Shown here: positions 1 to 64,000 of the stretch, piece after piece
Position numbering within the stretch: the stretch's first letter is position 1
Layout: every line of letters starts with the position of its first letter
Assembly (NCBI RefSeq): GCF_000423005.1
Contig: NZ_AUHD01000004.1
Span: 62,001-126,000 of the forward strand
DNA: 64,000 nucleotides
DNA from: Gelidibacter mesophilus DSM 14095
GTDB lineage: Bacteria > Bacteroidota > Bacteroidia > Flavobacteriales > Flavobacteriaceae
Reading direction: 5' to 3'
Position numbers and translations under genes: made by a program
The notes under the pieces: model-generated
Databases searched by the model: none
The model's input: the letters and a program-made list of their open reading frames with translations, nothing else
What the model was told of the DNA's origin: nothing

Positions 1-688
1 AACTTTCGGCATCAGGAAAATCCAATCCCTCATTATAGGCCGCATACGGATAAAAATAATCATCAAAATGAATCCCGTCAATGTCATATCTCTTAACGAT
101 ATCCATCACCACCGCCGACGAATGGTCTTGAGTTGCCTGTTTGGAAGGATCCATCCACCACAAGCCATTTTTTAAAGACACCATGAGTTCAGGACGCGTT
201 TTTACTAAGGATTTTGGTACGACCTCACCTCCTGTAGTGTGATGCGAGCGATACGGATTTAACCAAACATGCAATTCCAATCCGCGGTCATGCGCTGCTT
301 CTATCCAAAAACTTAAAGGATCATACCAGGGCGATGGCGCTTTTCCAACTTCCCCAGACAGAAAGAAAGACCAAGGCTCCAAATGACTATTATACAAAGC
401 ATCCGCCTGCGGTCTTGCCTGAAAAATCACTGCATTATAATTATGATCCTTTAAAAAATCTAATAATTTCAAGGCTTCATCCTGCTGTTCCAGAGTGGAC
501 AGACCTGGCTGGCTGGGCCAATTGATATTTGCCACGGTAGCCACCCATGCTGCCCGAAACTCACGCATCACTTGTGGAACTTCATCTTCAATAGGTGCAG
601 CTGCTCTTATATGTTTGGGAGATTTGCAACCATACAGTGCCAACATTAAAAACAGGAGTATAATAAGAGATTTTATTTTAAAGACCAT
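1..688 (-). CDS. GHL10-type glycosyl hydrolase lipoprotein, C-terminus cut by window edge
   Basis: Reading the minus strand from the ATG at 688-686 gives an open frame of 229 codons that runs off the left edge. The first residues are a lipoprotein signal (MVFKIKSLIILLLFLMLALY, then GCK), so the mature protein should be anchored to a membrane through Cys. What follows (REFRAAWVATVANINWPS, a long helix, then LELHVWLNPYRSH and DGIHFDDYFYPY) is the family-10-like glycosylhydrolase fold (GHL10, formerly DUF187). Members are thought to act on cell-surface or environmental polysaccharide; the substrate cannot be told from the sequence. The DGIHFDDYFYPY block is the usual family signature. The family assignment is firm, the function is not. 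Confidence 0.85.
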   Translation of the reverse strand, partial: MVFKIKSLIILLFLMLALYGCKSPKHIRAAAPIEDEVPQVMREFRAAWVATVANINWPSQPGLSTLEQQDEALKLLDFLKDHNYNAVIFQARPQADALYNSHLEPWSFFLSGEVGKAPSPWYDPLSFWIEAAHDRGLELHVWLNPYRSHHTTGGEVVPKSLVKTRPELMVSLKNGLWWMDPSKQATQDHSSAVVMDIVKRYDIDGIHFDDYFYPYAAYNEGLDFPDAES

Positions 689-745
689 AATGTGTGGGTA
701 TAATTAAGCAAATTATAAACTTAAAATCCAATAGTCAAAAAGCAG

Positions 746-760
746 GTCACATTTAGTGAC
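746..760. promoter_or_regulatory. Inverted repeat GTCAC-N5-GTGAC between divergent genes
   Basis: A perfect 5-bp inverted repeat, GTCAC ATTTA GTGAC, lies in the 219-bp gap between the divergent hydrolase (starts 688) and MATE gene (starts 908). It could be an operator for either gene. It does not match the two CRP-like motifs found elsewhere in this window, and a 5-bp repeat can arise by chance. Confidence 0.25.
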
Positions 761-894
761 ATTTTTAACATTTTATAGTCTCAGATCGATCATTCCTAAA
801 CGATTCAAGCCTTTAAGATTCACCTCATTGATTTCATTTTATTATTTTTTCAAGTATTAAGACGATTTTAGGTATCACATCGGAATGGTTGTTA

Positions 895-902
895 TAATTT
901 TG
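895..902 (+). promoter_or_regulatory. TAnnTTTG promoter element, near-leaderless MATE gene
   Basis: TAATTTTG matches the Bacteroidota -7 element TAnnTTTG exactly. Its last base is only 5 nt before the A of the MATE start codon at 908, so the transcript would begin at or within a few bases of the ATG. No good TTG -33 element stands about 19 bp upstream. Inference from position only. Confidence 0.5.
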
Positions 903-907
903 CAAAT

Positions 908-2296
908 ATGAGTACCCCTAAAAAAAACAAATACACAGAAGGACGAATCCTTAGCTCACTCGTCAGTTTAGCCTTGCCCATTATTTTTGCAAATATCCTC
1001 CAATCCGCCTATCAGCTTATTGATACATTTTGGTTGGGACGGATTGGTGCCGATGCTGTAGCAGCGGTAAGTTTGAGTTTTCCTTTGCTCTTTTTGGTGC
1101 TTTCCATTGGCGCTGGGCTAACCCTGTCAGGCACCGTTATGGTAGCCCGCTACCAAGGAGCTAATAACCAAAAAATGGTAGATTTTAGTTCCTCACAAAG
1201 CGTCTTTTTGATTTTTTTAACCTCCATCATTTTGGCGGTGGGTAGTTATTTCTCGGCTGGACCTTTGATGAAAGTCATTGGTGCGGGACCGGATATTATT
1301 GAGGACTCGGTAACCTATTTTAGAGTTTCTTCTTTAGGTTTCGTTTTTTTATTCATCTTTTTTATTTTCCAATCGCTCATGAGGGGCATAGGCAATGTGA
1401 TGATGCCTGTTTATATTGTCCTATGTACAGTGATCCTGAACGCAGTGCTCGATCCACTGTTCATTTATGGCTATGGCTCTATTCCGGGGTATGGAGTAGC
1501 CGGTGCCGCAGTGGCTAGCGTCATTACCCAAGCAGTTGCGGCTACTATTGGCCTGTTCATTCTGTTTAGGGGGAATAACGGGATTAAAATTGCGTTGTCG
1601 TCCATGTATTTCAATATGGAATACCTTAAAAGAACCTTCAATTTAGGACTTCCAGCAAGTATAGAACAATCTACGCGGGCATTGGGCATGACCATGATGA
1701 TGGTGATCGTTACCAGTTTTGGTAGTGATATTGTCGCGGCCTACGGAATCGGGGCCCGGATGTTGAGCTTTATCGTGGTACCCGCCCTAGGATTGGGCAT
1801 TGCTACAACGTCTTTAGTAGGCCAAAACATCGGAGCTTTAAAAATTAAACGAGCAGAAAAGGTTGCGCGGATGAGTGCCAAGGTGGCCTTCTTTGGGTTT
1901 ACCGGATTGGGGCTGATCATGTTTTTGGTGGCGGAACCTTTAACCGCATTCTTTATTCCCGATGATCCTCAGGTCATCCAAGATGGTGCTCTGTTTATTA
2001 AAATCATGTCCGTTAGTTTTGGATTTCTCGGGCTCCAACAGGTGATGAACGGGACTTTTAACGGTGCAGGATTCACCAAAGCCTCCATGCTGATTTCCAT
2101 TATGTCTCTTTGGGTAGTCCGCTTTCCTTTAGCTTATATTCTGTCTTATAAGCTGGACATGGGACCAACGGGTATTTGGTGGTCTTTCCCCATATCCAAC
2201 CTGATTGCTGGCATTGTGGCCTTTGCTTATTTCAAAACTGGGTATTGGAAAAAAAGAGTGATTCGCGACCGCAGTTTTTTAACGGCGCATGAATAA
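908..2296 (+). CDS. MATE family multidrug/Na+ antiporter
   Basis: The 462-residue protein has the usual length of MATE exporters and about 12 hydrophobic segments in two related halves. The first half opens with LVSLALPIIFANILQSAYQL and a TFWLGRIGADAVAAVSL block, which is the MATE signature. Members pump cationic drugs or metabolites out of the cell in exchange for Na+ or H+. The N-terminus is short and polar (MSTPKKNKYTEG) before the first membrane segment, so the ATG at 908 is a credible start. It is transcribed alone, divergent from the hydrolase lipoprotein. The family is certain; the substrate is unknown. Confidence 0.93.
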   Translation: MSTPKKNKYTEGRILSSLVSLALPIIFANILQSAYQLIDTFWLGRIGADAVAAVSLSFPLLFLVLSIGAGLTLSGTVMVARYQGANNQKMVDFSSSQSVFLIFLTSIILAVGSYFSAGPLMKVIGAGPDIIEDSVTYFRVSSLGFVFLFIFFIFQSLMRGIGNVMMPVYIVLCTVILNAVLDPLFIYGYGSIPGYGVAGAAVASVITQAVAATIGLFILFRGNNGIKIALSSMYFNMEYLKRTFNLGLPASIEQSTRALGMTMMMVIVTSFGSDIVAAYGIGARMLSFIVVPALGLGIATTSLVGQNIGALKIKRAEKVARMSAKVAFFGFTGLGLIMFLVAEPLTAFFIPDDPQVIQDGALFIKIMSVSFGFLGLQQVMNGTFNGAGFTKASMLISIMSLWVVRFPLAYILSYKLDMGPTGIWWSFPISNLIAGIVAFAYFKTGYWKKRVIRDRSFLTAHE

Positions 2297-3026
2297 GATT
2301 GGGGTCTTACTTAAAGTGGATAAATTGGTTTAAAGAATAGCTTTACACTAGTGGCGGGCTGAAAGTCTGTTTCATGAAATTGCTGATAAAACACCTTATT
2401 ATTGGGTGTTTCCCGAAAAAACCGGGACAGCTGTGGCCAAAATATTTATAGAAAATAAATGAGCTGCACTAAATCCCGATAGCTATCAGGGGCAGGATTT
2501 TAATCTTTAACTAGATAATTATTGAACCCTAGCCGTTGGTCAAAAATTTACACCTAATATTTTAGGCAGTTTCAGTCGCTATTGCAGTGCTTAAGTGAAT
2601 CCCTCTAAGTTTTTTGTAAATATCCCTTTCTATGCCTTAGGCTCTAAATGCTATATATCTAACAATTAATTTTTTACTTTTTTTCTATAAGCATTGGTGA
2701 TTTTCACACTAATACTTCCTCTTTAGGGAGGTGATTTTGATAAAACCAACGAATTTTTGAAGAATTCTGCACTTAACTAAAGCGCAGAAGATAATGTCTT
2801 AAGGATCTATTTAGACAATCCTTAATTTTAAACCTATCGATAAAGACATGTAATATCTGTTCGTGTTTTATATCATAAACTAGGTAAATATTCTATATTG
2901 CTTGAGAATAAAAATACTAAAAGCTACTGCTCTCACTACAGATGTGTTGTTATGAAGCAGTTCGAAATACGGATTATAAAACCTTATTTTAAACCTTGGC
3001 CCCAAACCAACATTACAACACCCAGT
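2297..3026. other. Gene-free stretch with two short palindromes
   Basis: No convincing gene lies between the MATE stop and the signal peptide start of the secreted protein. Two small palindromes are visible: CCCG-N7-CGGG at 2412-2426 and CCCGATAGCTATCAGGGG at 2475-2492, whose core GATAGCTATC is a perfect 10-bp palindrome. The second resembles small palindromic repeats often scattered in flavobacterial intergenic DNA. The rest is AT-rich and unassigned. Confidence 0.45.
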
Positions 3027-6000
3027 ATGATTAAAAATTACCCAAGAAATATATTTAAATGTATTGCCTTTATACTCCTTCTTCTGCCCTTTCAACACTT
3101 AGACGCCCAAACCACTTTAAGCTATAATGTAGGCAACGTACCCATCCATACGTCAATGCCTTCATGTGAATCGACACAAGCCTGGGCAAGAGCATTTACG
3201 CTTTCCGATTTCGGGATTTCCCAAAATGATAAATTTGTTATCAATTCGGGACAAGTGGCCATCTATAATTCTTTAGGTGGGGGGACTTTGGAGTTTGACA
3301 TCTTTGTCATTGATTCCGATTTTCCCAATTCCCACTCTTCCCGAACAGATCTTATTGCAAGCAGTCAAAAAGTCAATATCCCTGTTATTGGAGACGTACC
3401 GGAAATAATCACGATCCATTTTGATGTTCCCGTGGTCATTCCTGATGGCATCGATCGTATTTTGGTTGAAGTAAGAAAGTCTTATGATGGTCATAACAAT
3501 GCGACTTCTCTTGCGTATATCGCAGGTACCGAAGCAGATACTGGAACTTCTTATTATTGGGGATGTCAGGTGTCCTATCCCCACATGGACACAGAACATC
3601 TTGATCCTCCGGTACATGACGCCAATTTTTTTATCAATGTCACGGGAGAACGAATTTCGACCACCAATTTAGGCACACCTACACGTTTGACACATAATCA
3701 ATGTGAGGATGTTGTCAACGTCAGACAGTATAGTTGTAGTTGGGGCGGATTGAAATATGCGCGGTCGTTTGTTTTAAAAGATTTTAGTGTATCCAACAAC
3801 GAGGAGTTTATTATTGATAGAGCCCAAGTCGCCTTTGCAAGTGTTGGGGTTTATGACGTAAAGGTTCAATTTAATATTTATAAAATTGACGATAACTTTC
3901 CGGCATCCTATTCTGAGGACGATTTAATTGGCAGCAGTCGGATTATCAATGTCCCCTATTTTGGGTCGAGGCCTCGCCTTTTTGATATTGTTTTTGGGAC
4001 GCCCATTGTGATTCCCGCAGATGTTGATAAAGTCTTGGTGGAGGTCTTTAATTTGGGCAGTGCGAGCAGTTCGGGTTTAGCGTTTATTGCAGGTGGCGCA
4101 CAGAGTACGGGGGAGTCCTGGCTGCGATCGGAAGCTTTGGGTTGTCCACCTTTTCAGGAATATATTTCTGTGACCAACCCCAATATCAATTACTATATCA
4201 ATGTCACCGGGAGAACACGGCATGTCACCAATAATTTCGAAATCAATATGTCCAATAATTGTTCTGAATTTTTAAAAGAGTTCAGGGTGGAAAATAGTGC
4301 CAACGTTGCGTCTGTGCTCTGGAATTTTGGAGATCCCGCTTCAGGGGCCAATAACACGTCCACGGGTTTAACACCTTATCATGATTTCACAGCAGATGGG
4401 ATCCATACCATTACCGCAACAGTGACGGCCCGTGATGGCAGTATTAAAGTGATCAGTGAAAATTTTGACATCGAGCAGCCACCACACGCGTACGGAATCG
4501 ATGACTTCTATGCCTGTGAAGATCTTTTTGATACAGGCATTGCCTCCACTTTTGATCTTTCAACGGTGACGCAGCAAGTTTTAAAAGGGCAGGTCGATAA
4601 AATTGTGACTTTTATAGATGGCAGTGGCGCTCGCTACAGTGCACTTCCCCAGCCGTTCGCCAACACGGTTAGGGATGTTGAAACAATCACCGTACGCGTG
4701 GCACATCAGGATAATCCTTGCTGCTATTCTGAGACCACCTTCGATTTAATTGTCCATCCTTTGCCAGCATTAACCAACATTCCAGATTTTACGAGCTGTG
4801 AAATCAGCTCCAATGGTTTTGCGGAATTCGATTTAAGTACTGTGGCATCCACCGTTATCGGAGGTCAAACCGGCCTCTCCGTGGCCATTTTTGATGGGGA
4901 TGGCCATCCGCTTTCCAATCCTTTGCCCAATCCTTATGTCAACAGGATTCCAAATAAGGAACTAATCACCGTGCGCGTCACGAATAATGTAACAGGCTGC
5001 CAGAACGAATTGACGTTTAGCTTAAATGTCAATGAGCAGCCAATGGCCTATTCGTTGGATGTATTAATCGGGTGTGATGACAACGATGACGGGATTTCAG
5101 AGTATTTCGATACTTCACATGTTGAGGCCCAGGCTATAGGTACACAAACTGGAATGGTCGTATCTTATTTTGATGCCAGCGGGACGGTATTGCCCGCACC
5201 TTTACCAAATCCGCTGACCAATACGGAAGCCCACGCCCAACAAATCACCTTAAGGGTCACCAATCCTCAAAGCGGTTGCTATGCTGAAACCCTACTCTAT
5301 CTTGAAACCTCAACACAGCCGCATATCAATACACCAAATGATTTGTACGCCTGCGATATTGGCAATGGTTTTGCCTATTTTGATACTTCGGCGATTGAAT
5401 CAGCATTGATAGGAAATCAGACCGGCTTGACCGTTCGTTATTATGATGCCCAAGGAAATGCACTACCAAGCCCATTGCCCAATTCTTTTATCAATACAAA
5501 TGCCTATCAACAAACCATAACTGTACGCGTTGAAAACGCACTGAACCGTTCTTGTTACTCTGAAACTACTTTCGACTTGATCGTCAACCGTTTACCGGAA
5601 ATCAATTTAGAGGACGACTATTTCATTTGTAATTTGGACCCTTCCATCATCCTATCTGTAGATCCAAATTTCGATACTTACGAATGGTCTGGACCAAACG
5701 GCAGTACCATTTCATCAACAGCCCATGCCGAAATTATAGCCGAAGGCCGTTATGTTCTCAAAGTAACCCAATTAAAACCTGGACTGTATTGCGAAAACTC
5801 CTTTTCATTTCATTTGACCCGTTCGATCTTACCTACCATACAGCACGTCAATTACGGCGATTTAGGGAACAATTTTATCGAAGTCATCGTTTCTGGCAAT
5901 GGCAGCTTTGAATATTCAATAGATGGCATCAGCTACCAAGACAGCAATTATTTTCCAAATGTCCGAGGCGGCATCTATAAGGTGTACGCAAGAGATAAAG

Positions 6001-6293
6001 ATGGATGTGGCGACGCCTCAAAGAAAGTCATCATTTTGGATTACCCCAAATTTTTTACACCCAATACGGATGGCTATAACGACTCTTGGCACCTGAAAGG
6101 CATCACTGAATTTCCAAATTCCAAGGTATTCATTTACGACCGTTTTGGGAAAGTATTGACCCAATTAGCCGCGCATGATTTAGGTTGGGACGGCTTTTAT
6201 AACGGTAGTCCCATGTTGGCCAATGACTATTGGTTTAATGTAGATCTCGGCAATGGCACCAGTTTTTCGGGACATTTCACTCTGAAACGCTAA
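3027..6293 (+). CDS. Large secreted repeat protein with PKD-like domain and T9SS type B sorting domain
   Basis: I start the protein at the ATG at 3027. It opens with a Sec signal peptide (MIKNYPRNIFKCIAFILLLL then PFQHLDAQ); the longer reading from a TTG at 2898 only adds a 43-residue extension ahead of it. Length is 1088 aa. Two related N-terminal modules of about 150 aa share the ending IPDGIDRILVEV / IPADVDKVLVEV. Next comes a PKD-like module (SVLWNFGDPASGANN), then four tandem modules of about 93 aa, then the C-terminal block FFTPNTDGYNDSWHLKG with VFIYDRFGKVL, the hallmark of type B gliding-motility-associated C-terminal domains. Such proteins are exported by the type IX system to the cell surface, typically as adhesins. 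Function is inferred from architecture only. Confidence 0.85.
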   Translation: MIKNYPRNIFKCIAFILLLLPFQHLDAQTTLSYNVGNVPIHTSMPSCESTQAWARAFTLSDFGISQNDKFVINSGQVAIYNSLGGGTLEFDIFVIDSDFPNSHSSRTDLIASSQKVNIPVIGDVPEIITIHFDVPVVIPDGIDRILVEVRKSYDGHNNATSLAYIAGTEADTGTSYYWGCQVSYPHMDTEHLDPPVHDANFFINVTGERISTTNLGTPTRLTHNQCEDVVNVRQYSCSWGGLKYARSFVLKDFSVSNNEEFIIDRAQVAFASVGVYDVKVQFNIYKIDDNFPASYSEDDLIGSSRIINVPYFGSRPRLFDIVFGTPIVIPADVDKVLVEVFNLGSASSSGLAFIAGGAQSTGESWLRSEALGCPPFQEYISVTNPNINYYINVTGRTRHVTNNFEINMSNNCSEFLKEFRVENSANVASVLWNFGDPASGANNTSTGLTPYHDFTADGIHTITATVTARDGSIKVISENFDIEQPPHAYGIDDFYACEDLFDTGIASTFDLSTVTQQVLKGQVDKIVTFIDGSGARYSALPQPFANTVRDVETITVRVAHQDNPCCYSETTFDLIVHPLPALTNIPDFTSCEISSNGFAEFDLSTVASTVIGGQTGLSVAIFDGDGHPLSNPLPNPYVNRIPNKELITVRVTNNVTGCQNELTFSLNVNEQPMAYSLDVLIGCDDNDDGISEYFDTSHVEAQAIGTQTGMVVSYFDASGTVLPAPLPNPLTNTEAHAQQITLRVTNPQSGCYAETLLYLETSTQPHINTPNDLYACDIGNGFAYFDTSAIESALIGNQTGLTVRYYDAQGNALPSPLPNSFINTNAYQQTITVRVENALNRSCYSETTFDLIVNRLPEINLEDDYFICNLDPSIILSVDPNFDTYEWSGPNGSTISSTAHAEIIAEGRYVLKVTQLKPGLYCENSFSFHLTRSILPTIQHVNYGDLGNNFIEVIVSGNGSFEYSIDGISYQDSNYFPNVRGGIYKVYARDKDGCGDASKKVIILDYPKFFTPNTDGYNDSWHLKGITEFPNSKVFIYDRFGKVLTQLAAHDLGWDGFYNGSPMLANDYWFNVDLGNGTSFSGHFTLKR
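4500..5610 (+). repeat. Four tandem about 280-bp coding repeats in the secreted protein
   Basis: Each unit begins with an acidic/aromatic segment and a Cys (DFYACEDL, DFTSCEIS, LIGCDDND, DLYACDIG), continues with F(D/Y)-S/T-V then (G)QTG and a PLPNP-type turn, and ends with an ITVRV strand and a C-Y-E-T strand. Units start near 4500, 4780, 5060 and 5338. They are diverged at the DNA level, so this is an old duplication typical of Ig-like surface repeats. Confidence 0.7.
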
Positions 6294-6660
6294 CACGCTC
6301 CTCGTCAACACATCATGTTTCTAACAAGGCTATGATGCTACAGACTTTAATCTGATTACCCTGTAAACCCCTTAATGGTCTCACTCCATATTTTTTAAGA
6401 TTTGGCGCTGGCATTTTTTAGTTTGGAATAATCCCAGAAATGGTGATCCATCAGGTGCATATTGTGTTTGTGAACTAAGGAATTGCCATAATAAGAGATT
6501 TTTCAAAGTGAAGCTAATAATGTATTAGATAAGCTAAATGATTGCCGATTAATTGAAGTTCTTGATTAAGATTATAGAGTGGCAAAATGACATCTTCAAC
6601 ACGCGGGCTAGATTGCCAAACTCGCAAAATCAAATTTAATACGAGGTCCTGTGTATGATG
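6294..6660. other. Gap between convergent genes, nothing assigned
   Basis: About 370 bp lie between the stops of the T9SS protein and the GIY-YIG protein. I see no coding frame with a sensible start, no tRNA-like fold and no strong hairpin followed by a T-run. Confidence 0.4.
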
Positions 6661-7479
6661 TTAATCATTGCCCTGTGCAATCACCTTACACTTATTTCTC
6701 ATAACCCTAACATTATTAATAACCCCAGGATTTTCTGCCAAATTCAACAAAGGCAGATGTTCTTTAATTAATTGTTTTTCAATTGAATTAAGATCGGTAG
6801 AAGTAGCAATCCAATTAAAAATCAAATGCTCTTCTATCCATTGGATGATCTCTTGTTCGTTTTCAGATGAAAACTTATAATTGTTTTGATTGCTCTTCCC
6901 TATAAGAGAACCTGGCTCAGGCAAATAACCTAGCACAGCGCCCATAGTCCTGAAAAAAGTACCATGACCTTTAGCCCTCAGCTCTTGCTCAAAAAATTGC
7001 TTTTGCAAATTTTTGGAAGCACTACCAATATAAAGGAGGGTATGATTGCGCTCTGCTAGAACATTGGAAAATACGATATCCAATGCTTTTGGATCCTTTA
7101 TACGAACCGCATAAAGTCCTGGGCCGTTTGGGATATTCTTCTCGCACTCACTAAGAGACTTAAAATTCTTTTCGTTGATTAAAACTTTCATCAACAACTT
7201 AGGATCCAGGCCAATATTATTTACGGAAACTTGCTTTTTTTTGGGCGTTGATTTTTTAGCAATGATGCCCTCGGTCGTTTTTAAGCCAATCAAGGTATTG
7301 GTTTTAGTAAAAAGATGCGGGTTACCTTTTATGCTAGCTCCCACCTGACTACTTTTTATATCAGAACCATCTTTTTTACTATACCAGCTATTGGCATTTA
7401 AAATTTCAGCAATTTCAGGGGCAGTTAAGGATTTTCCTGCTTTCAATAAAGCTTGTTGTATCGCTTCGTGTAAAGTCAT
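6661..7479 (-). CDS. HARE-HTH plus GIY-YIG nuclease-like protein
   Basis: The 272-residue protein joins two modules. Residues 1-66 look like a HARE-HTH (HB1/ASXL-type winged helix): MTLHEAIQQALLKAGKSLT, then PEIAEILNANSWYSKKDG. This module is usually fused to enzymes acting on modified DNA. Residues 115-250 look like a GIY-YIG domain: GPGLYAV with GLY at 121-123, LLYIGSAS with YIG at 150-152, Arg168, and a late IEKQLIKEHLPLLNLAENP with Glu234 and Asn246. All the canonical catalytic positions therefore appear present. It stands alone, with no methyltransferase partner next to it; the methyltransferase at 8332 is 850 bp away. A DNA-cleaving or phage-defence role is inference. Confidence 0.7.
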   Translation of the reverse strand: MTLHEAIQQALLKAGKSLTAPEIAEILNANSWYSKKDGSDIKSSQVGASIKGNPHLFTKTNTLIGLKTTEGIIAKKSTPKKKQVSVNNIGLDPKLLMKVLINEKNFKSLSECEKNIPNGPGLYAVRIKDPKALDIVFSNVLAERNHTLLYIGSASKNLQKQFFEQELRAKGHGTFFRTMGAVLGYLPEPGSLIGKSNQNNYKFSSENEQEIIQWIEEHLIFNWIATSTDLNSIEKQLIKEHLPLLNLAENPGVINNVRVMRNKCKVIAQGND

Positions 7480-7482
7480 ATG

Positions 7483-7498
7483 TTAATCACTTGATTAA
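7483..7498. promoter_or_regulatory. Perfect palindrome touching the HARE-HTH/GIY-YIG start
   Basis: TTAATCA-CT-TGATTAA is a perfect 7-bp inverted repeat with a 2-bp spacer. It ends 4 bp upstream of the ATG at 7479 on the minus strand. A protein bound here would block initiation of transcription or translation, so autoregulation by the helix-turn-helix protein is the simplest reading. The repeat is seen; the binding protein is inferred. Confidence 0.5.
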
Positions 7499-8331
7499 TG
7501 AGGTTGTTTTGTTAGAATTTTAAACTTTAGATTAGGTTTTAACTAGTGGTTAAAGACTACATAGTGACATATTTATTAAGATTATCAACTTCATGGCTTG
7601 AAATTGGAATTTTAAAAGCTCCAAACTGAATGTCCTAGCATGATTCATGACTAAGAAGATCATGCCACATTGACCAATTGGCATTCTTAAAGCATGCTCC
7701 TAATGTTACAGAAATTTGGTGTAACACTTAAGAAAATGCTTCAAACTGAATTAATTTTTTACAATATGGTGCAAGTGCATAAAATTAGGCAAAATTTTAT
7801 ACTTTATTTCCTGTGGGAAAAAGAATTTTTGAGTTGTTGCTGTTTTTGATAAAAAAAATTCCTTAATGCTCGCTTTGTTTTGCTTTTTGAAAGCATCTTA
7901 CGCTATTGTATGTCTGCATAATTTTGGTCGCATTACGATCTCATATAACTAACACAGTTTTCAATTAGTTTGAAAAAAGAACACTTTGAATTAGCTCTTA
8001 AAATGTTTGATATGTATGTTAAGCATGCTTGTATAACATCGATGAAAAAAGAAAAATAAAAGCACAACATAAATTAAAGACATTTCTATTACCGTTTGTT
8101 TCCTGTTTTACGGCTAGACTAGGTTTCAACCAGACTTTTTTCAAATTCCTTGAGGTACTCTTTGTCTTTTAGTCCAGGGGTTAGATAAATTTTAAGTGTT
8201 TTAAAGTGTTAGGGCAATAAAATTAGTGAAAACAAATAGGTCATCTTGTTCATGCTTCATAATTCTTCCAGATGGAATATTTGATGGCTTTAACTTCAAG
8301 GTGAATAGATTATTAAATTTAGAGCATGCGT
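7499..8331. other. Long gene-poor region with hairpins
   Basis: This 830-bp AT-rich stretch has no credible full gene. It contains several inverted repeats, including the strong one at 7681-7739 and GCATGAT...ATCATGC near 7636-7665. On the minus strand at 8119-8208 a 29-codon open frame reads FKTLKIYLTPGLKDKEYLKE and on to a stop. It is charged and amphipathic like a real protein C-terminus but has no start, so it may be the last trace of a lost gene. Confidence 0.4.
7681..7739. repeat. Extended nested hairpin element
   Basis: The outer arms GCATTCTTAA (7681-7690) and TTAAGAAAATGC (7728-7739) pair over 10 bp with a 2-nt bulge. Inside them TGTTACA (7704-7710) pairs perfectly with TGTAACA (7720-7726) around a 9-nt loop. 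A self-complementary GCATGC (7692-7697) sits in the asymmetric bulge. It has no T-run, so it is not a simple terminator. It may be a structured RNA, a small mobile hairpin element, or a protein-binding cruciform. Confidence 0.5.
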
Positions 8332-9009
8332 TTAAAAAACCGTATAAAGTGTCGTCACAATCACGCCGTTCCCACTCTTTAAAGTCACAGCGCATAAGTG
8401 TTCTGCGGTTTTCACCTTAAAATAAAATGGTACGGCCAATAGGTTGACCCCACTTCCTTTTTTCAGTCGCGTGCCTTGTCCTGAAATAATATCGGTATTT
8501 GGGAGGAAGTCTCCTTTTGGCAAATGTTCGGTCAAGAGCACATATTTAAAATGGCTTAATTTTTTCAGGATCTGTTGTATTTCAGTATTGGAGAGATGTT
8601 GCAAGACCTGTCTGACGATAGCTATTTCGCCAGGAGGCAATTGGTCTACCGCGAGATCCAAACAGTGGAACTCTAAATTCTCTTCTTTATATTTCTCTTT
8701 GTTGTGTGCAATGAGATCCGCTACGATATCTACAGCAATATACTTTCTGGTATACGTTACCAATTCCCATCCGACATTAAAATCACCGCAACCCAAATCA
8801 CATACCACTAGCGGAATTTTAAACGATTTTAAAAACACTTTGACAGCCTCTAGATAAGGATCAACGATGTTTGAAAGATGTGATCCCTCCCCCGAATAAA
8901 AGTCAGAATGATTACTTCCCCAAAGTTGCATGGCATACACCTGTTCCATAGCCCTTTTAGTTGGCCAAGCCTTCTTGATACGTGGAGTCGAACTGTCTTT
9001 CTTTGTCAT
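8332..9009 (-). CDS. Class I SAM-dependent methyltransferase
   Basis: The protein is 225 aa. The SAM-binding strand and loop are VVCDLGCGDFNVG, the acidic end of the second strand is YIAVDIVADLI, and a later LEFHCLDLAVDQLP matches the third. No DNA- or RNA-specific catalytic NPPY-type motif is visible, so a small-molecule or protein substrate is as likely as nucleic acid. The gene is alone on the minus strand with about 330 bp free upstream. An imperfect TACTTTCG promoter element lies at 9044-9051. Confidence 0.8.
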   Translation of the reverse strand: MTKKDSSTPRIKKAWPTKRAMEQVYAMQLWGSNHSDFYSGEGSHLSNIVDPYLEAVKVFLKSFKIPLVVCDLGCGDFNVGWELVTYTRKYIAVDIVADLIAHNKEKYKEENLEFHCLDLAVDQLPPGEIAIVRQVLQHLSNTEIQQILKKLSHFKYVLLTEHLPKGDFLPNTDIISGQGTRLKKGSGVNLLAVPFYFKVKTAEHLCAVTLKSGNGVIVTTLYTVF

Positions 9010-9345
9010 AATGGTGCTTTAGGCTGTATAGTTTAATGTAAAACGAAAGTACTGTTTATCTATCATTTCCGTGACAGTACCTCTACCAAATTATATCCTA
9101 AAAAAAGCTTTGTCCAATTGTGATGTCTACGACAACCGGTTATCACCAAAGCTGAGAGATTTGAGAATCCGTCCATTTTCAAAGTTTTACCAAAATTTCA
9201 GCCTTTTTTAAAACCACCTTTACCAACCGTATCAATTCAAGCATCTTTAATATTAAGAGACATCAGCACTAGCGCAACTAGAATAAAAGCCAAAATTTCT
9301 TGCAGCATCTTTTTTCTTTAGATGTAAAGAAAAGGAACTTTCTAT
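9010..9345. other. Gap with a spaced inverted repeat
   Basis: No gene is seen. GTACTGT (9049-9055) and ACAGTAC (9074-9080) form a perfect 7-bp inverted repeat with an 18-bp spacer. It overlaps the probable promoter of the minus-strand methyltransferase and could be an operator. Confidence 0.35.
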
Positions 9346-10188
9346 TTAGTTCGATGGTAGGACCAAAAACGGAACATTTAAATTGAAGCCAATCTGGTTG
9401 ACGGTATTCTTGAAAAATAAATTCTCAAAGAACGAATGCTTATTATTAACCATGGTCAACAAATTGATTTTATGCTTGACCTGAAATTCATTTATAGCCT
9501 CAATAATCTCCATACTTCTCACATCGTGGAATAAAAAAGCAGCCTTTTTAAAGAGCGACTCCAATTCTGATTTGTTGTTGAGCTGAACTTTGGTCAATTC
9601 ATAACCTGATGATACATGCATGGCGTTTACCCGTGCATGATGGGCAACGGCAATTTCTAAAAGCACATTGAGCGGGGTGTTATTGTAGTTAACTTCTAAG
9701 TCGGTTGGAAACATTATTTCGTGAGGCGGGGCATATTCAAAGTCAGATGGAATGGCTAAAATAGGACATTTGATTTCCCTAAATACCTGCACAGTATTAG
9801 AACCCAACAGTATTTCCTTTGCTCCTGTAGCACCTTTGGTCCCCATGACTATAAGATCAATATGGCGTTCTTTTATCAATTCTTTCACTCCTGAAATCAG
9901 AGTGTCAAATCGTGCAATCTTTTCGAATGTATGATTGGGATTGTCGCCAAATTCATTTAAAATACTGGTGTTCAATTGACGTAATCCCACTTGTGAAGCA
10001 TCTCTCACGGCATCTCCCAAACCAAACTGTGCAGGATTGATCAACACATATTCCACGTGATAAATAATGGGCGTATAGGCGTTAAAAAGATGAAAAGTGC
10101 ATTCCACATCTTTATACAATTGGATGGCATATTTAATGGCATTCCAAGCATTGTCTGAAAAGTCAGTAGGTAAAAGTATATTTTTCAT
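9346..10188 (-). CDS. Universal stress protein (tandem UspA domains)
   Basis: The 280-residue protein holds two UspA-like halves. The first starts MKNILLPTDFSDNAWNAIKY and contains the nucleotide-loop signature IDLIVMGTKGATGAKEILLG followed by SN, the G-2X-G-9X-G(S/T) pattern of ATP-binding Usp proteins. The second half begins EIMFPTDLEVNYNNTPL and lacks a clear glycine loop, so only the N-terminal half probably binds ATP. The gene starts 12 bp after the stop of the Usp gene at 10201, so the two form one transcript. Expression is probably driven from the promoter at 11086-11129. Confidence 0.9.
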   Translation of the reverse strand: MKNILLPTDFSDNAWNAIKYAIQLYKDVECTFHLFNAYTPIIYHVEYVLINPAQFGLGDAVRDASQVGLRQLNTSILNEFGDNPNHTFEKIARFDTLISGVKELIKERHIDLIVMGTKGATGAKEILLGSNTVQVFREIKCPILAIPSDFEYAPPHEIMFPTDLEVNYNNTPLNVLLEIAVAHHARVNAMHVSSGYELTKVQLNNKSELESLFKKAAFLFHDVRSMEIIEAINEFQVKHKINLLTMVNNKHSFFENLFFKNTVNQIGFNLNVPFLVLPSN

Positions 10189-10200
10189 AATCTGTTTGTA

Positions 10201-11070
10201 TTAGTGGTTTGGTGTTGGACGTGCAGTATTCTGCATCGCCAATAGTGGAATAGTAAGATTAAAACTCACTTTATCTAAGGTAGATGGAAATAACATATTT
10301 TCCAAAAAAGTGTGTCGCGTATTGACCATAACCAAAAGATCAATAGCGTGCCCTTTTATATAATTTTGGATGGTTTCAGCTATTCTTATGCCTGGCGAGA
10401 GAGGGAAATTTACTTCAGTTTTACTAATGGTGTTTTTTAAATAGGCTTGGATATTTGCTTGTCGCGTGGATAATTTAGACTTTTTTGAGACATATAGAAC
10501 ATCAATAACACTGTGGTAAGGAGTGGCCAAATCGCACAATATCTTTAATTCGCGAGGTTTGTAAAACATTGAATAATCCGATGGAAGCAGAATATGTTTG
10601 GGTTGAGGATTGGTATAATTGCTCGGGATGGCCAAAACAGGACATTTCACATGGTTTAAGACCTGAAAGGTTTGGCTCCCAAAGTCTGTATTTTTCACAT
10701 TAGCCTTGCCTTTAGTTCCCATAACAATCAAATCGATGTTTTTGGACTCAACAATATAATTCACCTCTTCTACAAGTGAGTTGTAGGCAGAAATGGTATG
10801 GTAGGTAAACCTAGGGTTAGGTGTCATTTTTTCAACAGTATGCAGTAAGCTTTTTAAATTGATTTGGGATTGACTCCTGACACCATCCAAAATATCATCA
10901 AAAACTGTACGGGAGACCAAAGCATCATGATCTTGCAATTCATTTTGATAGGCATGCATAAAGTAAAATTCTGCTGTTTGGTACTTAAAAAACTCCAACG
11001 CATAAGTAATTGCATTCATTGAATTTTTAGAAAAGTCGGTGGGAATAAGTATTGAAATCATGATGTTCAA
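10201..11070 (-). CDS. Universal stress protein (tandem UspA domains)
   Basis: This 289-residue paralogue of the genes on each side has the same two-half layout. It opens ISILIPTDFSKNSMNAITYA and has IDLIVMGTKGKANVKNTDFG at the end of the first domain. The G-2X-G spacing there is altered (GTKGKAN), so nucleotide binding may differ from its neighbours. It is the first gene of a two-gene unit with 9346-10188. A CRP/FNR-type palindrome and a TAnnTTTA promoter element stand just upstream. Usp proteins typically accumulate in energy limitation, oxygen shift or stationary phase. Confidence 0.9.
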   Translation of the reverse strand: MNIMISILIPTDFSKNSMNAITYALEFFKYQTAEFYFMHAYQNELQDHDALVSRTVFDDILDGVRSQSQINLKSLLHTVEKMTPNPRFTYHTISAYNSLVEEVNYIVESKNIDLIVMGTKGKANVKNTDFGSQTFQVLNHVKCPVLAIPSNYTNPQPKHILLPSDYSMFYKPRELKILCDLATPYHSVIDVLYVSKKSKLSTRQANIQAYLKNTISKTEVNFPLSPGIRIAETIQNYIKGHAIDLLVMVNTRHTFLENMLFPSTLDKVSFNLTIPLLAMQNTARPTPNH

Positions 11071-11085
11071 AGGTTTGTCGATTCA

Positions 11086-11129
11086 TAAAATTATAAAATC
11101 AACACTCCAAAAAACATGATATTTATCAG
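11086..11129 (-). promoter_or_regulatory. Type A CRP/FNR-like site plus promoter for the two-gene Usp operon
   Basis: On the minus strand the element TAATTTTA (11093 to 11086) is one base from TAnnTTTG. The palindrome ATGATATTTATCAG occupies 11116-11129, with TGA and TCA half-sites 6 bp apart and centre at 11122.5. The centre lies 36.5 bp from the last base of the promoter element, the geometry expected of a class II activator. The same spacing recurs at every other type A and B promoter arm listed here. Confidence 0.65.
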
Positions 11130-11278
11130 ACGTTAATAAGACATTGAATTTCTAAAAGTTGAATTCAATAGTGATTGGACAGATCTTTAGCATGTTTAAA
11201 AGCCAGTTTTACCGGATGCACAAAAACATTAAAGCTTACCAACTTCAATATATCTAAAGGATTCGTCGAGTGATTTAT

Positions 11279-11308
11279 AAAAAAAAGCCAGAATATAATT
11301 CCGGCTTT
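11279..11308 (-). terminator. Rho-independent terminator, minus strand
   Basis: Read on the minus strand, AAGCCGGAAT pairs with ATTCTGGCTT around a TAT loop, with one G-U pair, and is followed by a run of T. This is a textbook intrinsic terminator. It lies about 120 bp past the stop of the Usp gene at 11431 and would end both that message and the putative small RNA. Confidence 0.8.
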
Positions 11309-11372
11309 CTTTCGATTTAGAGCTTCCAAGAGCAGAGGAACCCACATAAGGCAAATTCCTCAAGCTTAATTG
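11279..11372 (-). ncRNA. Putative CRP-activated small RNA (about 90 nt)
   Basis: Between two Usp genes sits a complete small transcription unit on the minus strand. It has a type A site at 11408-11421, an exact TAAATTTG element at 11385-11378, and 70 bp later a rho-independent terminator at 11279-11308. The predicted transcript runs from about 11372 to 11279. A 60-codon frame (11347-11165) overlaps it but runs through the terminator and looks like no protein, so a non-coding product fits better. The 5' end is estimated from the promoter element. No known RNA family was recognised. Confidence 0.5.
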
Positions 11373-11377
11373 GACTT

Positions 11378-11421
11378 CAAATTTAAATCATTTGTTCTTC
11401 CAATCCCATGATTTATATCAG
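11378..11421 (-). promoter_or_regulatory. Type A CRP/FNR-like site plus exact TAnnTTTG promoter of the small RNA
   Basis: The palindrome ATGATTTATATCAG (11408-11421, centre 11414.5) is followed on the minus strand by TAAATTTG (11385 to 11378). Centre to last promoter base is 36.5 bp. The site lies just after the stop codon of the preceding Usp gene, so it cannot serve that gene. Its target must be the short unit ending at 11279. Confidence 0.6.
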
Positions 11422-11430
11422 TAGGCGCAC

Positions 11431-12282
11431 TTAGCCTTTCCTATCGTGTAAAACCAAAAATGGAATGCGGGTATGATAGGTGATTTCCTCAACCTTTGAA
11501 TGAAATAAAATGCGTTGAAAGTAATTGAGGTTTTTGGCAACCATAGTAATCAATTTGATATCCCTACTCTGCACAAAGCAGGCAATGCCATCTTCCACTT
11601 TTTTATTGATGATGTTATAGAATTTCGTTTTGAAACGACCAAAAAAATCTTTCAGTACATCCTTATTGTCCTGTTGCCCCATATTTAACTCTTCAGGAGT
11701 ATTAGTTATATGTAAGACCTGTAAGCTTGCACTATGATGGTTCAGAATGTCATAGATTGGTTTTAACATATTGACACCGTAGGTTAAATAGTAATCTGTT
11801 GGAAATACAATATCGTCCAAATTTGTGAATTGCGCCTTTTCTGGCACAACCAAAGTGGTGCATTTAACTTTCTTTATGACGTCAGTGGCATTACTTCCAA
11901 CAATTACTTTTTTTAAGCCACTGGCACCTTTAGTGCCCATAACAATTAAGTCGATTTGTTTTTCATCCACTTGATTACGTATGGATTCAATGAAGAAATC
12001 ATGATCGGATAGTGTGAAAAAATGATGTTTGTTATTTACAGGAAATTGTTCTGAGATACGTTTTAAGAGGGTTCTCAATTGTTTTTTGGCAGGCTTGCTA
12101 ACCGTATTTTCTATAAAATCCTTACTGTCCATATAAGGCAAATCGTCTGCCTTAATAGAGCTCACTGGAACAACATGGAACAAGTAAAAAGTACACGCTG
12201 ATTTCTCAAAAAATTTAACAGCATAAGCTATTGCATTCCAAGAGTTTTCAGAAAAGTCAGTGAGTAATAGTATGTTTTTCAT
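11431..12282 (-). CDS. Universal stress protein (tandem UspA domains)
   Basis: This is the third Usp paralogue, 283 aa. It starts MKNILLLTDFSENSWNAIAY and carries IDLIVMGTKGASGLKKVIVG with SN after it, an intact ATP-loop pattern in the first half. The second half (DIVFPTDYYLTYGVNM) is degenerate. It sits directly downstream of the sensor kinase and response regulator genes but has its own promoter with a type A palindrome at 12340-12353. The terminator at 11279-11308 probably ends its transcript. Confidence 0.9.
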   Translation of the reverse strand: MKNILLLTDFSENSWNAIAYAVKFFEKSACTFYLFHVVPVSSIKADDLPYMDSKDFIENTVSKPAKKQLRTLLKRISEQFPVNNKHHFFTLSDHDFFIESIRNQVDEKQIDLIVMGTKGASGLKKVIVGSNATDVIKKVKCTTLVVPEKAQFTNLDDIVFPTDYYLTYGVNMLKPIYDILNHHSASLQVLHITNTPEELNMGQQDNKDVLKDFFGRFKTKFYNIINKKVEDGIACFVQSRDIKLITMVAKNLNYFQRILFHSKVEEITYHTRIPFLVLHDRKG

Positions 12283-12309
12283 GGCATTCCCTCAATATTG
12301 TAACAAAAA

Positions 12310-12353
12310 CAAACTTAGGGGGATAGTAGCTCTCAAAAAATGATATCGGTCAT
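12310..12353 (-). promoter_or_regulatory. Type A CRP/FNR-like site plus exact TAnnTTTG promoter of the Usp gene
   Basis: The palindrome ATGATATCGGTCAT (12340-12353, centre 12346.5) precedes TAAGTTTG on the minus strand (12317 to 12310). Centre to last promoter base is 36.5 bp. The promoter lies 28 bp upstream of the ATG at 12282. This is the clearest class II layout in the window, with an exact -7 element. Confidence 0.7.
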
Positions 12354-12374
12354 GTTTGAACTTATGGGTAGCCC

Positions 12375-13433
12375 TTAATAGATCTCCTGAAGCTTTTTAA
12401 TATCTAAGATCTTAATATTGCGTCCTTCTATTTCAATCAGGCCTTCTTTTCTAAAAGTTGACATGGTCCGTATCAGGGTTTCCGTGGCGATTCCAGCAAC
12501 ACTTGCCAAATCATTTCTAGAAATTGTAATGGAATCACCTGGTTTTCCGTTCAATTTTTCAGCAAATTTCAATAAGGTACTTGCGGTTTTTTTATTGACG
12601 GAACTATAGGCCATCTGCAATAATTGATCCTTGACAGACGAAAGATCGTCAGTTAATAATTGTATCAACTCTAAGGTTATTTTGTGATTATTATCTAAAA
12701 TCTCCTTCAATTGGTCTTTGGAAATGCCAACCAACTTAACGTTTCTAATGGCGGTAGAAGTTTCTTGATAGGGAATATTTTGAATAAATGAGGTATAACC
12801 AAACAAGGCGTCCTCGTTATGCAAAGCTGTGGTAAGCTCTTTACCTTGCTCATCAAACTTATAACATTTGACAACACCTTTTAAAATAAGATAAATATAA
12901 TTGGAATTCTGTCCTTCCTCATAAATCACATCGCCGTGCTGATAGTCAAAGGTTTCACCATAATCGTCAAAAAAATTCTTCAAATCGTTGAGCGTCCTGA
13001 TTTCATCAGGATTGTTCTGCGGACTTACATCTTGTCGCTTTTCCCTAGTGTCGTTTAAGATAGAAACTTTAGCCAATCGGCTTTTAATGGCATTCACCAA
13101 CTCGTCTTCACTAAAGGGTTTGGTAATATAATCATCTGCTCCAAGTTCCATGCCTTTTCGCACATCTTTTCGTTCTGTTTTCGCTGATAGAAATATGAAG
13201 GGAATAAATTTAGTGTCTTCCTCCTGGGAAAGTATTTCAAAAACTCCATACCCATCCAAGACAGGCATCATGATATCACAAACAATGATATCAGGGTTTT
13301 CGCTTTTTGCTTTTTCCACGCCGATTTCGCCATTTGAAGCCACGATAACTTCGTAATTTGAAAATTCCAGCAGCTCCGCCGTGTTTTCACGTAAAATTGC
13401 ATCGTCTTCTATCAATAAAACTTTTTTTGTCAT
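12375..13433 (-). CDS. Response regulator fused to CRP/FNR-type transcription factor
   Basis: The protein is 352 aa. Residues 1-125 are a receiver domain with Asp10/Asp11, the phosphoacceptor Asp53 in VCDIMMP, and Lys105 in TKPF. Residues about 150-270 are a cyclic-nucleotide-binding-type beta barrel (GDVIYEEGQNSNYIYLILKG). Residues about 280-345 are a CRP winged helix with recognition helix GIATETLIRTMSTFRKEGL. Its Glu and Arg match those by which CRP and FNR read the GA of their half-sites. There is no N-terminal Cys cluster, so no FNR-type Fe-S centre. The gene overlaps the kinase gene by 4 bp (13430-13433), implying coupled translation and a cognate pair. Phosphorylation would replace cAMP or iron as the input. 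Confidence 0.88.
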   Translation of the reverse strand: MTKKVLLIEDDAILRENTAELLEFSNYEVIVASNGEIGVEKAKSENPDIIVCDIMMPVLDGYGVFEILSQEEDTKFIPFIFLSAKTERKDVRKGMELGADDYITKPFSEDELVNAIKSRLAKVSILNDTREKRQDVSPQNNPDEIRTLNDLKNFFDDYGETFDYQHGDVIYEEGQNSNYIYLILKGVVKCYKFDEQGKELTTALHNEDALFGYTSFIQNIPYQETSTAIRNVKLVGISKDQLKEILDNNHKITLELIQLLTDDLSSVKDQLLQMAYSSVNKKTASTLLKFAEKLNGKPGDSITISRNDLASVAGIATETLIRTMSTFRKEGLIEIEGRNIKILDIKKLQEIY

Positions 13434-15307
13434 AGTGCTTTGTTTGGAACGGTTAAAATAAAAGTAGAGCCAATGTTTTCTTCGCTTTTGAAACTTATGG
13501 TACCTCCAAGATTTTCAATGTGCGACTTTACAATATTAAGACCGATGCCTGTTCCTTGCGTGGTCAAAACGTTTTCTGCTCTAAAATAACGGTTAAATAT
13601 ATTTTTTATATCCTTTTCTGGGATTCCAATCCCTGAATCAATAATTTCAAAAATGGTATGGTCAGCGTTCTGGGTGATATTTATAATGACATCGGTATTT
13701 TCTGAGGAATATTTAATAGCATTATGCACCAAATTTGACAAAGCCAATTCGATCGTTTTCTCATCCTGGGTTAAGGAAATGTCATCAATATTTTCAGGGT
13801 ATTTAATCTGTTGTCCTTCCTTTAATAACATATTGGAATTATAGACCACCTCATTGACCACTTTACTCAATCTAAAGGTTGTAAATTTATAATTTACTTT
13901 TCCTGTTTCCAATTTCTCAATCGATAAAAAATCGTTCAATATATTGTTCAAGTAATGGACTCTGTCCGTGATGGTTTTGATGTGCTTATCCCTTTTGGCC
14001 TGTTGCTCTTCCAAGGTATATTTGCTCAATAGCATAGAAGACGTCAGAATACCGCTTAAGGGGGTTTTAAATTCATGAGACACCAAAGATAGAAATTTGG
14101 TTTTCAGCTCGTTGAGCTCCTTTTCTTTATCTAACGCAATTTTGAGCTGATTGGTTCTAAGTTCTACCGTTCTTTCCAGCTCATGGGTATAATTTTTTTG
14201 TCCGGTTATATCTAGAATAATGGCCACAAATACTTGCCGATCTCCTAAAATTGACAATTCTAGATTGACATACACAGGATAAGTAGTGCCATCCTTACGT
14301 TCGTGGACGGCTTCAAACTCTATTTTATCTTCAGTTCCATTTTTTAAAGGCGCTATTAGTGATCTGAATTTATCTTCAGTAAAATCTGGTTTAATAGATG
14401 CCGGAGTAAGTTTTTGAAGTTCTTCTATGGTATATCCCAAGTTTTTTTGTGCGCCATAATTGACATTTATAAATTTCAGTGTATCATAGTCCCACACATA
14501 GATTTCATTAAGAGAATCATCAAAGATCTTAGAAAGATAATTACGCTCTTCTTCTACTTTCTTTCTTTGGGTGATATCATTTTGAATCCCAACAAAATGC
14601 GTAATCTCTCCCTCCTTATTCTTAATAGGATTTATAAACAGGTCATTCCAAAATAAGGTGCCATCCTTTTTGTAGTTTCTCAATATTATTTGACAGCTTT
14701 CACCTTTTTCAATGGCATTTTTCAGTTTTAAAATGCTGTTCTGGTCTCTATCATCACATTGTAAAAATCGGCAATTATTGCCCAAAATTTCATCAGCAGA
14801 ATAGCCCGTTAAGTTTTGGAAGGCAGCGTTAAAATAGATGATGGGATAATCGTTGTGTAGCGCATCGCAAATAACTATCCCGTTACCTGAAGATTGTAAA
14901 GCTTTGCTCTGTAACCTAAGATCTTTTTCAATTTTTTTACGTTCTGTAATATCTATTACGAGCGCCATAACGTAGGTTTTTCCGTTAATCACAAACGGAT
15001 TTAGGCCTACCTCTACCGGAAATTGTTGACCTTCTTTTTTTAAACCGAATAAATCACGGCCGTGGCCCATGTGGCGTTTTTCACTATTTTTATAAAACGA
15101 TTCAAAATGTGCGCCGTGGTTTTGATGGTAACGGGTTGGAATTAATGTATTTAATGGCATATCCATTAAATCATTGGCATCATAACCAAACATGACATCT
15201 GCCGAAGTGTTTGTAGACACTATGTTTTGATGTTCATCCACAATCACAACACCTTCAGAAACGGCATCTGAAAGTATCTGAAAAATATCCTCTCTGTTTT
15301 GAAACAT
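13430..15307 (-). CDS. Hybrid PAS/LOV sensor histidine kinase, candidate blue-light (and possibly haem) sensor
   Basis: The protein is 625 aa, soluble, with no membrane segment. PAS1 (about 10-122) resembles FixL-type PAS; His64 aligns by eye with the FixL haem ligand. PAS2 (about 138-246) is a LOV domain: GNNCRFLQ at 176-183 carries the flavin-adduct Cys179, followed by NYKKDGTLFWNDLFINP and HFVGIQND with the usual flavin contacts. PAS3 covers about 258-368. The kinase core has His411 (SHEFKTP), the N-box around Asn529, DSGIGIP (557-563) and GTGIGL (585-590). Its partner is the overlapping response regulator/CRP fusion. The LOV call is strong; haem binding by PAS1 is speculative. Confidence 0.88.
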   Translation of the reverse strand: MFQNREDIFQILSDAVSEGVVIVDEHQNIVSTNTSADVMFGYDANDLMDMPLNTLIPTRYHQNHGAHFESFYKNSEKRHMGHGRDLFGLKKEGQQFPVEVGLNPFVINGKTYVMALVIDITERKKIEKDLRLQSKALQSSGNGIVICDALHNDYPIIYFNAAFQNLTGYSADEILGNNCRFLQCDDRDQNSILKLKNAIEKGESCQIILRNYKKDGTLFWNDLFINPIKNKEGEITHFVGIQNDITQRKKVEEERNYLSKIFDDSLNEIYVWDYDTLKFINVNYGAQKNLGYTIEELQKLTPASIKPDFTEDKFRSLIAPLKNGTEDKIEFEAVHERKDGTTYPVYVNLELSILGDRQVFVAIILDITGQKNYTHELERTVELRTNQLKIALDKEKELNELKTKFLSLVSHEFKTPLSGILTSSMLLSKYTLEEQQAKRDKHIKTITDRVHYLNNILNDFLSIEKLETGKVNYKFTTFRLSKVVNEVVYNSNMLLKEGQQIKYPENIDDISLTQDEKTIELALSNLVHNAIKYSSENTDVIINITQNADHTIFEIIDSGIGIPEKDIKNIFNRYFRAENVLTTQGTGIGLNIVKSHIENLGGTISFKSEENIGSTFILTVPNKAL

Positions 15308-15426
15308 AGTGTATAATTGGCGGGTTTAAAATTCGTGAAGATACTAACTAATTAAGAATTTTGAAAAAACATCCATTTGAAATAGATTCATTTTAACAAT
15401 ACTATTTAGTAATTGATTTTGGAAAG

Positions 15427-15434
15427 CAAAGGTA
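15427..15434 (-). promoter_or_regulatory. Promoter element of the sensor kinase operon
   Basis: TACCTTTG on the minus strand matches TAnnTTTG exactly, 120 bp upstream of the kinase ATG at 15307. The type A palindrome centred at 15466.5 lies 39.5 bp from it, 3 bp off the spacing seen at all other sites. A second element, TACTTTTA at 15440-15433, is 33.5 bp away. Autoregulation is therefore possible but not in the standard phase. Confidence 0.4.
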
Positions 15435-15459
15435 AAAGTATTGGTTGAGATTATATAAA

Positions 15460-15503
15460 ATGACATAAATCATTTTAAAAAATATGACAATCAATTAGTT
15501 TTG
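15460..15503 (+). promoter_or_regulatory. Type A CRP/FNR-like site plus exact TAnnTTTG promoter of the TerB-like gene
   Basis: The palindrome ATGACATAAATCAT (15460-15473, centre 15466.5; flanks extend it to AAAATGA-N6-TCATTTT) precedes TAGTTTTG at 15496-15503 with centre-to-end spacing 36.5 bp. The promoter element ends 2 bp before an ATG at 15505, which rules that codon out as the start and favours the ATG at 15523. The site also faces the kinase operon on the other strand. Confidence 0.65.
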
Positions 15504-15522
15504 AATGAAATACCCTAAGACC

Positions 15523-15933
15523 ATGAAATCTGAAAATTATTTAAGCTTAGATTTTTATCAAAATCTTGGAAAGCTTTTTTACGCAATTGCCTCTGCAGAC
15601 GGACACGTCCATGAAGCTGAACTAATAACAATTAAGGAAATGGTTAAAAAGGACTGGTTATCTTTTACTTATACAAAGGATCACCCGACTAATGACGAAG
15701 TCCACCAGATCATCGTCACTTTTGACAGGCTCCATAGTGCAGGAAATTCTAACGGCAACCTTCTTTTTAATGATTTTGTTACCTTCAAAAACACACAGAG
15801 CCATCTATTTACCAAAAAAATTAAGGAACTCATTCTAAAGACCGCTATACATATTTCTGAAAGTTTTTCTGGCAAGAACAAATCAGAATTAATGCTTTTG
15901 GCAAAATTAAATATTGAATTAAATAAGGTATGA
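15523..15933 (+). CDS. TerB-like protein
   Basis: From the ATG at 15523 the protein has 136 aa; a longer reading from 15505 would begin before the likely transcript start. The N-terminal half (FYQNLGKLFYAIASADGHVH, then EAELITIKEMVKKDW) has the conserved A-x-A-D-G-x-V-x-x-x-E pattern of TerB-like all-helical proteins. The acidic residues bind metal in characterised TerB. The remainder is helical and unassigned. It is divergent from the kinase operon and shares the palindrome between them, which suggests membership of the same stress response. The exact role is unknown. Confidence 0.65.
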   Translation: MKSENYLSLDFYQNLGKLFYAIASADGHVHEAELITIKEMVKKDWLSFTYTKDHPTNDEVHQIIVTFDRLHSAGNSNGNLLFNDFVTFKNTQSHLFTKKIKELILKTAIHISESFSGKNKSELMLLAKLNIELNKV

Positions 15934-16068
15934 AGATACCAAGTTATTGAAGTTAAAATTTTATGAACATTTCAATTGATGTGGACTCAACCCTGAAATT
16001 AAATCAATTAAAACTTACCAAAAGTCATTACAAAACAGCACGATTTTCATTACAATTCTCATCTCAAT

Positions 16069-16112
16069 GTAACTTATGTTACGTCTCAGGCTGAAGCGAA
16101 GTTCTATATTTG
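16069..16112 (+). promoter_or_regulatory. Type B CRP-like site plus exact TAnnTTTG promoter of the TauE/rhodanese operon
   Basis: GTAAC-TTAT-GTTAC occupies 16069-16082 (centre 16075.5), within the longer TGTAACTTATGTTACG. TATATTTG lies at 16105-16112. Centre to last promoter base is 36.5 bp, the same as at the type A promoters, but the half-site differs, so a second CRP-family regulator is implied. Confidence 0.65.
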
Positions 16113-16128
16113 AATCATTATTGTAATT

Positions 16129-16941
16129 ATGGAATTATTAGAGTTTTTTGGCTATATAAGTGCTTTAGGCATTGGTGTTTCGTTAGGAATCATTGGCGGC
16201 GGCGGTTCTATATTGGCAGTCCCTGTTTTGGCCTATTTGTTTTCAATTGATGAAAAAGCCGCAACGGCCTATTCGTTATTTATTGTTGGCGCTAGCGCAT
16301 TAATTGGGGGACTAAAACAGCATTTTAAAGGCTACGTCGATTGGAAAACAGCTCTTGTATTTGGTATCCCTTCAATTGTTGGTGTAACCCTAGTAAGACA
16401 TCTTGTAGTGCCCGCATTACCAGAGATTCTATTTTCAATTGGCGATTTTGAGTTTACAAGACGGATGGGAATGTTTGGGCTTTTTGCGGTATTGATGATT
16501 CCGGCAGCATTCTCCATGCTTAAAAAAGATAAGATAAACCTTGCAGCTCAAAAAACAAAAATAATTTACAATTATCCCTTGATATTACTTGAAGGTTTGG
16601 TAGTTGGTGCTATTACTGGCATAATAGGTGCTGGTGGAGGATTTCTAATTATTCCAGCGCTTGTCCTTTTAACAAATGTAGAAATGAAAGTTGCTATTGG
16701 TACTTCATTAATTATTATAGCTTTTAAATCGTTGATAGGATTCTTTTTGAGTGATGCGTTAACAATGGCAATTGATTGGTCGTTTTTGCTAATTTTTACC
16801 GGCTTGTCATTTGTAGGGATATTTATTGGTAGTTATTTGAGCAGTTTTATTAACGGTGACAAACTAAAAAAGGGATTTGGCTATTTCATTTTCGTCATGG
16901 CATTTTTTATTTTCTACATGGAATTTTTCGTAGCACCTTAA
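16129..16941 (+). CDS. TauE/SafE family sulfite/organosulfur exporter
   Basis: The 270-residue membrane protein has about eight hydrophobic segments and two internal repeats, each with the family signature: GIIGGGGSILAVPVL near residue 21 and GIIGAGGGFLIIPALV near residue 164. Members export sulfite, sulfoacetate or related anions, or import sulfur compounds. It heads an operon with a rhodanese, a metal-binding HMA protein, a haem protein and a thioredoxin, which favours a sulfur-handling role. Its promoter carries a type B palindrome. Confidence 0.88.
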   Translation: MELLEFFGYISALGIGVSLGIIGGGGSILAVPVLAYLFSIDEKAATAYSLFIVGASALIGGLKQHFKGYVDWKTALVFGIPSIVGVTLVRHLVVPALPEILFSIGDFEFTRRMGMFGLFAVLMIPAAFSMLKKDKINLAAQKTKIIYNYPLILLEGLVVGAITGIIGAGGGFLIIPALVLLTNVEMKVAIGTSLIIIAFKSLIGFFLSDALTMAIDWSFLLIFTGLSFVGIFIGSYLSSFINGDKLKKGFGYFIFVMAFFIFYMEFFVAP

Positions 16942-17035
16942 TTTCTAGCTTCAGAACTATTTTATATGAGAGAGTTGAAATACAGATTATAATTTAGGAA
17001 CCATAACTTATAACAAGTGCTAAAATAAAACCATA

Positions 17036-17383
17036 ATGCAAACTCTGTTTCGTAGAATTTTTGATCTAAAAGCCGATAAGAATGGTACCATAAAGATTTT
17101 GGATGCCAATACATTTAAAGACGCAATCTCAAATCAGAAAGTACAATTAATCGATGTAAGATCTCCTAGCGAATTTAAATCAGGAGCAATTGAAGATGCA
17201 AAAAATATGGATTTTTATTCTGGAAGATCTACATCCGAATTCAATAAACTCGATAAACAAAAACCAGTATATATTTATTGCCAAAGCGGAAACAGACGCC
17301 GACAAACCTCAAAAAAATTATCTGCCATGGGTTTTAAAGAAATTAATGATCTTAAAGTCGGCATCTTAAATTATAATCAATAA
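17036..17383 (+). CDS. Single-domain rhodanese
   Basis: The protein is 115 aa with no signal peptide, so it is cytoplasmic. The family markers are LIDVRSPSEFKSGAI (residues 38-52) and the active-site loop YCQSGNRRR with catalytic Cys82, which carries the persulfide. Rhodaneses move sulfane sulfur from thiosulfate or persulfides to acceptors. It follows the TauE-like transporter by 94 bp and precedes the HMA gene by 12 bp. Confidence 0.9.
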   Translation: MQTLFRRIFDLKADKNGTIKILDANTFKDAISNQKVQLIDVRSPSEFKSGAIEDAKNMDFYSGRSTSEFNKLDKQKPVYIYCQSGNRRRQTSKKLSAMGFKEINDLKVGILNYNQ

Positions 17384-17395
17384 ATTGTTAAAATC

Positions 17396-17665
17396 ATGAA
17401 CACATCAATACTAGTACAAAATCTTAAATGTGATGGCTGTGCCAATACCATAACCACTAAATTATCAACTATTACAAATATTAGTAATATTGTCGTAGAT
17501 GTTGAGGAAAGCAAAATCTCTTTCAATTATAAAAATGTAGACGATGTCCTCCTTGTCAAGGAAAAATTAAAAACTCTTGGGTACCCATCTGTAGAAGACT
17601 CTAATTCCTTAACTTCAAAAGCAAAATCGTTTGTGAGCTGTGCGACTGGTAAACTTTCGAATTAA
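17396..17665 (+). CDS. Small HMA-fold metal-binding protein
   Basis: The protein is 89 aa. The N-terminal LVQNLKCDGCANTITTKL carries the CxxC pair Cys12/Cys15 of heavy-metal-associated chaperone domains, followed by the ferredoxin-like fold strands. A short tail of about 20 residues (SKAKSFVSCATGKLSN) contains a third Cys. In this operon it could bind copper, or use its thiols to carry sulfur. The stop is 10 bp before the next ATG, so the genes are co-transcribed. Confidence 0.85.
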   Translation: MNTSILVQNLKCDGCANTITTKLSTITNISNIVVDVEESKISFNYKNVDDVLLVKEKLKTLGYPSVEDSNSLTSKAKSFVSCATGKLSN

Positions 17666-17675
17666 ATTTAAAAGG

Positions 17676-18305
17676 ATGAAAAACATAATCGTGGTTTTCC
17701 TTACAGTGCTCTCATTGTACAGCTGTAAGGATAATATAAGAACCAAGACCATTTCAATTGAAAAAAATGAACCACTAAAATCCGAAGAAGAAAATACATT
17801 GACAAGGTCAGCTAGTGACACCATTGACTATGTTAATCGAGGTTTGGAGTATGCATTATCAACTCAAGCAATTTTGGGAAAGAACTTAATGCAAGCCATT
17901 GAAAAGGGTGGTACCGTAGAAGCATTAGCATTCTGTAATGAACAAGCTTATCCTTTAACAGACAGTATGGCTGTAGTCCATAACGTTCGGCTAAAACGCG
18001 TCTCAGATCAACCTAGAAACATTGAGAACATAGCAAATACTGAGGAATTAAATTATATTGAGAATTATAAAAAAAGTATTGCGAATCAAGTTTCTCCAGA
18101 ACCTTTGGTGATCAATTCAGGGACCGATGTAAAAGTGTACTACCCTATAGTTACAAATGCGATGTGCCTACAATGTCACGGAAAAGCGTCAAACATTGAA
18201 GCCAGGACACGTAAAAAGTTGACCATTCTATATCCAAAAGATAAAGCCTTGGATTATGGCGTTAATGAACTACGTGGAATTTGGAGGGTAACATTCAATA
18301 ATTAA
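17676..18305 (+). CDS. DUF3365 (Tll0287-like) haem-binding lipoprotein
   Basis: I take the ATG at 17676, preceded by AAAGG and followed by a lipoprotein signal (MKNIIVVFLTVLSLYSCKD), over the frame start at 17640, which would add 12 residues ahead of it. The mature part fits DUF3365: FCNEQAYPL, RLKRVSDQPRNIENIAN, and a CLQCHGK c-type haem motif near the C-terminus. Such proteins are periplasmic or surface haem sensors or electron carriers. In this operon it may accept electrons from sulfur chemistry; that is inference. Confidence 0.82.
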   Translation: MKNIIVVFLTVLSLYSCKDNIRTKTISIEKNEPLKSEEENTLTRSASDTIDYVNRGLEYALSTQAILGKNLMQAIEKGGTVEALAFCNEQAYPLTDSMAVVHNVRLKRVSDQPRNIENIANTEELNYIENYKKSIANQVSPEPLVINSGTDVKVYYPIVTNAMCLQCHGKASNIEARTRKKLTILYPKDKALDYGVNELRGIWRVTFNN

Positions 18306-18317
18306 ATAGTTTTAAAA

Positions 18318-18614
18318 ATGAGTAAATTTTCAGAATTAATACATCAAGAAACACCAGTATTGGTCGACTTTTTTGCAGATTGGTGTGGTCCTTGCAAAAT
18401 GCTGGCACCCATTTTAAAGGAAGTTAAGGATAGTTTGGTTAATGATGTATCCATTATTAAAATAGATGTTGATAAAAATCAGTCCTTAGCGGCCAAATAT
18501 CAGGTAAGAGGCGTACCTACCATGCTACTTTTTAAAAATGGCAAACAAGTTTGGAGACAATCTGGTGTGCTCCAAAAAGAGGAGATCATAAACATTATAA
18601 AAACCAATAGTTAA
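18318..18614 (+). CDS. Thioredoxin
   Basis: The protein is 98 aa with the classical LVDFFADWCGPCKMLAP active site (Cys23, Cys26), the buried Asp, and the cis-Pro loop RGVPTMLLF. No signal peptide, hence cytoplasmic. It is the last gene of the TauE/rhodanese operon, 12 bp after the haem protein. It would reduce the persulfides and disulfides made by the rhodanese. Confidence 0.93.
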   Translation: MSKFSELIHQETPVLVDFFADWCGPCKMLAPILKEVKDSLVNDVSIIKIDVDKNQSLAAKYQVRGVPTMLLFKNGKQVWRQSGVLQKEEIINIIKTNS

Positions 18615-18646
18615 TAGAGTTGTTTGAAAATTGTTTTGGATATATT

Positions 18647-19702
18647 CTAATTAGGACTGTCTGAAGATTGATATTTTTCATTCATTGGGGTGACATAAAG
18701 TTCTTGAACTAAAATAATAATGATGAGCATCAATGGGGTTGCGAAGATGACCCCTAGAAGCCCAGTTAAAGCCCCCACAAAAATTTGCGCCAAAATGATG
18801 AGCGCAGGAGGAATTCGAATCAAATGATATTGGGCTTTTGGGGTGATGAAACTGCTTTCAAAAAGTTGAATAGCAAGGTACATTATACCAATAATAATGG
18901 CCAAATTAAGATCTTGTGAAAGTCCAACTAATAATGCCGGAACCGCAGAAATTAAGGGTCCGAAATTGGGAATAAAATTCAATAAGCCAGCGAGGATAGA
19001 TAAGATTAACCAATGTTTAACATCAAGAATTAGTAAACCTATGGCCGTCAAAATGAACACTGCAAGCATGGCAATAAATTTTCCGGCGAGCCATTTTGTA
19101 AGACTCGTTCCTAAATTTTCCATGATCTCTTTGGCTCTTTCTCGATGTGGTGGCGGCACCAGTTGCGAAATGCCATTAACATAAAGATTTGGTGCGATAG
19201 TAAAGAAAATACCAGTTAAAATAATGATGTAAATATTGGCAATACTCCCAAAGGTGGTCAAGAAAAATGTGGAAATAAAATTGGAGAATTCTTTAGACGA
19301 TTGGATGTCATTGGCCCAAGCCAAAATATCCTGACCGATATCACTTTGCTCAAGAAAATTCTTCAGACTTTTCGTCAATTCGGGAAGGGATTCTTTTAGA
19401 GAAACAGTTTGGTTCCAAATCGTTGCACCCACTAAATACATCATCCCGGCAAAAATTAAAAAGGATCCTAAAACAGATATGGTCATTGAAAGTTTTCCAT
19501 TGATATTGAACTTACGCTTTAAAAACGAACTGATGCCTCTAAAATAACAAGCAATCAACGCACCCGCCAGCACCAACATAACAATATTGAATGTGGCTTC
19601 AAATATTAAAAGAATCACCGTGATTAACGCAAATATTAATCCCGCAATCCAAACTTTCTTTGAATAACTGAAGCTTTGCTCAGTGTTGCTTTCTGTTGAC
19701 AT
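18647..19702 (-). CDS. AI-2E family transporter (DUF20)
   Basis: The protein is 351 aa with about eight membrane segments and the C-terminal signature IPNFGPLISAVPALLVGLSQ followed further on by FVGALTGLLGVIFATPLMLI. The family includes TqsA (autoinducer-2 export) and Na+/H+ antiporters, so the substrate here cannot be named. It ends 33 bp from the thioredoxin stop, convergently, and has over 200 bp of free upstream DNA shared with the divergent gene at 19919. Confidence 0.9.
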   Translation of the reverse strand: MSTESNTEQSFSYSKKVWIAGLIFALITVILLIFEATFNIVMLVLAGALIACYFRGISSFLKRKFNINGKLSMTISVLGSFLIFAGMMYLVGATIWNQTVSLKESLPELTKSLKNFLEQSDIGQDILAWANDIQSSKEFSNFISTFFLTTFGSIANIYIIILTGIFFTIAPNLYVNGISQLVPPPHRERAKEIMENLGTSLTKWLAGKFIAMLAVFILTAIGLLILDVKHWLILSILAGLLNFIPNFGPLISAVPALLVGLSQDLNLAIIIGIMYLAIQLFESSFITPKAQYHLIRIPPALIILAQIFVGALTGLLGVIFATPLMLIIIILVQELYVTPMNEKYQSSDSPN

Positions 19703-19918
19703 AATTTTTTCTTCGAAAGTTAACCAATATTACTTTAATGAATATCTAAAACTAATAATTACGACCTCTTCATTAATTGATAGCATAATTTGGTAGTTAA
19801 GAGATATAATTCGACCATAAGTATTTATGTCACCATTGAACACATTCAATTTAAAAAAAGAGTCTACATTTAGAGATCATCTGGGTGTTTTAAAATTATA
19901 ATTTAAATAAAAAATACA

Positions 19919-20503
19919 ATGAAATTAACAGAACAATTTTGGGACGAAAGTTATAAAAACAACGATATTGGATGGGATTTAGGTGAAATCTCTCCACCGT
20001 TAAAAACGTATTTTGATCAGTTGACCGATAAAGATTTAAAGATTCTAATTCCTGGTGGTGGCAACTGCTATGAAGCTGAATATCTTCACAGTCAAGGCTT
20101 TAAGAATGTTTACGTAGTGGATCTTTCCAAAACGGCTCTAGACAATATCAAGCGTCGTGTGCCTTCTTTTCCCTCTGCACATCTGATTCACATGAATTTT
20201 TTCGATTTAGATATGACTTTTGATATCATCATAGAACAAACCTTTTTTTGTGCCATCAACCCTAATTTAAGACCTTTATACACGATAAAAACTTCTGAAC
20301 TTCTCTATGACCACGGAAAGGTTGTAGGCTTACTTTTTGATGCTCCGTTAAACGCCGATAAACCCCCATTTGGAGGCAATAAATCAGAATATATGAACCA
20401 TTTTCATACCCGATACACAATTAAAATTATGGAACAAGCTCGCAACTCACATCCTTCAAGAACAGGAAAGGAATTGTTTTTTAAAATTATAAAAAAGCCT
20501 TAA
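19919..20503 (+). CDS. TPMT-family SAM methyltransferase
   Basis: The protein is 194 aa. It starts with FWDESYKNNDIGWDLGEISP, the thiopurine methyltransferase family N-terminus, then ILIPGGGNCYEAEYL as the SAM loop and YVVDLSKTALDNI as the second strand. Bacterial TPMT-like enzymes methylate thiols and selenium or tellurium oxyanion products. Next to sulfur genes a thiol-detoxifying role is attractive but unproven. It is followed by a second, unrelated-looking methyltransferase at 20804, which has its own promoter. Confidence 0.85.
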   Translation: MKLTEQFWDESYKNNDIGWDLGEISPPLKTYFDQLTDKDLKILIPGGGNCYEAEYLHSQGFKNVYVVDLSKTALDNIKRRVPSFPSAHLIHMNFFDLDMTFDIIIEQTFFCAINPNLRPLYTIKTSELLYDHGKVVGLLFDAPLNADKPPFGGNKSEYMNHFHTRYTIKIMEQARNSHPSRTGKELFFKIIKKP

Positions 20504-20570
20504 ACTAATGGGAACTTGAAATCTTACCAATTGCAGAGCACTCTTTAAATGATGAAATCAAGAGCTTTGT

Positions 20571-20614
20571 GTAACATTAGTTACGCGGTTTCTGGATAAA
20601 GTGCGCTATCTTTA
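20571..20614 (+). promoter_or_regulatory. Type B CRP-like site plus promoter
   Basis: GTAAC-ATTA-GTTAC at 20571-20584 (centre 20577.5; TGTAACATTAGTTACG with flanks) precedes TATCTTTA at 20607-20614, one base from consensus, with spacing 36.5 bp. It lies between two plus-strand genes and can only serve downstream DNA: the methyltransferase at 20804 and the MBL/rhodanese gene. Confidence 0.6.
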
Positions 20615-20619
20615 GCTTT

Positions 20620-20803
20620 ACTTTAGAACAGGTCGGATTATAGAAAGCTCTAAAAATTTGTGGCAGAGGTCATAGTTTGAGTTAGCCGTTGAAGGCGTTT
20701 TTTTACTAAAAATAAAATGGAGACCATGAAGATGAAAAATCAATGTTGATTCTTGATAATTAAAAATACGCTCCGAATTCTATTCCAATTAAATTAAATA
20801 CTA
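20620..20803 (+). other. Long 5' leader downstream of the type B promoter
   Basis: The predicted start of transcription near 20620 is about 185 nt ahead of the next ATG, much longer than for other promoters here. A weak GC stem (GCC-N6-GGC) followed by G and seven T at about 20693-20712 could be an attenuator or the end of a small RNA. I recognise no riboswitch class. Confidence 0.3.
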
Positions 20804-21412
20804 ATGAACACCAGAGAACATTGGGAAACCGTTTATGAAAACAAAAGTCCGGACCAAGTAAGTTGGACTCAGGAGAAACCCGAGATTTCCTTGCAATTGA
20901 TCAAGGAATCCCATTTGCCTAAAACTGCCAAGATTATTGATATTGGTGGTGGCGACAGCAAATTGGTGGATTATTTATTGAAGGAAGGCTATACAGATAT
21001 TACTGTGTTGGACATTTCTGCCAAAGCGCTTGAAAAAGCTAAAACACGCTTGGGGAAGGAAGCAGATAAAGTAAAATGGATTGTGAGTGATGTCACCCAG
21101 TTTAAACCAATAGTAACTTACGACTTGTGGCATGACCGCGCTGCCTTTCATTTCCTGACCTCTAAAGATCACGTTGAAATGTACACGGCCATTACCAACA
21201 AATTTGTAATGGAGCGTTTAATCATTGGTACATTTTCAATCCAAGGGCCAACCAGATGCAGTGGCTTGGATATTTCGCAATATGATGAAAACACATTGGC
21301 AGAAGTCTTCCAAACGCATTTTAAACAGACGAAATGTCTTATCACGGACCATATCACACCTTTTGAAACCATTCAGAACTTTCAATTCTGTAGTTTTAAA
21401 AAACTAAAATAA
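20804..21412 (+). CDS. Class I SAM-dependent methyltransferase
   Basis: The protein is 202 aa. It reads NTREHWETVYENKSPDQVSW at the start, IIDIGGGDSKLVDYLL as motif I, ITVLDISAKALEKA as motif II, and YDLWHDRAAFHFL as the post-motif segment typical of small cytosolic methyltransferases of this group. The substrate is unknown. It follows a type B promoter and is followed after 70 bp by the MBL/rhodanese gene, so a link to sulfur or thiol chemistry is possible. Confidence 0.85.
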   Translation: MNTREHWETVYENKSPDQVSWTQEKPEISLQLIKESHLPKTAKIIDIGGGDSKLVDYLLKEGYTDITVLDISAKALEKAKTRLGKEADKVKWIVSDVTQFKPIVTYDLWHDRAAFHFLTSKDHVEMYTAITNKFVMERLIIGTFSIQGPTRCSGLDISQYDENTLAEVFQTHFKQTKCLITDHITPFETIQNFQFCSFKKLK

Positions 21413-21482
21413 TTATTTTTAACACCTATTATCAATTACCTACGTTGTACTAATATTTTTAATTTATTAAAATTTGAACATT

Positions 21483-22811
21483 ATGAACATCAAACAATTT
21501 GAATACAAACCACTCTCCCATTATTCCTACGCCATAGTGAGTGATGGTAATATGGCAGTTATAGATCCAGAACGTGATCCACAGCAATATTATGATTTTG
21601 CACAAGCTCATAACGCCAAAATTACGGCCATAATCCAAACACACCCTCACGCTGATTTTGTGAGTTCGCACCTGGAGATCAGCAAAGACACAGGAGCTAC
21701 TATTTATAATAGTGAAAAACTGGGAGCTGACTATTCACATCAAGCTTTTGATGATGGTGACAGTATCAGTTTGGGCAGCATCACACTGAAAGCCATCAAT
21801 ACTCCTGGACATTCCCCTGACAGTATCACAATTGTAGCCACTGAAGGCAATAAAACAGCATTATTTACTGGAGACACTTTATTTATTGGCGATGTCGGTC
21901 GTCCAGACCTGCGAGAAAACGTTGGCAATATGACGGCAAAACGTGAAGAATTGGCTGAAATGATGTACGATACAGTAACCAATAAATTTGATGCCTTGCC
22001 AAATGATGCGATCGTCTATCCGGCTCACGGTGCCGGTTCGCTTTGTGGTAAAAACTTGAGTGATGCTGCCAGTAGTACTTTGGGTGATGAACGCAAGGGG
22101 AATTGGGCTTTTAAAGACCAATCTAAGGAACAGTTCATGAACACCTTATTGGACGGTCAACCTTTTATCCCTTCGTATTTTGGATTTAACGTAGACATCA
22201 ATAAACATGGCGCTGATAGTTTAGGGCCAAATATTAAAAAAGTTCCATTTACTAAAAATACGACAGCCAAAGGCCTTATAGTTGATACGAGAGCTGAAGC
22301 TGACTTTAAGAAAGGACATTTAGAAGGAAGCATAAATATTCAAGCAGAATCTGATACCGCAAAATTTGAGACTTGGGTAGGATCCATAGTTGAGCCAAAA
22401 GAAAAGTTTACCTTGGTGACTGACAGTGAAAAAAACAAGGAAAAGCTTTTAAACCGACTTGCTAAAATAGGTTATGAAAAGCAAGTTGTAGAAGTGATTA
22501 CGCTTTCAGATGAAAACTTAGTGAAAACCGAAGTGTTGGATTTAGCAGATTTTAAGAAGCATCCTAACAATTACACGATAGTGGACATTCGTAATCAGAG
22601 TGAGATCAATGAAGGCAAATTTTTTGAAAATGCATTGGAACACCCCCTGAATGATCTACGCAAGACCGTCATTCAAATACCAACAGACAAGCCTATTGTT
22701 GTGCACTGTGCGGGTGGTTATCGTAGCGCAGCCGGAAGTAGTATTATCGATAACGAGCTGAAAGGTGCAACCGTTTATGATTTAAGTGACGCTATTGAAG
22801 ACTTTAAATAG
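21483..22811 (+). CDS. MBL-fold persulfide-dioxygenase-like protein with two rhodanese domains
   Basis: I use the ATG at 21483 rather than the TTG at 21474. The 442-residue protein has an N-terminal metallo-beta-lactamase fold of the ETHE1/glyoxalase II type: QTHPHADFVSSHLEIS, TPGHSPDSITIV, LFTGDTLFIGDVGRPDL and VYPAHGAGSLCG. Two rhodanese domains follow. The first (about 255-345) lacks an active-site Cys. The second has VVHCAGGYRSAAG with the catalytic Cys. The layout matches fused persulfide dioxygenase/rhodanese enzymes that oxidise glutathione or cysteine persulfide to sulfite. The next gene overlaps its stop by 1 bp. Confidence 0.85.
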   Translation: MNIKQFEYKPLSHYSYAIVSDGNMAVIDPERDPQQYYDFAQAHNAKITAIIQTHPHADFVSSHLEISKDTGATIYNSEKLGADYSHQAFDDGDSISLGSITLKAINTPGHSPDSITIVATEGNKTALFTGDTLFIGDVGRPDLRENVGNMTAKREELAEMMYDTVTNKFDALPNDAIVYPAHGAGSLCGKNLSDAASSTLGDERKGNWAFKDQSKEQFMNTLLDGQPFIPSYFGFNVDINKHGADSLGPNIKKVPFTKNTTAKGLIVDTRAEADFKKGHLEGSINIQAESDTAKFETWVGSIVEPKEKFTLVTDSEKNKEKLLNRLAKIGYEKQVVEVITLSDENLVKTEVLDLADFKKHPNNYTIVDIRNQSEINEGKFFENALEHPLNDLRKTVIQIPTDKPIVVHCAGGYRSAAGSSIIDNELKGATVYDLSDAIEDFK

Positions 22812-23260
22812 TGAACCTAAACAAACCTTTTAAGGACTACCTTTTTGTGGGTATACAAATATTGCTTTTTGTAGCATATGTATTACCCGTTAGTATGTCT
22901 TCTACAAAATTCCCCGAATGGCTTCGCTATTCGGGTTTTGTTTTATTGGGCATTTCTTCGGTGTTAGGAAGTATAGCTTTACTGCAATTGAACACAAAGC
23001 TTTCACCCTTCCCATCCCCTGTTTTTTCTGGTAAACTCATACAACAAGGAGCGTTTCGCATCTCTCGACATCCCATTTATACCGCTCTAATTTTTTCGGG
23101 TTTGGGTTATGCCATATACGGCTCATCCGTATACAAGATTGTGATCACAGCACTTTTGTTTCTTCTTTTTCACTATAAATCGATCTATGAAGAAAAACTG
23201 CTGATCCAAAAATTTCCAGCCTATAAGGATTACAAAACTAGGACCCGACGGTTCATTTAA
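22811..23260 (+). CDS. Isoprenylcysteine carboxylmethyltransferase-like membrane protein
   Basis: The protein is 149 aa with four hydrophobic segments and the family end-motif: QGAFRISRHPIYTALIFSG and, later, EEKLLIQKFPAYKDYKTRT. The start is GTG at 22811 inside the TAGTG overlap with the preceding stop, which implies translational coupling to the MBL/rhodanese gene. Bacterial members (ICMT/NnrU-like) are poorly characterised; some methylate small membrane lipids or thiols. Confidence 0.8.
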   Translation: MNLNKPFKDYLFVGIQILLFVAYVLPVSMSSTKFPEWLRYSGFVLLGISSVLGSIALLQLNTKLSPFPSPVFSGKLIQQGAFRISRHPIYTALIFSGLGYAIYGSSVYKIVITALLFLLFHYKSIYEEKLLIQKFPAYKDYKTRTRRFI

Positions 23261-23333
23261 AACCTATAAAATCGTATTCAATCTATTTTTAAAACACCGT
23301 TTTCTATTTTGAAATTCTGTCTAAAATTGGATT

Positions 23334-23818
23334 CTAACCTTTGTGAAATTTGACATGCATCTTACGAATTTGATCTGCAAGCTCCGGCACGGATCCATCT
23401 ACTTGGATACGGGGAATAATTTCAGGAATAGAAAGTGCTTTTACTGCCGATTCTGGTACTTCTATTTCGGAGAGCCAGGTTGTCAACTGCTCGGTAAACT
23501 CACATATACAATACGGCCCAATCCGACCCAACCGTGTGCTGCGGAACACATCGCACAATGCTCGCCTGAAGTATAGACCACAGCTTTCGCACGATCTTCA
23601 GAAGTCATATGGGTTGCTGCCCAACGGGCAATCTCAAATTCTGGATGACGGGTTTGGTCACCCTTGGTCACCTCCTCATTATGACCTTCGAATAACACCT
23701 TTCCTTCTGCTGAAACGAGTACAGAACCAAAAGGCTGATTCCCAGCATAAAGTGCCTCTTTTGCTAATTCTACACAGCGACGTAAATAGTGTAAGTCCTT
23801 ATCGTCTATATTTTTCAT
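23334..23818 (-). pseudogene. Nucleoside deaminase gene broken by a 1-nt frameshift
   Basis: From the ATG at 23818 the frame reads a cytidine/guanine deaminase-type protein: NQPFGSVLVS, RHPEFEIARWA and the zinc site SGEHCAMCSAAHGW. It then goes out of frame after GRIVYVS, at about 23490. The correct continuation, TEQLTTWLSEIEVPESAV and on to the stop at 23334, is in the next frame. One base appears missing within GTGAGTTTACCGAG, where an S/T-E codon run is expected. It is a real pseudogene or a sequencing error; the rest is intact, about 160 residues in total. Confidence 0.75.
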
Positions 23819-23829
23819 GACGTTCAATT

Positions 23830-24531
23830 TTAGAGGGCATTTGCTGCCATCAGTAATTTAACGATTTTGTCCATACCTCTACTTTTAGCATGTTGAAGCG
23901 GTGTCACACCATCTTTATCAGCAATATTGACATTAGCGCCAGCATCTACCAATACTTTTACAATGGCTACTTGTGTTTCTCCAGTGGCCCCCAAAATAAT
24001 CGCTTCTAACAACGCCGTCCAGCCGAGCTTGTTAATATGGTCAATTGGATAATCCGGGATTTCTGTGAGTATTTTAACCACCTCCAAATGCCTTTTCTCA
24101 GCTGCCGGTATTAGGGCGGTCCCTCCATAGCGATTATAAATATCAAATTTTGCGCCATGGGCCAGACTCATGTTTAAAATCGATAGATTACCACTCGCAC
24201 CTTCATATAGATGGGGACTGTTCAATAAATCGTCCTGTGCGTTTACATCTGCGCCAGCAGAAATCAACATTTTTGCAATTTCACCATCAGCATTGTAAGT
24301 GGCAATCATTAGGGCCGTCCTTCCTTTGTTGTCCGTGATTTCTAAATTTGGTTTTGAGGCTAAAATTTTTTCTACAAGTTTGATGTTCTTTTCAGAAACG
24401 GCTTTTAATAAAACCAATGTGGAATCTTGATCTAAATTTTTCATGTTTTTATTCTCATTTGAGTATCCGCAACTTTGCAAAGGAACAGCAGCGATTACTA
24501 ATAAAATAATGACTTTATGAAATATTTTCAT
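23830..24531 (-). CDS. Ankyrin-repeat lipoprotein
   Basis: The protein is 233 aa. The signal MKIFHKVIILLVIAAVPLQS ends in a lipobox Cys (SCGYS). About five ankyrin repeats follow, e.g. GRTALMIATYNADGEIAKML, then SAGADVNAQDD, and later GWTALLEAIILGATG and DGVTPLQHAKSRGMDKIVKL. These are protein-protein interaction scaffolds, here periplasmic or outer-membrane-bound. It lies in a minus-strand row with the SoxB-like and TlpA genes, 12 bp ahead of the deaminase remnant, so co-expression is likely. Confidence 0.88.
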   Translation of the reverse strand: MKIFHKVIILLVIAAVPLQSCGYSNENKNMKNLDQDSTLVLLKAVSEKNIKLVEKILASKPNLEITDNKGRTALMIATYNADGEIAKMLISAGADVNAQDDLLNSPHLYEGASGNLSILNMSLAHGAKFDIYNRYGGTALIPAAEKRHLEVVKILTEIPDYPIDHINKLGWTALLEAIILGATGETQVAIVKVLVDAGANVNIADKDGVTPLQHAKSRGMDKIVKLLMAANAL

Positions 24532-24570
24532 AGTTCTAGGATTTAGAAGTAATAGTAAATGTAAGAAACA

Positions 24571-25998
24571 TTAAACCAATCGAAAACTCTCAATATTATC
24601 TGGTCTAAAGTTTGAATGTTCCTTTAAGAATGCTTTCATGGCGGCAACTGCCTTCTGATTATGTTCTGTGCGGTTCTTACCATATTTTTTTGCAACGCCT
24701 TGGGTTGTTACGAAACTGACCTTATACATTTTTTCCAAATCGATGTGTAATCCCTTATAATAGATTTCTTGAATCCTATGCCCATTCGGGTTTTCTATGC
24801 GCATGTTTATTTGCAATCCTAAAACACGTTTAATATAACCTCCCATTTGTCCGAAAGGATCCTTGCAAAACGTGCGCTCCATATTTTCTTCCAACATCTC
24901 CTTAATCTCAGCGCCCGTTAGTTCTACTGTTGAAATTGGCGGATCCATTGGGGCAATATTATAGAGGTCAATTTCGGTAATGGCACCAGCAGGAATAGGA
25001 GCCCCGTAACGCCAGCCATTTGAAAATGCAATATCTGTTTTGGTAGCGTGTGCAATGGCCTTCAGAAGAAAGTTGTCCATTGTTGAATTTATGGTGTTAT
25101 AACGATGTAATATTTCTTGAGTGTTACCTAAAACAACAGTTCTCAGTTCTTGATAAGGTTTTAAAGCATTATTTACCAAATGTTCAACTTCAGCACTTTT
25201 GGGCAATGAACTATCAATTTTTAGAAGTTCATAATCACAGCTTTTTATTTTATTATTTTCAAACGTGATGGTAAACTTACCCATAAAAGCACCGTGGCAT
25301 CCACATTGCACAACGCGTGCACCATTAATTTCAATTGGCTTATAAATCCGATTATGGGTATGTGCACTTAGGCAAATATCAACCCCTTCTACTTGTTTCA
25401 ATAGTGCAATATCTTGCGGAAAACCATTATGAGAGAGCAATACAATTGCATCTGCCCCCTCAGCTTTCAAATTCTTGATATACCCTGGCATTTCATCCAC
25501 TCCTGAAGTAAACTTCAAACCTTTTGCCATTTTCTCAGGCATGACCTTGTCTACAATCATCGCACAAATACCGATAACCCCTATTTTGACACCTTCCTTT
25601 TCAAACATCATGGTTGGTTGCAAAAAATTAGTGCCATCCTCTTTAAATACATTGCATCCCAGTATAGGGAACATCAACTGTTCACTAAGCGTTTGTAACC
25701 GTTGTGGCCCATAACCAAAATCCCAATGCCCTACCATGGCATCTGGTTTTAGGGCGTTTAAAATAGGGACGATCACCTCGCCTTGAGTGTCTACCAAAGG
25801 CTTGGTTCCGTGTAAGGTATCTCCACCATCAAAGAGCAGTGTATTCGGGTTTTCATTTCTAATAGCTTGTACTAATCCTGCAATACGCGCATAACCACCA
25901 ACGGTTTCTATAACCTCTCCTGTGTCATCATAAAACAATTCTGGATGCGGTGCTAGATAGCCGTGCACATCATTTATAAACAATATATTGAGTTCCAT
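24571..25998 (-). CDS. SoxB-like metallophosphoesterase (thiosulfohydrolase/5'-nucleotidase family)
   Basis: From the ATG at 25998 (MELNILFINDVHGYL) the protein is 475 aa. The frame could start at 26016 but the catalytic strand then begins late. It has the two-domain 5'-nucleotidase layout: ND(V)HG, DGGDTLHG, SAHTHNR. Two blocks differ from nucleotidases. GHWDFGYG stands where these have GNHEFD, and SNGWRYG stands where they have GGIR. Both resemble SoxB, the enzyme that releases sulfate from the SoxYZ carrier. No signal peptide is seen and no soxYZ or soxXA lies in the window. The neighbours TlpA, DsrE and DoxX support a sulfur role. Confidence 0.7.
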   Translation of the reverse strand: MELNILFINDVHGYLAPHPELFYDDTGEVIETVGGYARIAGLVQAIRNENPNTLLFDGGDTLHGTKPLVDTQGEVIVPILNALKPDAMVGHWDFGYGPQRLQTLSEQLMFPILGCNVFKEDGTNFLQPTMMFEKEGVKIGVIGICAMIVDKVMPEKMAKGLKFTSGVDEMPGYIKNLKAEGADAIVLLSHNGFPQDIALLKQVEGVDICLSAHTHNRIYKPIEINGARVVQCGCHGAFMGKFTITFENNKIKSCDYELLKIDSSLPKSAEVEHLVNNALKPYQELRTVVLGNTQEILHRYNTINSTMDNFLLKAIAHATKTDIAFSNGWRYGAPIPAGAITEIDLYNIAPMDPPISTVELTGAEIKEMLEENMERTFCKDPFGQMGGYIKRVLGLQINMRIENPNGHRIQEIYYKGLHIDLEKMYKVSFVTTQGVAKKYGKNRTEHNQKAVAAMKAFLKEHSNFRPDNIESFRLV

Positions 25999-26072
25999 AT
26001 TTAGATATTTTACCAAAAATTATTTAATGGGACAGATAAATTTACAATTTTCCATCCCATTTCGAAATGATA

Positions 26073-26693
26073 CTACTTCAAACTTCTCATAAAATCCTTG
26101 AATCCTTCATCACTATAATCGGCCATTCCTTTATGGGTCAACGCCAGATTTCCATCTGCATCAATAACATAGGTGGTAGGAATTGCTGAAGATTGATACA
26201 TTGGAGGTAAATTGCTCGCTGGCGCATAAATAGGCATGTTGTAACCTTTGCGTTTGTCAAAGGCCTTGGCCAGTTCAAAATCCTGATCTAATGAAAGCAT
26301 AACAAAGGCCACTTCATCGCCCATTTCTTTATGCAACTTATCGATGCTTGGCATTTCTGCAATGCAAGGCGGGCACCATGTAGCCCAAAAATTCATAAAA
26401 ATGACCTTACCTTTCAAGGCTTCCAAAGACGTCAAATTACCATCTCTGTCCATTAATTTTAAGCTAAAATCTGCTTTTTCAAGTTCAGGAGCCATAGCCA
26501 TTTCATTTTCTCGCACTTGAGTCATGTCTTTCACATTGGGATTCATTAAACCAGTGGCAAGAATACCACGTTGTGCAAATCCTATCACTTCAGTATGTAA
26601 TCCGGTAGCGTAAAGTGTAAGGGCTACTACGGCAAAAATCCCGTATTGAATCCAAGTTTTCTTTTTGTTGTTTTCTGTTTTATTGTTTTTCAT
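26073..26693 (-). CDS. TlpA/ResA-type membrane-anchored thioredoxin
   Basis: The protein is 206 aa. An N-terminal membrane anchor (WIQYGIFAVVALTLYATGLH) is followed by an AhpC/TSA-like thioredoxin fold with VIFMNFWATWCPPCIAEMPS as active site (CPPC). Such proteins keep periplasmic thiols reduced, for example on haem-maturation or Sox components (SoxW). It lies between the SoxB-like and DsrE-like genes on the same strand, 33 bp after the latter. Confidence 0.9.
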   Translation of the reverse strand: MKNNKTENNKKKTWIQYGIFAVVALTLYATGLHTEVIGFAQRGILATGLMNPNVKDMTQVRENEMAMAPELEKADFSLKLMDRDGNLTSLEALKGKVIFMNFWATWCPPCIAEMPSIDKLHKEMGDEVAFVMLSLDQDFELAKAFDKRKGYNMPIYAPASNLPPMYQSSAIPTTYVIDADGNLALTHKGMADYSDEGFKDFMRSLK

Positions 26694-26726
26694 AATTCTA
26701 ATTTTTATTGAAATTCATAGCTTATT

Positions 26727-27149
26727 CTATAGACTTAAGCTTTTATATCCTTTTTTCTGAAGTTGGAAATTATACAAGATGCCGTTTTCTACAACCTTAA
26801 TGCTTGCTGGAATTTTTGACTGATTTACTTTAAATTTATTGAGCGAAAATCCGCAGGCTATAATCTGAACCCCAGATGTTTCTGCCTTTTCAATAAATAT
26901 ATTGATTTTTTCATGATCGGTTATTTGTCCGATATCCTTTCCACAAATAATAACTTGAAAGTCACCAAATGCTTCACCTTCCTCTTCTTTTAAAGCTTGG
27001 GCCGTGAGAATGATAGGTTGCAACTGCGGTACTTTTGTAGTGAGGACGACGTAGTTGTTTTTACTTTTACCCATTTCTTGCGCCTTCATTTTAAAGGTGC
27101 TAAATACGGTTAGTATTAAAAATAGAGAACTCATTATATATGTTTTCAT
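26727..27149 (-). CDS. Exported DsrE-family protein
   Basis: The protein is 140 aa with a signal peptide (MKTYIMSSLFLILTVFSTFK then MKAQ). The mature part matches a DsrE/DsrF-like fold: NYVVLTTKVPQLQPIILTAQ, FQVIICGKDIGQ, and GVQIIACGFSLNKFKVNQSK with a Cys at the position that carries sulfur in DsrE proteins. Periplasmic DsrE-like proteins are suspected sulfur carriers. It starts 7 bp after the DoxX stop, so it is in the same operon. Confidence 0.78.
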   Translation of the reverse strand: MKTYIMSSLFLILTVFSTFKMKAQEMGKSKNNYVVLTTKVPQLQPIILTAQALKEEEGEAFGDFQVIICGKDIGQITDHEKINIFIEKAETSGVQIIACGFSLNKFKVNQSKIPASIKVVENGILYNFQLQKKGYKSLSL

Positions 27150-27155
27150 AGTGTT

Positions 27156-27554
27156 TTATTTTAAAGATTGATCAGTATCGTTCAGTATAAAAAAAAGAAG
27201 TCCACCTAAAATTGCGATATTTTTAAATAAAGGTCCCAGTGTTGTCATTTGTCCTACCTGTACCGTGAGTGTGATAGGAATTAAAACCATAATCAAAATA
27301 AGAGCTGCCCATTTGGTTTTATACCCAATCAAGAATAGAAATCCTGCTGCAAGCATGATAACACCTGACAGAATGATAAGCCATTGAGAGTCACCAAAAT
27401 AAACGACTAAACCTTTAAAGCTCGCCTGTTCAATGCGCTGGGCGGTTTTTTCTGTATTGAGTAAGTGACTAAAGCCTGCTACTAAAAATATCCCGCTTAC
27501 CAAAACACGTAAGAGCTGTATGGAACGGCGGTTGACTGAAATTGTGCGCGTCAT
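27156..27554 (-). CDS. DoxX family membrane protein
   Basis: The protein is 132 aa with four membrane segments, of the DoxX family (LLRVLVSGIFLVAGFSHLLN, then MLAAGFLFLIGYKTKWAAL). DoxX-like proteins include subunits of thiosulfate:quinone oxidoreductase and components of thiol-redox membrane complexes. It leads the DoxX-DsrE-TlpA-SoxB-like row on the minus strand, 116 bp after the small exported protein gene that carries the type B promoter. Confidence 0.85.
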   Translation of the reverse strand: MTRTISVNRRSIQLLRVLVSGIFLVAGFSHLLNTEKTAQRIEQASFKGLVVYFGDSQWLIILSGVIMLAAGFLFLIGYKTKWAALILIMVLIPITLTVQVGQMTTLGPLFKNIAILGGLLFFILNDTDQSLK

Positions 27555-27670
27555 TATAAAAAATGTAATTAAGAATTATTTGATGTTGTGAAGTGACATG
27601 GGAAGATATGCACGTCTTTAGATATGAAGCACAATGACACAAAGCGTCCTAAAATGTCAGGAAGAGGAAA

Positions 27671-28033
27671 TTAGGCCGAACGAGGCGGAGGTGAAACGTT
27701 ATCTAAAAATCGATAACTTAAGACAGACCTAAAATGATCGTCAAAAACGGTTAAAAGGTCTGAAGATTGACTTTCCCAAGAAAAAAGCTCAAGTTGAAAG
27801 GGAGTGCTGCAATTAACACTTACACTAATCATTTGTGTTTCTGCATGGTCTTGTTGCGAAAGTTGAGCGCTGTTTTTGGGTTTTCCTTCAGAATCGTGCT
27901 TTTTACAAAATGGATTTACAAGCGTAATATCACTTCCGTTGAAGATCATGTTCAAGCCATTGGCATCTATGGCAACAAATTTTGCCGAAAAGATAAAAGT
28001 GAGTAGTAGCGCTATGTAAATCTTTGTTTTCAC
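27671..28033 (-). CDS. Small exported protein, unknown function
   Basis: From GTG at 28033 the protein is 121 aa with a signal peptide (MKTKIYIALLLTFIFSAKFV). A longer frame from ATG at 28048 is possible, but that ATG lies inside the promoter element at 28042-28049. The mature part contains an NPFCKKHDSEGKP segment, a QQDHAETQ segment, a second Cys, and ends NVSPPPRSA. I do not recognise a family. It resembles the small Cys/His proteins near metal or sulfur systems in flavobacteria. It is the first gene after a type B promoter and precedes the DoxX operon. Confidence 0.6.
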   Translation of the reverse strand: MKTKIYIALLLTFIFSAKFVAIDANGLNMIFNGSDITLVNPFCKKHDSEGKPKNSAQLSQQDHAETQMISVSVNCSTPFQLELFSWESQSSDLLTVFDDHFRSVLSYRFLDNVSPPPRSA

Positions 28034-28041
28034 GAATACCA

Positions 28042-28085
28042 CAAACATAAGCGTAAGTCATCAGTTATTGTGTAACCTTTGTTAC
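28042..28085 (-). promoter_or_regulatory. Type B CRP-like site plus exact TAnnTTTG promoter
   Basis: GTAAC-CTTT-GTTAC at 28072-28085 (centre 28078.5; TGTAACCTTTGTTACC with flanks) precedes TATGTTTG on the minus strand (28049 to 28042). Spacing is again 36.5 bp. It drives the small exported protein and perhaps the DoxX-DsrE-TlpA-SoxB-like genes beyond it. Confidence 0.65.
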
Positions 28086-28227
28086 CGATTCCTGTTAAAG
28101 TAATATTAATTTTAAAGACATCCTTCTTAACTACAAAACCTTAAGTTTTTGCCTTATATTATATAACTCTAAATTTCAGTTAGTTACATATTGTAATTGT
28201 AGGGTGAAAAATCGACCAAACATTTTA

Positions 28228-28249
28228 AGACCTCGAATTGCCGAGATCT
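28228..28249 (-). terminator. Probable terminator after the antiporter gene
   Basis: On the minus strand AGATCTCGGCAATTCGAGGTCT forms an 8-bp stem with one G-U pair and a 6-nt loop, 10 bp past the stop at 28259. It is followed only by a short TTAAAAT, so termination may be weak. Confidence 0.5.
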
Positions 28250-28258
28250 CAAAAATGG

Positions 28259-30283
28259 TTATTTAGGATAAATAACCATTTTGCTCAGATTTGGAAAGTG
28301 TTTTTCTAATTTTAACGGCAATTTATCCAAATGTCCAAAATGAGAAATATAGCCTTTTCTTGCAGATACCAAGATGATAAAATCCGTATCATCAATTTTT
28401 CTTGAAAGGATAAGAAAATCGTCCCAATCCTTGAAACGATTAAAGCTAGTGCTTAAGGTTACTTTATTTTCCTTGGCGAACCTTAATATCGCTTTATAAG
28501 TAAGTTCAGTACAATTTAAATGAATAGGAATGGATAATTCCAATGATAATTTTCCAATTTTATTGATCCAATGAGAAAAGCCTTCTTCAAGTTCCGCATT
28601 CGGAGGAACCATCATAAATAACCGCTTATGATTAACCAACGGGATTTCAAAGTCACAAATAAACAGGGTTTTTTCAGTATTCTGTAAAATACTTTCCATT
28701 TTGTCACCTATCAACTTATCTAAGAAGCCAGTCTTTTGCGGCCATCCCAACAGAATGATATCAGCCATGATCTCCTTTGCCGTTCTTGAAATACCACTTG
28801 CCGGATTGTGATCAATAGTCGCTATAACCTTGGCATTGGTATCAGAAGCCGTGGCTTCCTTTAAATAATTTTCCAGGCCTTGCTTGGCCTTGATTATGGT
28901 TTTCTCTGCGGCATGGGTATTAGGAACTACAGTTAATATAGAAAGCGGGTTGATTGATTTTTTATCCTTTATCAACACTGCAAAATCCAAAACTTTTTCA
29001 ATTTTTACCAAATTGGCAATAGGAATCAGAATAGTTTCGCGGTGCGATCCACTCATCAATAACATATCCTCTTCCCCATCAGTGTCACGGATGATCATTT
29101 TAGCAGCGCTTTCTGTGGCAAAAGACGCTATGATACAGGTCACAAGAATCAAGACAACAGTACCGTTAAGAATATTGGCGTCTAAAATCCCTGCTTTGTA
29201 CCCAACCAAGATGACCGCTAAAGTAGCTGCGGCGTGGGCACTACTTAATCCGAAAATCAATTTGCGCTGACCTTTGGAAAATTTAAAAACAATCTGGGTA
29301 AAAAAAGCTGCAAGCCATTTTCCTGAAATGGCCACTGCGGTAAGTGTGCCAGCAATGATCAACGCCATTGGTCCGCTCATGATCACACTAATATCGACGA
29401 TCATTCCTACACTAATAAGAAAAAATGGAATAAATAACGAGTTGCCTATAAACTCAATCCTGTTCATCAATGCAGACGAATGAGGAATCAGCTTATTGAG
29501 GGCCAAACCTGCAACAAACGCCCCTATAATGGACTCCAAGCCGGCTATCTCGGCCAAAAATGCAGAGAAAAAAACCACTGATAGTACAAAAATATAATGT
29601 GAATGTCTTTCACTCTCCAATTTTTGAAAAAACCATTTCGCAATCTTAGGAATCACCAAGAACATGAATGCAGAGAAAAGCACTAAGGAAATGCCCAAAC
29701 GGATCCAGAACTCCTGCGTTAATCCGCCGTCATGCGAACCTAAAATAATGGCCAACATAATCAAAACCGCCGTATCTGTTAAGATAGTCCCTCCAACCGT
29801 AATGGCAACCGCAACATTCTTTGAAACCCCAAGTTTACTGACTATAGGATAAGTGACCAACGTATGGGTAGCAAACATGCTTGAGGTAAGGAGGCTCGCG
29901 TTAAAATCAAAACCCAAAATATAATAGCACACTGGAAACCCTATAGCAATGGGGATTGTAAATGTTAAAAAACCAAATAAAAGACTTTTGTTTCGCGTAG
30001 CTTTAAATTCATTCAAATCTAACTCCAACCCAGCAATAAACATGATATAAAGAAGCCCTATGGTTGAAAAAACATCGACAAAAAGACTTTTCTCCAAAAT
30101 ATTTAATCCTGCAGGTCCAACGATGATACCGGATACAATCAACCCAATAATACCAGGAATGCGAATTTTGTGCAACACTACAGGTGCCAACAAAATAATA
30201 AAGAGAATCAAAGAAAAAATCAGAACAGGATTATGGAGCGGTAATTGAAACTCTTCTAAAAGTTGATTTATAACCGTATCCAT
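28259..30283 (-). CDS. CPA2-type cation:proton antiporter with C-terminal Usp-like domain
   Basis: The protein is 674 aa. Residues about 15-395 form a 12-13-segment CPA2 (KefB/NapA-like) exchanger: PGIIGLIVSGIIVGPAGLNI, LYIMFIAGLELDLNEFK, GAFVAGLALNKLIP. Residues about 410-674 are a soluble tail with two degenerate universal-stress-protein halves (ETILIPIANLVKIEKVLDFA, ADIILLGWPQK), a layout known in bacterial Na+/H+ antiporters, where the tail senses nucleotides. It is alone on its strand, with a promoter element at 30358-30365. Confidence 0.88.
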   Translation of the reverse strand: MDTVINQLLEEFQLPLHNPVLIFSLILFIILLAPVVLHKIRIPGIIGLIVSGIIVGPAGLNILEKSLFVDVFSTIGLLYIMFIAGLELDLNEFKATRNKSLLFGFLTFTIPIAIGFPVCYYILGFDFNASLLTSSMFATHTLVTYPIVSKLGVSKNVAVAITVGGTILTDTAVLIMLAIILGSHDGGLTQEFWIRLGISLVLFSAFMFLVIPKIAKWFFQKLESERHSHYIFVLSVVFFSAFLAEIAGLESIIGAFVAGLALNKLIPHSSALMNRIEFIGNSLFIPFFLISVGMIVDISVIMSGPMALIIAGTLTAVAISGKWLAAFFTQIVFKFSKGQRKLIFGLSSAHAAATLAVILVGYKAGILDANILNGTVVLILVTCIIASFATESAAKMIIRDTDGEEDMLLMSGSHRETILIPIANLVKIEKVLDFAVLIKDKKSINPLSILTVVPNTHAAEKTIIKAKQGLENYLKEATASDTNAKVIATIDHNPASGISRTAKEIMADIILLGWPQKTGFLDKLIGDKMESILQNTEKTLFICDFEIPLVNHKRLFMMVPPNAELEEGFSHWINKIGKLSLELSIPIHLNCTELTYKAILRFAKENKVTLSTSFNRFKDWDDFLILSRKIDDTDFIILVSARKGYISHFGHLDKLPLKLEKHFPNLSKMVIYPK

Positions 30284-30617
30284 AGTTGACGATGCTAATA
30301 AAGAATTTAAAAATAATAATTTTATGATTAAACAAGATTCAATATAAAATTATAGAGCAAACATAAGAAAAAGAATACTATCTATTTACAGCTTCAATGT
30401 AGCTTTACTGTTAAATTTTGATAAAAAACAGGCTATAGAAACCTTTAGATTCTAAGTATTTTTAAAATTTAGATATTGAATTTCTGCCACTTAATGACTT
30501 ACCTAGAAAAAAGGCACTTTTATAAAAAAAGTGAGACCCGCAACTCTTGTTACTTAATTAAAAAGGGAATTTTTATATCTTCACAGGATATAAGCAGTGC
30601 TAAAAAGCTTTTTCAAT
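30284..30617. other. Divergent promoter region, antiporter/cydAB
   Basis: This AT-rich gap separates the divergent antiporter and cytochrome bd genes. An exact TATGTTTG lies at 30358-30365 for the antiporter. Upstream of cydA only an imperfect TATCTTCA at 30576-30583 is seen. Neither type A nor type B palindromes are present at the standard spacing, so cytochrome bd is apparently not a direct member of those sets. Confidence 0.45.
30358..30365 (-). promoter_or_regulatory. TAnnTTTG promoter element of the antiporter
   Basis: TATGTTTG on the minus strand matches the consensus, 75 bp upstream of the ATG at 30283. No operator is evident. Confidence 0.5.
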
Positions 30618-31952
30618 ATGGAAGACATGCTCTTTTACGATCGGATGCAGTTTGCTTTCACGATCACTTTCCATTACCTATTTCCACAATTGACCATGGG
30701 ATTATCCTTAATGATCGTTTATTTTAAATGGCGATTTTTAAGAACCAAGATTGACAAGTACAACGACGCCGCCAAATTTTGGATGAAAATTTTTGCGTTA
30801 AATTTTGCAATGGGTGTTGTCACAGGAATTCCCATGGAGTTTCAGTTTGGCACCAATTGGGCGAAGTTTTCAGAACTTACGGGAGGCATTATTGGTCAAA
30901 CACTTGCCATGGAAGGAATGTTTTCCTTTTTCTTGGAATCGTCGTTTCTGGGCCTATTCCTGTTTGGAGAAAAATTAATGGGACAGAAGTTGCACTTTCT
31001 AACGGGTTTTCTGGTGTTTTTAGGATCTTGGGCAAGTGGCTATTTGATTATTGCCACGCATTCATGGATGCAGTACCCGGTTGGTTATGAAATTCTGGAA
31101 AATGGAAAATTTGTACTCAACAATTTTGGAGCGTTGTTCTCCAATCCGTGGTTGATGCCTGCATTTTTACATAATCAAATGGGCTCCGTCATTACCTCTT
31201 CATTTGTCGTGGCATCTATTGGCGCTTTTTATTTATTAAATAATAAACACAGCGAATTCGGGAAACTTTTTGTAAAAACAGGTATTATTTTCGGATTGAT
31301 CTCCAGTATTTTGGTGGCTTTCCCAACTGGAGATTGGGCTGCCAAAAATGTGGCCAAACACCAACCGGTAACCTTTGCAGCCATGGAAGGCATTTTCGAA
31401 ACCGAAGATGGCGGCGCTGAAATTATCTTAATTGGGCAACCCGACGTTGAAAACAAAAAACTCGATAATAAAATTGCAGTTCCAAATGTATTGAGTTTTT
31501 TAACCTACCAAAGATGGGATGCAGAGATTAAAGGTCTCAATGAATTTGATGAAAGTGTCTATCCAACAAATATTCCCGGATTGTATTATTCCTATCATAT
31601 TATGGTGGGCTTGGGCACTATTTTTATTGGCTTATTGCTTATTGCAGGCATTCAATTGTATCGAAAGAAACTCTACACTACTAAATGGGTATTGTGGACG
31701 TTGATGTTTATGCTGCCGTTTCCGTATATCGCCAACACTGCGGGATGGTACACCGCCGAACTGGGAAGACAACCTTGGCTGGTGTATAATCTCTTACGAA
31801 CTGCAGATGGAATTTCTCCAACCGTTTCTTCAGGAAACACCTTGTTTACCTTGCTTGGCTTTATTGGACTTTACGCATTATTGGGACTATTGTTCATCAT
31901 GCTGGCCGCGAAAATTATTCATAAAGGCCCTGAAACCACAAAACACATCTAA
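30618..31952 (+). CDS. cydA: Cytochrome bd ubiquinol/menaquinol oxidase subunit I
   Basis: I start at ATG 30618 (MEDMLFYDRMQFAFTITFHY), giving 444 aa. The frame start at 30597 is a GTG that only adds seven residues. The haem ligand His lies in FTITFHYLFPQLTMG. GTNWAKFSELTGG, the conserved QYPVGYE and the C-terminal GWYTAELGRQPW are all family blocks. The Q-loop region after residue 250 is short, as in the CydA group without the long E. coli-type insertion. The enzyme reduces oxygen at high affinity in the inner membrane. cydB follows after 2 bp. Confidence 0.95.
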   Translation: MEDMLFYDRMQFAFTITFHYLFPQLTMGLSLMIVYFKWRFLRTKIDKYNDAAKFWMKIFALNFAMGVVTGIPMEFQFGTNWAKFSELTGGIIGQTLAMEGMFSFFLESSFLGLFLFGEKLMGQKLHFLTGFLVFLGSWASGYLIIATHSWMQYPVGYEILENGKFVLNNFGALFSNPWLMPAFLHNQMGSVITSSFVVASIGAFYLLNNKHSEFGKLFVKTGIIFGLISSILVAFPTGDWAAKNVAKHQPVTFAAMEGIFETEDGGAEIILIGQPDVENKKLDNKIAVPNVLSFLTYQRWDAEIKGLNEFDESVYPTNIPGLYYSYHIMVGLGTIFIGLLLIAGIQLYRKKLYTTKWVLWTLMFMLPFPYIANTAGWYTAELGRQPWLVYNLLRTADGISPTVSSGNTLFTLLGFIGLYALLGLLFIMLAAKIIHKGPETTKHI

Positions 31953-31954
31953 CT

Positions 31955-33031
31955 ATGGAACTACTCTGGTATATCATATTAATGACCATGTTAACCATCT
32001 ACGTCATTTTGGATGGTTATGATTTTGGTGCAGGAATCATTCATTTGTTTTTTGCCAAAACAGAAAAAGACAAGAAGGCCGTGACAAACGCCATTGGCCC
32101 ATTTTGGGATGCCAATGAAGTCTGGCTCATAGCAGTTGGCGGTGTTTTGTTTTTTGCGTTTCCCACGTTGTACGCTTCGTCATTCAGTGGGTTTTACTTG
32201 CCGTTGATGATGATTTTATGGTTACTTATTTTTAGGGCGATTGGTCTCGAATTACGAGGACAGATAAAGAACAGAATGTGGGAGGCCGTTTGGGATAAAG
32301 CCTTTGGAATTGCAAGTTTATTGTTGGCCCTATTCTTCGGGATCGCATTGGGAAATATCGTAAGAGGTGTGAATTTGGGTATGGTTACCGATGGTGTTTC
32401 CACGCATGAACCCCATTTTTTCTTTTTGCCCTTATGGAATTCGAGTTTTAGTCCGCATGCCGAACACCTGGGAGTAATCGATTGGTTTACCTTAATGTTG
32501 GGCTTGGTTGGCGTGGTGTCCTTGGCAATTCATGGTGCCAATTGGATTATTTTCAAGACCAACTCTGACCTCAACCCAAAACTAAAAAAGGTAATTTTCA
32601 ATTTGAATTTTGTGCTGTTGGCATTGGTCATAATATCCTTGTCAACCTGGCATATCATTGATCCAAATCCATTTCGCAACTTTATGGAACATCCTTGGTT
32701 AATTATCTTTCCGCTGATTACGTTTACGGGACTCTTTGGTTTGTTTAAAGTAAAATCATTCAAAAAAGACGGTTTAGGCTTCTTATTCTCAACCTTGTTT
32801 CTGCTGGGGGGATTAGCTTCTACGGTAGCCTCGATATTCCCCAAAGTATTGCCTTCTACTAACGATGTCAATCCGTCTTTAACCTTATATAATGTTGCAG
32901 CCCACGACTATGGATTGTCTATTGGGGTATATTGGTTTGTCATTGCAGCATTTTTGGTTGCGGTCTATATGTTTGTTCAATATCGTGTTTTCCGTGGTAA
33001 GATGGATGATGTAGGTTATGGTGACCATTAA
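31955..33031 (+). CDS. cydB: Cytochrome bd oxidase subunit II
   Basis: The protein is 358 aa, usual for CydB, with eight to nine membrane segments. It has VILDGYDFGAGIIHLFF near the N-terminus and AIGPFWDANEVWLIAVGG, both diagnostic. It is translated right after cydA (2 bp gap) and followed 21 bp later by a small membrane protein gene. No cydX-like micro-ORF is evident inside the pair. Confidence 0.95.
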   Translation: MELLWYIILMTMLTIYVILDGYDFGAGIIHLFFAKTEKDKKAVTNAIGPFWDANEVWLIAVGGVLFFAFPTLYASSFSGFYLPLMMILWLLIFRAIGLELRGQIKNRMWEAVWDKAFGIASLLLALFFGIALGNIVRGVNLGMVTDGVSTHEPHFFFLPLWNSSFSPHAEHLGVIDWFTLMLGLVGVVSLAIHGANWIIFKTNSDLNPKLKKVIFNLNFVLLALVIISLSTWHIIDPNPFRNFMEHPWLIIFPLITFTGLFGLFKVKSFKKDGLGFLFSTLFLLGGLASTVASIFPKVLPSTNDVNPSLTLYNVAAHDYGLSIGVYWFVIAAFLVAVYMFVQYRVFRGKMDDVGYGDH

Positions 33032-33052
33032 TTTGCTAAGTAATCCCTTGTT

Positions 33053-33349
33053 ATGACAGATACACTCATTGCACTCATCAGTATTTTTATGGGCATTTTT
33101 GCGGCTCATGGATTTGCTGTTATTAACAAAAAATATTCATTGGGATTTATTGGCAATACCATGGCAGGTGTTTTTGGCAGTATATTTTTTATAAAAACCT
33201 TTGGGCGCCTTGGTTTTGATCCGATGTCGATTATGGAAACAGGCGAAACAAATCACGTATTATTTGTAATAAACATGTTGGTTTCAATCGTTGGCGGAGC
33301 GATTGGTGTCATTGCTATAAAACTGATTAAGAGCAAATTAAACCCATAA
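33053..33349 (+). CDS. Small membrane protein in the cydAB operon
   Basis: The protein is 98 aa with three predicted membrane segments and glycine-rich faces (LGFIGNTMAGVFGSIFFIKT, then VSIVGGAIGVIAIKLIK), somewhat like the transglycosylase-associated/YeaQ group. Its position 21 bp after cydB argues for co-expression. It may stabilise the oxidase, but no sequence evidence shows this. Confidence 0.6.
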   Translation: MTDTLIALISIFMGIFAAHGFAVINKKYSLGFIGNTMAGVFGSIFFIKTFGRLGFDPMSIMETGETNHVLFVINMLVSIVGGAIGVIAIKLIKSKLNP

Positions 33350-33406
33350 ATTCGGGAAAATAAAATTGAAAATAAATCGAATTATTTAGCATTCGATTAT
33401 TTTTTG

Positions 33407-33430
33407 TACATTTGTTAACCATTTGGTTAA
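33407..33430 (+). promoter_or_regulatory. TetR operator overlapping transcription start
   Basis: TACATTTG at 33407-33414 is an exact promoter element. Directly after it, TTAACCA-TT-TGGTTAA (33415-33430) is a perfect 7-bp inverted repeat with 2-bp spacer that covers the expected start of transcription. Repression by the TetR protein encoded 15 bp downstream is the obvious reading. Confidence 0.75.
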
Positions 33431-33444
33431 ACCTATTAGTTAAA

Positions 33445-34053
33445 ATGAAAAAGGAAGAAACGACAGAACATCAAATATTGGACGCTGCCAAGGATGTATT
33501 TCAATCTAAAGGCATGGATGGTGCAAGAATGCAGGAAATAGCAGATAAGGCTGGCATTAATAAAGCGATGCTTCACTATTACTATAGAAGTAAACAATTG
33601 CTTTTTGAGGCTGTTTTTAAAAATGCATTTTCGCTTTTAGCGCCACAGCTGAATGCTATACTAAACGATGATTCTCCCATTGAGGAGAAAATCAGGAATT
33701 TCACCAATGATTATACAACGTTCATGATGAAGCATCCGTATTTACCAAACTTCATCATCAATGAGCTCAACAGAAATGAAGATTTCATTCTAAAACTAAA
33801 GGAGAACACAGGCTTTCCAAATCTCGAAAAATTTAAAGCAAAAGTGGATGCTGAAATTAGTCAAGGAAATTTAAAACCCATAGACGCGGACCAATTATTC
33901 GTCAATATCTTAGCCCTCAACATCTTTCCGTTTTTAGGAAAGCCATTGGTTAAAGCGCTTACAAAAAAAGACGAAAAAGCGTACAAGGCATTTACAGAAA
34001 GTAGAAAAACAGAGGTCGCCAACTTTATTATCAATTCAATCAAGCAATCATAA
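33445..34053 (+). CDS. TetR family repressor of the exporter operon
   Basis: Starting at ATG 33445 (MKKEETTEHQ) the protein is 202 aa. The frame opens earlier at a TTG (33412) that lies in the promoter, so it is rejected. The helix-turn-helix reads ILDAAKDVFQSKGMDGARMQ then EIADKAGINKAMLHYYYRSK, typical TetR. The C-terminal ligand domain is unassigned. The gene is first of an operon whose next gene starts 1 bp after its stop, so the repressor probably senses an exported compound. Confidence 0.92.
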   Translation: MKKEETTEHQILDAAKDVFQSKGMDGARMQEIADKAGINKAMLHYYYRSKQLLFEAVFKNAFSLLAPQLNAILNDDSPIEEKIRNFTNDYTTFMMKHPYLPNFIINELNRNEDFILKLKENTGFPNLEKFKAKVDAEISQGNLKPIDADQLFVNILALNIFPFLGKPLVKALTKKDEKAYKAFTESRKTEVANFIINSIKQS

Positions 34054-34054
34054 A

Positions 34055-35305
34055 ATGCAACGATCCCTAATTATTTTAATAGGATTATTCACAAACGTGA
34101 TGGTTTCACAACAAAGCATAACGCTACAGGAATGCTATGATCTTCCGACCGTCAATTACCCTTTGGCCAAGCAATCTGGATTGTTGGATGCACAAAACCA
34201 ATTAGAAAAAGAAGTGGTTTCCAACGCCAAACTCCCGCAATTGAGTTTTGATGCACAAGCCACCTATCAATCCGATGTGATTGAAGTTCCCATCCCAAAT
34301 TCAAATATCGAACCGCTTAATAAAGACCAGTATCGTGCAACACTATCGGTCAACCAACTTATTTATAATGGAGGAGCGACGGATGCCTCTTTAGATGTCA
34401 AATCATCCCAACTCAAAACCAAGCAAAAACAGGTTGAAGTCAATTTGTATCAACTAAAGCAAAAGATCAATCAGCTCTATTTTTCCATTTTGTTATCACA
34501 GGAAACGCATTTATTGTTAAAAGCGAAACAAGAACAGTTACAAGCCAAACTGAGCGAAGTGACCTCAGGAATTAAATACGGTGATATTTTACCATCATCT
34601 GAGAAGGTTTTGGAAGTTGAATTGGTGAAAATAAATCAGCAGCTTACTGAAGTCGAAAGTAATAAGGTTTCACTCATTGAAACACTTTCTAACGTCATCG
34701 GACAGCCATTGAGCACTTCAGTCCTATTTCAAAACACTTTAGTGGAAACAGTATCAGAAACAGAATTGAACCGTCCTGAATTAGAATTGTTTCAACTCAA
34801 AAAAGATGAAATTGAAAGCAACGAAGCTTTGATCGCTAAACAAAACGCACCCAAATTGCTCGGATTCGCTACAGGTGGCTATGGAAATCCGGGGTTAAAT
34901 CCTCTGGACAATTCCTTACAAGCATTTTATACGGTTGGCGTCAAATTGAATTGGAATGTCTTCGACTGGAACTCCAACAAAAAACAGCGCGAATCATTGT
35001 CCATCAATAAAGACCTTATCGATACTGAAACCGAAACGTTTAAACTAAACACCAACACCGAACTGAATCAGCAGCAAAAGGAAATCGAGAAGATTGAAGC
35101 GTTTATCACCTCAGATCTGGAGATTATCGATCTTCGAAAAGAGGTTCTTAAAATGGCAGATTCACAGCTAAAAAACGGGGTCATTACCTCATCGGCATAC
35201 ATAACCGAGCTCACCAATTTATACGAAGATGAAAATACTTTGATAAAACATAAAATTCAATTACAACTGGCAAAAGCAAATTATAACGTCATCAAAGGGC
35301 AGTAA
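34055..35305 (+). CDS. TolC-family outer-membrane efflux protein
   Basis: The protein is 416 aa with a signal peptide (MQRSLIILIGLFTNVMVSQQ) and the TolC pattern of long coiled coils: TLQECYDLPTVNYPLAKQSG opens the mature part and VGVKLNWNVFDWNSNKKQRE marks the second repeat. It provides the outer-membrane channel for the HlyD and ABC-2 proteins that follow. It starts immediately after the TetR stop. Confidence 0.9.
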   Translation: MQRSLIILIGLFTNVMVSQQSITLQECYDLPTVNYPLAKQSGLLDAQNQLEKEVVSNAKLPQLSFDAQATYQSDVIEVPIPNSNIEPLNKDQYRATLSVNQLIYNGGATDASLDVKSSQLKTKQKQVEVNLYQLKQKINQLYFSILLSQETHLLLKAKQEQLQAKLSEVTSGIKYGDILPSSEKVLEVELVKINQQLTEVESNKVSLIETLSNVIGQPLSTSVLFQNTLVETVSETELNRPELELFQLKKDEIESNEALIAKQNAPKLLGFATGGYGNPGLNPLDNSLQAFYTVGVKLNWNVFDWNSNKKQRESLSINKDLIDTETETFKLNTNTELNQQQKEIEKIEAFITSDLEIIDLRKEVLKMADSQLKNGVITSSAYITELTNLYEDENTLIKHKIQLQLAKANYNVIKGQ

Positions 35306-35319
35306 TAATTTCCGGCAAT

Positions 35320-35400
35320 AATTGTCCCGCAGATCTCGCAGATCAACGCAGAAAATATCTACGAAATCAGCGAAAACCGCGGGAAACCGCGGGAAACCGA
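35320..35400 (+). repeat. Short imperfect repeats between exporter genes
   Basis: The gap between the TolC and HlyD genes carries GCAGATC-type repeats and two direct copies of CCGCGGGAAA (35377-35396). Such GCAGAT...CGCGGGAAA strings look like low-complexity intergenic repeats seen in flavobacteria. No gene is seen. Confidence 0.45.
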
Positions 35401-35410
35401 AACATAAAAC

Positions 35411-36328
35411 ATGAAATATTACAATCATATAATAGGTTTAAGCATAGTGGCCACTACCCTATTTTCCTGTAGCGATTCCAACGGAAAAGCAGACGGTTAC
35501 GGCAATTTCGAGGCCACAGAAATAACCGTTTCAGCTGAAAACAACGGAAAACTGATGCAGTTTGAGGTTTCTGAAGGTGATCAGCTTATGAAAGACAAAT
35601 TCATAGGTTATATCGACACCATTCCATTAGCCCTAAAACGCGAGCAATTAGAGGTTTCAAAAGCAGTCATCAGTTCAAAATCCAAAGGTGTATTATCCCA
35701 AATTAACGTGTTGAATGCCCAGTTAAAAACAGCCAACACCAATAGAGAGCGAACAGAAAACCTGATAAAGGATAATGCAGGAACCCAAAAACAACTGGAC
35801 GATGTTCAGGGCCAAATTGACGTTATCAAAAATCAAATTCGCAGTGTGGAAATCCAAAATGCCCCTGTGGTCAATGAACTAAAAAGCATTGATGTTCAAT
35901 TAAAACAAATTGACGACCAGATTCAAAAAAGTAAAATTATCAATCCCATAAACGGAACTGTTTTGACTAAATATTCAGAACCGAATGAAATCACTTCTTT
36001 TGGAAGGCCACTTTATAAAATTGCCGATTTAAGCACCATGCAATTACGTGTTTACATCAGCGAAACTCAATTGGCCAACATTAAAATAGGACAAGAAGTG
36101 ACGGTCAAAATTGATGACGCAGATACGATGAGATCTTACGAATGTAAAATTAGCTGGATCGCCTCGGAAGCGGAATTCACACCAAAAATCATCCAAACCA
36201 AAGAAGAACGTGTGGCCTTGGTATATGCTGTAAAGGTAGACGTCGTTAACGACGGAAGCTTAAAAATAGGAATGCCCGCTGAACTATGGATCCTATCCCC
36301 AACTCTTTCCAAAGAGACAAATAATTAA
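35411..36328 (+). CDS. HlyD-family periplasmic adaptor lipoprotein
   Basis: The protein is 305 aa with a lipoprotein signal (IIGLSIVATTLFSCSDSNG). The lipoyl/barrel-sandwich halves flank a coiled coil (residues about 75-170): EATEITVSAENNGKLMQFEV at the start, then INPINGTVLTKYSEPNEITS and PLYKIADLSTMQLRVYIS. This is the YbhG-type adaptor that links ABC-2 exporters to TolC. Neighbouring genes on both sides complete the system. Confidence 0.9.
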   Translation: MKYYNHIIGLSIVATTLFSCSDSNGKADGYGNFEATEITVSAENNGKLMQFEVSEGDQLMKDKFIGYIDTIPLALKREQLEVSKAVISSKSKGVLSQINVLNAQLKTANTNRERTENLIKDNAGTQKQLDDVQGQIDVIKNQIRSVEIQNAPVVNELKSIDVQLKQIDDQIQKSKIINPINGTVLTKYSEPNEITSFGRPLYKIADLSTMQLRVYISETQLANIKIGQEVTVKIDDADTMRSYECKISWIASEAEFTPKIIQTKEERVALVYAVKVDVVNDGSLKIGMPAELWILSPTLSKETNN

Positions 36329-36351
36329 TATAAATTTTAATAATCAATTCA

Positions 36352-36380
36352 AATAATAATAATAATAATAATAATAATAA
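36352..36380 (+). repeat. Trinucleotide microsatellite (AAT)9-10
   Basis: An uninterrupted run of AAT, 29 bp long, ends 18 bp ahead of the ATG at 36399. Triplet slippage changes spacing by 3 bp without affecting coding, and could tune translation or a local promoter of the lipoprotein and exporter ATPases that follow. Confidence 0.85.
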
Positions 36381-36398
36381 CCACTAAAATCAAAAACA

Positions 36399-36893
36399 AT
36401 GAAACATTTAATTTTTACCATCAGTCTATTAGTATTAGTAAGCTGTAAAGACAACAAAGAGCAAGAACCCATTACGCATTCAGAAGAAGTTGAAAATAGG
36501 GATGATCACTTAAACGAACATCACGTTGAAGCTGCTGCAAATGTGTATGATAATTCTTGGACAGAAGAGATAGAAATGGACAATGGCGAGAAATGGCAGT
36601 CCGATCTCCCGACCAATGAAGGCGTTAAAAAATTGCAACATACCATAAACACTCAAACAACAAGTACCTTGGCTGAATATCATAAATTGGCTGACTTACT
36701 TAATGAAGATAAAAATTATGTCATAAAAAATTGTACGATGCAAGGTCCTGCACATGACAATTTACATGTTTGGTTGCACCCATTGATCGAAAAAATTGCC
36801 GCGCTTACACAAACTGAAACTGTTGAAGACGCTTCAAAGCTCAAAAGCACGATTGATGAAAACATCAACGCCTATTACGATTATTTTAAATAA
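36399..36893 (+). CDS. Lipoprotein of unknown function within the exporter operon
   Basis: The protein is 164 aa with a lipoprotein signal (MKHLIFTISLLVLVSCKDN). An acidic, His-rich linker (DDHLNEHHVEAA) follows. The rest is predicted helical, with NCTMQGPAHDNLHVWLHPL in the middle, giving the feel of a four-helix bundle that could bind metal through Met, His and Cys. It lies between the adaptor and the first ATPase; its stop abuts the next start. I do not recognise the family. Confidence 0.65.
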   Translation: MKHLIFTISLLVLVSCKDNKEQEPITHSEEVENRDDHLNEHHVEAAANVYDNSWTEEIEMDNGEKWQSDLPTNEGVKKLQHTINTQTTSTLAEYHKLADLLNEDKNYVIKNCTMQGPAHDNLHVWLHPLIEKIAALTQTETVEDASKLKSTIDENINAYYDYFK

Positions 36894-37796
36894 ATGGGTA
36901 TTTCAATTTCTAACATATCAAAATCCTATAAAAACGTAAAAGCCCTACAAAACATTTCATTTGACGTCAAACCAAATGAACTGTTTGGGCTGATAGGTCC
37001 TGATGGCGCTGGTAAAACAACGCTGTTCAGGATTTTAACAACGCTTTTATTTCCAGACCAAGGCACAGCCACTGTTGCCGGTTTTGATGTGGTTGGAGAT
37101 TATAAAGAGATTCGGAAGAATGTTGGGTATATGCCTGGTAGATTCTCGCTCTATCAAGATTTAACGGTTGAGGAGAATTTGAACTTCTTCGCTACTATTT
37201 TTGGAACGACCATAGATGAAAACTACGATTTGATAAAGGATATTTATGTACAAATTGAGCCTTTTAAAGATCGCCGTGCCGGAAAATTATCGGGGGGAAT
37301 GAAGCAGAAACTCGCATTGAGCTGTGCATTGATCCACAAACCCAAAGTTTTGTTTTTGGACGAGCCTACCACAGGCGTGGATCCCGTTTCACGAAAAGAA
37401 TTTTGGGAAATGCTAAAACGTTTGCAACAAAAAGGGATCACCATTTTGGTTTCCACCCCTTATATGGATGAAGCCGCTCTTTGTGATAGAGTGGCTTTGA
37501 TTCAAGATGGGAAAATTTTGCAGATTGACACTCCAAAGGCTATTGTAAAACACTATCCGAAACCCATTTACAACGTTCGTTCAAATAATATGTACCAGCT
37601 GATCAGAAGTTTAAAAGACTATGAGTTTAACCATAGCATCTATCCTTTTGGCGAGTTTGTCCATTATACCGATAGTAGAACCGATTTTAATCCGAAGGAA
37701 TTGCAGAAATATTTAGAAGCTCAGAACCTATCCGATATAGAAATTGAACAAACTGAAGCGACGATTGAGGACACCTTTATGGAGTTGGCAAAATAA
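36894..37796 (+). CDS. ABC exporter ATP-binding protein
   Basis: The protein is 300 aa. Walker A is GPDGAGKTTLF (around 36-46), the signature is KLSGGMKQKLAL, Walker B is VLFLDEPTTGVDP, and the switch region is ILVSTPYMDEA. A C-terminal extension of about 80 aa follows, as in drug-type ABC-2 ATPases. The signature Gly and catalytic Glu are intact. With the second ATPase at 37858 it matches the two halves of YbhF, which is a single fused protein in E. coli. Confidence 0.93.
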   Translation: MGISISNISKSYKNVKALQNISFDVKPNELFGLIGPDGAGKTTLFRILTTLLFPDQGTATVAGFDVVGDYKEIRKNVGYMPGRFSLYQDLTVEENLNFFATIFGTTIDENYDLIKDIYVQIEPFKDRRAGKLSGGMKQKLALSCALIHKPKVLFLDEPTTGVDPVSRKEFWEMLKRLQQKGITILVSTPYMDEAALCDRVALIQDGKILQIDTPKAIVKHYPKPIYNVRSNNMYQLIRSLKDYEFNHSIYPFGEFVHYTDSRTDFNPKELQKYLEAQNLSDIEIEQTEATIEDTFMELAK

Positions 37797-37857
37797 CCTA
37801 TGAGGCTTCCACCTGTCCGCCGAAGAAGGAAAACCTTGTAGGTATAATAAAACGCAT

Positions 37858-38580
37858 ATGAACAAAGTCATACAAGTAGAAGGATTGACCAAAATGTTTG
37901 GTGATTTTACAGCTGTAGATGCCATCACATTTGATGTTAAAAAAGGTGAGATTTTTGGCTTTTTGGGTGCCAACGGTGCAGGAAAAACTACAGCCATAAA
38001 AATGCTGATCGGTATTTCCAATCCGACGTCTGGAAATGCCACCGTAGCAGGATTTGATGTCTTGACCAATCCCAACGATATCAAGAAAAACATTGGCTAT
38101 ATGAGCCAAAGATTTGCATTGTATGACGATTTAACAGTTAAGGAAAATATTACCTTTTTTGGTGGGATATATGGTTTATCGCGAAAAAGAATTAAAGAAA
38201 AATCAGAAGCATTAATTAAAGAATTAGGACTTGAAAAGGTTGCCAGCCAATTAGTAGGATCGCTACCATTGGGTTGGAAACAGAAACTATCGTTTTCAGT
38301 AGCGTTGATTCACGATCCAAAAATCGTGTTTTTAGATGAACCCACAGGAGGCGTTGACCCCATTACAAGACGCCAATTTTGGGAAATGATCTATAAAGCC
38401 GCCAATCAGGGCACCACTGTTTTTGTGACCACACATTATATGGACGAAGCAGAATATTGCGATCGGGTATCCATTATGGTGAATGGAAAAATTGAAGCTA
38501 TGGACACACCGAAAAAACTTAAGGAGCAGTTTCAGGCGGATAGTATGAATGATGTGTTTTTGAAGTTGGCGCGCGGGTGA
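37858..38580 (+). CDS. ABC exporter ATP-binding protein
   Basis: The protein is 240 aa. Walker A is GANGAGKTTAIK, Walker B is IVFLDEPTGGVDP, and the His switch is FVTTHYMDEAEYC. The signature is unusual: SLPLGWKQKLSF in place of LSGGxxQ, so this site may be degenerate, a common feature of asymmetric ABC pairs. The first ATPase has the canonical signature, so the heterodimer would have one normal site. The 61-bp gap before it has no gene. Confidence 0.92.
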   Translation: MNKVIQVEGLTKMFGDFTAVDAITFDVKKGEIFGFLGANGAGKTTAIKMLIGISNPTSGNATVAGFDVLTNPNDIKKNIGYMSQRFALYDDLTVKENITFFGGIYGLSRKRIKEKSEALIKELGLEKVASQLVGSLPLGWKQKLSFSVALIHDPKIVFLDEPTGGVDPITRRQFWEMIYKAANQGTTVFVTTHYMDEAEYCDRVSIMVNGKIEAMDTPKKLKEQFQADSMNDVFLKLARG

Positions 38581-38609
38581 AATGAGTTTTCAGTCGCGGT
38601 CGCGGTTTA

Positions 38610-38715
38610 CAGTTTAAAAACTCTGTGCAGCTCTGTGATTTCTCTGTGACGCTCTGTGACGCTCTGTGTAACAATTAAAATTATTAACTAAATAGAGATC
38701 CCTGCCTTCGCAGGG
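38610..38715 (+). repeat. CTCTGTGA repeats and a REP-like hairpin
   Basis: About five CTCTGTG(A) units lie between about 38619 and 38670. At 38700-38715 CCCTGC-CTTC-GCAGGG is a perfect 6-bp hairpin. The same kind of hairpin, TTCCTGC-TTTC-GCGGGAA, stands ahead of the second permease (39970-39987), so it is a repeated element. Confidence 0.6.
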
Positions 38716-38721
38716 AGTGAC

Positions 38722-39828
38722 ATGAAAAGATTCATAGGTTTTATAAAAAAGGAATTCTACCATATTTTCAGGGATAGGCGCTCATTGTTTATTCTCTTCG
38801 GAATGCCCATTGCGCAAATTCTACTGTTTGGATTTGCCATTACCAATGAAATAAATAATGTGGATATCGCTATTTTAGACCATTCAAAAGATAACACCAC
38901 AGAAGAAATCATTAATAAGATTGCGGCATCAAAGTATTTCAGTATCAAACAAATGATCACTCGTGAAGCGGATATTGCTTCAGTTTTCCAAAAAGGACAG
39001 GTGAAAGCTGTTTTAAACTTCGAAAAAGACTTCGGCAGAAACCTCGTCAAAGACCACAAAGCTACCATTCAAATTATTACGGATGCCACAGATCCAAATA
39101 CTGCCAATACGATTACCAATTACGTAAATGCCATCCTTCAGCAGTATCAAAAGGAACTGAACAAGGATATTACTATTGCCTATCAAATAATGCCCCAAAC
39201 CCGTATGGTTTATAATCCAGAACTAAAAAGTGTGTACATGTTCGTTCCTGGAGTGATGACCATCATTTTGATGCTGGTTTCGGCAATGATGACTTCCATT
39301 TCAATTACAAGAGAAAAAGAATTGGGTACTATGGAAATCCTCTTAGTATCTCCATTAAAACCGTTTCAGGTAATTATAGGAAAAGTAATCCCTTATATAT
39401 TTCTGTCTATAATAAATGCAGTAGTTATCGTGATGTTGAGCATTTTCATCTTTAACATGCCAGTACAAGGAAGTCTGTTTTTATTAGGTCTGGAAAGTGT
39501 ATTATTCATCATCACCTCATTAGCATTAGGCATTTTAATTTCAACTATTTCGGCAACCCAACAAACTGCGATGATGATTTCATTGATGGGATTGATGCTG
39601 CCAGTGATCTTGTTATCTGGATTTATCTTCCCTATTTCGAGCATGCCAATGCTGCTCCAAATCATCAGCAATATCATTCCTGCCAAATGGTTTATCATTA
39701 TTTTAAAAGCCATTATGCTCAAAGGTGTAGGAATGCAATTTATTTGGAAAGAAACCTTGATTTTATTGGGAATGACCGTGTTTTTTATCGCATTGAGTGT
39801 TAAGAAGTATAAGATTAGGTTGGAGTAG
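38722..39828 (+). CDS. ABC-2 type exporter permease
   Basis: The protein is 368 aa with the YbhS/YbhR layout: one N-terminal membrane helix (FGMPIAQILLFGFAI), a large periplasmic domain, and five C-terminal helices with REKELGTMEILLVSPLKPFQ and SGFIFPISSMPMLLQ. It pairs with the second permease at 39992 and the two ATPases. The ATG follows 6 bp after the REP-like hairpin. Confidence 0.92.
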   Translation: MKRFIGFIKKEFYHIFRDRRSLFILFGMPIAQILLFGFAITNEINNVDIAILDHSKDNTTEEIINKIAASKYFSIKQMITREADIASVFQKGQVKAVLNFEKDFGRNLVKDHKATIQIITDATDPNTANTITNYVNAILQQYQKELNKDITIAYQIMPQTRMVYNPELKSVYMFVPGVMTIILMLVSAMMTSISITREKELGTMEILLVSPLKPFQVIIGKVIPYIFLSIINAVVIVMLSIFIFNMPVQGSLFLLGLESVLFIITSLALGILISTISATQQTAMMISLMGLMLPVILLSGFIFPISSMPMLLQIISNIIPAKWFIIILKAIMLKGVGMQFIWKETLILLGMTVFFIALSVKKYKIRLE

Positions 39829-39835
39829 ATTGGTG

Positions 39836-39882
39836 GGTAGATGGTAGACGGTAGACGGTAGACGGTAGACGGTAGACGGTAC
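39836..39882 (+). repeat. Heptanucleotide tandem repeat GGTAGAC
   Basis: GGTAGAT followed by five exact GGTAGAC units and a partial unit starts 8 bp past the permease stop. It is a clean microsatellite in a non-coding gap and will vary in length between strains. Confidence 0.85.
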
Positions 39883-39969
39883 TTTAAGTAAAAATAAAAG
39901 AAACAAACGTCCTGCAAGGTTTTAAAAACCTTTGAAGCATATTTATAATGAATTAATAATTAAAAGAGA

Positions 39970-39987
39970 TTCCTGCTTTCGCGGGAA
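39970..39987 (+). repeat. REP-like hairpin
   Basis: TTCCTGC-TTTC-GCGGGAA forms a 7-bp stem with one G-U pair and a 4-nt loop, directly upstream of the permease ATG at 39992. It is nearly the same element as that at 38700-38715. It explains the spurious 20-codon upstream extension of the frame. Confidence 0.65.
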
Positions 39988-39991
39988 TGTT

Positions 39992-41113
39992 ATGAAAACA
40001 ATACTTTACATCATAATAAAAGAGTTCAAGCAAATCTTTAGAAATAAAGGCATGCTTCCTATTATTTTTGTCCTACCCCTGCTCCAACTGGTTATTCTTT
40101 CCAATGCCGCTACTTTTGAGGTTAAGAATATCAAATTCGCTTATATTGATAATGATAAGTCGTCAACATCAAGAGCATTGATAGAAAAATTTAATGCCTC
40201 AACGTATTTTGATCTATTGACGGATTTTCCATCAGAAGCGATTGCTAGTTCAGCAATGTTAAAGGGAGAAATTGATGTCGTTTTAGAAATTCCAAGATAT
40301 TTTGAACGCAATCTTCAAAAAGAAAAACACGGAACTTTAGGAGTTACCATTAATGCGATTGACGGTGCAGCCGCGGGTGTTGAAAATGTCTATATCACAC
40401 AAATCATACAGAACTACAACAAGAATATCAGAACAGATTTGGCACAAATTTCGGATGCTCAAATTCAACCAATAACCATTGAAACCATTCCCCTATTTTG
40501 GTACAATGAAACCTTAAACTACAAAACGTTTATGGTGCCTGGCATCTTCGTTTTGTTAGTGACAATGATCACCCTTTTCCTTTCAGGGATGAATATTGTC
40601 CGAGAAAAGGAAATTGGTACCTTGGAGCAGATTAATGTGACGCCCATAAAGAAAAGCCAATTCATCATCGGGAAACTCTTTCCTTTTTGGGTCATTGGAA
40701 TGGGCCTGCTAACCGTTGGATTACTATTGGCAAGATTGATTTTTAACGTTCCCATGGTAGGCAGTTTGGCGCTCATGTATTTCTACACGTCCATTTATAT
40801 TTTAGTGGTGTTGGGAATTGGGTTATTCATTTCAAATTTCACAGACACCCAACAACAAGCCATGTTTATTGCATGGTTCTTTATGGTGATATTTATCTTA
40901 ATGAGCGGATTGTTTACGCCCATAGAAAGTATGCCAAAATGGGCACAAATCATTACCGAGTTCAATCCCATAAAATACTATGTTGAAGTCATGCGGATGG
41001 TCATGCTGAAAGGCTCGGGGTTTATGGATATTCTTCCTCAACTCATTAAGACTCTCGTTTATGCTATTGTTATGAATGTTTTAGCGGTTTGGAGTTATAA
41101 AAAAACGAATTGA
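39992..41113 (+). CDS. ABC-2 type exporter permease
   Basis: Starting at ATG 39992 (MKTILYIIIKEFKQIFRNKG) the protein is 373 aa. An earlier ATG at 39932 reads through the REP-like hairpin and is rejected. It shares the layout of the gene at 38722, including REKEIGTLEQINVTPIKKSQ and SGLFTPIESMPKWAQ. It completes a TetR-TolC-HlyD-lipoprotein-ATPase-ATPase-permease-permease operon, equivalent to YbhGFSR plus a dedicated outer-membrane channel. Confidence 0.9.
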   Translation: MKTILYIIIKEFKQIFRNKGMLPIIFVLPLLQLVILSNAATFEVKNIKFAYIDNDKSSTSRALIEKFNASTYFDLLTDFPSEAIASSAMLKGEIDVVLEIPRYFERNLQKEKHGTLGVTINAIDGAAAGVENVYITQIIQNYNKNIRTDLAQISDAQIQPITIETIPLFWYNETLNYKTFMVPGIFVLLVTMITLFLSGMNIVREKEIGTLEQINVTPIKKSQFIIGKLFPFWVIGMGLLTVGLLLARLIFNVPMVGSLALMYFYTSIYILVVLGIGLFISNFTDTQQQAMFIAWFFMVIFILMSGLFTPIESMPKWAQIITEFNPIKYYVEVMRMVMLKGSGFMDILPQLIKTLVYAIVMNVLAVWSYKKTN

Positions 41114-41148
41114 TGTCTGTGTCGCCGTTTAATTTAAAATCAAAATAT

Positions 41149-41197
41149 CATTACAACCTATTCAAAAACAGCATACGCTGGTAGATTAGTTGTAATG
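41149..41197. repeat. Long nested inverted repeat after the exporter operon
   Basis: CATTACAAC (41149-41157) pairs perfectly with GTTGTAATG (41189-41197). Inside, CAGC-ATAC-GCTG forms a second hairpin. It starts 36 bp past the last permease stop. There is no T-run, so it could be a rho-dependent end, an mRNA-stabilising stem, or an insertion footprint. Confidence 0.55.
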
Positions 41198-41301
41198 CAT
41201 CACGCTTTAAAATTAACCATTCAAATGTCATAAAATCAGACTTTAAATTGGCAGATTTTGTATAACCCTCAGAAATGTGAACCTGTTATATTTTAATGCT
41301 T

Positions 41302-41345
41302 ATGATAAATATCATAGATCTCCAAAACCTAATTATATAATTTCA
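41302..41345 (+). promoter_or_regulatory. Type A CRP/FNR-like site upstream of lipoprotein/patatin genes
   Basis: ATGATAAATATCAT (41302-41315, centre 41308.5) is a perfect 14-bp palindrome. At the standard distance of 36.5 bp the promoter element is TAATTTCA (41338-41345), two bases off TAnnTTTG. The gene at 41430 is 84 bp further on. The promoter element is weak but the palindrome is the best of its type in the window. Confidence 0.55.
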
Positions 41346-41429
41346 CATGGGTAGAACCAAATATCCAAACTTGCGAATAATCGAAGTTTTTAGAAAACAG
41401 ATCCATCACAAAAAACTACCTCACATCCA

Positions 41430-42296
41430 ATGAAAAATATATGCCTCGTATTGCTGACGCTTTTGTTTTTAAATTGTAAAAATGATCCGCGTCAGGAAAG
41501 TGAAAATGAAATTGATATACATGAGTTAATGGAATCACAGTCTAAAGATTCGGTTAAATTAGGAGATCAGGATCTTAAGTCTCAAGAAAAGTCACTAGCC
41601 ATAGAATTTAAACAAAACGAGCTGATGGAGAAAAAGGATCAAAGATCAGCATTTCAAGAATTGATTATTGATAACAGCTATGTTTTAAATAAAGCAGACT
41701 TTACAATCAATTTTAAGTACCCATTATTGAACGAGTCTCTCAATACCAAAAACAAAAATTTTAATGACTTTATCAATATGTATTACGTCAATGTATCAAA
41801 AACTATTTCTGAAATAAAGGAAAGCAAATTGTTATGCGATAGTATAGCCGCCTCAAAATTTAGGGAAGATCGATTTATAGATTATAAAATCTATATCGTG
41901 AATGACCAGCTTGTAAGTGTGCTTTTTTACAAGGAGAATTTTTATTCAGGTGCCATGCATCCCAGCTATTCTTTTGATGGCTTCAATTTTGATTTAAACA
42001 AAGGTGTTTTCTTAACTTATGAGGACATTTTTGTTCAAGGTACGGAAGATGAATTATTGGACATCATTAATGAAAACATACGAAAAGGAGATTTCTATTA
42101 TGAATGTTGGGAAATATCCTCATCCGATTTTTTTATGGCTAAAAACAACTTCGTTTTGAATGAAACTTACATCGCTTTTTATTTTGATGATTGTGTGATG
42201 TGTCCCTCCTACACTGGCACTTACTCTATAGAACTGCCATTGGTAGATTTACTCTCTGTTTTGAGAAAATCGAATTCAAATCCTCTCGTTTTTTAA
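41430..42296 (+). CDS. DUF3298 (RsiV-like) lipoprotein
   Basis: The protein is 288 aa with a lipoprotein signal (MKNICLVLLTLLFLNCKND). A Lys/Gln-rich linker leads into a DUF4163/DUF3298-type domain: KADFTINFKYPLLN, then FYSGAMHPSYSFDGFNFDLN and LTYEDIF, ending with YIAFYFDDCVMCPSYTGTYS. The family is named after anti-sigma factor RsiV, which binds lysozyme; most members are uncharacterised surface lipoproteins. A type A promoter lies upstream. Confidence 0.8.
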   Translation: MKNICLVLLTLLFLNCKNDPRQESENEIDIHELMESQSKDSVKLGDQDLKSQEKSLAIEFKQNELMEKKDQRSAFQELIIDNSYVLNKADFTINFKYPLLNESLNTKNKNFNDFINMYYVNVSKTISEIKESKLLCDSIAASKFREDRFIDYKIYIVNDQLVSVLFYKENFYSGAMHPSYSFDGFNFDLNKGVFLTYEDIFVQGTEDELLDIINENIRKGDFYYECWEISSSDFFMAKNNFVLNETYIAFYFDDCVMCPSYTGTYSIELPLVDLLSVLRKSNSNPLVF

Positions 42297-42417
42297 ATAA
42301 GGTCTATAATAAAAGTAAAATATCTTTATTGTTCTCAAAGATTAGCCATAAATTATGTCCTATATTCTCAATTATTGAATATAATGATGCATCAGTTGTA
42401 ATTCAAATAAGAAATAA

Positions 42418-43200
42418 ATGAACATTGGTTTGGTATTATCTGGAGGTGGCATGCGAGGTGCGGCTCATATAGGTGTTATAAAGGCCTTGGAAGAACACGG
42501 CGTTTCACCAACCCATATTGCTGGTTCAAGTGCGGGTACCATCGTTGGCGCCCTTTACGCCTATGGCCATTCATGGGAAGCTATTATAGCATTTTTTAAG
42601 AATGTGCAGTTTATGAGCTTAATGAAGTTTGCACTCAACAAACCTGGTTTTATTGATGCAGAAAAATTTTATACTGATTTCAATGGGTATTTAAAAGACG
42701 ATGATTTTTCATTTTTGAAAAAGAAACTTTTTATAACCGCCACCAATATTTTGAATGGGAAACCCAAAATTTTTGATAAAGGTGAATTGATTAAACCAGT
42801 GTTGGCTTCGGCTGCCTTCCCTGGATTATTTGCTCCGGTAAAGATTAAAAGTTCCTATTATATTGATGGAGGCGTTCTCAATAATTTTCCGGTGAATGCC
42901 CTAAAAAATAAATGTGATGTTATTATTGGCGTTTACGTAGATGGTTTTGATGCCCTTACCATAAAAGACCTAAAACATTCACATCACGTGGTTGAACGAG
43001 CCTTTAAGCTAAAATCTGTTAAAGAAGACCTAGCCAAATTCTCCGACTGTGACTTGGTAATATATCCAACAGAGTTGAACAAATTCGCTACTTTTGATAA
43101 GAAAAACATTGATGAAATTTTTGAAATTGGCTATAAGGCGACCAATAAAATTTTTGCCACCGAAGATTTTAAAAGACTAGAGATTTCTCTTAAGCAGTGA
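42418..43200 (+). CDS. Patatin-like phospholipase
   Basis: The protein is 260 aa, cytoplasmic. It has the oxyanion loop GGGMRGAAHIG (residues 9-19), nucleophile Ser38 in GSSAG, and the catalytic Asp150 in DGGVLNNFPV. These are all the parts of an active patatin lipid acyl hydrolase (RssA/YchK-like). It follows the DUF3298 lipoprotein gene after 121 bp, which may be spanned by the same transcript. Confidence 0.92.
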   Translation: MNIGLVLSGGGMRGAAHIGVIKALEEHGVSPTHIAGSSAGTIVGALYAYGHSWEAIIAFFKNVQFMSLMKFALNKPGFIDAEKFYTDFNGYLKDDDFSFLKKKLFITATNILNGKPKIFDKGELIKPVLASAAFPGLFAPVKIKSSYYIDGGVLNNFPVNALKNKCDVIIGVYVDGFDALTIKDLKHSHHVVERAFKLKSVKEDLAKFSDCDLVIYPTELNKFATFDKKNIDEIFEIGYKATNKIFATEDFKRLEISLKQ

Positions 43201-43266
43201 TAATTTTTAACCTGACCCGCTAAAAATAACAAAGGTCATATCAACATCGCTCAAACCTTGAGAATC

Positions 43267-43289
43267 ACCTTCAGAAATAGGAAGGTTTT
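43267..43289 (+). terminator. Probable terminator between convergent genes
   Basis: ACCTTC-AGAAATAG-GAAGGT is a 6-bp stem followed by TTT, in the 113-bp gap after the patatin stop and before the stop of the minus-strand glucokinase gene. The T-run is short, so strength is uncertain. Confidence 0.5.
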
Positions 43290-43313
43290 GCTCTTAAGAA
43301 TTTAAGACAAGTT

Positions 43314-44399
43314 TTATGAATCAGCATCAGCTCCAATTCCCATAGCACCATACATTGCAGCTCCAAATAAGGGTGTTTTTTCATTTAGGATGACCTTCAC
43401 GGACATCATTCTGAGCAACGTTGCCATCCGTCCCGTTTGAACAAAATTAGTGGTAAAGACATCCTTATCAATACCTTTTATAATTTTAGGCACAATACCT
43501 CCGCCAATATAAATCCCTCCAGTTGCTTTCAATTTTAGAGCCATTTGAGAAGCTTCTATAGCAAGAAATCTGAGGAAAATAGTCAACGTCTCGGAGCAAA
43601 CGGGATCTCGGCCGTCCAAAGCAGTTTTTGTAATCAGTGCGGCCGGATCTTCATTAGCAAATCTTTCTTTCAACCATATCGGCATAGGATTACTTCTGTA
43701 AGCTCGTAAAAACTCGTGTATGTCTACAATCCCTTGACCTGACAATAATCTTTCCCAACTTACATCACCATATTTCTGAAATATAGAGTTATAAATCTCT
43801 ACATCCAGACTGTGGTGTGGACTAAACGAGCAATGACCTCCCTCTGAAGCGAAGGGACGGTATTGATGGCCATCCCAAAATAAACCAGCTTCGCCCAAAC
43901 CTGTACCAGGTGAAACAATGGCGGCATTGCCAGAGATACTTTTTCCCGCTATTAAAGTTTCAAAATCATCGTCCTTCAAGGTTGTCAATCCAAAAGCGTT
44001 CGCCTCTAAATCATTGATCACAAATACAGATTTTACGTTTAAGGCTTTGCTGATGGCTTTGCTATCTATCTTCCACGGAAAGTTTGTGCCCTGAACAACA
44101 CCTGCTATTACCGGACCTGCAACGCCAAGGCAAATAGCATCCATCTTATGGTCGCTTTCAACCTGAAACTCATTAAACAAATCTATACACAAATCATACT
44201 TTTTTGTTTCGAAAGATTGCTCTCTTAATAATTCCAAATGCCCATCACTAATTTTAAAAAGTGCCAAATTTGTCTTGGTGCCACCAATATCCGCCGCTAA
44301 AACAATTCCTCCTATAGGAGGGTGGCCTGTGTTCAAAAAAACCAAAGGAATTTGTCCCTTTCGCATAAACGGAATTTTTAAACGCTGAACTTTTCCCAT
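43314..44399 (-). CDS. glk: Glucokinase (Glk type)
   Basis: The protein is 361 aa, slightly longer than E. coli Glk because of a 30-residue N-terminal lead. GIVLAADIGGTKTNLALF is the phosphate-binding loop, FVINDLEANAFGL holds the glucose-binding Asn-Asp pair, SPGTGLGEAGLF follows, and SEGGHCSFSP is the Glk-specific motif. This is the non-ROK glucokinase family, phosphorylating glucose with ATP in the cytoplasm. It stands alone. The 258 bp upstream show no clear promoter. Confidence 0.88.
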   Translation of the reverse strand: MGKVQRLKIPFMRKGQIPLVFLNTGHPPIGGIVLAADIGGTKTNLALFKISDGHLELLREQSFETKKYDLCIDLFNEFQVESDHKMDAICLGVAGPVIAGVVQGTNFPWKIDSKAISKALNVKSVFVINDLEANAFGLTTLKDDDFETLIAGKSISGNAAIVSPGTGLGEAGLFWDGHQYRPFASEGGHCSFSPHHSLDVEIYNSIFQKYGDVSWERLLSGQGIVDIHEFLRAYRSNPMPIWLKERFANEDPAALITKTALDGRDPVCSETLTIFLRFLAIEASQMALKLKATGGIYIGGGIVPKIIKGIDKDVFTTNFVQTGRMATLLRMMSVKVILNEKTPLFGAAMYGAMGIGADADS

Positions 44400-44657
44400 A
44401 GAAATTTTCTTTTTGAATGGATCTTATCTGATCATGTTTTTATGAATATATGACCCATATAAAACCATAAATTCTCCTTAAAGTTAAATAATTTGATGAG
44501 AACCATAGCTTCTAATATTTTATATTTCGAATACAGCTCCTCATCAAAAAATGAGTCTCTTAAAAACCAAGCAATTTAAAGATTTTACGACGCTGTATAA
44601 ATTTCATTAAGAGACACAAAGATTATAAGATTCAGAAATTTTCCAGTTGTATAATGC

Positions 44658-45734
44658 TTATTTCTTCATCACAATAGTTCTATAAGGATATGGAATTTCA
44701 ATTCCTTCCCTATCAAAGCGTTTTTTGATACTCTCCAAAACATCACATTTTAAAGAAAATGAATCCTGATAATTGCGTGCCCAAGCCCATGCTCTTATCG
44801 TAATGGAAAAATCGTTTAGTGCTGTTAGCGCTGTTTTTACTAGTGGTACATCATTCTGCCTATCAAATGGGGAACGGTTATCATAAATAAGGGGGTGATT
44901 TTCACATTCTTCTTGCATAATTTGTTTTGCCAGATCAATGTCGCTATCATAGGAAATCCCAATTTCAATCCGTTCGCATATTTTGTGCTCGTCCAAATCG
45001 AAATTTATCAGTTTTTCTTTATTGATAATGGCATTTGGAATGACAATCATTTTATTTTCAAAATTTCTAATGACGGTATGACGTAAAGTAATATCCACTA
45101 CTGTGCCCACCATCGTGTCTGATACCAAAACTCTATCGCCAATTTTAAAAGGTTTAAACGCGATAATAAATAAGCCGCCAGTTACGTTGGCCAAAGCTTC
45201 CTGCGCTGCAAAACCAACAATCAACGTCAAAATACCTGCACCTCCAATGGCCGTTTGGGTTACTTCTCTCAGGGATGGGAAGGCATATAAAAAAAGTAGT
45301 ACACCAATAAATCCAACAATAAACACCCCGATATACCGCAAAAACTTAAAGTTAGTGGGATCCTGTTTATTTTCAATCTTTTCCGAGATCTTATAATTGA
45401 ACCACAAATTGCTTACCATAACGGCGATAATAGTCACAACGGATACCACTCCTAAATAACTAAAGAGCTTGAAATAGTCTTTCAACAGGGCCTCCCTATC
45501 TAAATCAATAAAGGTAAAGCTCAACGCAATGGCACCTAAAACCAACCATAACAGTGTTAAGATGTGTTTAATTAAAACTATCGGTCTTATTGGTGCTCCA
45601 GGAAGAATTTCTTTTCTCCTTTTATTCAACCAATTGTATAATACTCTGGTCAATATATAAAGCACGACAACGCTAGTAATCACAACACCGCTGTAAATAA
45701 TGTCCGATTGATAGGTATGTATAAATTTGTTCAT
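44658..45734 (-). CDS. MscS-type mechanosensitive channel
   Basis: Starting at ATG 45734 (MNKFIHTYQSDIIYSG) the protein is 358 aa. Several N-terminal helices lead to the pore helix AIGGAGILTLIVGFAAQEALANV followed by FKIGDRVLV and the MscS beta domain, ending with the GIEIPYPYRTIVMKK tail. The channel releases solutes on hypo-osmotic shock. A long leader of about 140 nt would separate it from the type A promoter at 45882-45925. Confidence 0.9.
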   Translation of the reverse strand: MNKFIHTYQSDIIYSGVVITSVVVLYILTRVLYNWLNKRRKEILPGAPIRPIVLIKHILTLLWLVLGAIALSFTFIDLDREALLKDYFKLFSYLGVVSVVTIIAVMVSNLWFNYKISEKIENKQDPTNFKFLRYIGVFIVGFIGVLLFLYAFPSLREVTQTAIGGAGILTLIVGFAAQEALANVTGGLFIIAFKPFKIGDRVLVSDTMVGTVVDITLRHTVIRNFENKMIVIPNAIINKEKLINFDLDEHKICERIEIGISYDSDIDLAKQIMQEECENHPLIYDNRSPFDRQNDVPLVKTALTALNDFSITIRAWAWARNYQDSFSLKCDVLESIKKRFDREGIEIPYPYRTIVMKK

Positions 45735-45881
45735 AATTTCAAAAAGTTTTATCACTACAGAAGACTAATTTTTATGAAATCTGTTATCATTTCATCACTT
45801 TTATACATTCATTCTTATTCTCTAGAGACATTAAGCTCTTCAAAATATATGATTAACGCGATTGGTTATGATGGAAATAAC

Positions 45882-45955
45882 CAAAATTAGCGATTGGTAA
45901 AATCATGGCAAATGATAAAGATCACTTCCTTTGGTATTTGAATGCTATACATTTA
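45882..45955. promoter_or_regulatory. Divergent type A CRP/FNR-like site with promoters on both sides
   Basis: The palindrome ATGATAAAGATCAC (45912-45925, centre 45918.5) has TAATTTTG on the minus strand (45889 to 45882), exact consensus, and TACATTTA on the plus strand (45948-45955), one base off. Both ends lie 36.5 bp from the centre. One dimer could thus activate MscS leftwards and the saccharopine-dehydrogenase-like gene rightwards. The rest of the 454-bp gap shows no gene; a 12-bp palindrome TTTACTAGTAAA sits at about 46113. Confidence 0.65.
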
Positions 45956-46188
45956 AAAATGCGAGTAAAGTTAAGGACGAGCGTCATAAACCGTTTTTAA
46001 AAGCGCTCAAATCCAGAATTCTATTGTTGGCCTAATTATGTAGAATCACATGGAACTAAAAACGAATTGTTTTCCATAAATTCAAAGTAAATAATTTTCC
46101 TAGTCTCATTTTTTACTAGTAAATTTCTTGATTCTTATTCTGATAAGACTGAATGATTTGCTTTCAATTTTAAATAAAGAAAATACAT

Positions 46189-47262
46189 ATGATTGATAAA
46201 ATAGCTGTTCTTGGTTTGGGTAAAGTGGGAAGTCTCGTGGCTACCTTATTAAGTTCGAAATATGATGTGGTTGGTATGGATCGGGATGAAACTGATGACA
46301 CTTTCCCTTTCACTATCAAAAATGGTGATGTTTCCAATGACGACACCATTCGAAAATTTCTGAAAGACAAGCAAGCGGTAGTATCGTGTTTGCCTTATTT
46401 TCTCAATATTAAAATAGCACAAACTGCTGCCGAAATGGGCGTGCATTACTTCGATTTAACTGAAGATGTGCCTACATTAAATGCCATTCGCGACATTTCC
46501 AAAAATAGTAAAGCGGTTTTGGCGCCACAATGTGGTTTAGCACCTGGTTTTATTGGCATCTTGGGAGCGGGATTGTATGCTGAATTTTCTGAAATCCGTT
46601 CGGTCAAGCTTAGAGTTGGCGCGCTTCCGCTCCATCCTATGGGACAATTGGGCTACAGTTTTACTTGGAGTGCTGAAGGCGTCATTAATGAATACCTTAA
46701 TGATGCTGAAGTGATTCACAATGGCCAGCGAAAAATGGTAAGCTCGCTGGATGATGTAGAAACGATCAACATCAACGGACGCCAATACGAAGCATTCTCT
46801 ACTTCGGGCGGATTGGGAACCATGTGCGAAACTTTAGACGGCAAGGTGGATACTTTAAATTACAAAACCATGAGGTATCCAGGACATCGGGACGGCATGA
46901 AATTGTTACTTTACGATTTACAGTTAAAAAACGATCGAAAATTAGCAAAAGAGATCCTAAACAATGCCTTGCCACTCGTTGATGAAGATATTGTGCTAGT
47001 TTATGCCGCCGTGGAGGGAAAAATCAACGGCAGCTTAAGACGTAAAGAATTTAGCGAATCTTACCGCAAGATAAACTTGGATGGTAAAGATTGGCGCGCC
47101 ATTAGCTGGACCACAGCTTGCAGTATTTCGTCGGTGGTGGATTTGGTCTCTGAAGGTCTATTAAAAAATAAAGGATTTATCAAACAGGAAGACATTCCGT
47201 TGGATGTCTTTTTACAATCACATTACGGATCAATGTACGAAACCTATAAAGATCCTAAATAA
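46189..47262 (+). CDS. Saccharopine dehydrogenase family enzyme
   Basis: The protein is 357 aa. It opens with a Rossmann loop, AVLGLGKVGSLVATLLS, and YDVVGMDRDE. The later ALAPQCGLAPGFIGILGAGL and GRQYEAFSTSGGLGTMCETL with YKTMRYPGH are the saccharopine-dehydrogenase-like C-domain. Members act in lysine metabolism or as homospermidine/carboxynorspermidine-type reductases; the substrate here is open. It stands alone after a long leader from the divergent type A promoter. Confidence 0.85.
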   Translation: MIDKIAVLGLGKVGSLVATLLSSKYDVVGMDRDETDDTFPFTIKNGDVSNDDTIRKFLKDKQAVVSCLPYFLNIKIAQTAAEMGVHYFDLTEDVPTLNAIRDISKNSKAVLAPQCGLAPGFIGILGAGLYAEFSEIRSVKLRVGALPLHPMGQLGYSFTWSAEGVINEYLNDAEVIHNGQRKMVSSLDDVETININGRQYEAFSTSGGLGTMCETLDGKVDTLNYKTMRYPGHRDGMKLLLYDLQLKNDRKLAKEILNNALPLVDEDIVLVYAAVEGKINGSLRRKEFSESYRKINLDGKDWRAISWTTACSISSVVDLVSEGLLKNKGFIKQEDIPLDVFLQSHYGSMYETYKDPK

Positions 47263-47435
47263 TTCATAAACAACTTTTAATATATAAGAAACCACAGGTG
47301 TATAAATTATGAGATGTTCAAAACGTAAAAATTTTACTTTAGCGCTTCGCTATAAATTCATTTAAAAAAAGGATGCCAAGATTTTATTCCATACACCCTT
47401 TTATAAATTAAAATTATAGAATCGAGAATAATTGG

Positions 47436-49178
47436 TTATTCAATTTCATCTGTGACCTCCCCACATCGTAGCATACTTGCACCAAAATACGGATTCAGGA
47501 TCTCCTCCTCTTTGCTCATCCAAAACGCGCCAAGATCACCTTTCACCATGGGGCAATAATCCACATAAACTTTTTGATTGATGCCAAAGGTTTTTATGGC
47601 ATTGATTAAGTGTGCCGAAAGATGGATAAAATGATCTCTTTGTTCTTCAATATCTGAAGTTTTGGAAATGGCAAGGGCGGACTCTTGCAGCTCTTTATCC
47701 AACAACATCCAATGGCTATGGCCCGGCTCCTCTTTTACCAACTTCATATCCACTTTTTTAAGGCTTTTAAGTAAGTCGCCAGCCGCCTTTTTTGGTGTTT
47801 CAGCATTGTCGTTAACTAAAGCTCTTTCCATGGTCATATAATCATTAAATACGGCTTTGAGTTGCTCTTGGAATTTTGATGGCACTTCCAATCTTTCAAC
47901 GTCTGCAAGATGATCGGTAGGGTCCATTTCCGACTGTCCTGCGGTGTTCATCATACTCCTTTTTCCCTGTAGCTGTGCTGCCGCGTCAACTGTAAACGTA
48001 CCATTCACCACGACTTCTTCGCCATTGGACAAACCGTCAACAATGCTATAATTAGCGCCACTTTTAGCGCCCAAGGTGACCTCGCGCATCTCGAAAACTG
48101 GTTCATCTGGATTCGTTTTTACATATACCAAAGATCGATTTCCCGTCCAAAGCACCGCAGTCGCAGGAACACTAATTAGTGCTTGTTTTTCTCCACTTTT
48201 TGCTACCTGAACTTTAGAGGTGACGAACATTCCAGGTTTTAAAATAGCCTCTTTATTATTTAAGGTTGCTCTAACCGAAACGGTTCGGGATTGGGTGTTT
48301 AGACTTGGGTCGATAAACGATATCGTGGCGTCAAATTCCTTATTAGGATACGCATTGGAAGTCACCGTTATTTTTTGACCGACCTTTAACTGCGAAATCT
48401 GATTTTCATAAGCGTCAAACACCGCCCAGACCGTACCTAAATTACTGACTTTTACGATCGGCTGACCTTGTTTGACGTAGTCGCCTTCCTCAGTAATTTT
48501 CTCTGAAACCGTACCTGAAACCGTCGCATATATCGGGAAATTCTCTCGAACTTTTCCTGAAGTCTCAATTTGGCTGATCTGGTCTTCGGACAGTTTCCAT
48601 AGTTTCAATTTGTTGCGCACAGCGTTGTACAACGCCGGTTGTGATGCTTTAATAGAGGCTGCGGTCAACAACTCCTGCTGTGCCGCCACTAGCGCCGGAG
48701 CGTAAATAGTCGCCAACAATTCTCCTTTACGAACGTTTTCGCCAGTAAAATTGACATTTAATTTCTCTATTCGACCTTCAAAATAACTGGCCTGCACCGC
48801 ATTGGCTTCTTCATTGGGCATGATCTTTCCAGAAAGCATCATTGAATTTCCTTCAGTTTCAGACTCAGTGCCCACCACCATCGTTTGTATATTGGCCAAA
48901 GCCATGGCGTTGTTGGTCATTTTTATTTCATTCAATGCAAGCCCTTCACCACCGGCATCTGCAGGAATTAAGTCCATACCACAAATTGGACAATCTCCAG
49001 GTTCGGGTTGCATAATTTGTGGGTGCATGGAACAGGTCCACATTTGGGCAACCTCTTCTGAATGCTCGTGGTTGTCTGAATTCACGGTCTTGTTTCCAGA
49101 ATCTCCACCGAAGAGCAGAAAACCTACCAACAAGCCTACAATCAAGGCAACAACTGTGTAAATAATGTTCTTTTTCAT
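47436..49178 (-). CDS. CusB-type RND adaptor with metal-binding and DUF3347 domains
   Basis: The protein is 580 aa. An N-terminal membrane anchor (IIYTVVALIVGLLVGFLLFG) is followed by a heavy-metal-binding motif WTCSMHPQIMQPEPGDCPIC then GMDL. The CusB adaptor fold comes next (MPNEEANAVQASYFEGRIEK, GTVSEKITEEGDYVKQGQPI, QALISVPATAVLWTGNRSLV). A C-terminal DUF3347 domain of about 150 aa ends with YFGASMLRCGEV. Adaptor, sensor and scavenger of Cu(I) or Ag(I) in one chain. It is the last gene of the copper operon, far from its CusA partner at 57274. Confidence 0.92.
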   Translation of the reverse strand: MKKNIIYTVVALIVGLLVGFLLFGGDSGNKTVNSDNHEHSEEVAQMWTCSMHPQIMQPEPGDCPICGMDLIPADAGGEGLALNEIKMTNNAMALANIQTMVVGTESETEGNSMMLSGKIMPNEEANAVQASYFEGRIEKLNVNFTGENVRKGELLATIYAPALVAAQQELLTAASIKASQPALYNAVRNKLKLWKLSEDQISQIETSGKVRENFPIYATVSGTVSEKITEEGDYVKQGQPIVKVSNLGTVWAVFDAYENQISQLKVGQKITVTSNAYPNKEFDATISFIDPSLNTQSRTVSVRATLNNKEAILKPGMFVTSKVQVAKSGEKQALISVPATAVLWTGNRSLVYVKTNPDEPVFEMREVTLGAKSGANYSIVDGLSNGEEVVVNGTFTVDAAAQLQGKRSMMNTAGQSEMDPTDHLADVERLEVPSKFQEQLKAVFNDYMTMERALVNDNAETPKKAAGDLLKSLKKVDMKLVKEEPGHSHWMLLDKELQESALAISKTSDIEEQRDHFIHLSAHLINAIKTFGINQKVYVDYCPMVKGDLGAFWMSKEEEILNPYFGASMLRCGEVTDEIE

Positions 49179-49186
49179 TATATTTT

Positions 49187-49669
49187 TTATTTAGCGCTCT
49201 CTAAGCGTTTGATCATTTCTTTCATTTCGGCAATTTCTCGTTCTTGAGCTTCAATAATCTCATCCGCTAATTTTCTCACTTCAGGATCTTCAATATCGGC
49301 TCTTGAACTGGTCAAAATAGCAATAGAGTGATGCGGAATCATAGCTTTCAACCACAGTAAATCACCAACCACAGGGCTTTGGGCTCTTACTAAACCAAGG
49401 GCGCCGACAAATAATATCAAGCTTCCGAATAGGATAGCGATGTTCTTTTTCCTGTTTTGATACATTTTGCGCATAAAAACCCACATAATGACCGCCATAG
49501 CTGAAATCCCCAAACAAGTCATATAAAACCGGGTCAAGCTAAAATAAACGTGGTCTATAGCATATGTATTTAAATACATGGTGACATACATGGCAATAAA
49601 CGATGCCACCAGCATCAGAATGAATTTTGTATAATTATTGTTTTTCGAGTGTTCTTTATTTGTTTCCAT
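49187..49669 (-). CDS. DUF305 membrane protein
   Basis: The protein is 160 aa with three membrane segments, then the DUF305 segment: LLWLKAMIPHHSIAILTSSR followed by ADIEDPEVRKLADEIIEAQE. The conserved MIPHH pattern, Met and His, is a suspected metal ligand set. DUF305 proteins are frequent partners of copper efflux systems. It lies 8 bp ahead of the CusB gene and 16 bp after the ATPase gene. Confidence 0.88.
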   Translation of the reverse strand: METNKEHSKNNNYTKFILMLVASFIAMYVTMYLNTYAIDHVYFSLTRFYMTCLGISAMAVIMWVFMRKMYQNRKKNIAILFGSLILFVGALGLVRAQSPVVGDLLWLKAMIPHHSIAILTSSRADIEDPEVRKLADEIIEAQEREIAEMKEMIKRLESAK

Positions 49670-49685
49670 AATAATTTGTTTTTAG

Positions 49686-52412
49686 TTAAATCTTGGCAGC
49701 TCTTAATCTTAAGGCATTCCCTATCACGGATACCGAACTAAAACTCATAGCCAAAGCAGCAATCATGGGTGATAATAAAATTCCGAATACAGGAAATAAC
49801 ACACCTGCTGCAATCGGCACCCCTAAGGTGTTATAAACCAGTGCAAAAAAGAGGTTTTGCTTGATATTTTTCATCACGGCATGACTCAACTTTCGAGCTT
49901 TAACAATCCCGTGCAGATCGCCTTTCACCAAAGTAATCATGGCACTTTCAATAGCGACATCCGTCCCTGTACCCATGGCAATTCCCACGTCACTTTTCGC
50001 TAAAGCTGGTGCATCATTAATACCGTCACCAGCCATGGCAACGACTTTACCTTGTTTTTGCAGTTTTTCGACTTCCTTGAGTTTATCTTCTGGTAGCATG
50101 CTCGCTTTAAAACCGGTAAGATGAAGTTCTGTGGCCACCGCCTGTGCCGTGTTGTGATTATCACCAGTCAACATGATAACTTCAATGCCTCTTTCTTGAA
50201 GCTCCTTAATGGCTTTTGCACTTGTAGGCTTTATTTTATCACCGATCACCACATAGCCAACAACCTCTTTGTCAACGGCTAAATAGGAAACCGTTTTACC
50301 TTGTTGCTGAAAAGTCTTTGCTTCATTCTCCATTTCTGTACTGATCTCCGCATGGGCATGCTCCATCATTTTAGGATTTCCTAAAGCTACTTTTTGATTG
50401 TTAACCGTCGCTTCAACGCCTTTACCTGTAACTGCGCTAAAGGCCTCTGATTTGAAAATTTTAGCTTTTTGTTCTTTCCCATATTTTACAGTGGCGTCAG
50501 CTAACGGATGCTCACTGTTACTGTTTAGTGAAACGATGTATTCCAATACCTTCTTGTCTGTGAATTCTGAATTAAAAGAACCTACTTTTTCAACCGTTGG
50601 CTTGCCTTCAGTGATGGTCCCGGTTTTATCAATAATCAACACATCAACTTTATCCATTCGCTCAAGAGCCTCGGCATTTTTGATCAAGACCCCATTTTGA
50701 GCACCTTTACCAACACCTACCATTACGGACATTGGTGTTGCCAATCCTAAAGCACACGGACAGGCAATAATTAATACTGCAATTCCATTGACCAAGGCAT
50801 AGACATAAGCTGGCTCAGGACCCCAAATAGCCCAAACTGCAAACGTTATTACAGATATAATGACTACTACCGGTACAAAATAACCAGAAATCTTATCGGC
50901 TAAATTTTGGATAGGCGCGCGACTTCGACTGGCATCATTTACCATATGGATGATTTGGGACAATAAGGTATCACTCCCCACTTTTTCAGCTTTCATTAGG
51001 AATGTTTGATTCCCATTAATCGTTCCACTGCTGACTTTATCGTCTATAGATTTGCTGACAGGAATTGGCTCTCCGGTGATCATCGATTCGTCAATACTCG
51101 ATTCGCCTTCAGTAATGACACCATCTACAGGAATCTTATCTCCAGGTTTTACCTTTAGAATATCACCCAACTCAATTTTATCGATGCTCACTACGACCTC
51201 TTCACCATCTACCATTTTGACGGCTTTATTTGGTGCCAATTTCAATAACTCCTTTACCGCTGAATTGGTTTTGCTATGGGCACGTGCTTCTAATAGCTGG
51301 CCTAAAAGCACCAAGGTTAAAATAACGGTTGCCGCTTCAAAATAGACATGAACTGCACCAGAATCTGATCTGAACTGATCAGGGAAAACATTAGGAAAAA
51401 ACAGCGCAACAACACTGAACACCCAAGCAACTCCCGCACCAATGCCAATAAGTGTAAACATATTGAGATTCCATGTTTTGATACTGCGATAGGCACGTTC
51501 AAAAAACATCCAAGTGGCGTAAAATACTACGGGAATGGAGAGTACAAATTGCACCCAATTCCAACTTTGCTGGGTCATGATATCATACAATGGATTCGTA
51601 GCGAGCATTTCGCTCATCGCAATAATGAAGATTGGCAAGGTAAATGCCATAGCGATCCAAAACTTCTTCAGTAATTTTTTATAGGTTTTCTCTTCTGAAG
51701 AAAGATCAGGTTCCATCGGAACTAAATCCATGCCACATATAGGACAGGAGCCAGCTTCATCTTGTACAATTTCAGGATGCATCGGACAGGTCCATTGCTC
51801 TGAAGCAACAGCTGATAAATTTTGCTCTTCGACCAAATCCATCCCACACACCGGACAATCGCCAGGTTTATCGTAGGTTTTGTCGCCTTCACAATGCATT
51901 GGACAGTAAAAGACACCCGTACCAACACCTTGTGGTGGTTTTTCTTTCTTGATTTCGGAGGGATCAGGCGCTTCGCCTACATTATATATATTATAAGTTC
52001 CACCATCATCTTTCAAAACTTCCTGGAATTTTTCGAGTGGAATATGGTTCTCCATTTCGATGGTCGCTTCTTTTTTCTCTAAATTCACGGAAGCACTTGA
52101 GACGCCTTCTACATTGGAAAGCGCTTTTTCAACGTGGCTTCTGCACCCATCACAAGTCATTCCTTCTATGCTGTAGGTATGGCTCTTGTGCGGCACTTCC
52201 CCCAAATTATAAATGCTATAAGTCCCGCCATCATCTTTTAAAGCTTTTTGAAACTTTTCAAGTGGAATATGGTTCTCCATTGCGATGGTCGCCTCTTTTT
52301 TCTCTAAATTGACTGAGGCACTTGAGACGCCTTCTACATTGGAAAGTGTCTCTTCAACGTGACTTCTACAACCATTGCAGGTCATTCCCTCTATGCTGTA
52401 TATGTGTGTCAT
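49686..52412 (-). CDS. copA: Copper-translocating P1B-type ATPase with duplicated HMA domains
   Basis: The protein is 908 aa. Two nearly identical HMA domains at residues 3-70 and 79-146 carry GMTCNGCRSH and GMTCDGCRSH. Two metal-binding finger segments follow: YCPMHCEGDK...DCPVCGMDL near 169-193 and WTCPMHPEIV...CPICGMDL near 207-230. The pump has IACPCALGLATP (CPC copper site), DKTGT (phosphorylation Asp) and MAGDGINDAPAL. It exports Cu(I) from the cytoplasm. The HMA tandem has a period of 75 residues. Confidence 0.95.
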   Translation of the reverse strand: MTHIYSIEGMTCNGCRSHVEETLSNVEGVSSASVNLEKKEATIAMENHIPLEKFQKALKDDGGTYSIYNLGEVPHKSHTYSIEGMTCDGCRSHVEKALSNVEGVSSASVNLEKKEATIEMENHIPLEKFQEVLKDDGGTYNIYNVGEAPDPSEIKKEKPPQGVGTGVFYCPMHCEGDKTYDKPGDCPVCGMDLVEEQNLSAVASEQWTCPMHPEIVQDEAGSCPICGMDLVPMEPDLSSEEKTYKKLLKKFWIAMAFTLPIFIIAMSEMLATNPLYDIMTQQSWNWVQFVLSIPVVFYATWMFFERAYRSIKTWNLNMFTLIGIGAGVAWVFSVVALFFPNVFPDQFRSDSGAVHVYFEAATVILTLVLLGQLLEARAHSKTNSAVKELLKLAPNKAVKMVDGEEVVVSIDKIELGDILKVKPGDKIPVDGVITEGESSIDESMITGEPIPVSKSIDDKVSSGTINGNQTFLMKAEKVGSDTLLSQIIHMVNDASRSRAPIQNLADKISGYFVPVVVIISVITFAVWAIWGPEPAYVYALVNGIAVLIIACPCALGLATPMSVMVGVGKGAQNGVLIKNAEALERMDKVDVLIIDKTGTITEGKPTVEKVGSFNSEFTDKKVLEYIVSLNSNSEHPLADATVKYGKEQKAKIFKSEAFSAVTGKGVEATVNNQKVALGNPKMMEHAHAEISTEMENEAKTFQQQGKTVSYLAVDKEVVGYVVIGDKIKPTSAKAIKELQERGIEVIMLTGDNHNTAQAVATELHLTGFKASMLPEDKLKEVEKLQKQGKVVAMAGDGINDAPALAKSDVGIAMGTGTDVAIESAMITLVKGDLHGIVKARKLSHAVMKNIKQNLFFALVYNTLGVPIAAGVLFPVFGILLSPMIAALAMSFSSVSVIGNALRLRAAKI
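51945..52412 (-). repeat. Intragenic duplication of the HMA domain in the copper ATPase
   Basis: The first about 450 coding bases consist of two near-identical 225-bp units. Protein copies differ at only about a dozen of 75 positions, and runs such as CTCCATT(T/G)CGATGGTCGC recur at the DNA level. It is a recent tandem duplication and could expand or contract by recombination. Confidence 0.8.
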
Positions 52413-52512
52413 AATTTTAAATTTTAGATTCTTAAAGTTCCTATAAATATGAAAAACCCTATAGATTAGAACATAATATTTTCGGATTATCGTCCATCCG
52501 TGTTCAACTTGA

Positions 52513-52965
52513 TTATAAGCTATCCTGAACGTTTTTCATAAATTCAATTATACGCTGCTTTTCAACGTCTGATAAAATGGCATCCCTATGAAACAAAGTG
52601 TAAGAGAAAAGAGGCATCTCATCATCTCTAATTTGGCTCATGATAGATTTTAGCTTGCTATTTTTTCTACGATTTGAATACGCGTCCCATTCACTGAAAT
52701 TTAATTCCTTTTTCCCTTCCAGTATATGGTCCTCTAAGAACCAAGCAATGGGTTGAATTTTATTATACCATGGATGAGCTGTATTGTTACTGTGGCAATC
52801 ATAACAAGACACCTGTAATAATTCACCAATAGCTTCGGGGGTTTTGTTAACCATCAAAAAATCGGTTTTTGGTACAAGGTGGCTCTGGTTGCGCTCTGTA
52901 GGTATAAACTGTATGCCTATAAAGACTACCAATAAAATGAGTGCTATGATTTTCAGTATTCTCAT
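52513..52965 (-). CDS. Haem-binding domain protein (Haem_bd type)
   Basis: I start at ATG 52965 (MRILKIIALILLVVFIGIQF), an uncleaved signal anchor. The frame from 53025 reads through a hairpin repeat and is rejected. The 150-residue protein has one c-type haem motif, VSCYDCHSN, then AHPWYNKIQPIAWFLEDHI and LNFSEWDAY, the usual Haem_bd family (PF14376) blocks. Such proteins act as periplasmic electron or haem carriers and are often next to DUF3347 proteins, as here. Confidence 0.88.
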   Translation of the reverse strand: MRILKIIALILLVVFIGIQFIPTERNQSHLVPKTDFLMVNKTPEAIGELLQVSCYDCHSNNTAHPWYNKIQPIAWFLEDHILEGKKELNFSEWDAYSNRRKNSKLKSIMSQIRDDEMPLFSYTLFHRDAILSDVEKQRIIEFMKNVQDSL

Positions 52966-52995
52966 GAGGTCATTTTCGTTAAACCTACAAGGGAC

Positions 52996-53013
52996 CCCCG
53001 CTGAAAGACGGGG
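52996..53013. repeat. REP-like hairpin
   Basis: CCCCG-CTGAAAGA-CGGGG forms a 5-bp G/C stem with an 8-nt loop, between the DUF3347 stop and the haem-binding gene start. It is another example of short GC hairpins in this genome's AT-rich gaps. Confidence 0.55.
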
Positions 53014-53034
53014 ATTACCTTGCAAATTAATTTC

Positions 53035-53613
53035 TTAATTGATCTCTTTTTGTACTTCCCCACATTTCATCATTTTGCTACCGAAGTATGGATTACTTAT
53101 TTCCTTTTCCATACTCAACCAAGCACCACCTTCACCATACATTGGGCAAAATTGCTGGTAAAGCGTATTTGCTGTCCCGGTAATAGCTACCATATCAGTT
53201 ACATCCTGATTCAACATCTGAAAATGTTCACGTTGGTGGGCCATATCACTTCTGCCAATATGCTCTGCATGTTCTGTTGCTGATTCAACAATTTCTTTCA
53301 GTTCTTTTTGTTGTTCAGAAGTATAGCTATCTAATTTAATACTTTTTAACGTACTTTCAAGTTTCTTTCCAGCATCTGCTGCAGCTTTTTCATCGGTTGC
53401 AACTAAAGCATCTTTAAGCACCATATAATCAGCCAATACTTGTTGGGATTCAGGATTTTGCACATTAGACTTAGATGTACTTGCTTGCTCTTGGCTCACT
53501 TCAGAGTCCATTGTAGCAGTTGAATCTTTCTTCTGATCATCTTTACAAGACATTGCTGTTAGGCCTACAAAAGCCATTGCCATAATTGTTGTTGTTACTC
53601 GTAAATTCTTCAT
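53035..53613 (-). CDS. DUF3347 copper-binding lipoprotein
   Basis: The protein is 192 aa with a lipoprotein signal (MAMAFVGLTAMSCKD). The DUF3347 body has VLADYMVLKDALVATDEKAA, a helical core, then FCPMYGEGGAWLSMEKEISN and YFGSKMMKCGEV. The Cys/Met/His set in the last 45 residues is likely to bind Cu(I). The same domain is fused to the CusB adaptor of this operon (ends YFGASMLRCGEV), pointing to gene fusion or duplication. Confidence 0.9.
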   Translation of the reverse strand: MKNLRVTTTIMAMAFVGLTAMSCKDDQKKDSTATMDSEVSQEQASTSKSNVQNPESQQVLADYMVLKDALVATDEKAAADAGKKLESTLKSIKLDSYTSEQQKELKEIVESATEHAEHIGRSDMAHQREHFQMLNQDVTDMVAITGTANTLYQQFCPMYGEGGAWLSMEKEISNPYFGSKMMKCGEVQKEIN

Positions 53614-53665
53614 TTTGATTTTAATTTAGATTAATACTTGGTTTTAACTGATTTATAAAGTTTTA

Positions 53666-55978
53666 TTAGAATCTCACTGACAGCCCACCACCTGCACCAA
53701 AACGGTTGTCGTAGCTTGCCATCAATGAAAAATCTCGTGATAAAAAATATTCTACGCCTGCATTCCAGGTCACTTCGTTTGCGTAATTATTTCCGAAGGG
53801 AAGGCTATCAGCCCATCCGAAATCTGCCTGATATTCATACCTTCCAAAAATGGCTGTTCTTGGAAAAATCAATAGTTCACGGGACAGGCTTATCTGTGGT
53901 CTCAATTTGCTGTCGATACGTACATCAAGATTGAACAGATACGGTGTTAAAAATCGAATCCCGGCGATAGCGGTGGTCGAAATATCATCCATACTGTCTG
54001 CCATTTCATTTTCAGCTTTCACGCCACCGAAAACTCTGAAATAATCGTGTAGATAACGTTCATAGGTCACTTCGGCTTCCAAATTTTGGTTCCAGCCATA
54101 TTCTGCGGAAATATTAAATTGGTTTCGAATATTAGATGCAACGAAATTAAATGACGCCATATGTGAGGCTGCTTCAAGTGTTGACCAAGCATAAAATTCG
54201 TCTGCTTCCTTGATTAAATGCTTTACTGGATGCTCTTCCATTCTTGGGTCACGTGGCGTCTCATAACTCACCACTCGTGCCATTCCACTCATCATATGAT
54301 ATAAGATATGACAGTGAAAAAACCAATCACCATGTTCGTCGCCTTCGTTTCCGCTGAATTCGATGGTCACTTCTTGCATCGGTGCAACATTAACGGTATG
54401 TTTTAAAGGGGAGTATTCCCCATTTTCATTGACAACTCTAAAAAAATGACCGTGCAAGTGCATGGGATGATGCATCATGGTAAGGTTATTAAAAGTTATC
54501 CGAGTTATCTCTTTTCCACTTATTTTAATATCATCTGTCTCACTTAATGGAACGCCGTTCATACTCCAGATATATCGGTTCATATTTCCAGTTAGGTTCA
54601 AAAGGATTTACTTAACAGGAAGTTCTTTATCATAGGTCGTTGGTTCTGGGGATTTCAGATAGTCATAATTGTATTCTGAAAACATACCCATACCTTCCAT
54701 TCCTGAATGGTCCATTGCCATTCCCTTTTCAGCTTCAGTGGAATCCTTTTTCATTGCCATTTTGGAATGATCCATTTTGGAATGATCCATTTTCTCATCG
54801 ATAGCAGCCTCTTTGGAAGTTTCCATCTTCATTTCATCCATTTGCATTCCGTATTCTTCCTTCATTTCATAGCGCTCATCCTTTTTTGGACGGAATTTCA
54901 AAGCGTGTGCCCCCATTTTCATATCCATTTTTGCCATCTCCTGCATCATCTCAATCTTATCGGGTTTTGCCATAACCCCTGCAGGAAGCACTTCTCCTTT
55001 TCCAAAATACGCTGTAACTATCCCAGAACCATCCTGTGCCATTGCCCGTAACTCAATCTTCCCATGATGAGGAATAGTGATTATAAAATCATAGGTTTCG
55101 GCTGTAGCTATGAAAGTTTTAGGATGTTCAACGGGAACAACATCAACCCCATCAGCAGATACTAATAAAGGCGTTTCCCCTCCCATGGTCATCCAAAACT
55201 GAGAGGAAGCAGAACCGTTTATGACTCGTAATCGTACCTTCTCACCTGGTTTATAATTAGGATATTCTTGAGTTTTCTCTCCATTGACCAAAAATGCGGG
55301 ATAATAGACATCCGCTATGTCTGCACCACCCATCCGTTGTCTCCAGAAATCGAGCTGTGCACCGAACGCACCACGGGCAATGACCTTATTCAAAGGTGTT
55401 GCCGTTCCCTTCTTCATTTGATACCATTCGTTACCGCGCTTAATATTTTGCATGATGCGGTGCGGATTTTCATTGGTCCAATCAGATAACATGACAATTA
55501 AATCATGGTCATAATCCAAGGTTTTTTCCTTTGGATGGCTCAGCAAGGAACCAAAAACGCCACTTTGCTCTTGGAGCATGGTGTGGGAGTGGTACCAATA
55601 CGTTCCCGACTGTCTGATAGGAAATTCATATTTAAATGTGGTTCCAGCTTTAATTGGAGGCGTTGTTAAATAAGGTACACCGTCAAAAAAATTGGGTAAC
55701 AAAAGTCCGTGCCAATGAATTGAGGTTTCAACGCTCATTTCATTTTTCACGTAAATCACAGCATAATCCCCTTGTGCAAACTCCAAAGTTGGCCCTGGAA
55801 TGGTTCCATTGACGGTCATTCCCTTAACCTGTTTTCCTGTTTTACTGATCAATTCTTCCTTGATTACCAAGGTATATTCACGAACCGGAAGATTATCAGG
55901 ATTGCCTTCCACTATTTGTGCAGTTATCTGTCCACAGCCTATTAAAAGCAATATTGAAAAGAACTTTAGATGGTTCAT
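53666..55978 (-). pseudogene. CopA-CopB-type multicopper oxidase gene interrupted by one in-frame stop
   Basis: Minus-strand codons run from ATG 55978 to the stop at 53666 in a single frame, apart from a TAA at 54610-54608. Just before it the frame reads DKELPVK; just after it, ILLNLTGNMNRYIWSMNGV. An ancestral GAA (Glu) to TAA change would explain it. The first part (456 aa) has the signal peptide and copper sites SIHWHGLLLPN and GTYWYHSHT plus a Met/His-rich segment with MDHSKMDHSKMAMKK. The second part (311 aa from TTG at 54601) has HPMHLHGHFFRV and WFFHCHILYHMMSGM, then a CopB-like outer-membrane barrel. The halves form one enzyme in related genomes. Sequencing error is not excluded. Confidence 0.82.
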
Positions 55979-56029
55979 TTGTTATTAGTTTTAAATTATT
56001 GTGTATTCGAATTCATTGATAAATAGTCA

Positions 56030-57268
56030 TCAATTTGTTCCCATAAAATAATCAATGATGCTCACTTGATGAAAATATGCACCGATCGCATCGATACGAT
56101 TCAATTGAAAATTCAACTGCAATTCTTGCACATCTAAAACCTCTCTAAAATCTGTAGTGCCCGTCTCATAGTTTTTAAACAAAATTTCAGTCGCATTCTC
56201 TGCTTGTTTCAAATTCTTGTCCTGCGTTTCCAAACTGATACGCGCTGCATTCCTGCTTCTCACAGCAGTCTGCAATTCTGCAATCAAGGAATTTTGGGAA
56301 GCTTGCTTTTGAACCTCCAAGGCTTCATGTTGGATTTTGTTCTGCTTCGCAATGGACTTATATTTATTATTGAAAATTGGTATTGAAACGGATACCATCG
56401 GCATCAACATATTAGGCGCTTCGTTGTACAACATATACTCCATCCCTACCCCAAACCCCGGTGCACTCTCTTTTTTATTGAGCGCATCGGCTTGGGAAAC
56501 GACCTTGTTCAGTTCCTCGAATTTTCGCAATTCGGGATGCAAAGTAAGATTGTCAAAATCTATGTCACTATCCTTTTCGGGCATGATTAAGCTATCTAAA
56601 ATTGAGATCTCGGCTATTTCATTCCGGTTCATAATCTTATTGAACGCTGTCAGCTCTGCGGCATAATCTTGCTCCAGCACTAATTTTCGTTCCATTAGAT
56701 CGTTTTGTCGCATCTGAAGTCGCAACACCGAAACTGCAGAAGCCTGCCCTACTTCGACAGAGGTTAATGCCATCCGCTCATAAACCTGTAAAAGCTGAAT
56801 GTTGGCATCCAATACTTCTTGCTTTTTAGCGATTGCATATAAGCGGTAATACGATTGTGACAAGACCATGGCGATTTTTCTTTTGGCAATTTCAATCTCC
56901 AAAAAATCTGCATCGGCCATTGCTGCGGCATAGTCGCCACGAGCCGAAATCGTCCCAAACCAAGGCAGCATTTGCATCACCGAAAATTCCGCTTGTTGCA
57001 TCATGGGCATCTCGGTGCCTATCATATAACCTCCTGAAAACTCGGTATTGGGAAGTGTGTTGGTCTCTATGATCTTTTCAGTAGAAATAGCATGTTGCTT
57101 TTCTACGGCCTGAATATTCGGATTGTTATTGATGGCTTCTTTAATATAAGTTTCCAGCTGCTGGCTTTGCGAAGACCAACCAAAAAATAGCAGCGTCACA
57201 AGACATAGACCCCCAACACGACACTGCTGAAAACGCAAACGAATAGTTGTATTTAAATTTAGATTCAT
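56030..57268 (-). CDS. TolC-family outer-membrane protein (CusC-like)
   Basis: The protein is 412 aa with a signal peptide (LCLVTLLFFGWSSQSQQLET). The mature chain has the two TolC repeats and coiled coils: NPNIQAVEKQHAISTEKIIE near the start and NAARISLETQDKNLKQAENA near the end. A Met-rich EMPMMQQAEFSVMQMLPWF is unusual and may guide copper. It starts 5 bp after the CusA stop, so it is the CusC partner. Confidence 0.9.
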   Translation of the reverse strand: MNLNLNTTIRLRFQQCRVGGLCLVTLLFFGWSSQSQQLETYIKEAINNNPNIQAVEKQHAISTEKIIETNTLPNTEFSGGYMIGTEMPMMQQAEFSVMQMLPWFGTISARGDYAAAMADADFLEIEIAKRKIAMVLSQSYYRLYAIAKKQEVLDANIQLLQVYERMALTSVEVGQASAVSVLRLQMRQNDLMERKLVLEQDYAAELTAFNKIMNRNEIAEISILDSLIMPEKDSDIDFDNLTLHPELRKFEELNKVVSQADALNKKESAPGFGVGMEYMLYNEAPNMLMPMVSVSIPIFNNKYKSIAKQNKIQHEALEVQKQASQNSLIAELQTAVRSRNAARISLETQDKNLKQAENATEILFKNYETGTTDFREVLDVQELQLNFQLNRIDAIGAYFHQVSIIDYFMGTN

Positions 57269-57273
57269 TATTT

Positions 57274-60200
57274 CTATTGTTTTTTAAGGATTCTTAGCCG
57301 TCTTTTCAATTTTGCTTCGCGTCTCCAACTGAAGAGTACAGGAACAACAAAAAGCGTAATCAGCGCAATCAACATGCCGCCAAAACTCGGAATGGCCATC
57401 GGGATCATGATATCACTTCCCCGACCTGTAGAGGTCAATATTGGCAACAAGGCCAAAATAGTGGTGGCCGTAGTCATCAAAGCGGGACGTATTCTTTTAT
57501 TTCCTGCTTCTACTACAGATGCACGGATTTCCTTGACATCTTCGGGGTCGTTTTTATCAAAAGTTTGGGTGAGATACGTTGCCATCACCACACCATCATC
57601 CGTAGCAATCCCGAAGAGGGCAATAAATCCTACCCAGACGGCCACACTTAGATTAATGGGATGCATTTGGAACATCTCCCGCAAGTTTTCTCCAAAAAAG
57701 GTAAAATTTAAGAACCAATCCTGTCCGTAAAACCAAATCAGCAAAAATCCTCCGGCAAAAGCAACGGTGATTCCTGAAAATACTATCAGTGAAGTAAATA
57801 CAGAACGGAACTGGAAATAAAGGATCAATAAGATGATCCCCAAGGCCAAAGGCACAATTACGGAAAGTGTTTTCTCGGCGCGTATCTGGTTTTCATAAGT
57901 TCCAGTAAATTGATAATTGATCCCTTTTGGAACGGTGAGTTCTCCACTGGCGATCTTTTCTTTGATCAACGCCTGTGCATTCTCAACGACATTGACTTCT
58001 GCGTAACCTTCCAATTTATCGAACAAGACATAACCCACCAAAAATGTGTCCTCACTTTTGATCATCTGCGGCCCCTGCTCGTAGCGTATTTCTACAAGTT
58101 CTCCCAATGGTACTGGATTGCCTTTTTCTACCGGCACATAGATATTCTTAAGATCGTATGGGTTTGCCCGTAACTCGCGTGGATAGCGAACCCGAACGTC
58201 ATAACGTTCTCTTCCTTCTACCGTTTGGGTCAATGGCATCCCTCCGACTGCAACTTGCAAAATTTGCTGTACATCTTCTATAGACACTCCATATCGCGCT
58301 AAACGATCTCTTTTAATATCTATTAACAGGTAAGGTTTTCCTACAATTCGATCGGCAAAAACAGCTTCTACTTTTACGCCTTCGGCATGTTTTAAGATTT
58401 CCTCAAGTTCAATTCCAAAGGCTTCAATTTCCCGCAGATCTTGACCTTTTACTTTAATCCCCATCGGCGCTCGCATTCCAGTTTGCAACATGACCAATCG
58501 GGTTTCAATAGGCTGCAATTTTGGAGCGGAGGTGACACCAGGGATTTTCGTTACCCGAACGATTTCATTCCAAATATCATCAGGGGATTTTATTTCCGGT
58601 CGCCAGTTTCTATAAAATTCGCCATCATCATCCGGAACAAGATCTTGGTCCTTCACGAAAAACGCATCCTGAGTTTCTGAATTCTCAGTAGATCTATCTT
58701 TAGCGGCTTCACTATTTGGATTGAGAGCAAGTTTGCCGTCCTTAAGAATAAATAGCCCATCATTATTCACTTTAAACCTTTGGCGCTTTCCATCTTCATT
58801 TAGAGCGTATTCCGACTTATAGAGAATGATATTCTCATACATTGCCAATGGCGCTGGGTCAAGTGCCGACTCGGTCCGACCTGCCTTTCCAACAACGGTT
58901 TCAATCTCTGGAATGCTCGCCACGGCCATATCCAATTGCTGAAGTACCCGTTTGTTTTCTTCCACGCCAGAGTGGGGCATGGAGGTAGGCATCAACAAAA
59001 AGGAACCTTCATTTAAGGAAGGCATAAATTCCTTACCTGTATTTTGCCAAATCATAATTCCAAAAACAACGATAAGAGCTGGTATAGACAGGAACACTAA
59101 CTTGTTGCGAAGTGCCCAACCGAGGATACGCGTATAGTAATGCATAAACAACCAGAATACGCCCAAAAGACCAAAACAGATCAATCCAACAAATATAAGG
59201 TTCCAGAAGATACTTTTATCCACGCCAAGTGGGCGCCAGAATTCTGCCAAAAGGAAGACTACAGCCAAGGCCGAAATAAATATATTGATGCTATTGGCCC
59301 GCTCGTCAGTTAGTGTTAACCTGTTAGATATTTTAGAAGCAGTCCCTTCATCCTTTAACAGCGCAGTGATACCGAATCCTATTAAGATCAGACCCAACCA
59401 ATACCCAAAAACTATGGCTGCAATGCCTATGATGATCAATAATCCACTAATTATAGTTGTAGTTACCTTTTTTAAACTTGTTCTTCGGAACAAGTAGGCC
59501 GCAAACGGAGGAATCAGAAATAGCGCCACGATAAATGAAGCGGTAATGGCCATGGTTTTGGTAAAGGCCAAGGGTCTGAATAATTTCCCTTCCGCACCGA
59601 TCATCGTGAACACCGGAATAAAACTGATGATGGTCGTCAATACTGCAGTAAGAATAGCACTTGAAACTTCGGCACTTCCCTCATAGACCACTGTATTGAT
59701 CGATTTTTTACTACCTGTCAGGCTATAACGTTCCTTTTCCTCATCGAGATGTCGGATGATATTTTCGGTAAGGATGATCCCAATATCCACCATGGTCCCA
59801 ATGGCAATGGCAATCCCGGATAAGGCCACAATATTGGCATCCACATTAAAGAACTTCATTGTGATAAAGACCATTAAGACCGCAACGGGCAAGAGTCCAG
59901 AAATTAGTACGGAAGCTCTTAGATTGAAGACCATCACGATAATCACAAAGATGGTAATGAGTATTTCCAGGCTTAAAGCTTCATCAAGCGTGTCCAAAGT
60001 TTCCTGAATAAGTATCGAACGGTCGTAAAACGGAACAACCGTAAGCTGGGATAGTCTACCATCAGAAAGTTCCTTGGAAGGCAGACCGGCTTTAAGTTCT
60101 TCCAGCTTTAACTTGACATTGTTGATCACCTCCATTGGGTTGGCACCGTAGCGCGCCGTAACAACGCCGCCCACAACCTCAGCACCTTCCTTGTCCAAAA

Positions 60201-61074
60201 TCCCTCTTCGAGGAGCAGGGCCCAAGCTGACGTTTGCGATATCCTTTATCCGTATGGATGTATAATTTTCGGAGGTCACCACGGCATCTTCAATATCTGC
60301 AACGGACTTGATATATCCGAGACCTCGAACCAAGTATTCCACCTGATTGATTTCCATGGTCTGGGCACCAATATCCTTATTGCTTTCTTTGACTGCTTTA
60401 ACAATTTCAGACAAGCTGATATTGTATTGGCGCATCAACTCTGGTTTCACATCAATTTGATATTCCTGTACATAGCCTCCAATAGACGCCACTTCAGAAA
60501 CGCCACTTGCAGAAGAAAGTGCATATTTCACATAATAGTCCTGAATGCTTCTGAGTTCGTGAAGATCCCAACCTCCGGTGACGTTACCATCTTTATCGCG
60601 ACCTTCCAAAGTGTACCAGTACACCTGGCCTAATCCTGTGGCATCTGGGCCCAAGGATGGGTTGACACCATCGGGAAGCAGACCGGAAGGTAAGGAATTG
60701 AGTTTTTCCAAGATACGGCTACGACTCCAGTAGAACTCGACATCTTCTTCAAAAATGATATAGATGCTCGAAAAGCCGAACATGGAAGAACTACGGATGG
60801 TCTTCACCCCTGAAATGCCCAGTAAGGTCGTGGTAAGTGGATAGCTTATTTGATCCTCTATATCTTGTGGGGAACGCCCTTCCCATTGGGTATAAACGAT
60901 TTGTTGGTTTTCGCCAATATCAGGAATGGCATCAACGGCGACAGGATTGCTGGGAAGAAAGCCAGTGTCCCACTTAAAAGGTGCATTGACCACACCCATG
61001 CCTACAAAGAGTGCGAGTAATAGAACTGCGACGAGTTTATTCTCTATGAGAAATTTTATGCTTTTATTTAGCAT
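57274..61074 (-). CDS. cusA: CusA/CzcA-family RND metal efflux pump
   Basis: The protein is 1266 aa with the N-terminal NAPFKWDTGFLPSNPVAVDA and PDIGENQQIVYTQWEGRSPQ block and the heavy-metal-RND ISGVKTIRSSSMFGFSSIYI. The middle has STDE-type membrane blocks (GIAIAIGTMVDIGIILTENI) and the end repeats them (FGIATDDGVVMATYLTQ). It is longer than E. coli CusA because of an insertion near residues 745-830 and an extra membrane region around 530-620, which I take as a Bacteroidota trait. With CusB and TolC it pumps Cu(I)/Ag(I) from periplasm to outside. Confidence 0.93.
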   Translation of the reverse strand: MLNKSIKFLIENKLVAVLLLALFVGMGVVNAPFKWDTGFLPSNPVAVDAIPDIGENQQIVYTQWEGRSPQDIEDQISYPLTTTLLGISGVKTIRSSSMFGFSSIYIIFEEDVEFYWSRSRILEKLNSLPSGLLPDGVNPSLGPDATGLGQVYWYTLEGRDKDGNVTGGWDLHELRSIQDYYVKYALSSASGVSEVASIGGYVQEYQIDVKPELMRQYNISLSEIVKAVKESNKDIGAQTMEINQVEYLVRGLGYIKSVADIEDAVVTSENYTSIRIKDIANVSLGPAPRRGILDKEGAEVVGGVVTARYGANPMEVINNVKLKLEELKAGLPSKELSDGRLSQLTVVPFYDRSILIQETLDTLDEALSLEILITIFVIIVMVFNLRASVLISGLLPVAVLMVFITMKFFNVDANIVALSGIAIAIGTMVDIGIILTENIIRHLDEEKERYSLTGSKKSINTVVYEGSAEVSSAILTAVLTTIISFIPVFTMIGAEGKLFRPLAFTKTMAITASFIVALFLIPPFAAYLFRRTSLKKVTTTIISGLLIIIGIAAIVFGYWLGLILIGFGITALLKDEGTASKISNRLTLTDERANSINIFISALAVVFLLAEFWRPLGVDKSIFWNLIFVGLICFGLLGVFWLFMHYYTRILGWALRNKLVFLSIPALIVVFGIMIWQNTGKEFMPSLNEGSFLLMPTSMPHSGVEENKRVLQQLDMAVASIPEIETVVGKAGRTESALDPAPLAMYENIILYKSEYALNEDGKRQRFKVNNDGLFILKDGKLALNPNSEAAKDRSTENSETQDAFFVKDQDLVPDDDGEFYRNWRPEIKSPDDIWNEIVRVTKIPGVTSAPKLQPIETRLVMLQTGMRAPMGIKVKGQDLREIEAFGIELEEILKHAEGVKVEAVFADRIVGKPYLLIDIKRDRLARYGVSIEDVQQILQVAVGGMPLTQTVEGRERYDVRVRYPRELRANPYDLKNIYVPVEKGNPVPLGELVEIRYEQGPQMIKSEDTFLVGYVLFDKLEGYAEVNVVENAQALIKEKIASGELTVPKGINYQFTGTYENQIRAEKTLSVIVPLALGIILLILYFQFRSVFTSLIVFSGITVAFAGGFLLIWFYGQDWFLNFTFFGENLREMFQMHPINLSVAVWVGFIALFGIATDDGVVMATYLTQTFDKNDPEDVKEIRASVVEAGNKRIRPALMTTATTILALLPILTSTGRGSDIMIPMAIPSFGGMLIALITLFVVPVLFSWRREAKLKRRLRILKKQ

Positions 61075-61193
61075 GTAAATGGATTGTTAAACAGTTGAAC
61101 CTCGTGTCGTACGCTGATAAAATCAGAATATGAAACACAACAAAATGTGCCCAAAACGGAACTACCGCAGGGCAAAATATTTACTGTTTAAAA

Positions 61194-61610
61194 TCAAATT
61201 AAATAAGTCTCGTGTAGCTTTTGTATATCCCGTATAACAAAGGGAGGATTATAGTCTCTAAAAGGAACGCTATTCTCGTCTTGTACTTCAAAGAGATTAA
61301 GATACGAATGATAAAAAGTGGCAACAAAGACCTGTTGCTCAAAGGTTAGTGTATCAAATGATAATTTCAGATCATCTTGACCTTCCATGATTATCTGCGA
61401 CTCTGAACAGCATGTACTTTTTGTAAGTTCAGTGCCACAATCCTTAGTTGATTTTTGTTTTTCCATTCCGCACGTTTTTACGTTATCGAATAAAGAAAAA
61501 TCGACTAAAGTATCGCCACAAAAATGCATATTAAGAGCGAAAGAAAGAGTGCTGAACAACACTAGACCTGCCATCTTTATAGATAATATTTTAAAAATTA
61601 ATGCATTCAT
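61194..61610 (-). CDS. HYC_CC_PP family exported protein
   Basis: The protein is 138 aa with a signal peptide (KMAGLVLFSTLSFALNMHF). HFCGDTLVDFSLFD, then CGMEKQ and STCCSES supply the Cys-rich core, and YNPPFVIRDIQ the PP end, which together define the HYC_CC_PP family that precedes flavobacterial RND metal pumps. It is the first gene of the copper operon here. Its promoter element ends 8 bp before the ATG, so the transcript is near-leaderless. Cu(I) binding is suspected. Confidence 0.85.
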   Translation of the reverse strand: MNALIFKILSIKMAGLVLFSTLSFALNMHFCGDTLVDFSLFDNVKTCGMEKQKSTKDCGTELTKSTCCSESQIIMEGQDDLKLSFDTLTFEQQVFVATFYHSYLNLFEVQDENSVPFRDYNPPFVIRDIQKLHETYLI

Positions 61611-61926
61611 GGTATCGCAAAATTAGGCAAAATAAATGATATGGGTAGCGACAATCCCTCAAATTTAAAAATTTAACCTGATTTAACAGTTCCTTTTATA
61701 TTAAAACACGCTAAAATAAAAAGCTTTAAATTTACTGATTCTTTTTCAAGACCTCTTTTTGTAATTGAAATAAAGTTACGGAAAGAAGACTTACAGTCCC
61801 GAGCATAACAACAGACACATCACTATGCAAAACTTAACAATGTAAACAAAGCGACCATGTTGAAGTCGCTTATAATTGATTCAGCTACATTTCAAAAGAG
61901 CAACTCAAATATTTAATTCTTTCAAA
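61611..61926. other. Gap upstream of the copper operon
   Basis: No gene is seen in this 316-bp stretch. At 61618-61625 TAATTTTG on the minus strand is an exact promoter element for the copper operon. No copper-regulator operator such as a CueR-type long dyad is recognised, and no type A or B palindrome lies at the standard distance. Confidence 0.5.
61618..61625 (-). promoter_or_regulatory. TAnnTTTG promoter of the copper operon
   Basis: TAATTTTG read on the minus strand (61625 to 61618) matches the consensus. Its end is 8 bp from the first base of the ATG at 61610, leaving at most a couple of untranslated bases. Confidence 0.55.
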
Positions 61927-62250
61927 TTACGCTACACTTTGCAACCAGCGTTGCACATAGCTGTCATTTCTAGCATACCATTGCGTATTGATAGCATAGG
62001 AAAACCCGTTACGTTTAAATTCAAAATCCCAAGTCCATCGGTTCACACCTTTTCCATCTTTTACGGCATCAGTTTTTTCTTTGTCCGTAAAATGCTCTGG
62101 AACTTTTAAAAATAGCGGCATGTTGATATCAAAAACAGATTTTGAATGGGTCTTTTTACAGAACTTGTCCAATTCGGCATCTGAAAATTTTTTAATTGCG
62201 TTTGAAATTTTTTCTTGAATTTCAGTGTTGGAATATATTCGTTGATTCAT
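61927..62250 (-). CDS. Hypothetical protein
   Basis: The protein is 107 aa, soluble. It reads MNQRIYSNTEIQEKISNAIK at the start and KGVNRWTWDFEFKRNGFSYA then INTQWYARNDSYVQRWLQ at the end. Aromatic-rich strands and a helical N-terminus give a compact globular protein with normal codon use. I do not recognise the family. It is divergent from the amidase gene; the 203-bp gap between them has an amidase promoter. Confidence 0.65.
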   Translation of the reverse strand: MNQRIYSNTEIQEKISNAIKKFSDAELDKFCKKTHSKSVFDINMPLFLKVPEHFTDKEKTDAVKDGKGVNRWTWDFEFKRNGFSYAINTQWYARNDSYVQRWLQSVA

Positions 62251-62377
62251 AATTAATTCTAAGTTCTCGTTAATTTCTTTATGGCTAAACCCAAGGGTGC
62301 AAGATAGGGGATTAAGTGTCGGGTTGAAATTATTTTAAGTCTTCATTTGATATCTATTCGTAAAAAACTAAATGTTG

Positions 62378-62385
62378 TAAATTTG
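62378..62385 (+). promoter_or_regulatory. TAnnTTTG promoter of the amidase gene
   Basis: TAAATTTG matches the consensus, 68 bp upstream of the ATG at 62454. No operator is evident. Confidence 0.5.
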
Positions 62386-62453
62386 CTTTTATATAATAGA
62401 TTAAATTACCTAAAATCATCTTTCTGATCACGTCAACATTCAACATCATATTT

Positions 62454-63392
62454 ATGAAAAATATATATTCTAAAATTCTAGTACTTGCAATTGGTTCTCT
62501 AATGGTGTCCTGTGCTGGTAATCCATACGCTCCCACAAACAGAGCGCATAAAAAACAAACCAACGCACTCAGTAAAGAATTAAAAGTCCTGCCACCACCT
62601 GCACCAGGAACTTCTGCCATGTTTAAATATGCCGATAACTGGGTTGGCACTACAAATTTTAATTTAAGACGACCAAATCTTGTCGTGATTCACCACACGG
62701 CCCAAGATTCTGTTGGACAAACTCTTAAAACGTTTACATTGGAACGAACCCAAGTGAGTTCGCATTATGTGATAGGAAAAAATGGTGAAATCTATCATAT
62801 GCTTAACGATCTCTATCGCGCATGGCACGGAGGCAGTGGCCAATGGGGGTCAAACACCGATATAAATTCTGCATCTATTGGTATCGAATTGGATAATAAT
62901 GGTTTTGATGAATTTTCGCCAGTCCAAATTGCAAGTCTGTTGGAATTATTAGAAGATCTCAAAACAAAATATAAGATTCCAGCCGCCAATTTTATTGGTC
63001 ATTCGGATATAGCTCCTACCAGGAAAAACGATCCTAATAGGACATTCCCATGGAAGTTACTCGCAAAAAAAGGCTACGGATTGTGGTATGATGAAAGTAT
63101 TACAGCAATTGTTAAACCTTTGGAAGACAGCAGTTTTTCTTCACAAGTGGCAACAACAGAACTTCATACTATTTTGAACGATTCGGCTAATGTGACTACA
63201 ATAGAAGTCGCAAAAGAAGCCATATTGGATGTGAGTCCTGCTGTGGCCTTAAAGATAATTGGGTATGATGTGACAGACTTACCAGCTGCCATCAAAGCAT
63301 TCAAGCTGCACTTTATACAAACTGAGGTTGATTCAACATTAACAGATTATGATTTAAAGGTGCTCAACAATCTTTATAAGAAATATTTATGA
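62454..63392 (+). CDS. N-acetylmuramoyl-L-alanine amidase lipoprotein (Ami_2, AmpD-like)
   Basis: The protein is 312 aa with a lipoprotein signal ending at Cys20 (LAIGSLMVSCAG). The amidase domain (about 70-210) has zinc ligand His80 or His81 in VVIHHTAQ, catalytic-type Glu145 in GIELDNNG, and His183 with Asp193 in GHSDIAPTRKNDP. The about 100-residue tail (FSSQVATTELHTILNDSANV and onwards) is a small helical module that may bind peptidoglycan. It cleaves the muramoyl-peptide bond in the periplasm, for wall turnover or recycling. Confidence 0.92.
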   Translation: MKNIYSKILVLAIGSLMVSCAGNPYAPTNRAHKKQTNALSKELKVLPPPAPGTSAMFKYADNWVGTTNFNLRRPNLVVIHHTAQDSVGQTLKTFTLERTQVSSHYVIGKNGEIYHMLNDLYRAWHGGSGQWGSNTDINSASIGIELDNNGFDEFSPVQIASLLELLEDLKTKYKIPAANFIGHSDIAPTRKNDPNRTFPWKLLAKKGYGLWYDESITAIVKPLEDSSFSSQVATTELHTILNDSANVTTIEVAKEAILDVSPAVALKIIGYDVTDLPAAIKAFKLHFIQTEVDSTLTDYDLKVLNNLYKKYL

Positions 63393-63596
63393 CCCTTTTA
63401 ATATGCAAATAATAACTGATATTTTGACACTATTGAACGTCGAGCCTTCATTTTCATAGATGATTTGTTCTAAAGTTGCAGATGGAGTACCGTTCCCGCT
63501 CTTGTCAATTCTGATAGATACAGGGCAATATTTCTTTTGGACATATCCAAACTGATCCGATCTCAACCAATTGGGGTCTATAAATTCATTAGCCAT
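63387..63596 (-). CDS. Small hypothetical protein, convergent with the amidase
   Basis: The 69-residue frame overlaps the amidase stop by 6 bp. It reads FIDPNWLRSDQFGYVQKKYC, PVSIRIDKSGNGTPSATLEQ, IIYENEGSTFNSVKISVIIC. It has balanced protein-like composition with no signal peptide. No family is recognised, and chance cannot be ruled out. Confidence 0.4.
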   Translation of the reverse strand: MANEFIDPNWLRSDQFGYVQKKYCPVSIRIDKSGNGTPSATLEQIIYENEGSTFNSVKISVIICILKGS

Positions 63597-63879
63597 GAGG
63601 TTTTCACATCATGAGACTAACCTTCCTCCTTTTACCTCCATGAAATTATAAACTCATGAAATCGCCATTGAATTATAATCATTCAAAAGTTTCTAAAATT
63701 AGAAAAATCTGTTGGAAAAAAACACCAATTTCTGGATGAAACAATTGACTGATCATAACCTAAAAATTACATACTGTCGCATTATGTATTTATATTCGCA
63801 AATGCAACAACAAAAATGAGTGTATTTCTCTTTGCTTGTAGGTATATGTTGTTTTGCTAAGCGAATTTATAATTGTTTC

Positions 63880-64000
63880 ATGAGGTTTATACAATCAATT
63901 TTAAGAGGAATCGGCCAAGTCTTCTTTCAGAATAATATATTTTCTGGTATATTATTTTTAGTCGGCATCTTTTATAACTCCTGGTTATTAGGCTTAGCCG
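63880..64000 (+). CDS. Urea transporter, N-terminus only
   Basis: From ATG 63880 the frame is open to the window end. MRFIQSILRGIGQVFFQNNI, FSGILFLVGIFYNSWLLGLA matches the start of SLC14/Yut urea transporters, which open with a short amphipathic helix, R-G-I-G-Q-V-x-F-Q-N-N, and a first membrane helix ending in NSW. The rest lies outside the window. A urease operon nearby would be expected. The 283 bp upstream show no other gene. Confidence 0.75.
   Translation, partial: MRFIQSILRGIGQVFFQNNIFSGILFLVGIFYNSWLLGLA

Follow-up and report, generated by a model that had tools for sequence, protein, structure and literature searches.

A stretch of 64,000 nucleotides from Gelidibacter mesophilus (the window) carries six FNR-type palindromes, each placed at one fixed distance from a promoter element. 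The first-pass annotation had proposed a CRP/FNR-type regulon whose class II geometry does not vary, and the sequence gives this strong support through a spacing peak in the own genome, the same peak in the loci of relatives and the co-occurrence of sites and regulators in 249 genomes. We favour, with a probability of roughly 0.7, the reading that the FNR-type class II sites constitute one low-oxygen regulon, for which a receiver-Crp protein phosphorylated by a neighbouring kinase would be the likeliest activator.

Palindromes and promoter geometry

Inspection of the sequence confirmed all six palindrome centres named previously (11122.5, 11414.5, 12346.5, 15466.5, 41308.5 and 45918.5). The palindromes had been described as ATGAT-N4-ATCAT with a TAnnTTTR-like element at 36.5 bp. 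The spacing holds in all seven promoter arms, the last base of an 8-bp element lying exactly 36.5 bp from the palindrome centre, and the strict element is present in six of them, the exception being the arm at 41308.5 (TAATTTCA). Only the palindrome at 41302-41315 has the exact ATGAT-N4-ATCAT form, the other five having one mismatch, so this form (1/6) was rejected as too narrow a motif definition; the core TGAY-N4-RTCA matches 6/6. A second exact ATGAT-N4-ATCAT in the window (6655-6668) is without an element at 36.5 bp. The arms and their genes are:

11086..11129 (-): class II arm of the second Usp unit; palindrome 11116-11129, centre 11122.5; element TAATTTTA at 11086-11093
10201..11070 (-): Usp gene behind this arm (Pfam Usp)
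9346..10188 (-): Usp gene, second in the same unit (Pfam Usp)
11378..11421 (-): orphan class II arm; palindrome 11408-11421, centre 11414.5; element TAAATTTG at 11378-11385
12310..12353 (-): class II arm of the first Usp gene; palindrome 12340-12353, centre 12346.5; element TAAGTTTG
11431..12282 (-): Usp gene behind this arm (Pfam Usp)
15460..15503 (+): class II arm of the TerB-like gene; palindrome 15460-15473, centre 15466.5; element TAGTTTTG
15505..15933 (+): open reading frame labelled TerB-like in the first-pass annotation
41302..41345 (+): arm of the lipoprotein/patatin unit; palindrome 41302-41315, centre 41308.5; element TAATTTCA, one mismatch
41430..42296 (+): lipoprotein (weak DUF3298 match)
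42418..43200 (+): patatin-like phospholipase (Pfam profile match)
45912..45955 (+): arm of the saccharopine-dehydrogenase-like gene; palindrome 45912-45925, centre 45918.5; element TACATTTA
46189..47262 (+): saccharopine-dehydrogenase-like protein (Pfam profile match)
45882..45925 (-): divergent arm of the MscS gene; same palindrome, centre 45918.5; element TAATTTTG
44658..45755 (-): MscS channel (Pfam profile match)

Published start-site data place the sigma-A box of F. psychrophilum at -12 to -5, which together with the 36.5-bp spacing puts the palindrome centre at -41.5. This predicted centre is the class II activator position for an FNR-type palindrome. The start site predicted in the same way at 15508 suggests that the TerB-like gene begins at the downstream ATG 15523.

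The spacing in the own genome and in relatives

Six strict arms at 36.5 bp were observed in the window, compared with a mean of 0.03 and a maximum of 1 in 200 dinucleotide shuffles, while TGAY-N4-RTCA cores numbered 16 (mean 5.5 and maximum 14 in 200 such shuffles). The striking feature is the spacing, more than the palindromes by themselves. For gaps of 9-39 bases, the own genome contains at least 71 strict pairs, at least 21 of them at gap 23 (36.5 bp), and the other 30 gaps have a mean of 1.67 each among the matches listed. Fifteen of these 21 lie outside the window (Poisson P about 3e-10). The variable-gap search misses some overlapping matches, and a fixed-gap search gave 22 strict arms at 36.5 bp. 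In matches at gap 0 the T of TA is at once the final T of the palindrome, for which reason they were put down to chance. A small second bump is seen at 22.5 bp in the own genome (6 matches among those listed); one of them (C1:516136) doubles as a valid 36.5-bp arm, so the bump partly represents the same sites. The loci of relatives (the best 80 of 314) contain 294 strict arms at 36.5 bp versus about 3 at other spacings, and all 80 have at least one arm.

That chance or base composition should explain the pattern is thus practically inconceivable. One-mismatch palindromes alone are indeed fairly common in the window (12 versus 5.8 expected, a modest enrichment), but the window shuffles, the single-spacing peaks of the own genome and of the relatives, and the orthologous arms all rule it out. 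The earlier judgement that such constancy is unlikely by chance thereby stands, both on enrichment (21-22 at 36.5 bp in the own genome versus a mean of 1.7 elsewhere) and on conservation in relatives.

Genes behind the sites

The arm at 11122.5 has an orthologue in both genus mates, G013 and G244. The arm at 12346.5, directly behind the regulator gene described below, has counterparts in these two genomes as well, and most of the relatives' loci (the best 80 of 314) carry an arm in the corresponding position. The orphan arm lies 307 bp from the next long frame. The arm at 15466.5 is upstream of the kinase gene and divergent from it. Relatives of the TerB-like gene, whose product gave no Pfam or NCBIfam match, are found downstream of 44 of 277 arms in the best 80 of 314 loci, and relatives of MscS downstream of 2; 17 of the 294 arms were left out of these counts as having no assigned downstream frame. 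A strict arm precedes a lipoprotein relative in G244. The saccharopine-dehydrogenase-like gene starts 233 bp downstream of its arm, and its product found no match in the six relatives tried, in a search run without positive control.

Outside the window, own-genome arms precede hemN-, nirK-, cbb3- (CcoNO) and nrfH-like genes and a cytochrome-nosZ unit, and further targets are fhs, CBS and more Usp genes (21 of the 22 arms assigned; C8:162345 has no target frame). Orthologous target arms are present in G013 and G244 (2 of the 14 G244 sites were left out of site retrieval). Because of these outside targets, the sites very probably mark a low-oxygen/denitrification regulon in flavobacteria. The first-pass annotation saw no functional link among its targets beyond a stress or energy response, which can now be narrowed to low-oxygen respiration and denitrification.

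A receiver-Crp protein as likely regulator, and its likely kinase

Between the sites lies a gene pair (12375-15307) that the first-pass annotation did not list:

12375..13433 (-): likely regulator, a response regulator of 352 aa (Pfam receiver, cNMP-type, Crp-type HTH)
13430..15307 (-): likely kinase, 625 aa (Pfam PAS, LOV, PAS, HisKA, HATPase), starting the gene pair
14943..15307 (-): first PAS domain (PAS1), FixL-like, which retains the positions of the haem His and the distal Arg
14540..14932 (-): LOV domain with the motif GNNCRFLQ

With PF00027 and PF13545 among its domains, the regulator belongs to the Crp/Fnr superfamily. Its receiver residues Asp53, Ser83 and Lys105 and the E, I and R of the recognition helix are all conserved in 81/81 rows of the alignment. 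A phosphorylatable Asp and a Lys in the receiver, together with the adjoining kinase gene, identify it as a two-component response regulator. Its N-terminus is a receiver and no CxxC cluster precedes the cNMP domain, which does not fit an Fe-S FNR, and the output is Crp-type and not LuxR-type as in FixJ. The receiver-Crp/Fnr response regulator is most likely the direct activator of the sites here.

A kinase gene with a SHEFKTP-type box adjoins the regulator gene on its upstream side in the relatives' loci examined; that of L086 is cut by a contig end and was left out of the alignment of 80 kinases. Among solved structures, FixL and DosP are the best matches of PAS1, a domain similar to FixL's haem-based oxygen sensor; the haem His is kept in 78/80 kinases, the FixL Arg in only 57/80. 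The best solved matches of the LOV domain are LOV proteins (1e-34). The GXNCRFLQ motif with the reactive Cys is present in the window's kinase and in 4/80 relatives' loci (best 80 of 314), and was not found in G013 or G244.

In the proposed mechanism, FNR-type dimers would bind palindromes at -41.5 of sigma-A promoters. The kinase (13430-15307) would phosphorylate and so activate the regulator (12375-13433), which would then bind the sites, with oxygen as the probable signal acting through the FixL-like first PAS. A FixJ receiver and a FixK DNA-binding output would thus be joined in a single protein, and the sites would bring together cbb3 oxidase, haem synthesis without oxygen, the reduction of nitrite and N2O, and Usp proteins, perhaps along with a small RNA. 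In many relatives, an Fe-S FNR-like protein probably reads the same sites.

Alternative regulators and signals

This FNR-like protein, encoded beside ccoI and intact in 156 of 249 family genomes at best, has a Crp HTH match and five Cys conserved in 30/30 rows, the own fragment included (best 30 of 157 genomes, unfiltered), features that would class it as an Fe-S FNR. Its recognition helix shares E-x-x-I-R with that of the receiver-Crp protein, although the FNR-like rows were filtered for CxxC and AT... and are biased towards agreement. It could be the true master, in which case the receiver-Crp protein would act on nothing but the adjacent Usp genes or have some other role, and the sites here would date from before the FNR-like gene was broken; we regard this as unlikely. 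Median site counts in the 249 genomes, which are related and whose statistics ignore kinship, are 15 with receiver-Crp only, 9 with FNR-like only (n=89; 76 with at least 5 sites), 25 with both and 0 with neither. The receiver-Crp set takes in more distant relatives (about 42% identity) and excludes G002 (partial matches only). Since FNR-only genomes have sites too, the sites do not by themselves prove the case for the receiver-Crp protein, but each of the 45 receiver-Crp-only genomes has 6 sites or more, and almost all of these genomes belong to different genera. Among the three genus members, G244 shows no FNR-like gene genome-wide at 1e-20 and none beside ccoI, and yet it keeps the regulator and 14 sites, with arms at hemN-, nirK-, nosZ-unit and cco-like genes. 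The window's genome has 22 arms and an FNR-like gene broken by two in-frame stops, which may be sequence errors because other genes of this genome are likewise interrupted; its sites may also be a leftover of a recently lost FNR.

A third Crp/Fnr protein as reader of the sites is highly improbable. Two further Crp HTH matches exceed the cut-off, one of them (C19) with a similar ETVIR helix, but the C19 gene is apparently interrupted by a stop inside the HTH match and the C4 helix is different. Of the 47 genomes with neither main regulator, six have at least 5 sites (two of these six being 99% complete; G138 and G205 are examples of sites with neither), whereas 41 have fewer than 5. It is somewhat more conceivable, if still doubtful, that the regulator pair reads the sites in response mainly to light or flavin redox (LOV) or to NO (PAS) and not to oxygen, as the reactive-Cys LOV domain and the nir/nos targets might indicate; the rarity of the LOV motif in relatives that all have sites, and the closeness of PAS1 to FixL and DosP with its conserved haem His, argue against this reading.

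A candidate small RNA

11279..11373 (-): candidate small RNA of about 95 nt, with an intrinsic terminator at 11279-11305

The predicted start of this RNA lies 5 nt past the element of the orphan arm (11414.5). An Rfam search of 9000-16200 gave no match. A 60-aa ATG frame overlaps the candidate, which was for that reason skipped in our strict scan for RNA candidates. FnrS is a small RNA of enterics; the candidate here would likewise be a short, terminator-ended RNA from an FNR-type promoter.

Comparison with known systems

Flavobacteriaceae are abundant in the sea. We found no description of a low-oxygen regulator of this family in the open-licence papers searched. In the parts of PMC8510549 available, Flavobacteriales Crp/Fnr homologues are predicted to sense carbon, and the word 'receiver' does not appear in those parts. 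The fixed geometry means that a single short pattern reads out the regulon family-wide, N2O reductase units included. A natural swap in which a phosphorelay sensor takes the place of an Fe-S sensor at shared sites would open regulator replacement to direct test.

FNR/Anr regulons (E. coli FNR, Pseudomonas Anr) have class II promoters with TTGAT-N4-ATCAA and low-oxygen respiratory and Usp targets. The TGAT-N4-ATCA core, the -41.5 centre and these targets are the same here, whereas the outer A/T (ATGAT-N4-ATCAT) and the Bacteroidota TAnnTTTG box differ, and the likely regulator has a receiver and lacks the N-terminal Cys cluster. The Fe-S FNR-like protein of Flavobacteriaceae occurs together with the same sites and has E-x-x-I-R in common with this regulator, but carries conserved Cys in place of the receiver. 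LOV histidine kinases likewise carry a GXNCRFLQ LOV domain ahead of the kinase core, but here LOV stands among the three PAS domains of a kinase that is otherwise similar to FixL.

The FixL-FixJ-FixK cascade of rhizobia comprises a haem-PAS kinase, a response regulator and a Crp/Fnr output, with cbb3, haem and denitrification targets. Papers on it include PMC6710368 and PMC7888657. A FixL-like haem-PAS kinase candidate, a response regulator, a Crp/Fnr output and the same kinds of target are found here, but receiver and Crp/Fnr output are fused and the regulator has no separate FixJ-type LuxR output. We tentatively suggest, as a possibility well short of even odds, that the kinase and the receiver-Crp fusion merge the FixL-FixJ-FixK cascade and have displaced the Fe-S FNR as master of the low-oxygen and denitrification regulon in some Flavobacteriaceae, and that here LOV adds light gating and an FnrS-like RNA is controlled. 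If so, light and oxygen would jointly gate the regulon in a Gelidibacter-like lineage, through the LOV domain of the kinase.

Palindromes and promoter spacing in the window

To describe the sites, we define an arm as a palindrome core TGAY-N4-RTCA with an 8-bp TAnnTTTR-like element ending 36.5 bp from the palindrome centre (gap 23). The six palindromes claimed by the first-pass annotation were all found at their positions, and the element ends exactly 36.5 bp from the centre in seven of seven arms. The proposed sequences themselves hold less strictly: ATGAT-N4-ATCAT is exact in one palindrome and has one mismatch in the other five, whereas TGAY-N4-RTCA matches all six, and the element is strict in six of the seven arms, the arm at 41308.5 having TAATTTCA. 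The window contains 16 cores and six strict arms, whereas 200 shuffles gave means of 5.5 and 0.03, respectively, which bears out the suspected enrichment over shuffled DNA.

PMC9723704 places the F. psychrophilum sigma-A box TAnnTTTG at -12 to -5. With the element end at -5, the palindrome centre would fall at -41.5, as in class II promoters. That paper also reports that oxygen limitation in F. psychrophilum induces cbb3 oxidase and haem synthesis; its main text mentions neither Fnr nor Crp.

Conservation of the spacing

We scanned the own genome (4.43 Mb) for core-element gaps of 9–39 bases. Among the 71 matches listed, at least 21 had gap 23, against a mean of 1.67 over the other 30 gaps; 15 of these 21 fall beyond the window's limits (Poisson P ~3e-10), and a fixed-gap search at gap 23 gave 22 arms. 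A T directly follows the core in 18 of the 21 listed, indicating the ATCAT form of the half-site. Outside the window, the arms of this genome precede the following genes, the labels hemN, nirK, nrfH and nrfA being partly our own reading:

radical-SAM protein (hemN by sequence), then a Usp-like gene
multicopper-oxidase/cytochrome c protein (nirK-like)
cytochrome c, with nosZ further downstream
fused CcoNO
NapC/NirT-type protein (nrfH-like), with an nrfA-like neighbour
formate-THF ligase (fhs)
CBS protein
50-residue membrane protein
four Usp genes in two further clusters (L034:5896-7894 and L035:3324-7968), two arms per cluster
proteins without Pfam match, behind further arms

Of the two genus mates, G013 contains 15 sites and G244 contains 14; all 15 of the former and 12 of the latter were fetched for comparison. 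Orthologous promoters proved to be conserved: the hemN, nirK, pre-nosZ cytochrome, cco, CBS and Usp orthologues carry arms in both, and among the fetched sites matches to fhs and nrfH stand behind arms in G013 and a match to the small membrane protein in G244.

The spacing also persists around the regulator gene in a wider set of relatives. A scan with the receiver-Crp protein (see below) as query gave 314 relatives. Their best 80 loci, which total 1.33 Mb and come from Gelidibacter, Winogradskyella, Kordia, Polaribacter and Algibacter, among others, contain 294 arms at gap 23 compared with 0–10 at any other gap within 0–60, with at least one arm in every locus. A downstream frame follows 277 of these arms, and in 238 of them no more than 50 bp separate the element from the start codon. 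The targets are Usp (152), TerB-like relatives (44), the kinase (7) and the cco unit (7), while 61 frames match no reference protein; these shares are local, all 80 loci being centred on the regulator gene.

Candidate regulators

Two genes not listed by the first-pass annotation sit among the sites:

12375-13433, minus strand: response regulator with receiver, cNMP-type and Crp-type HTH domains (receiver-Crp protein)
13430-15307, minus strand: PAS-LOV-PAS histidine kinase

Four proteins of this genome pass the family cut-off for a Crp-type HTH domain: the receiver-Crp protein, an Fe-S FNR-like paralogue encoded beside ccoI, and two others, one (contig C19) with an apparent interruption within the HTH match and one (contig C4) with a different recognition helix. 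In the recognition helix of the receiver-Crp protein, E, I and R are invariant over all 81 rows, and the FNR-like helix reads E-S-A-I-R in the 27 rows listed, all picked with a filter. The Ile occupies the position of Ser212 in E. coli FNR, and our guess is that it goes with the changed outer base of the palindrome. Five Cys of the FNR-like protein are conserved in 30 of 30 rows examined; its gene is intact in G013 (225 aa) and has two in-frame stops in the window's genome. Relatives of the receiver-Crp protein are also present outside the family: in a phylum sample, 32 of 198 genomes (own genome counted) match it at 1e-50.

The broken FNR-like gene has a palindrome of its own, 22.5 bp from a TAnnTTTR element (L032:19058-19069; contig C1:544057), where a bound dimer could block that promoter. 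In the window, two adjacent minus-strand frames (54608-55978 and 53666-54601) read as one multicopper-oxidase-like gene split by an in-frame stop, and a deaminase-like frame (23483-23827, minus strand) ends early, with a seeming continuation in another frame. The latter, taken with the interruptions in the FNR-like and C19 genes, may point to a genome rich in pseudogenes or to errors in its sequence.

Sites in relation to the two regulators

Three features were recorded across one set of 249 family genomes: the receiver-Crp protein (matched at 1e-30 in 114 genomes, of which 113 were used), the FNR-like fragment (matched at 1e-20 in 157, own broken copy counted) and the sites.

Table. Sites per genome by regulator class
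Class; genomes; median; range
Receiver-Crp only; 45; 15; 6-37
FNR-like only; 89; 9; 1-36
Both; 68; 25; 4-53
Neither; 47; 0; 0-29

A reversed-pattern control gave 0.11–0.19 per Mb across all four classes, and in genomes of at least 3 Mb the medians were 16, 9.5, 25 and 1, respectively. Six genomes with neither regulator have five or more sites. Four of these are 73–88% complete; G138 (10 sites) and G205 (5 sites) are 99% complete and have only distant Crp relatives, neither main regulator being present at the cut-offs. With kinship ignored, the counts thus indicate that the sites go with either regulator, and that there are more of them with both. G013 has both genes. In G244 the FNR-like gene was not found, either genome-wide at 1e-20 or beside ccoI, and the 14 sites are kept; in the window's genome it is broken, and there are 22 sites.

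Candidate small RNA

Downstream of the orphan arm at 11414.5 lies an intrinsic terminator (11279-11305), giving a predicted transcript of ~95 nt. By a strict scan of the best 80 of 314 loci, 15 arms in 14 loci precede a terminator without a frame of 60 codons. CTATTAATC occurs in eight of these 15 candidate RNAs and is absent from that of the window; RNAs bearing it may be a small-RNA family under the same promoters. It is common to the short candidate RNAs behind the first Usp gene in L091, L095, L121, L122, L128, L140, L153 and L155.

Sensor domains and comparison with known systems

The closest solved chains to the first PAS domain of the kinase are FixL (1d06, 1.5e-10) and DosP. In the relatives' alignment, 78 of 80 kinases have His at the position of the FixL haem His, and 57 of 80 have Arg at that of the FixL Arg. 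The middle PAS domain is of the LOV type (14540-14932, minus strand; best solved match 1e-34). Its motif occurs in four of the best 80 of 314 loci, including three from Gelidibacter, and was not recovered from G013 or G244. The FixL-like domain with its conserved columns and the rarity of LOV suggest that oxygen is likely the older input and light possibly an added one, as judged from sequence.

A search of the open-licence literature, the only literature covered, found no description of this regulator-site system, which is weak evidence of novelty. The component parts are of known kinds; the merging of the regulator, the sharing of the sites and the pattern of replacement together mark this system as a variant of its own.
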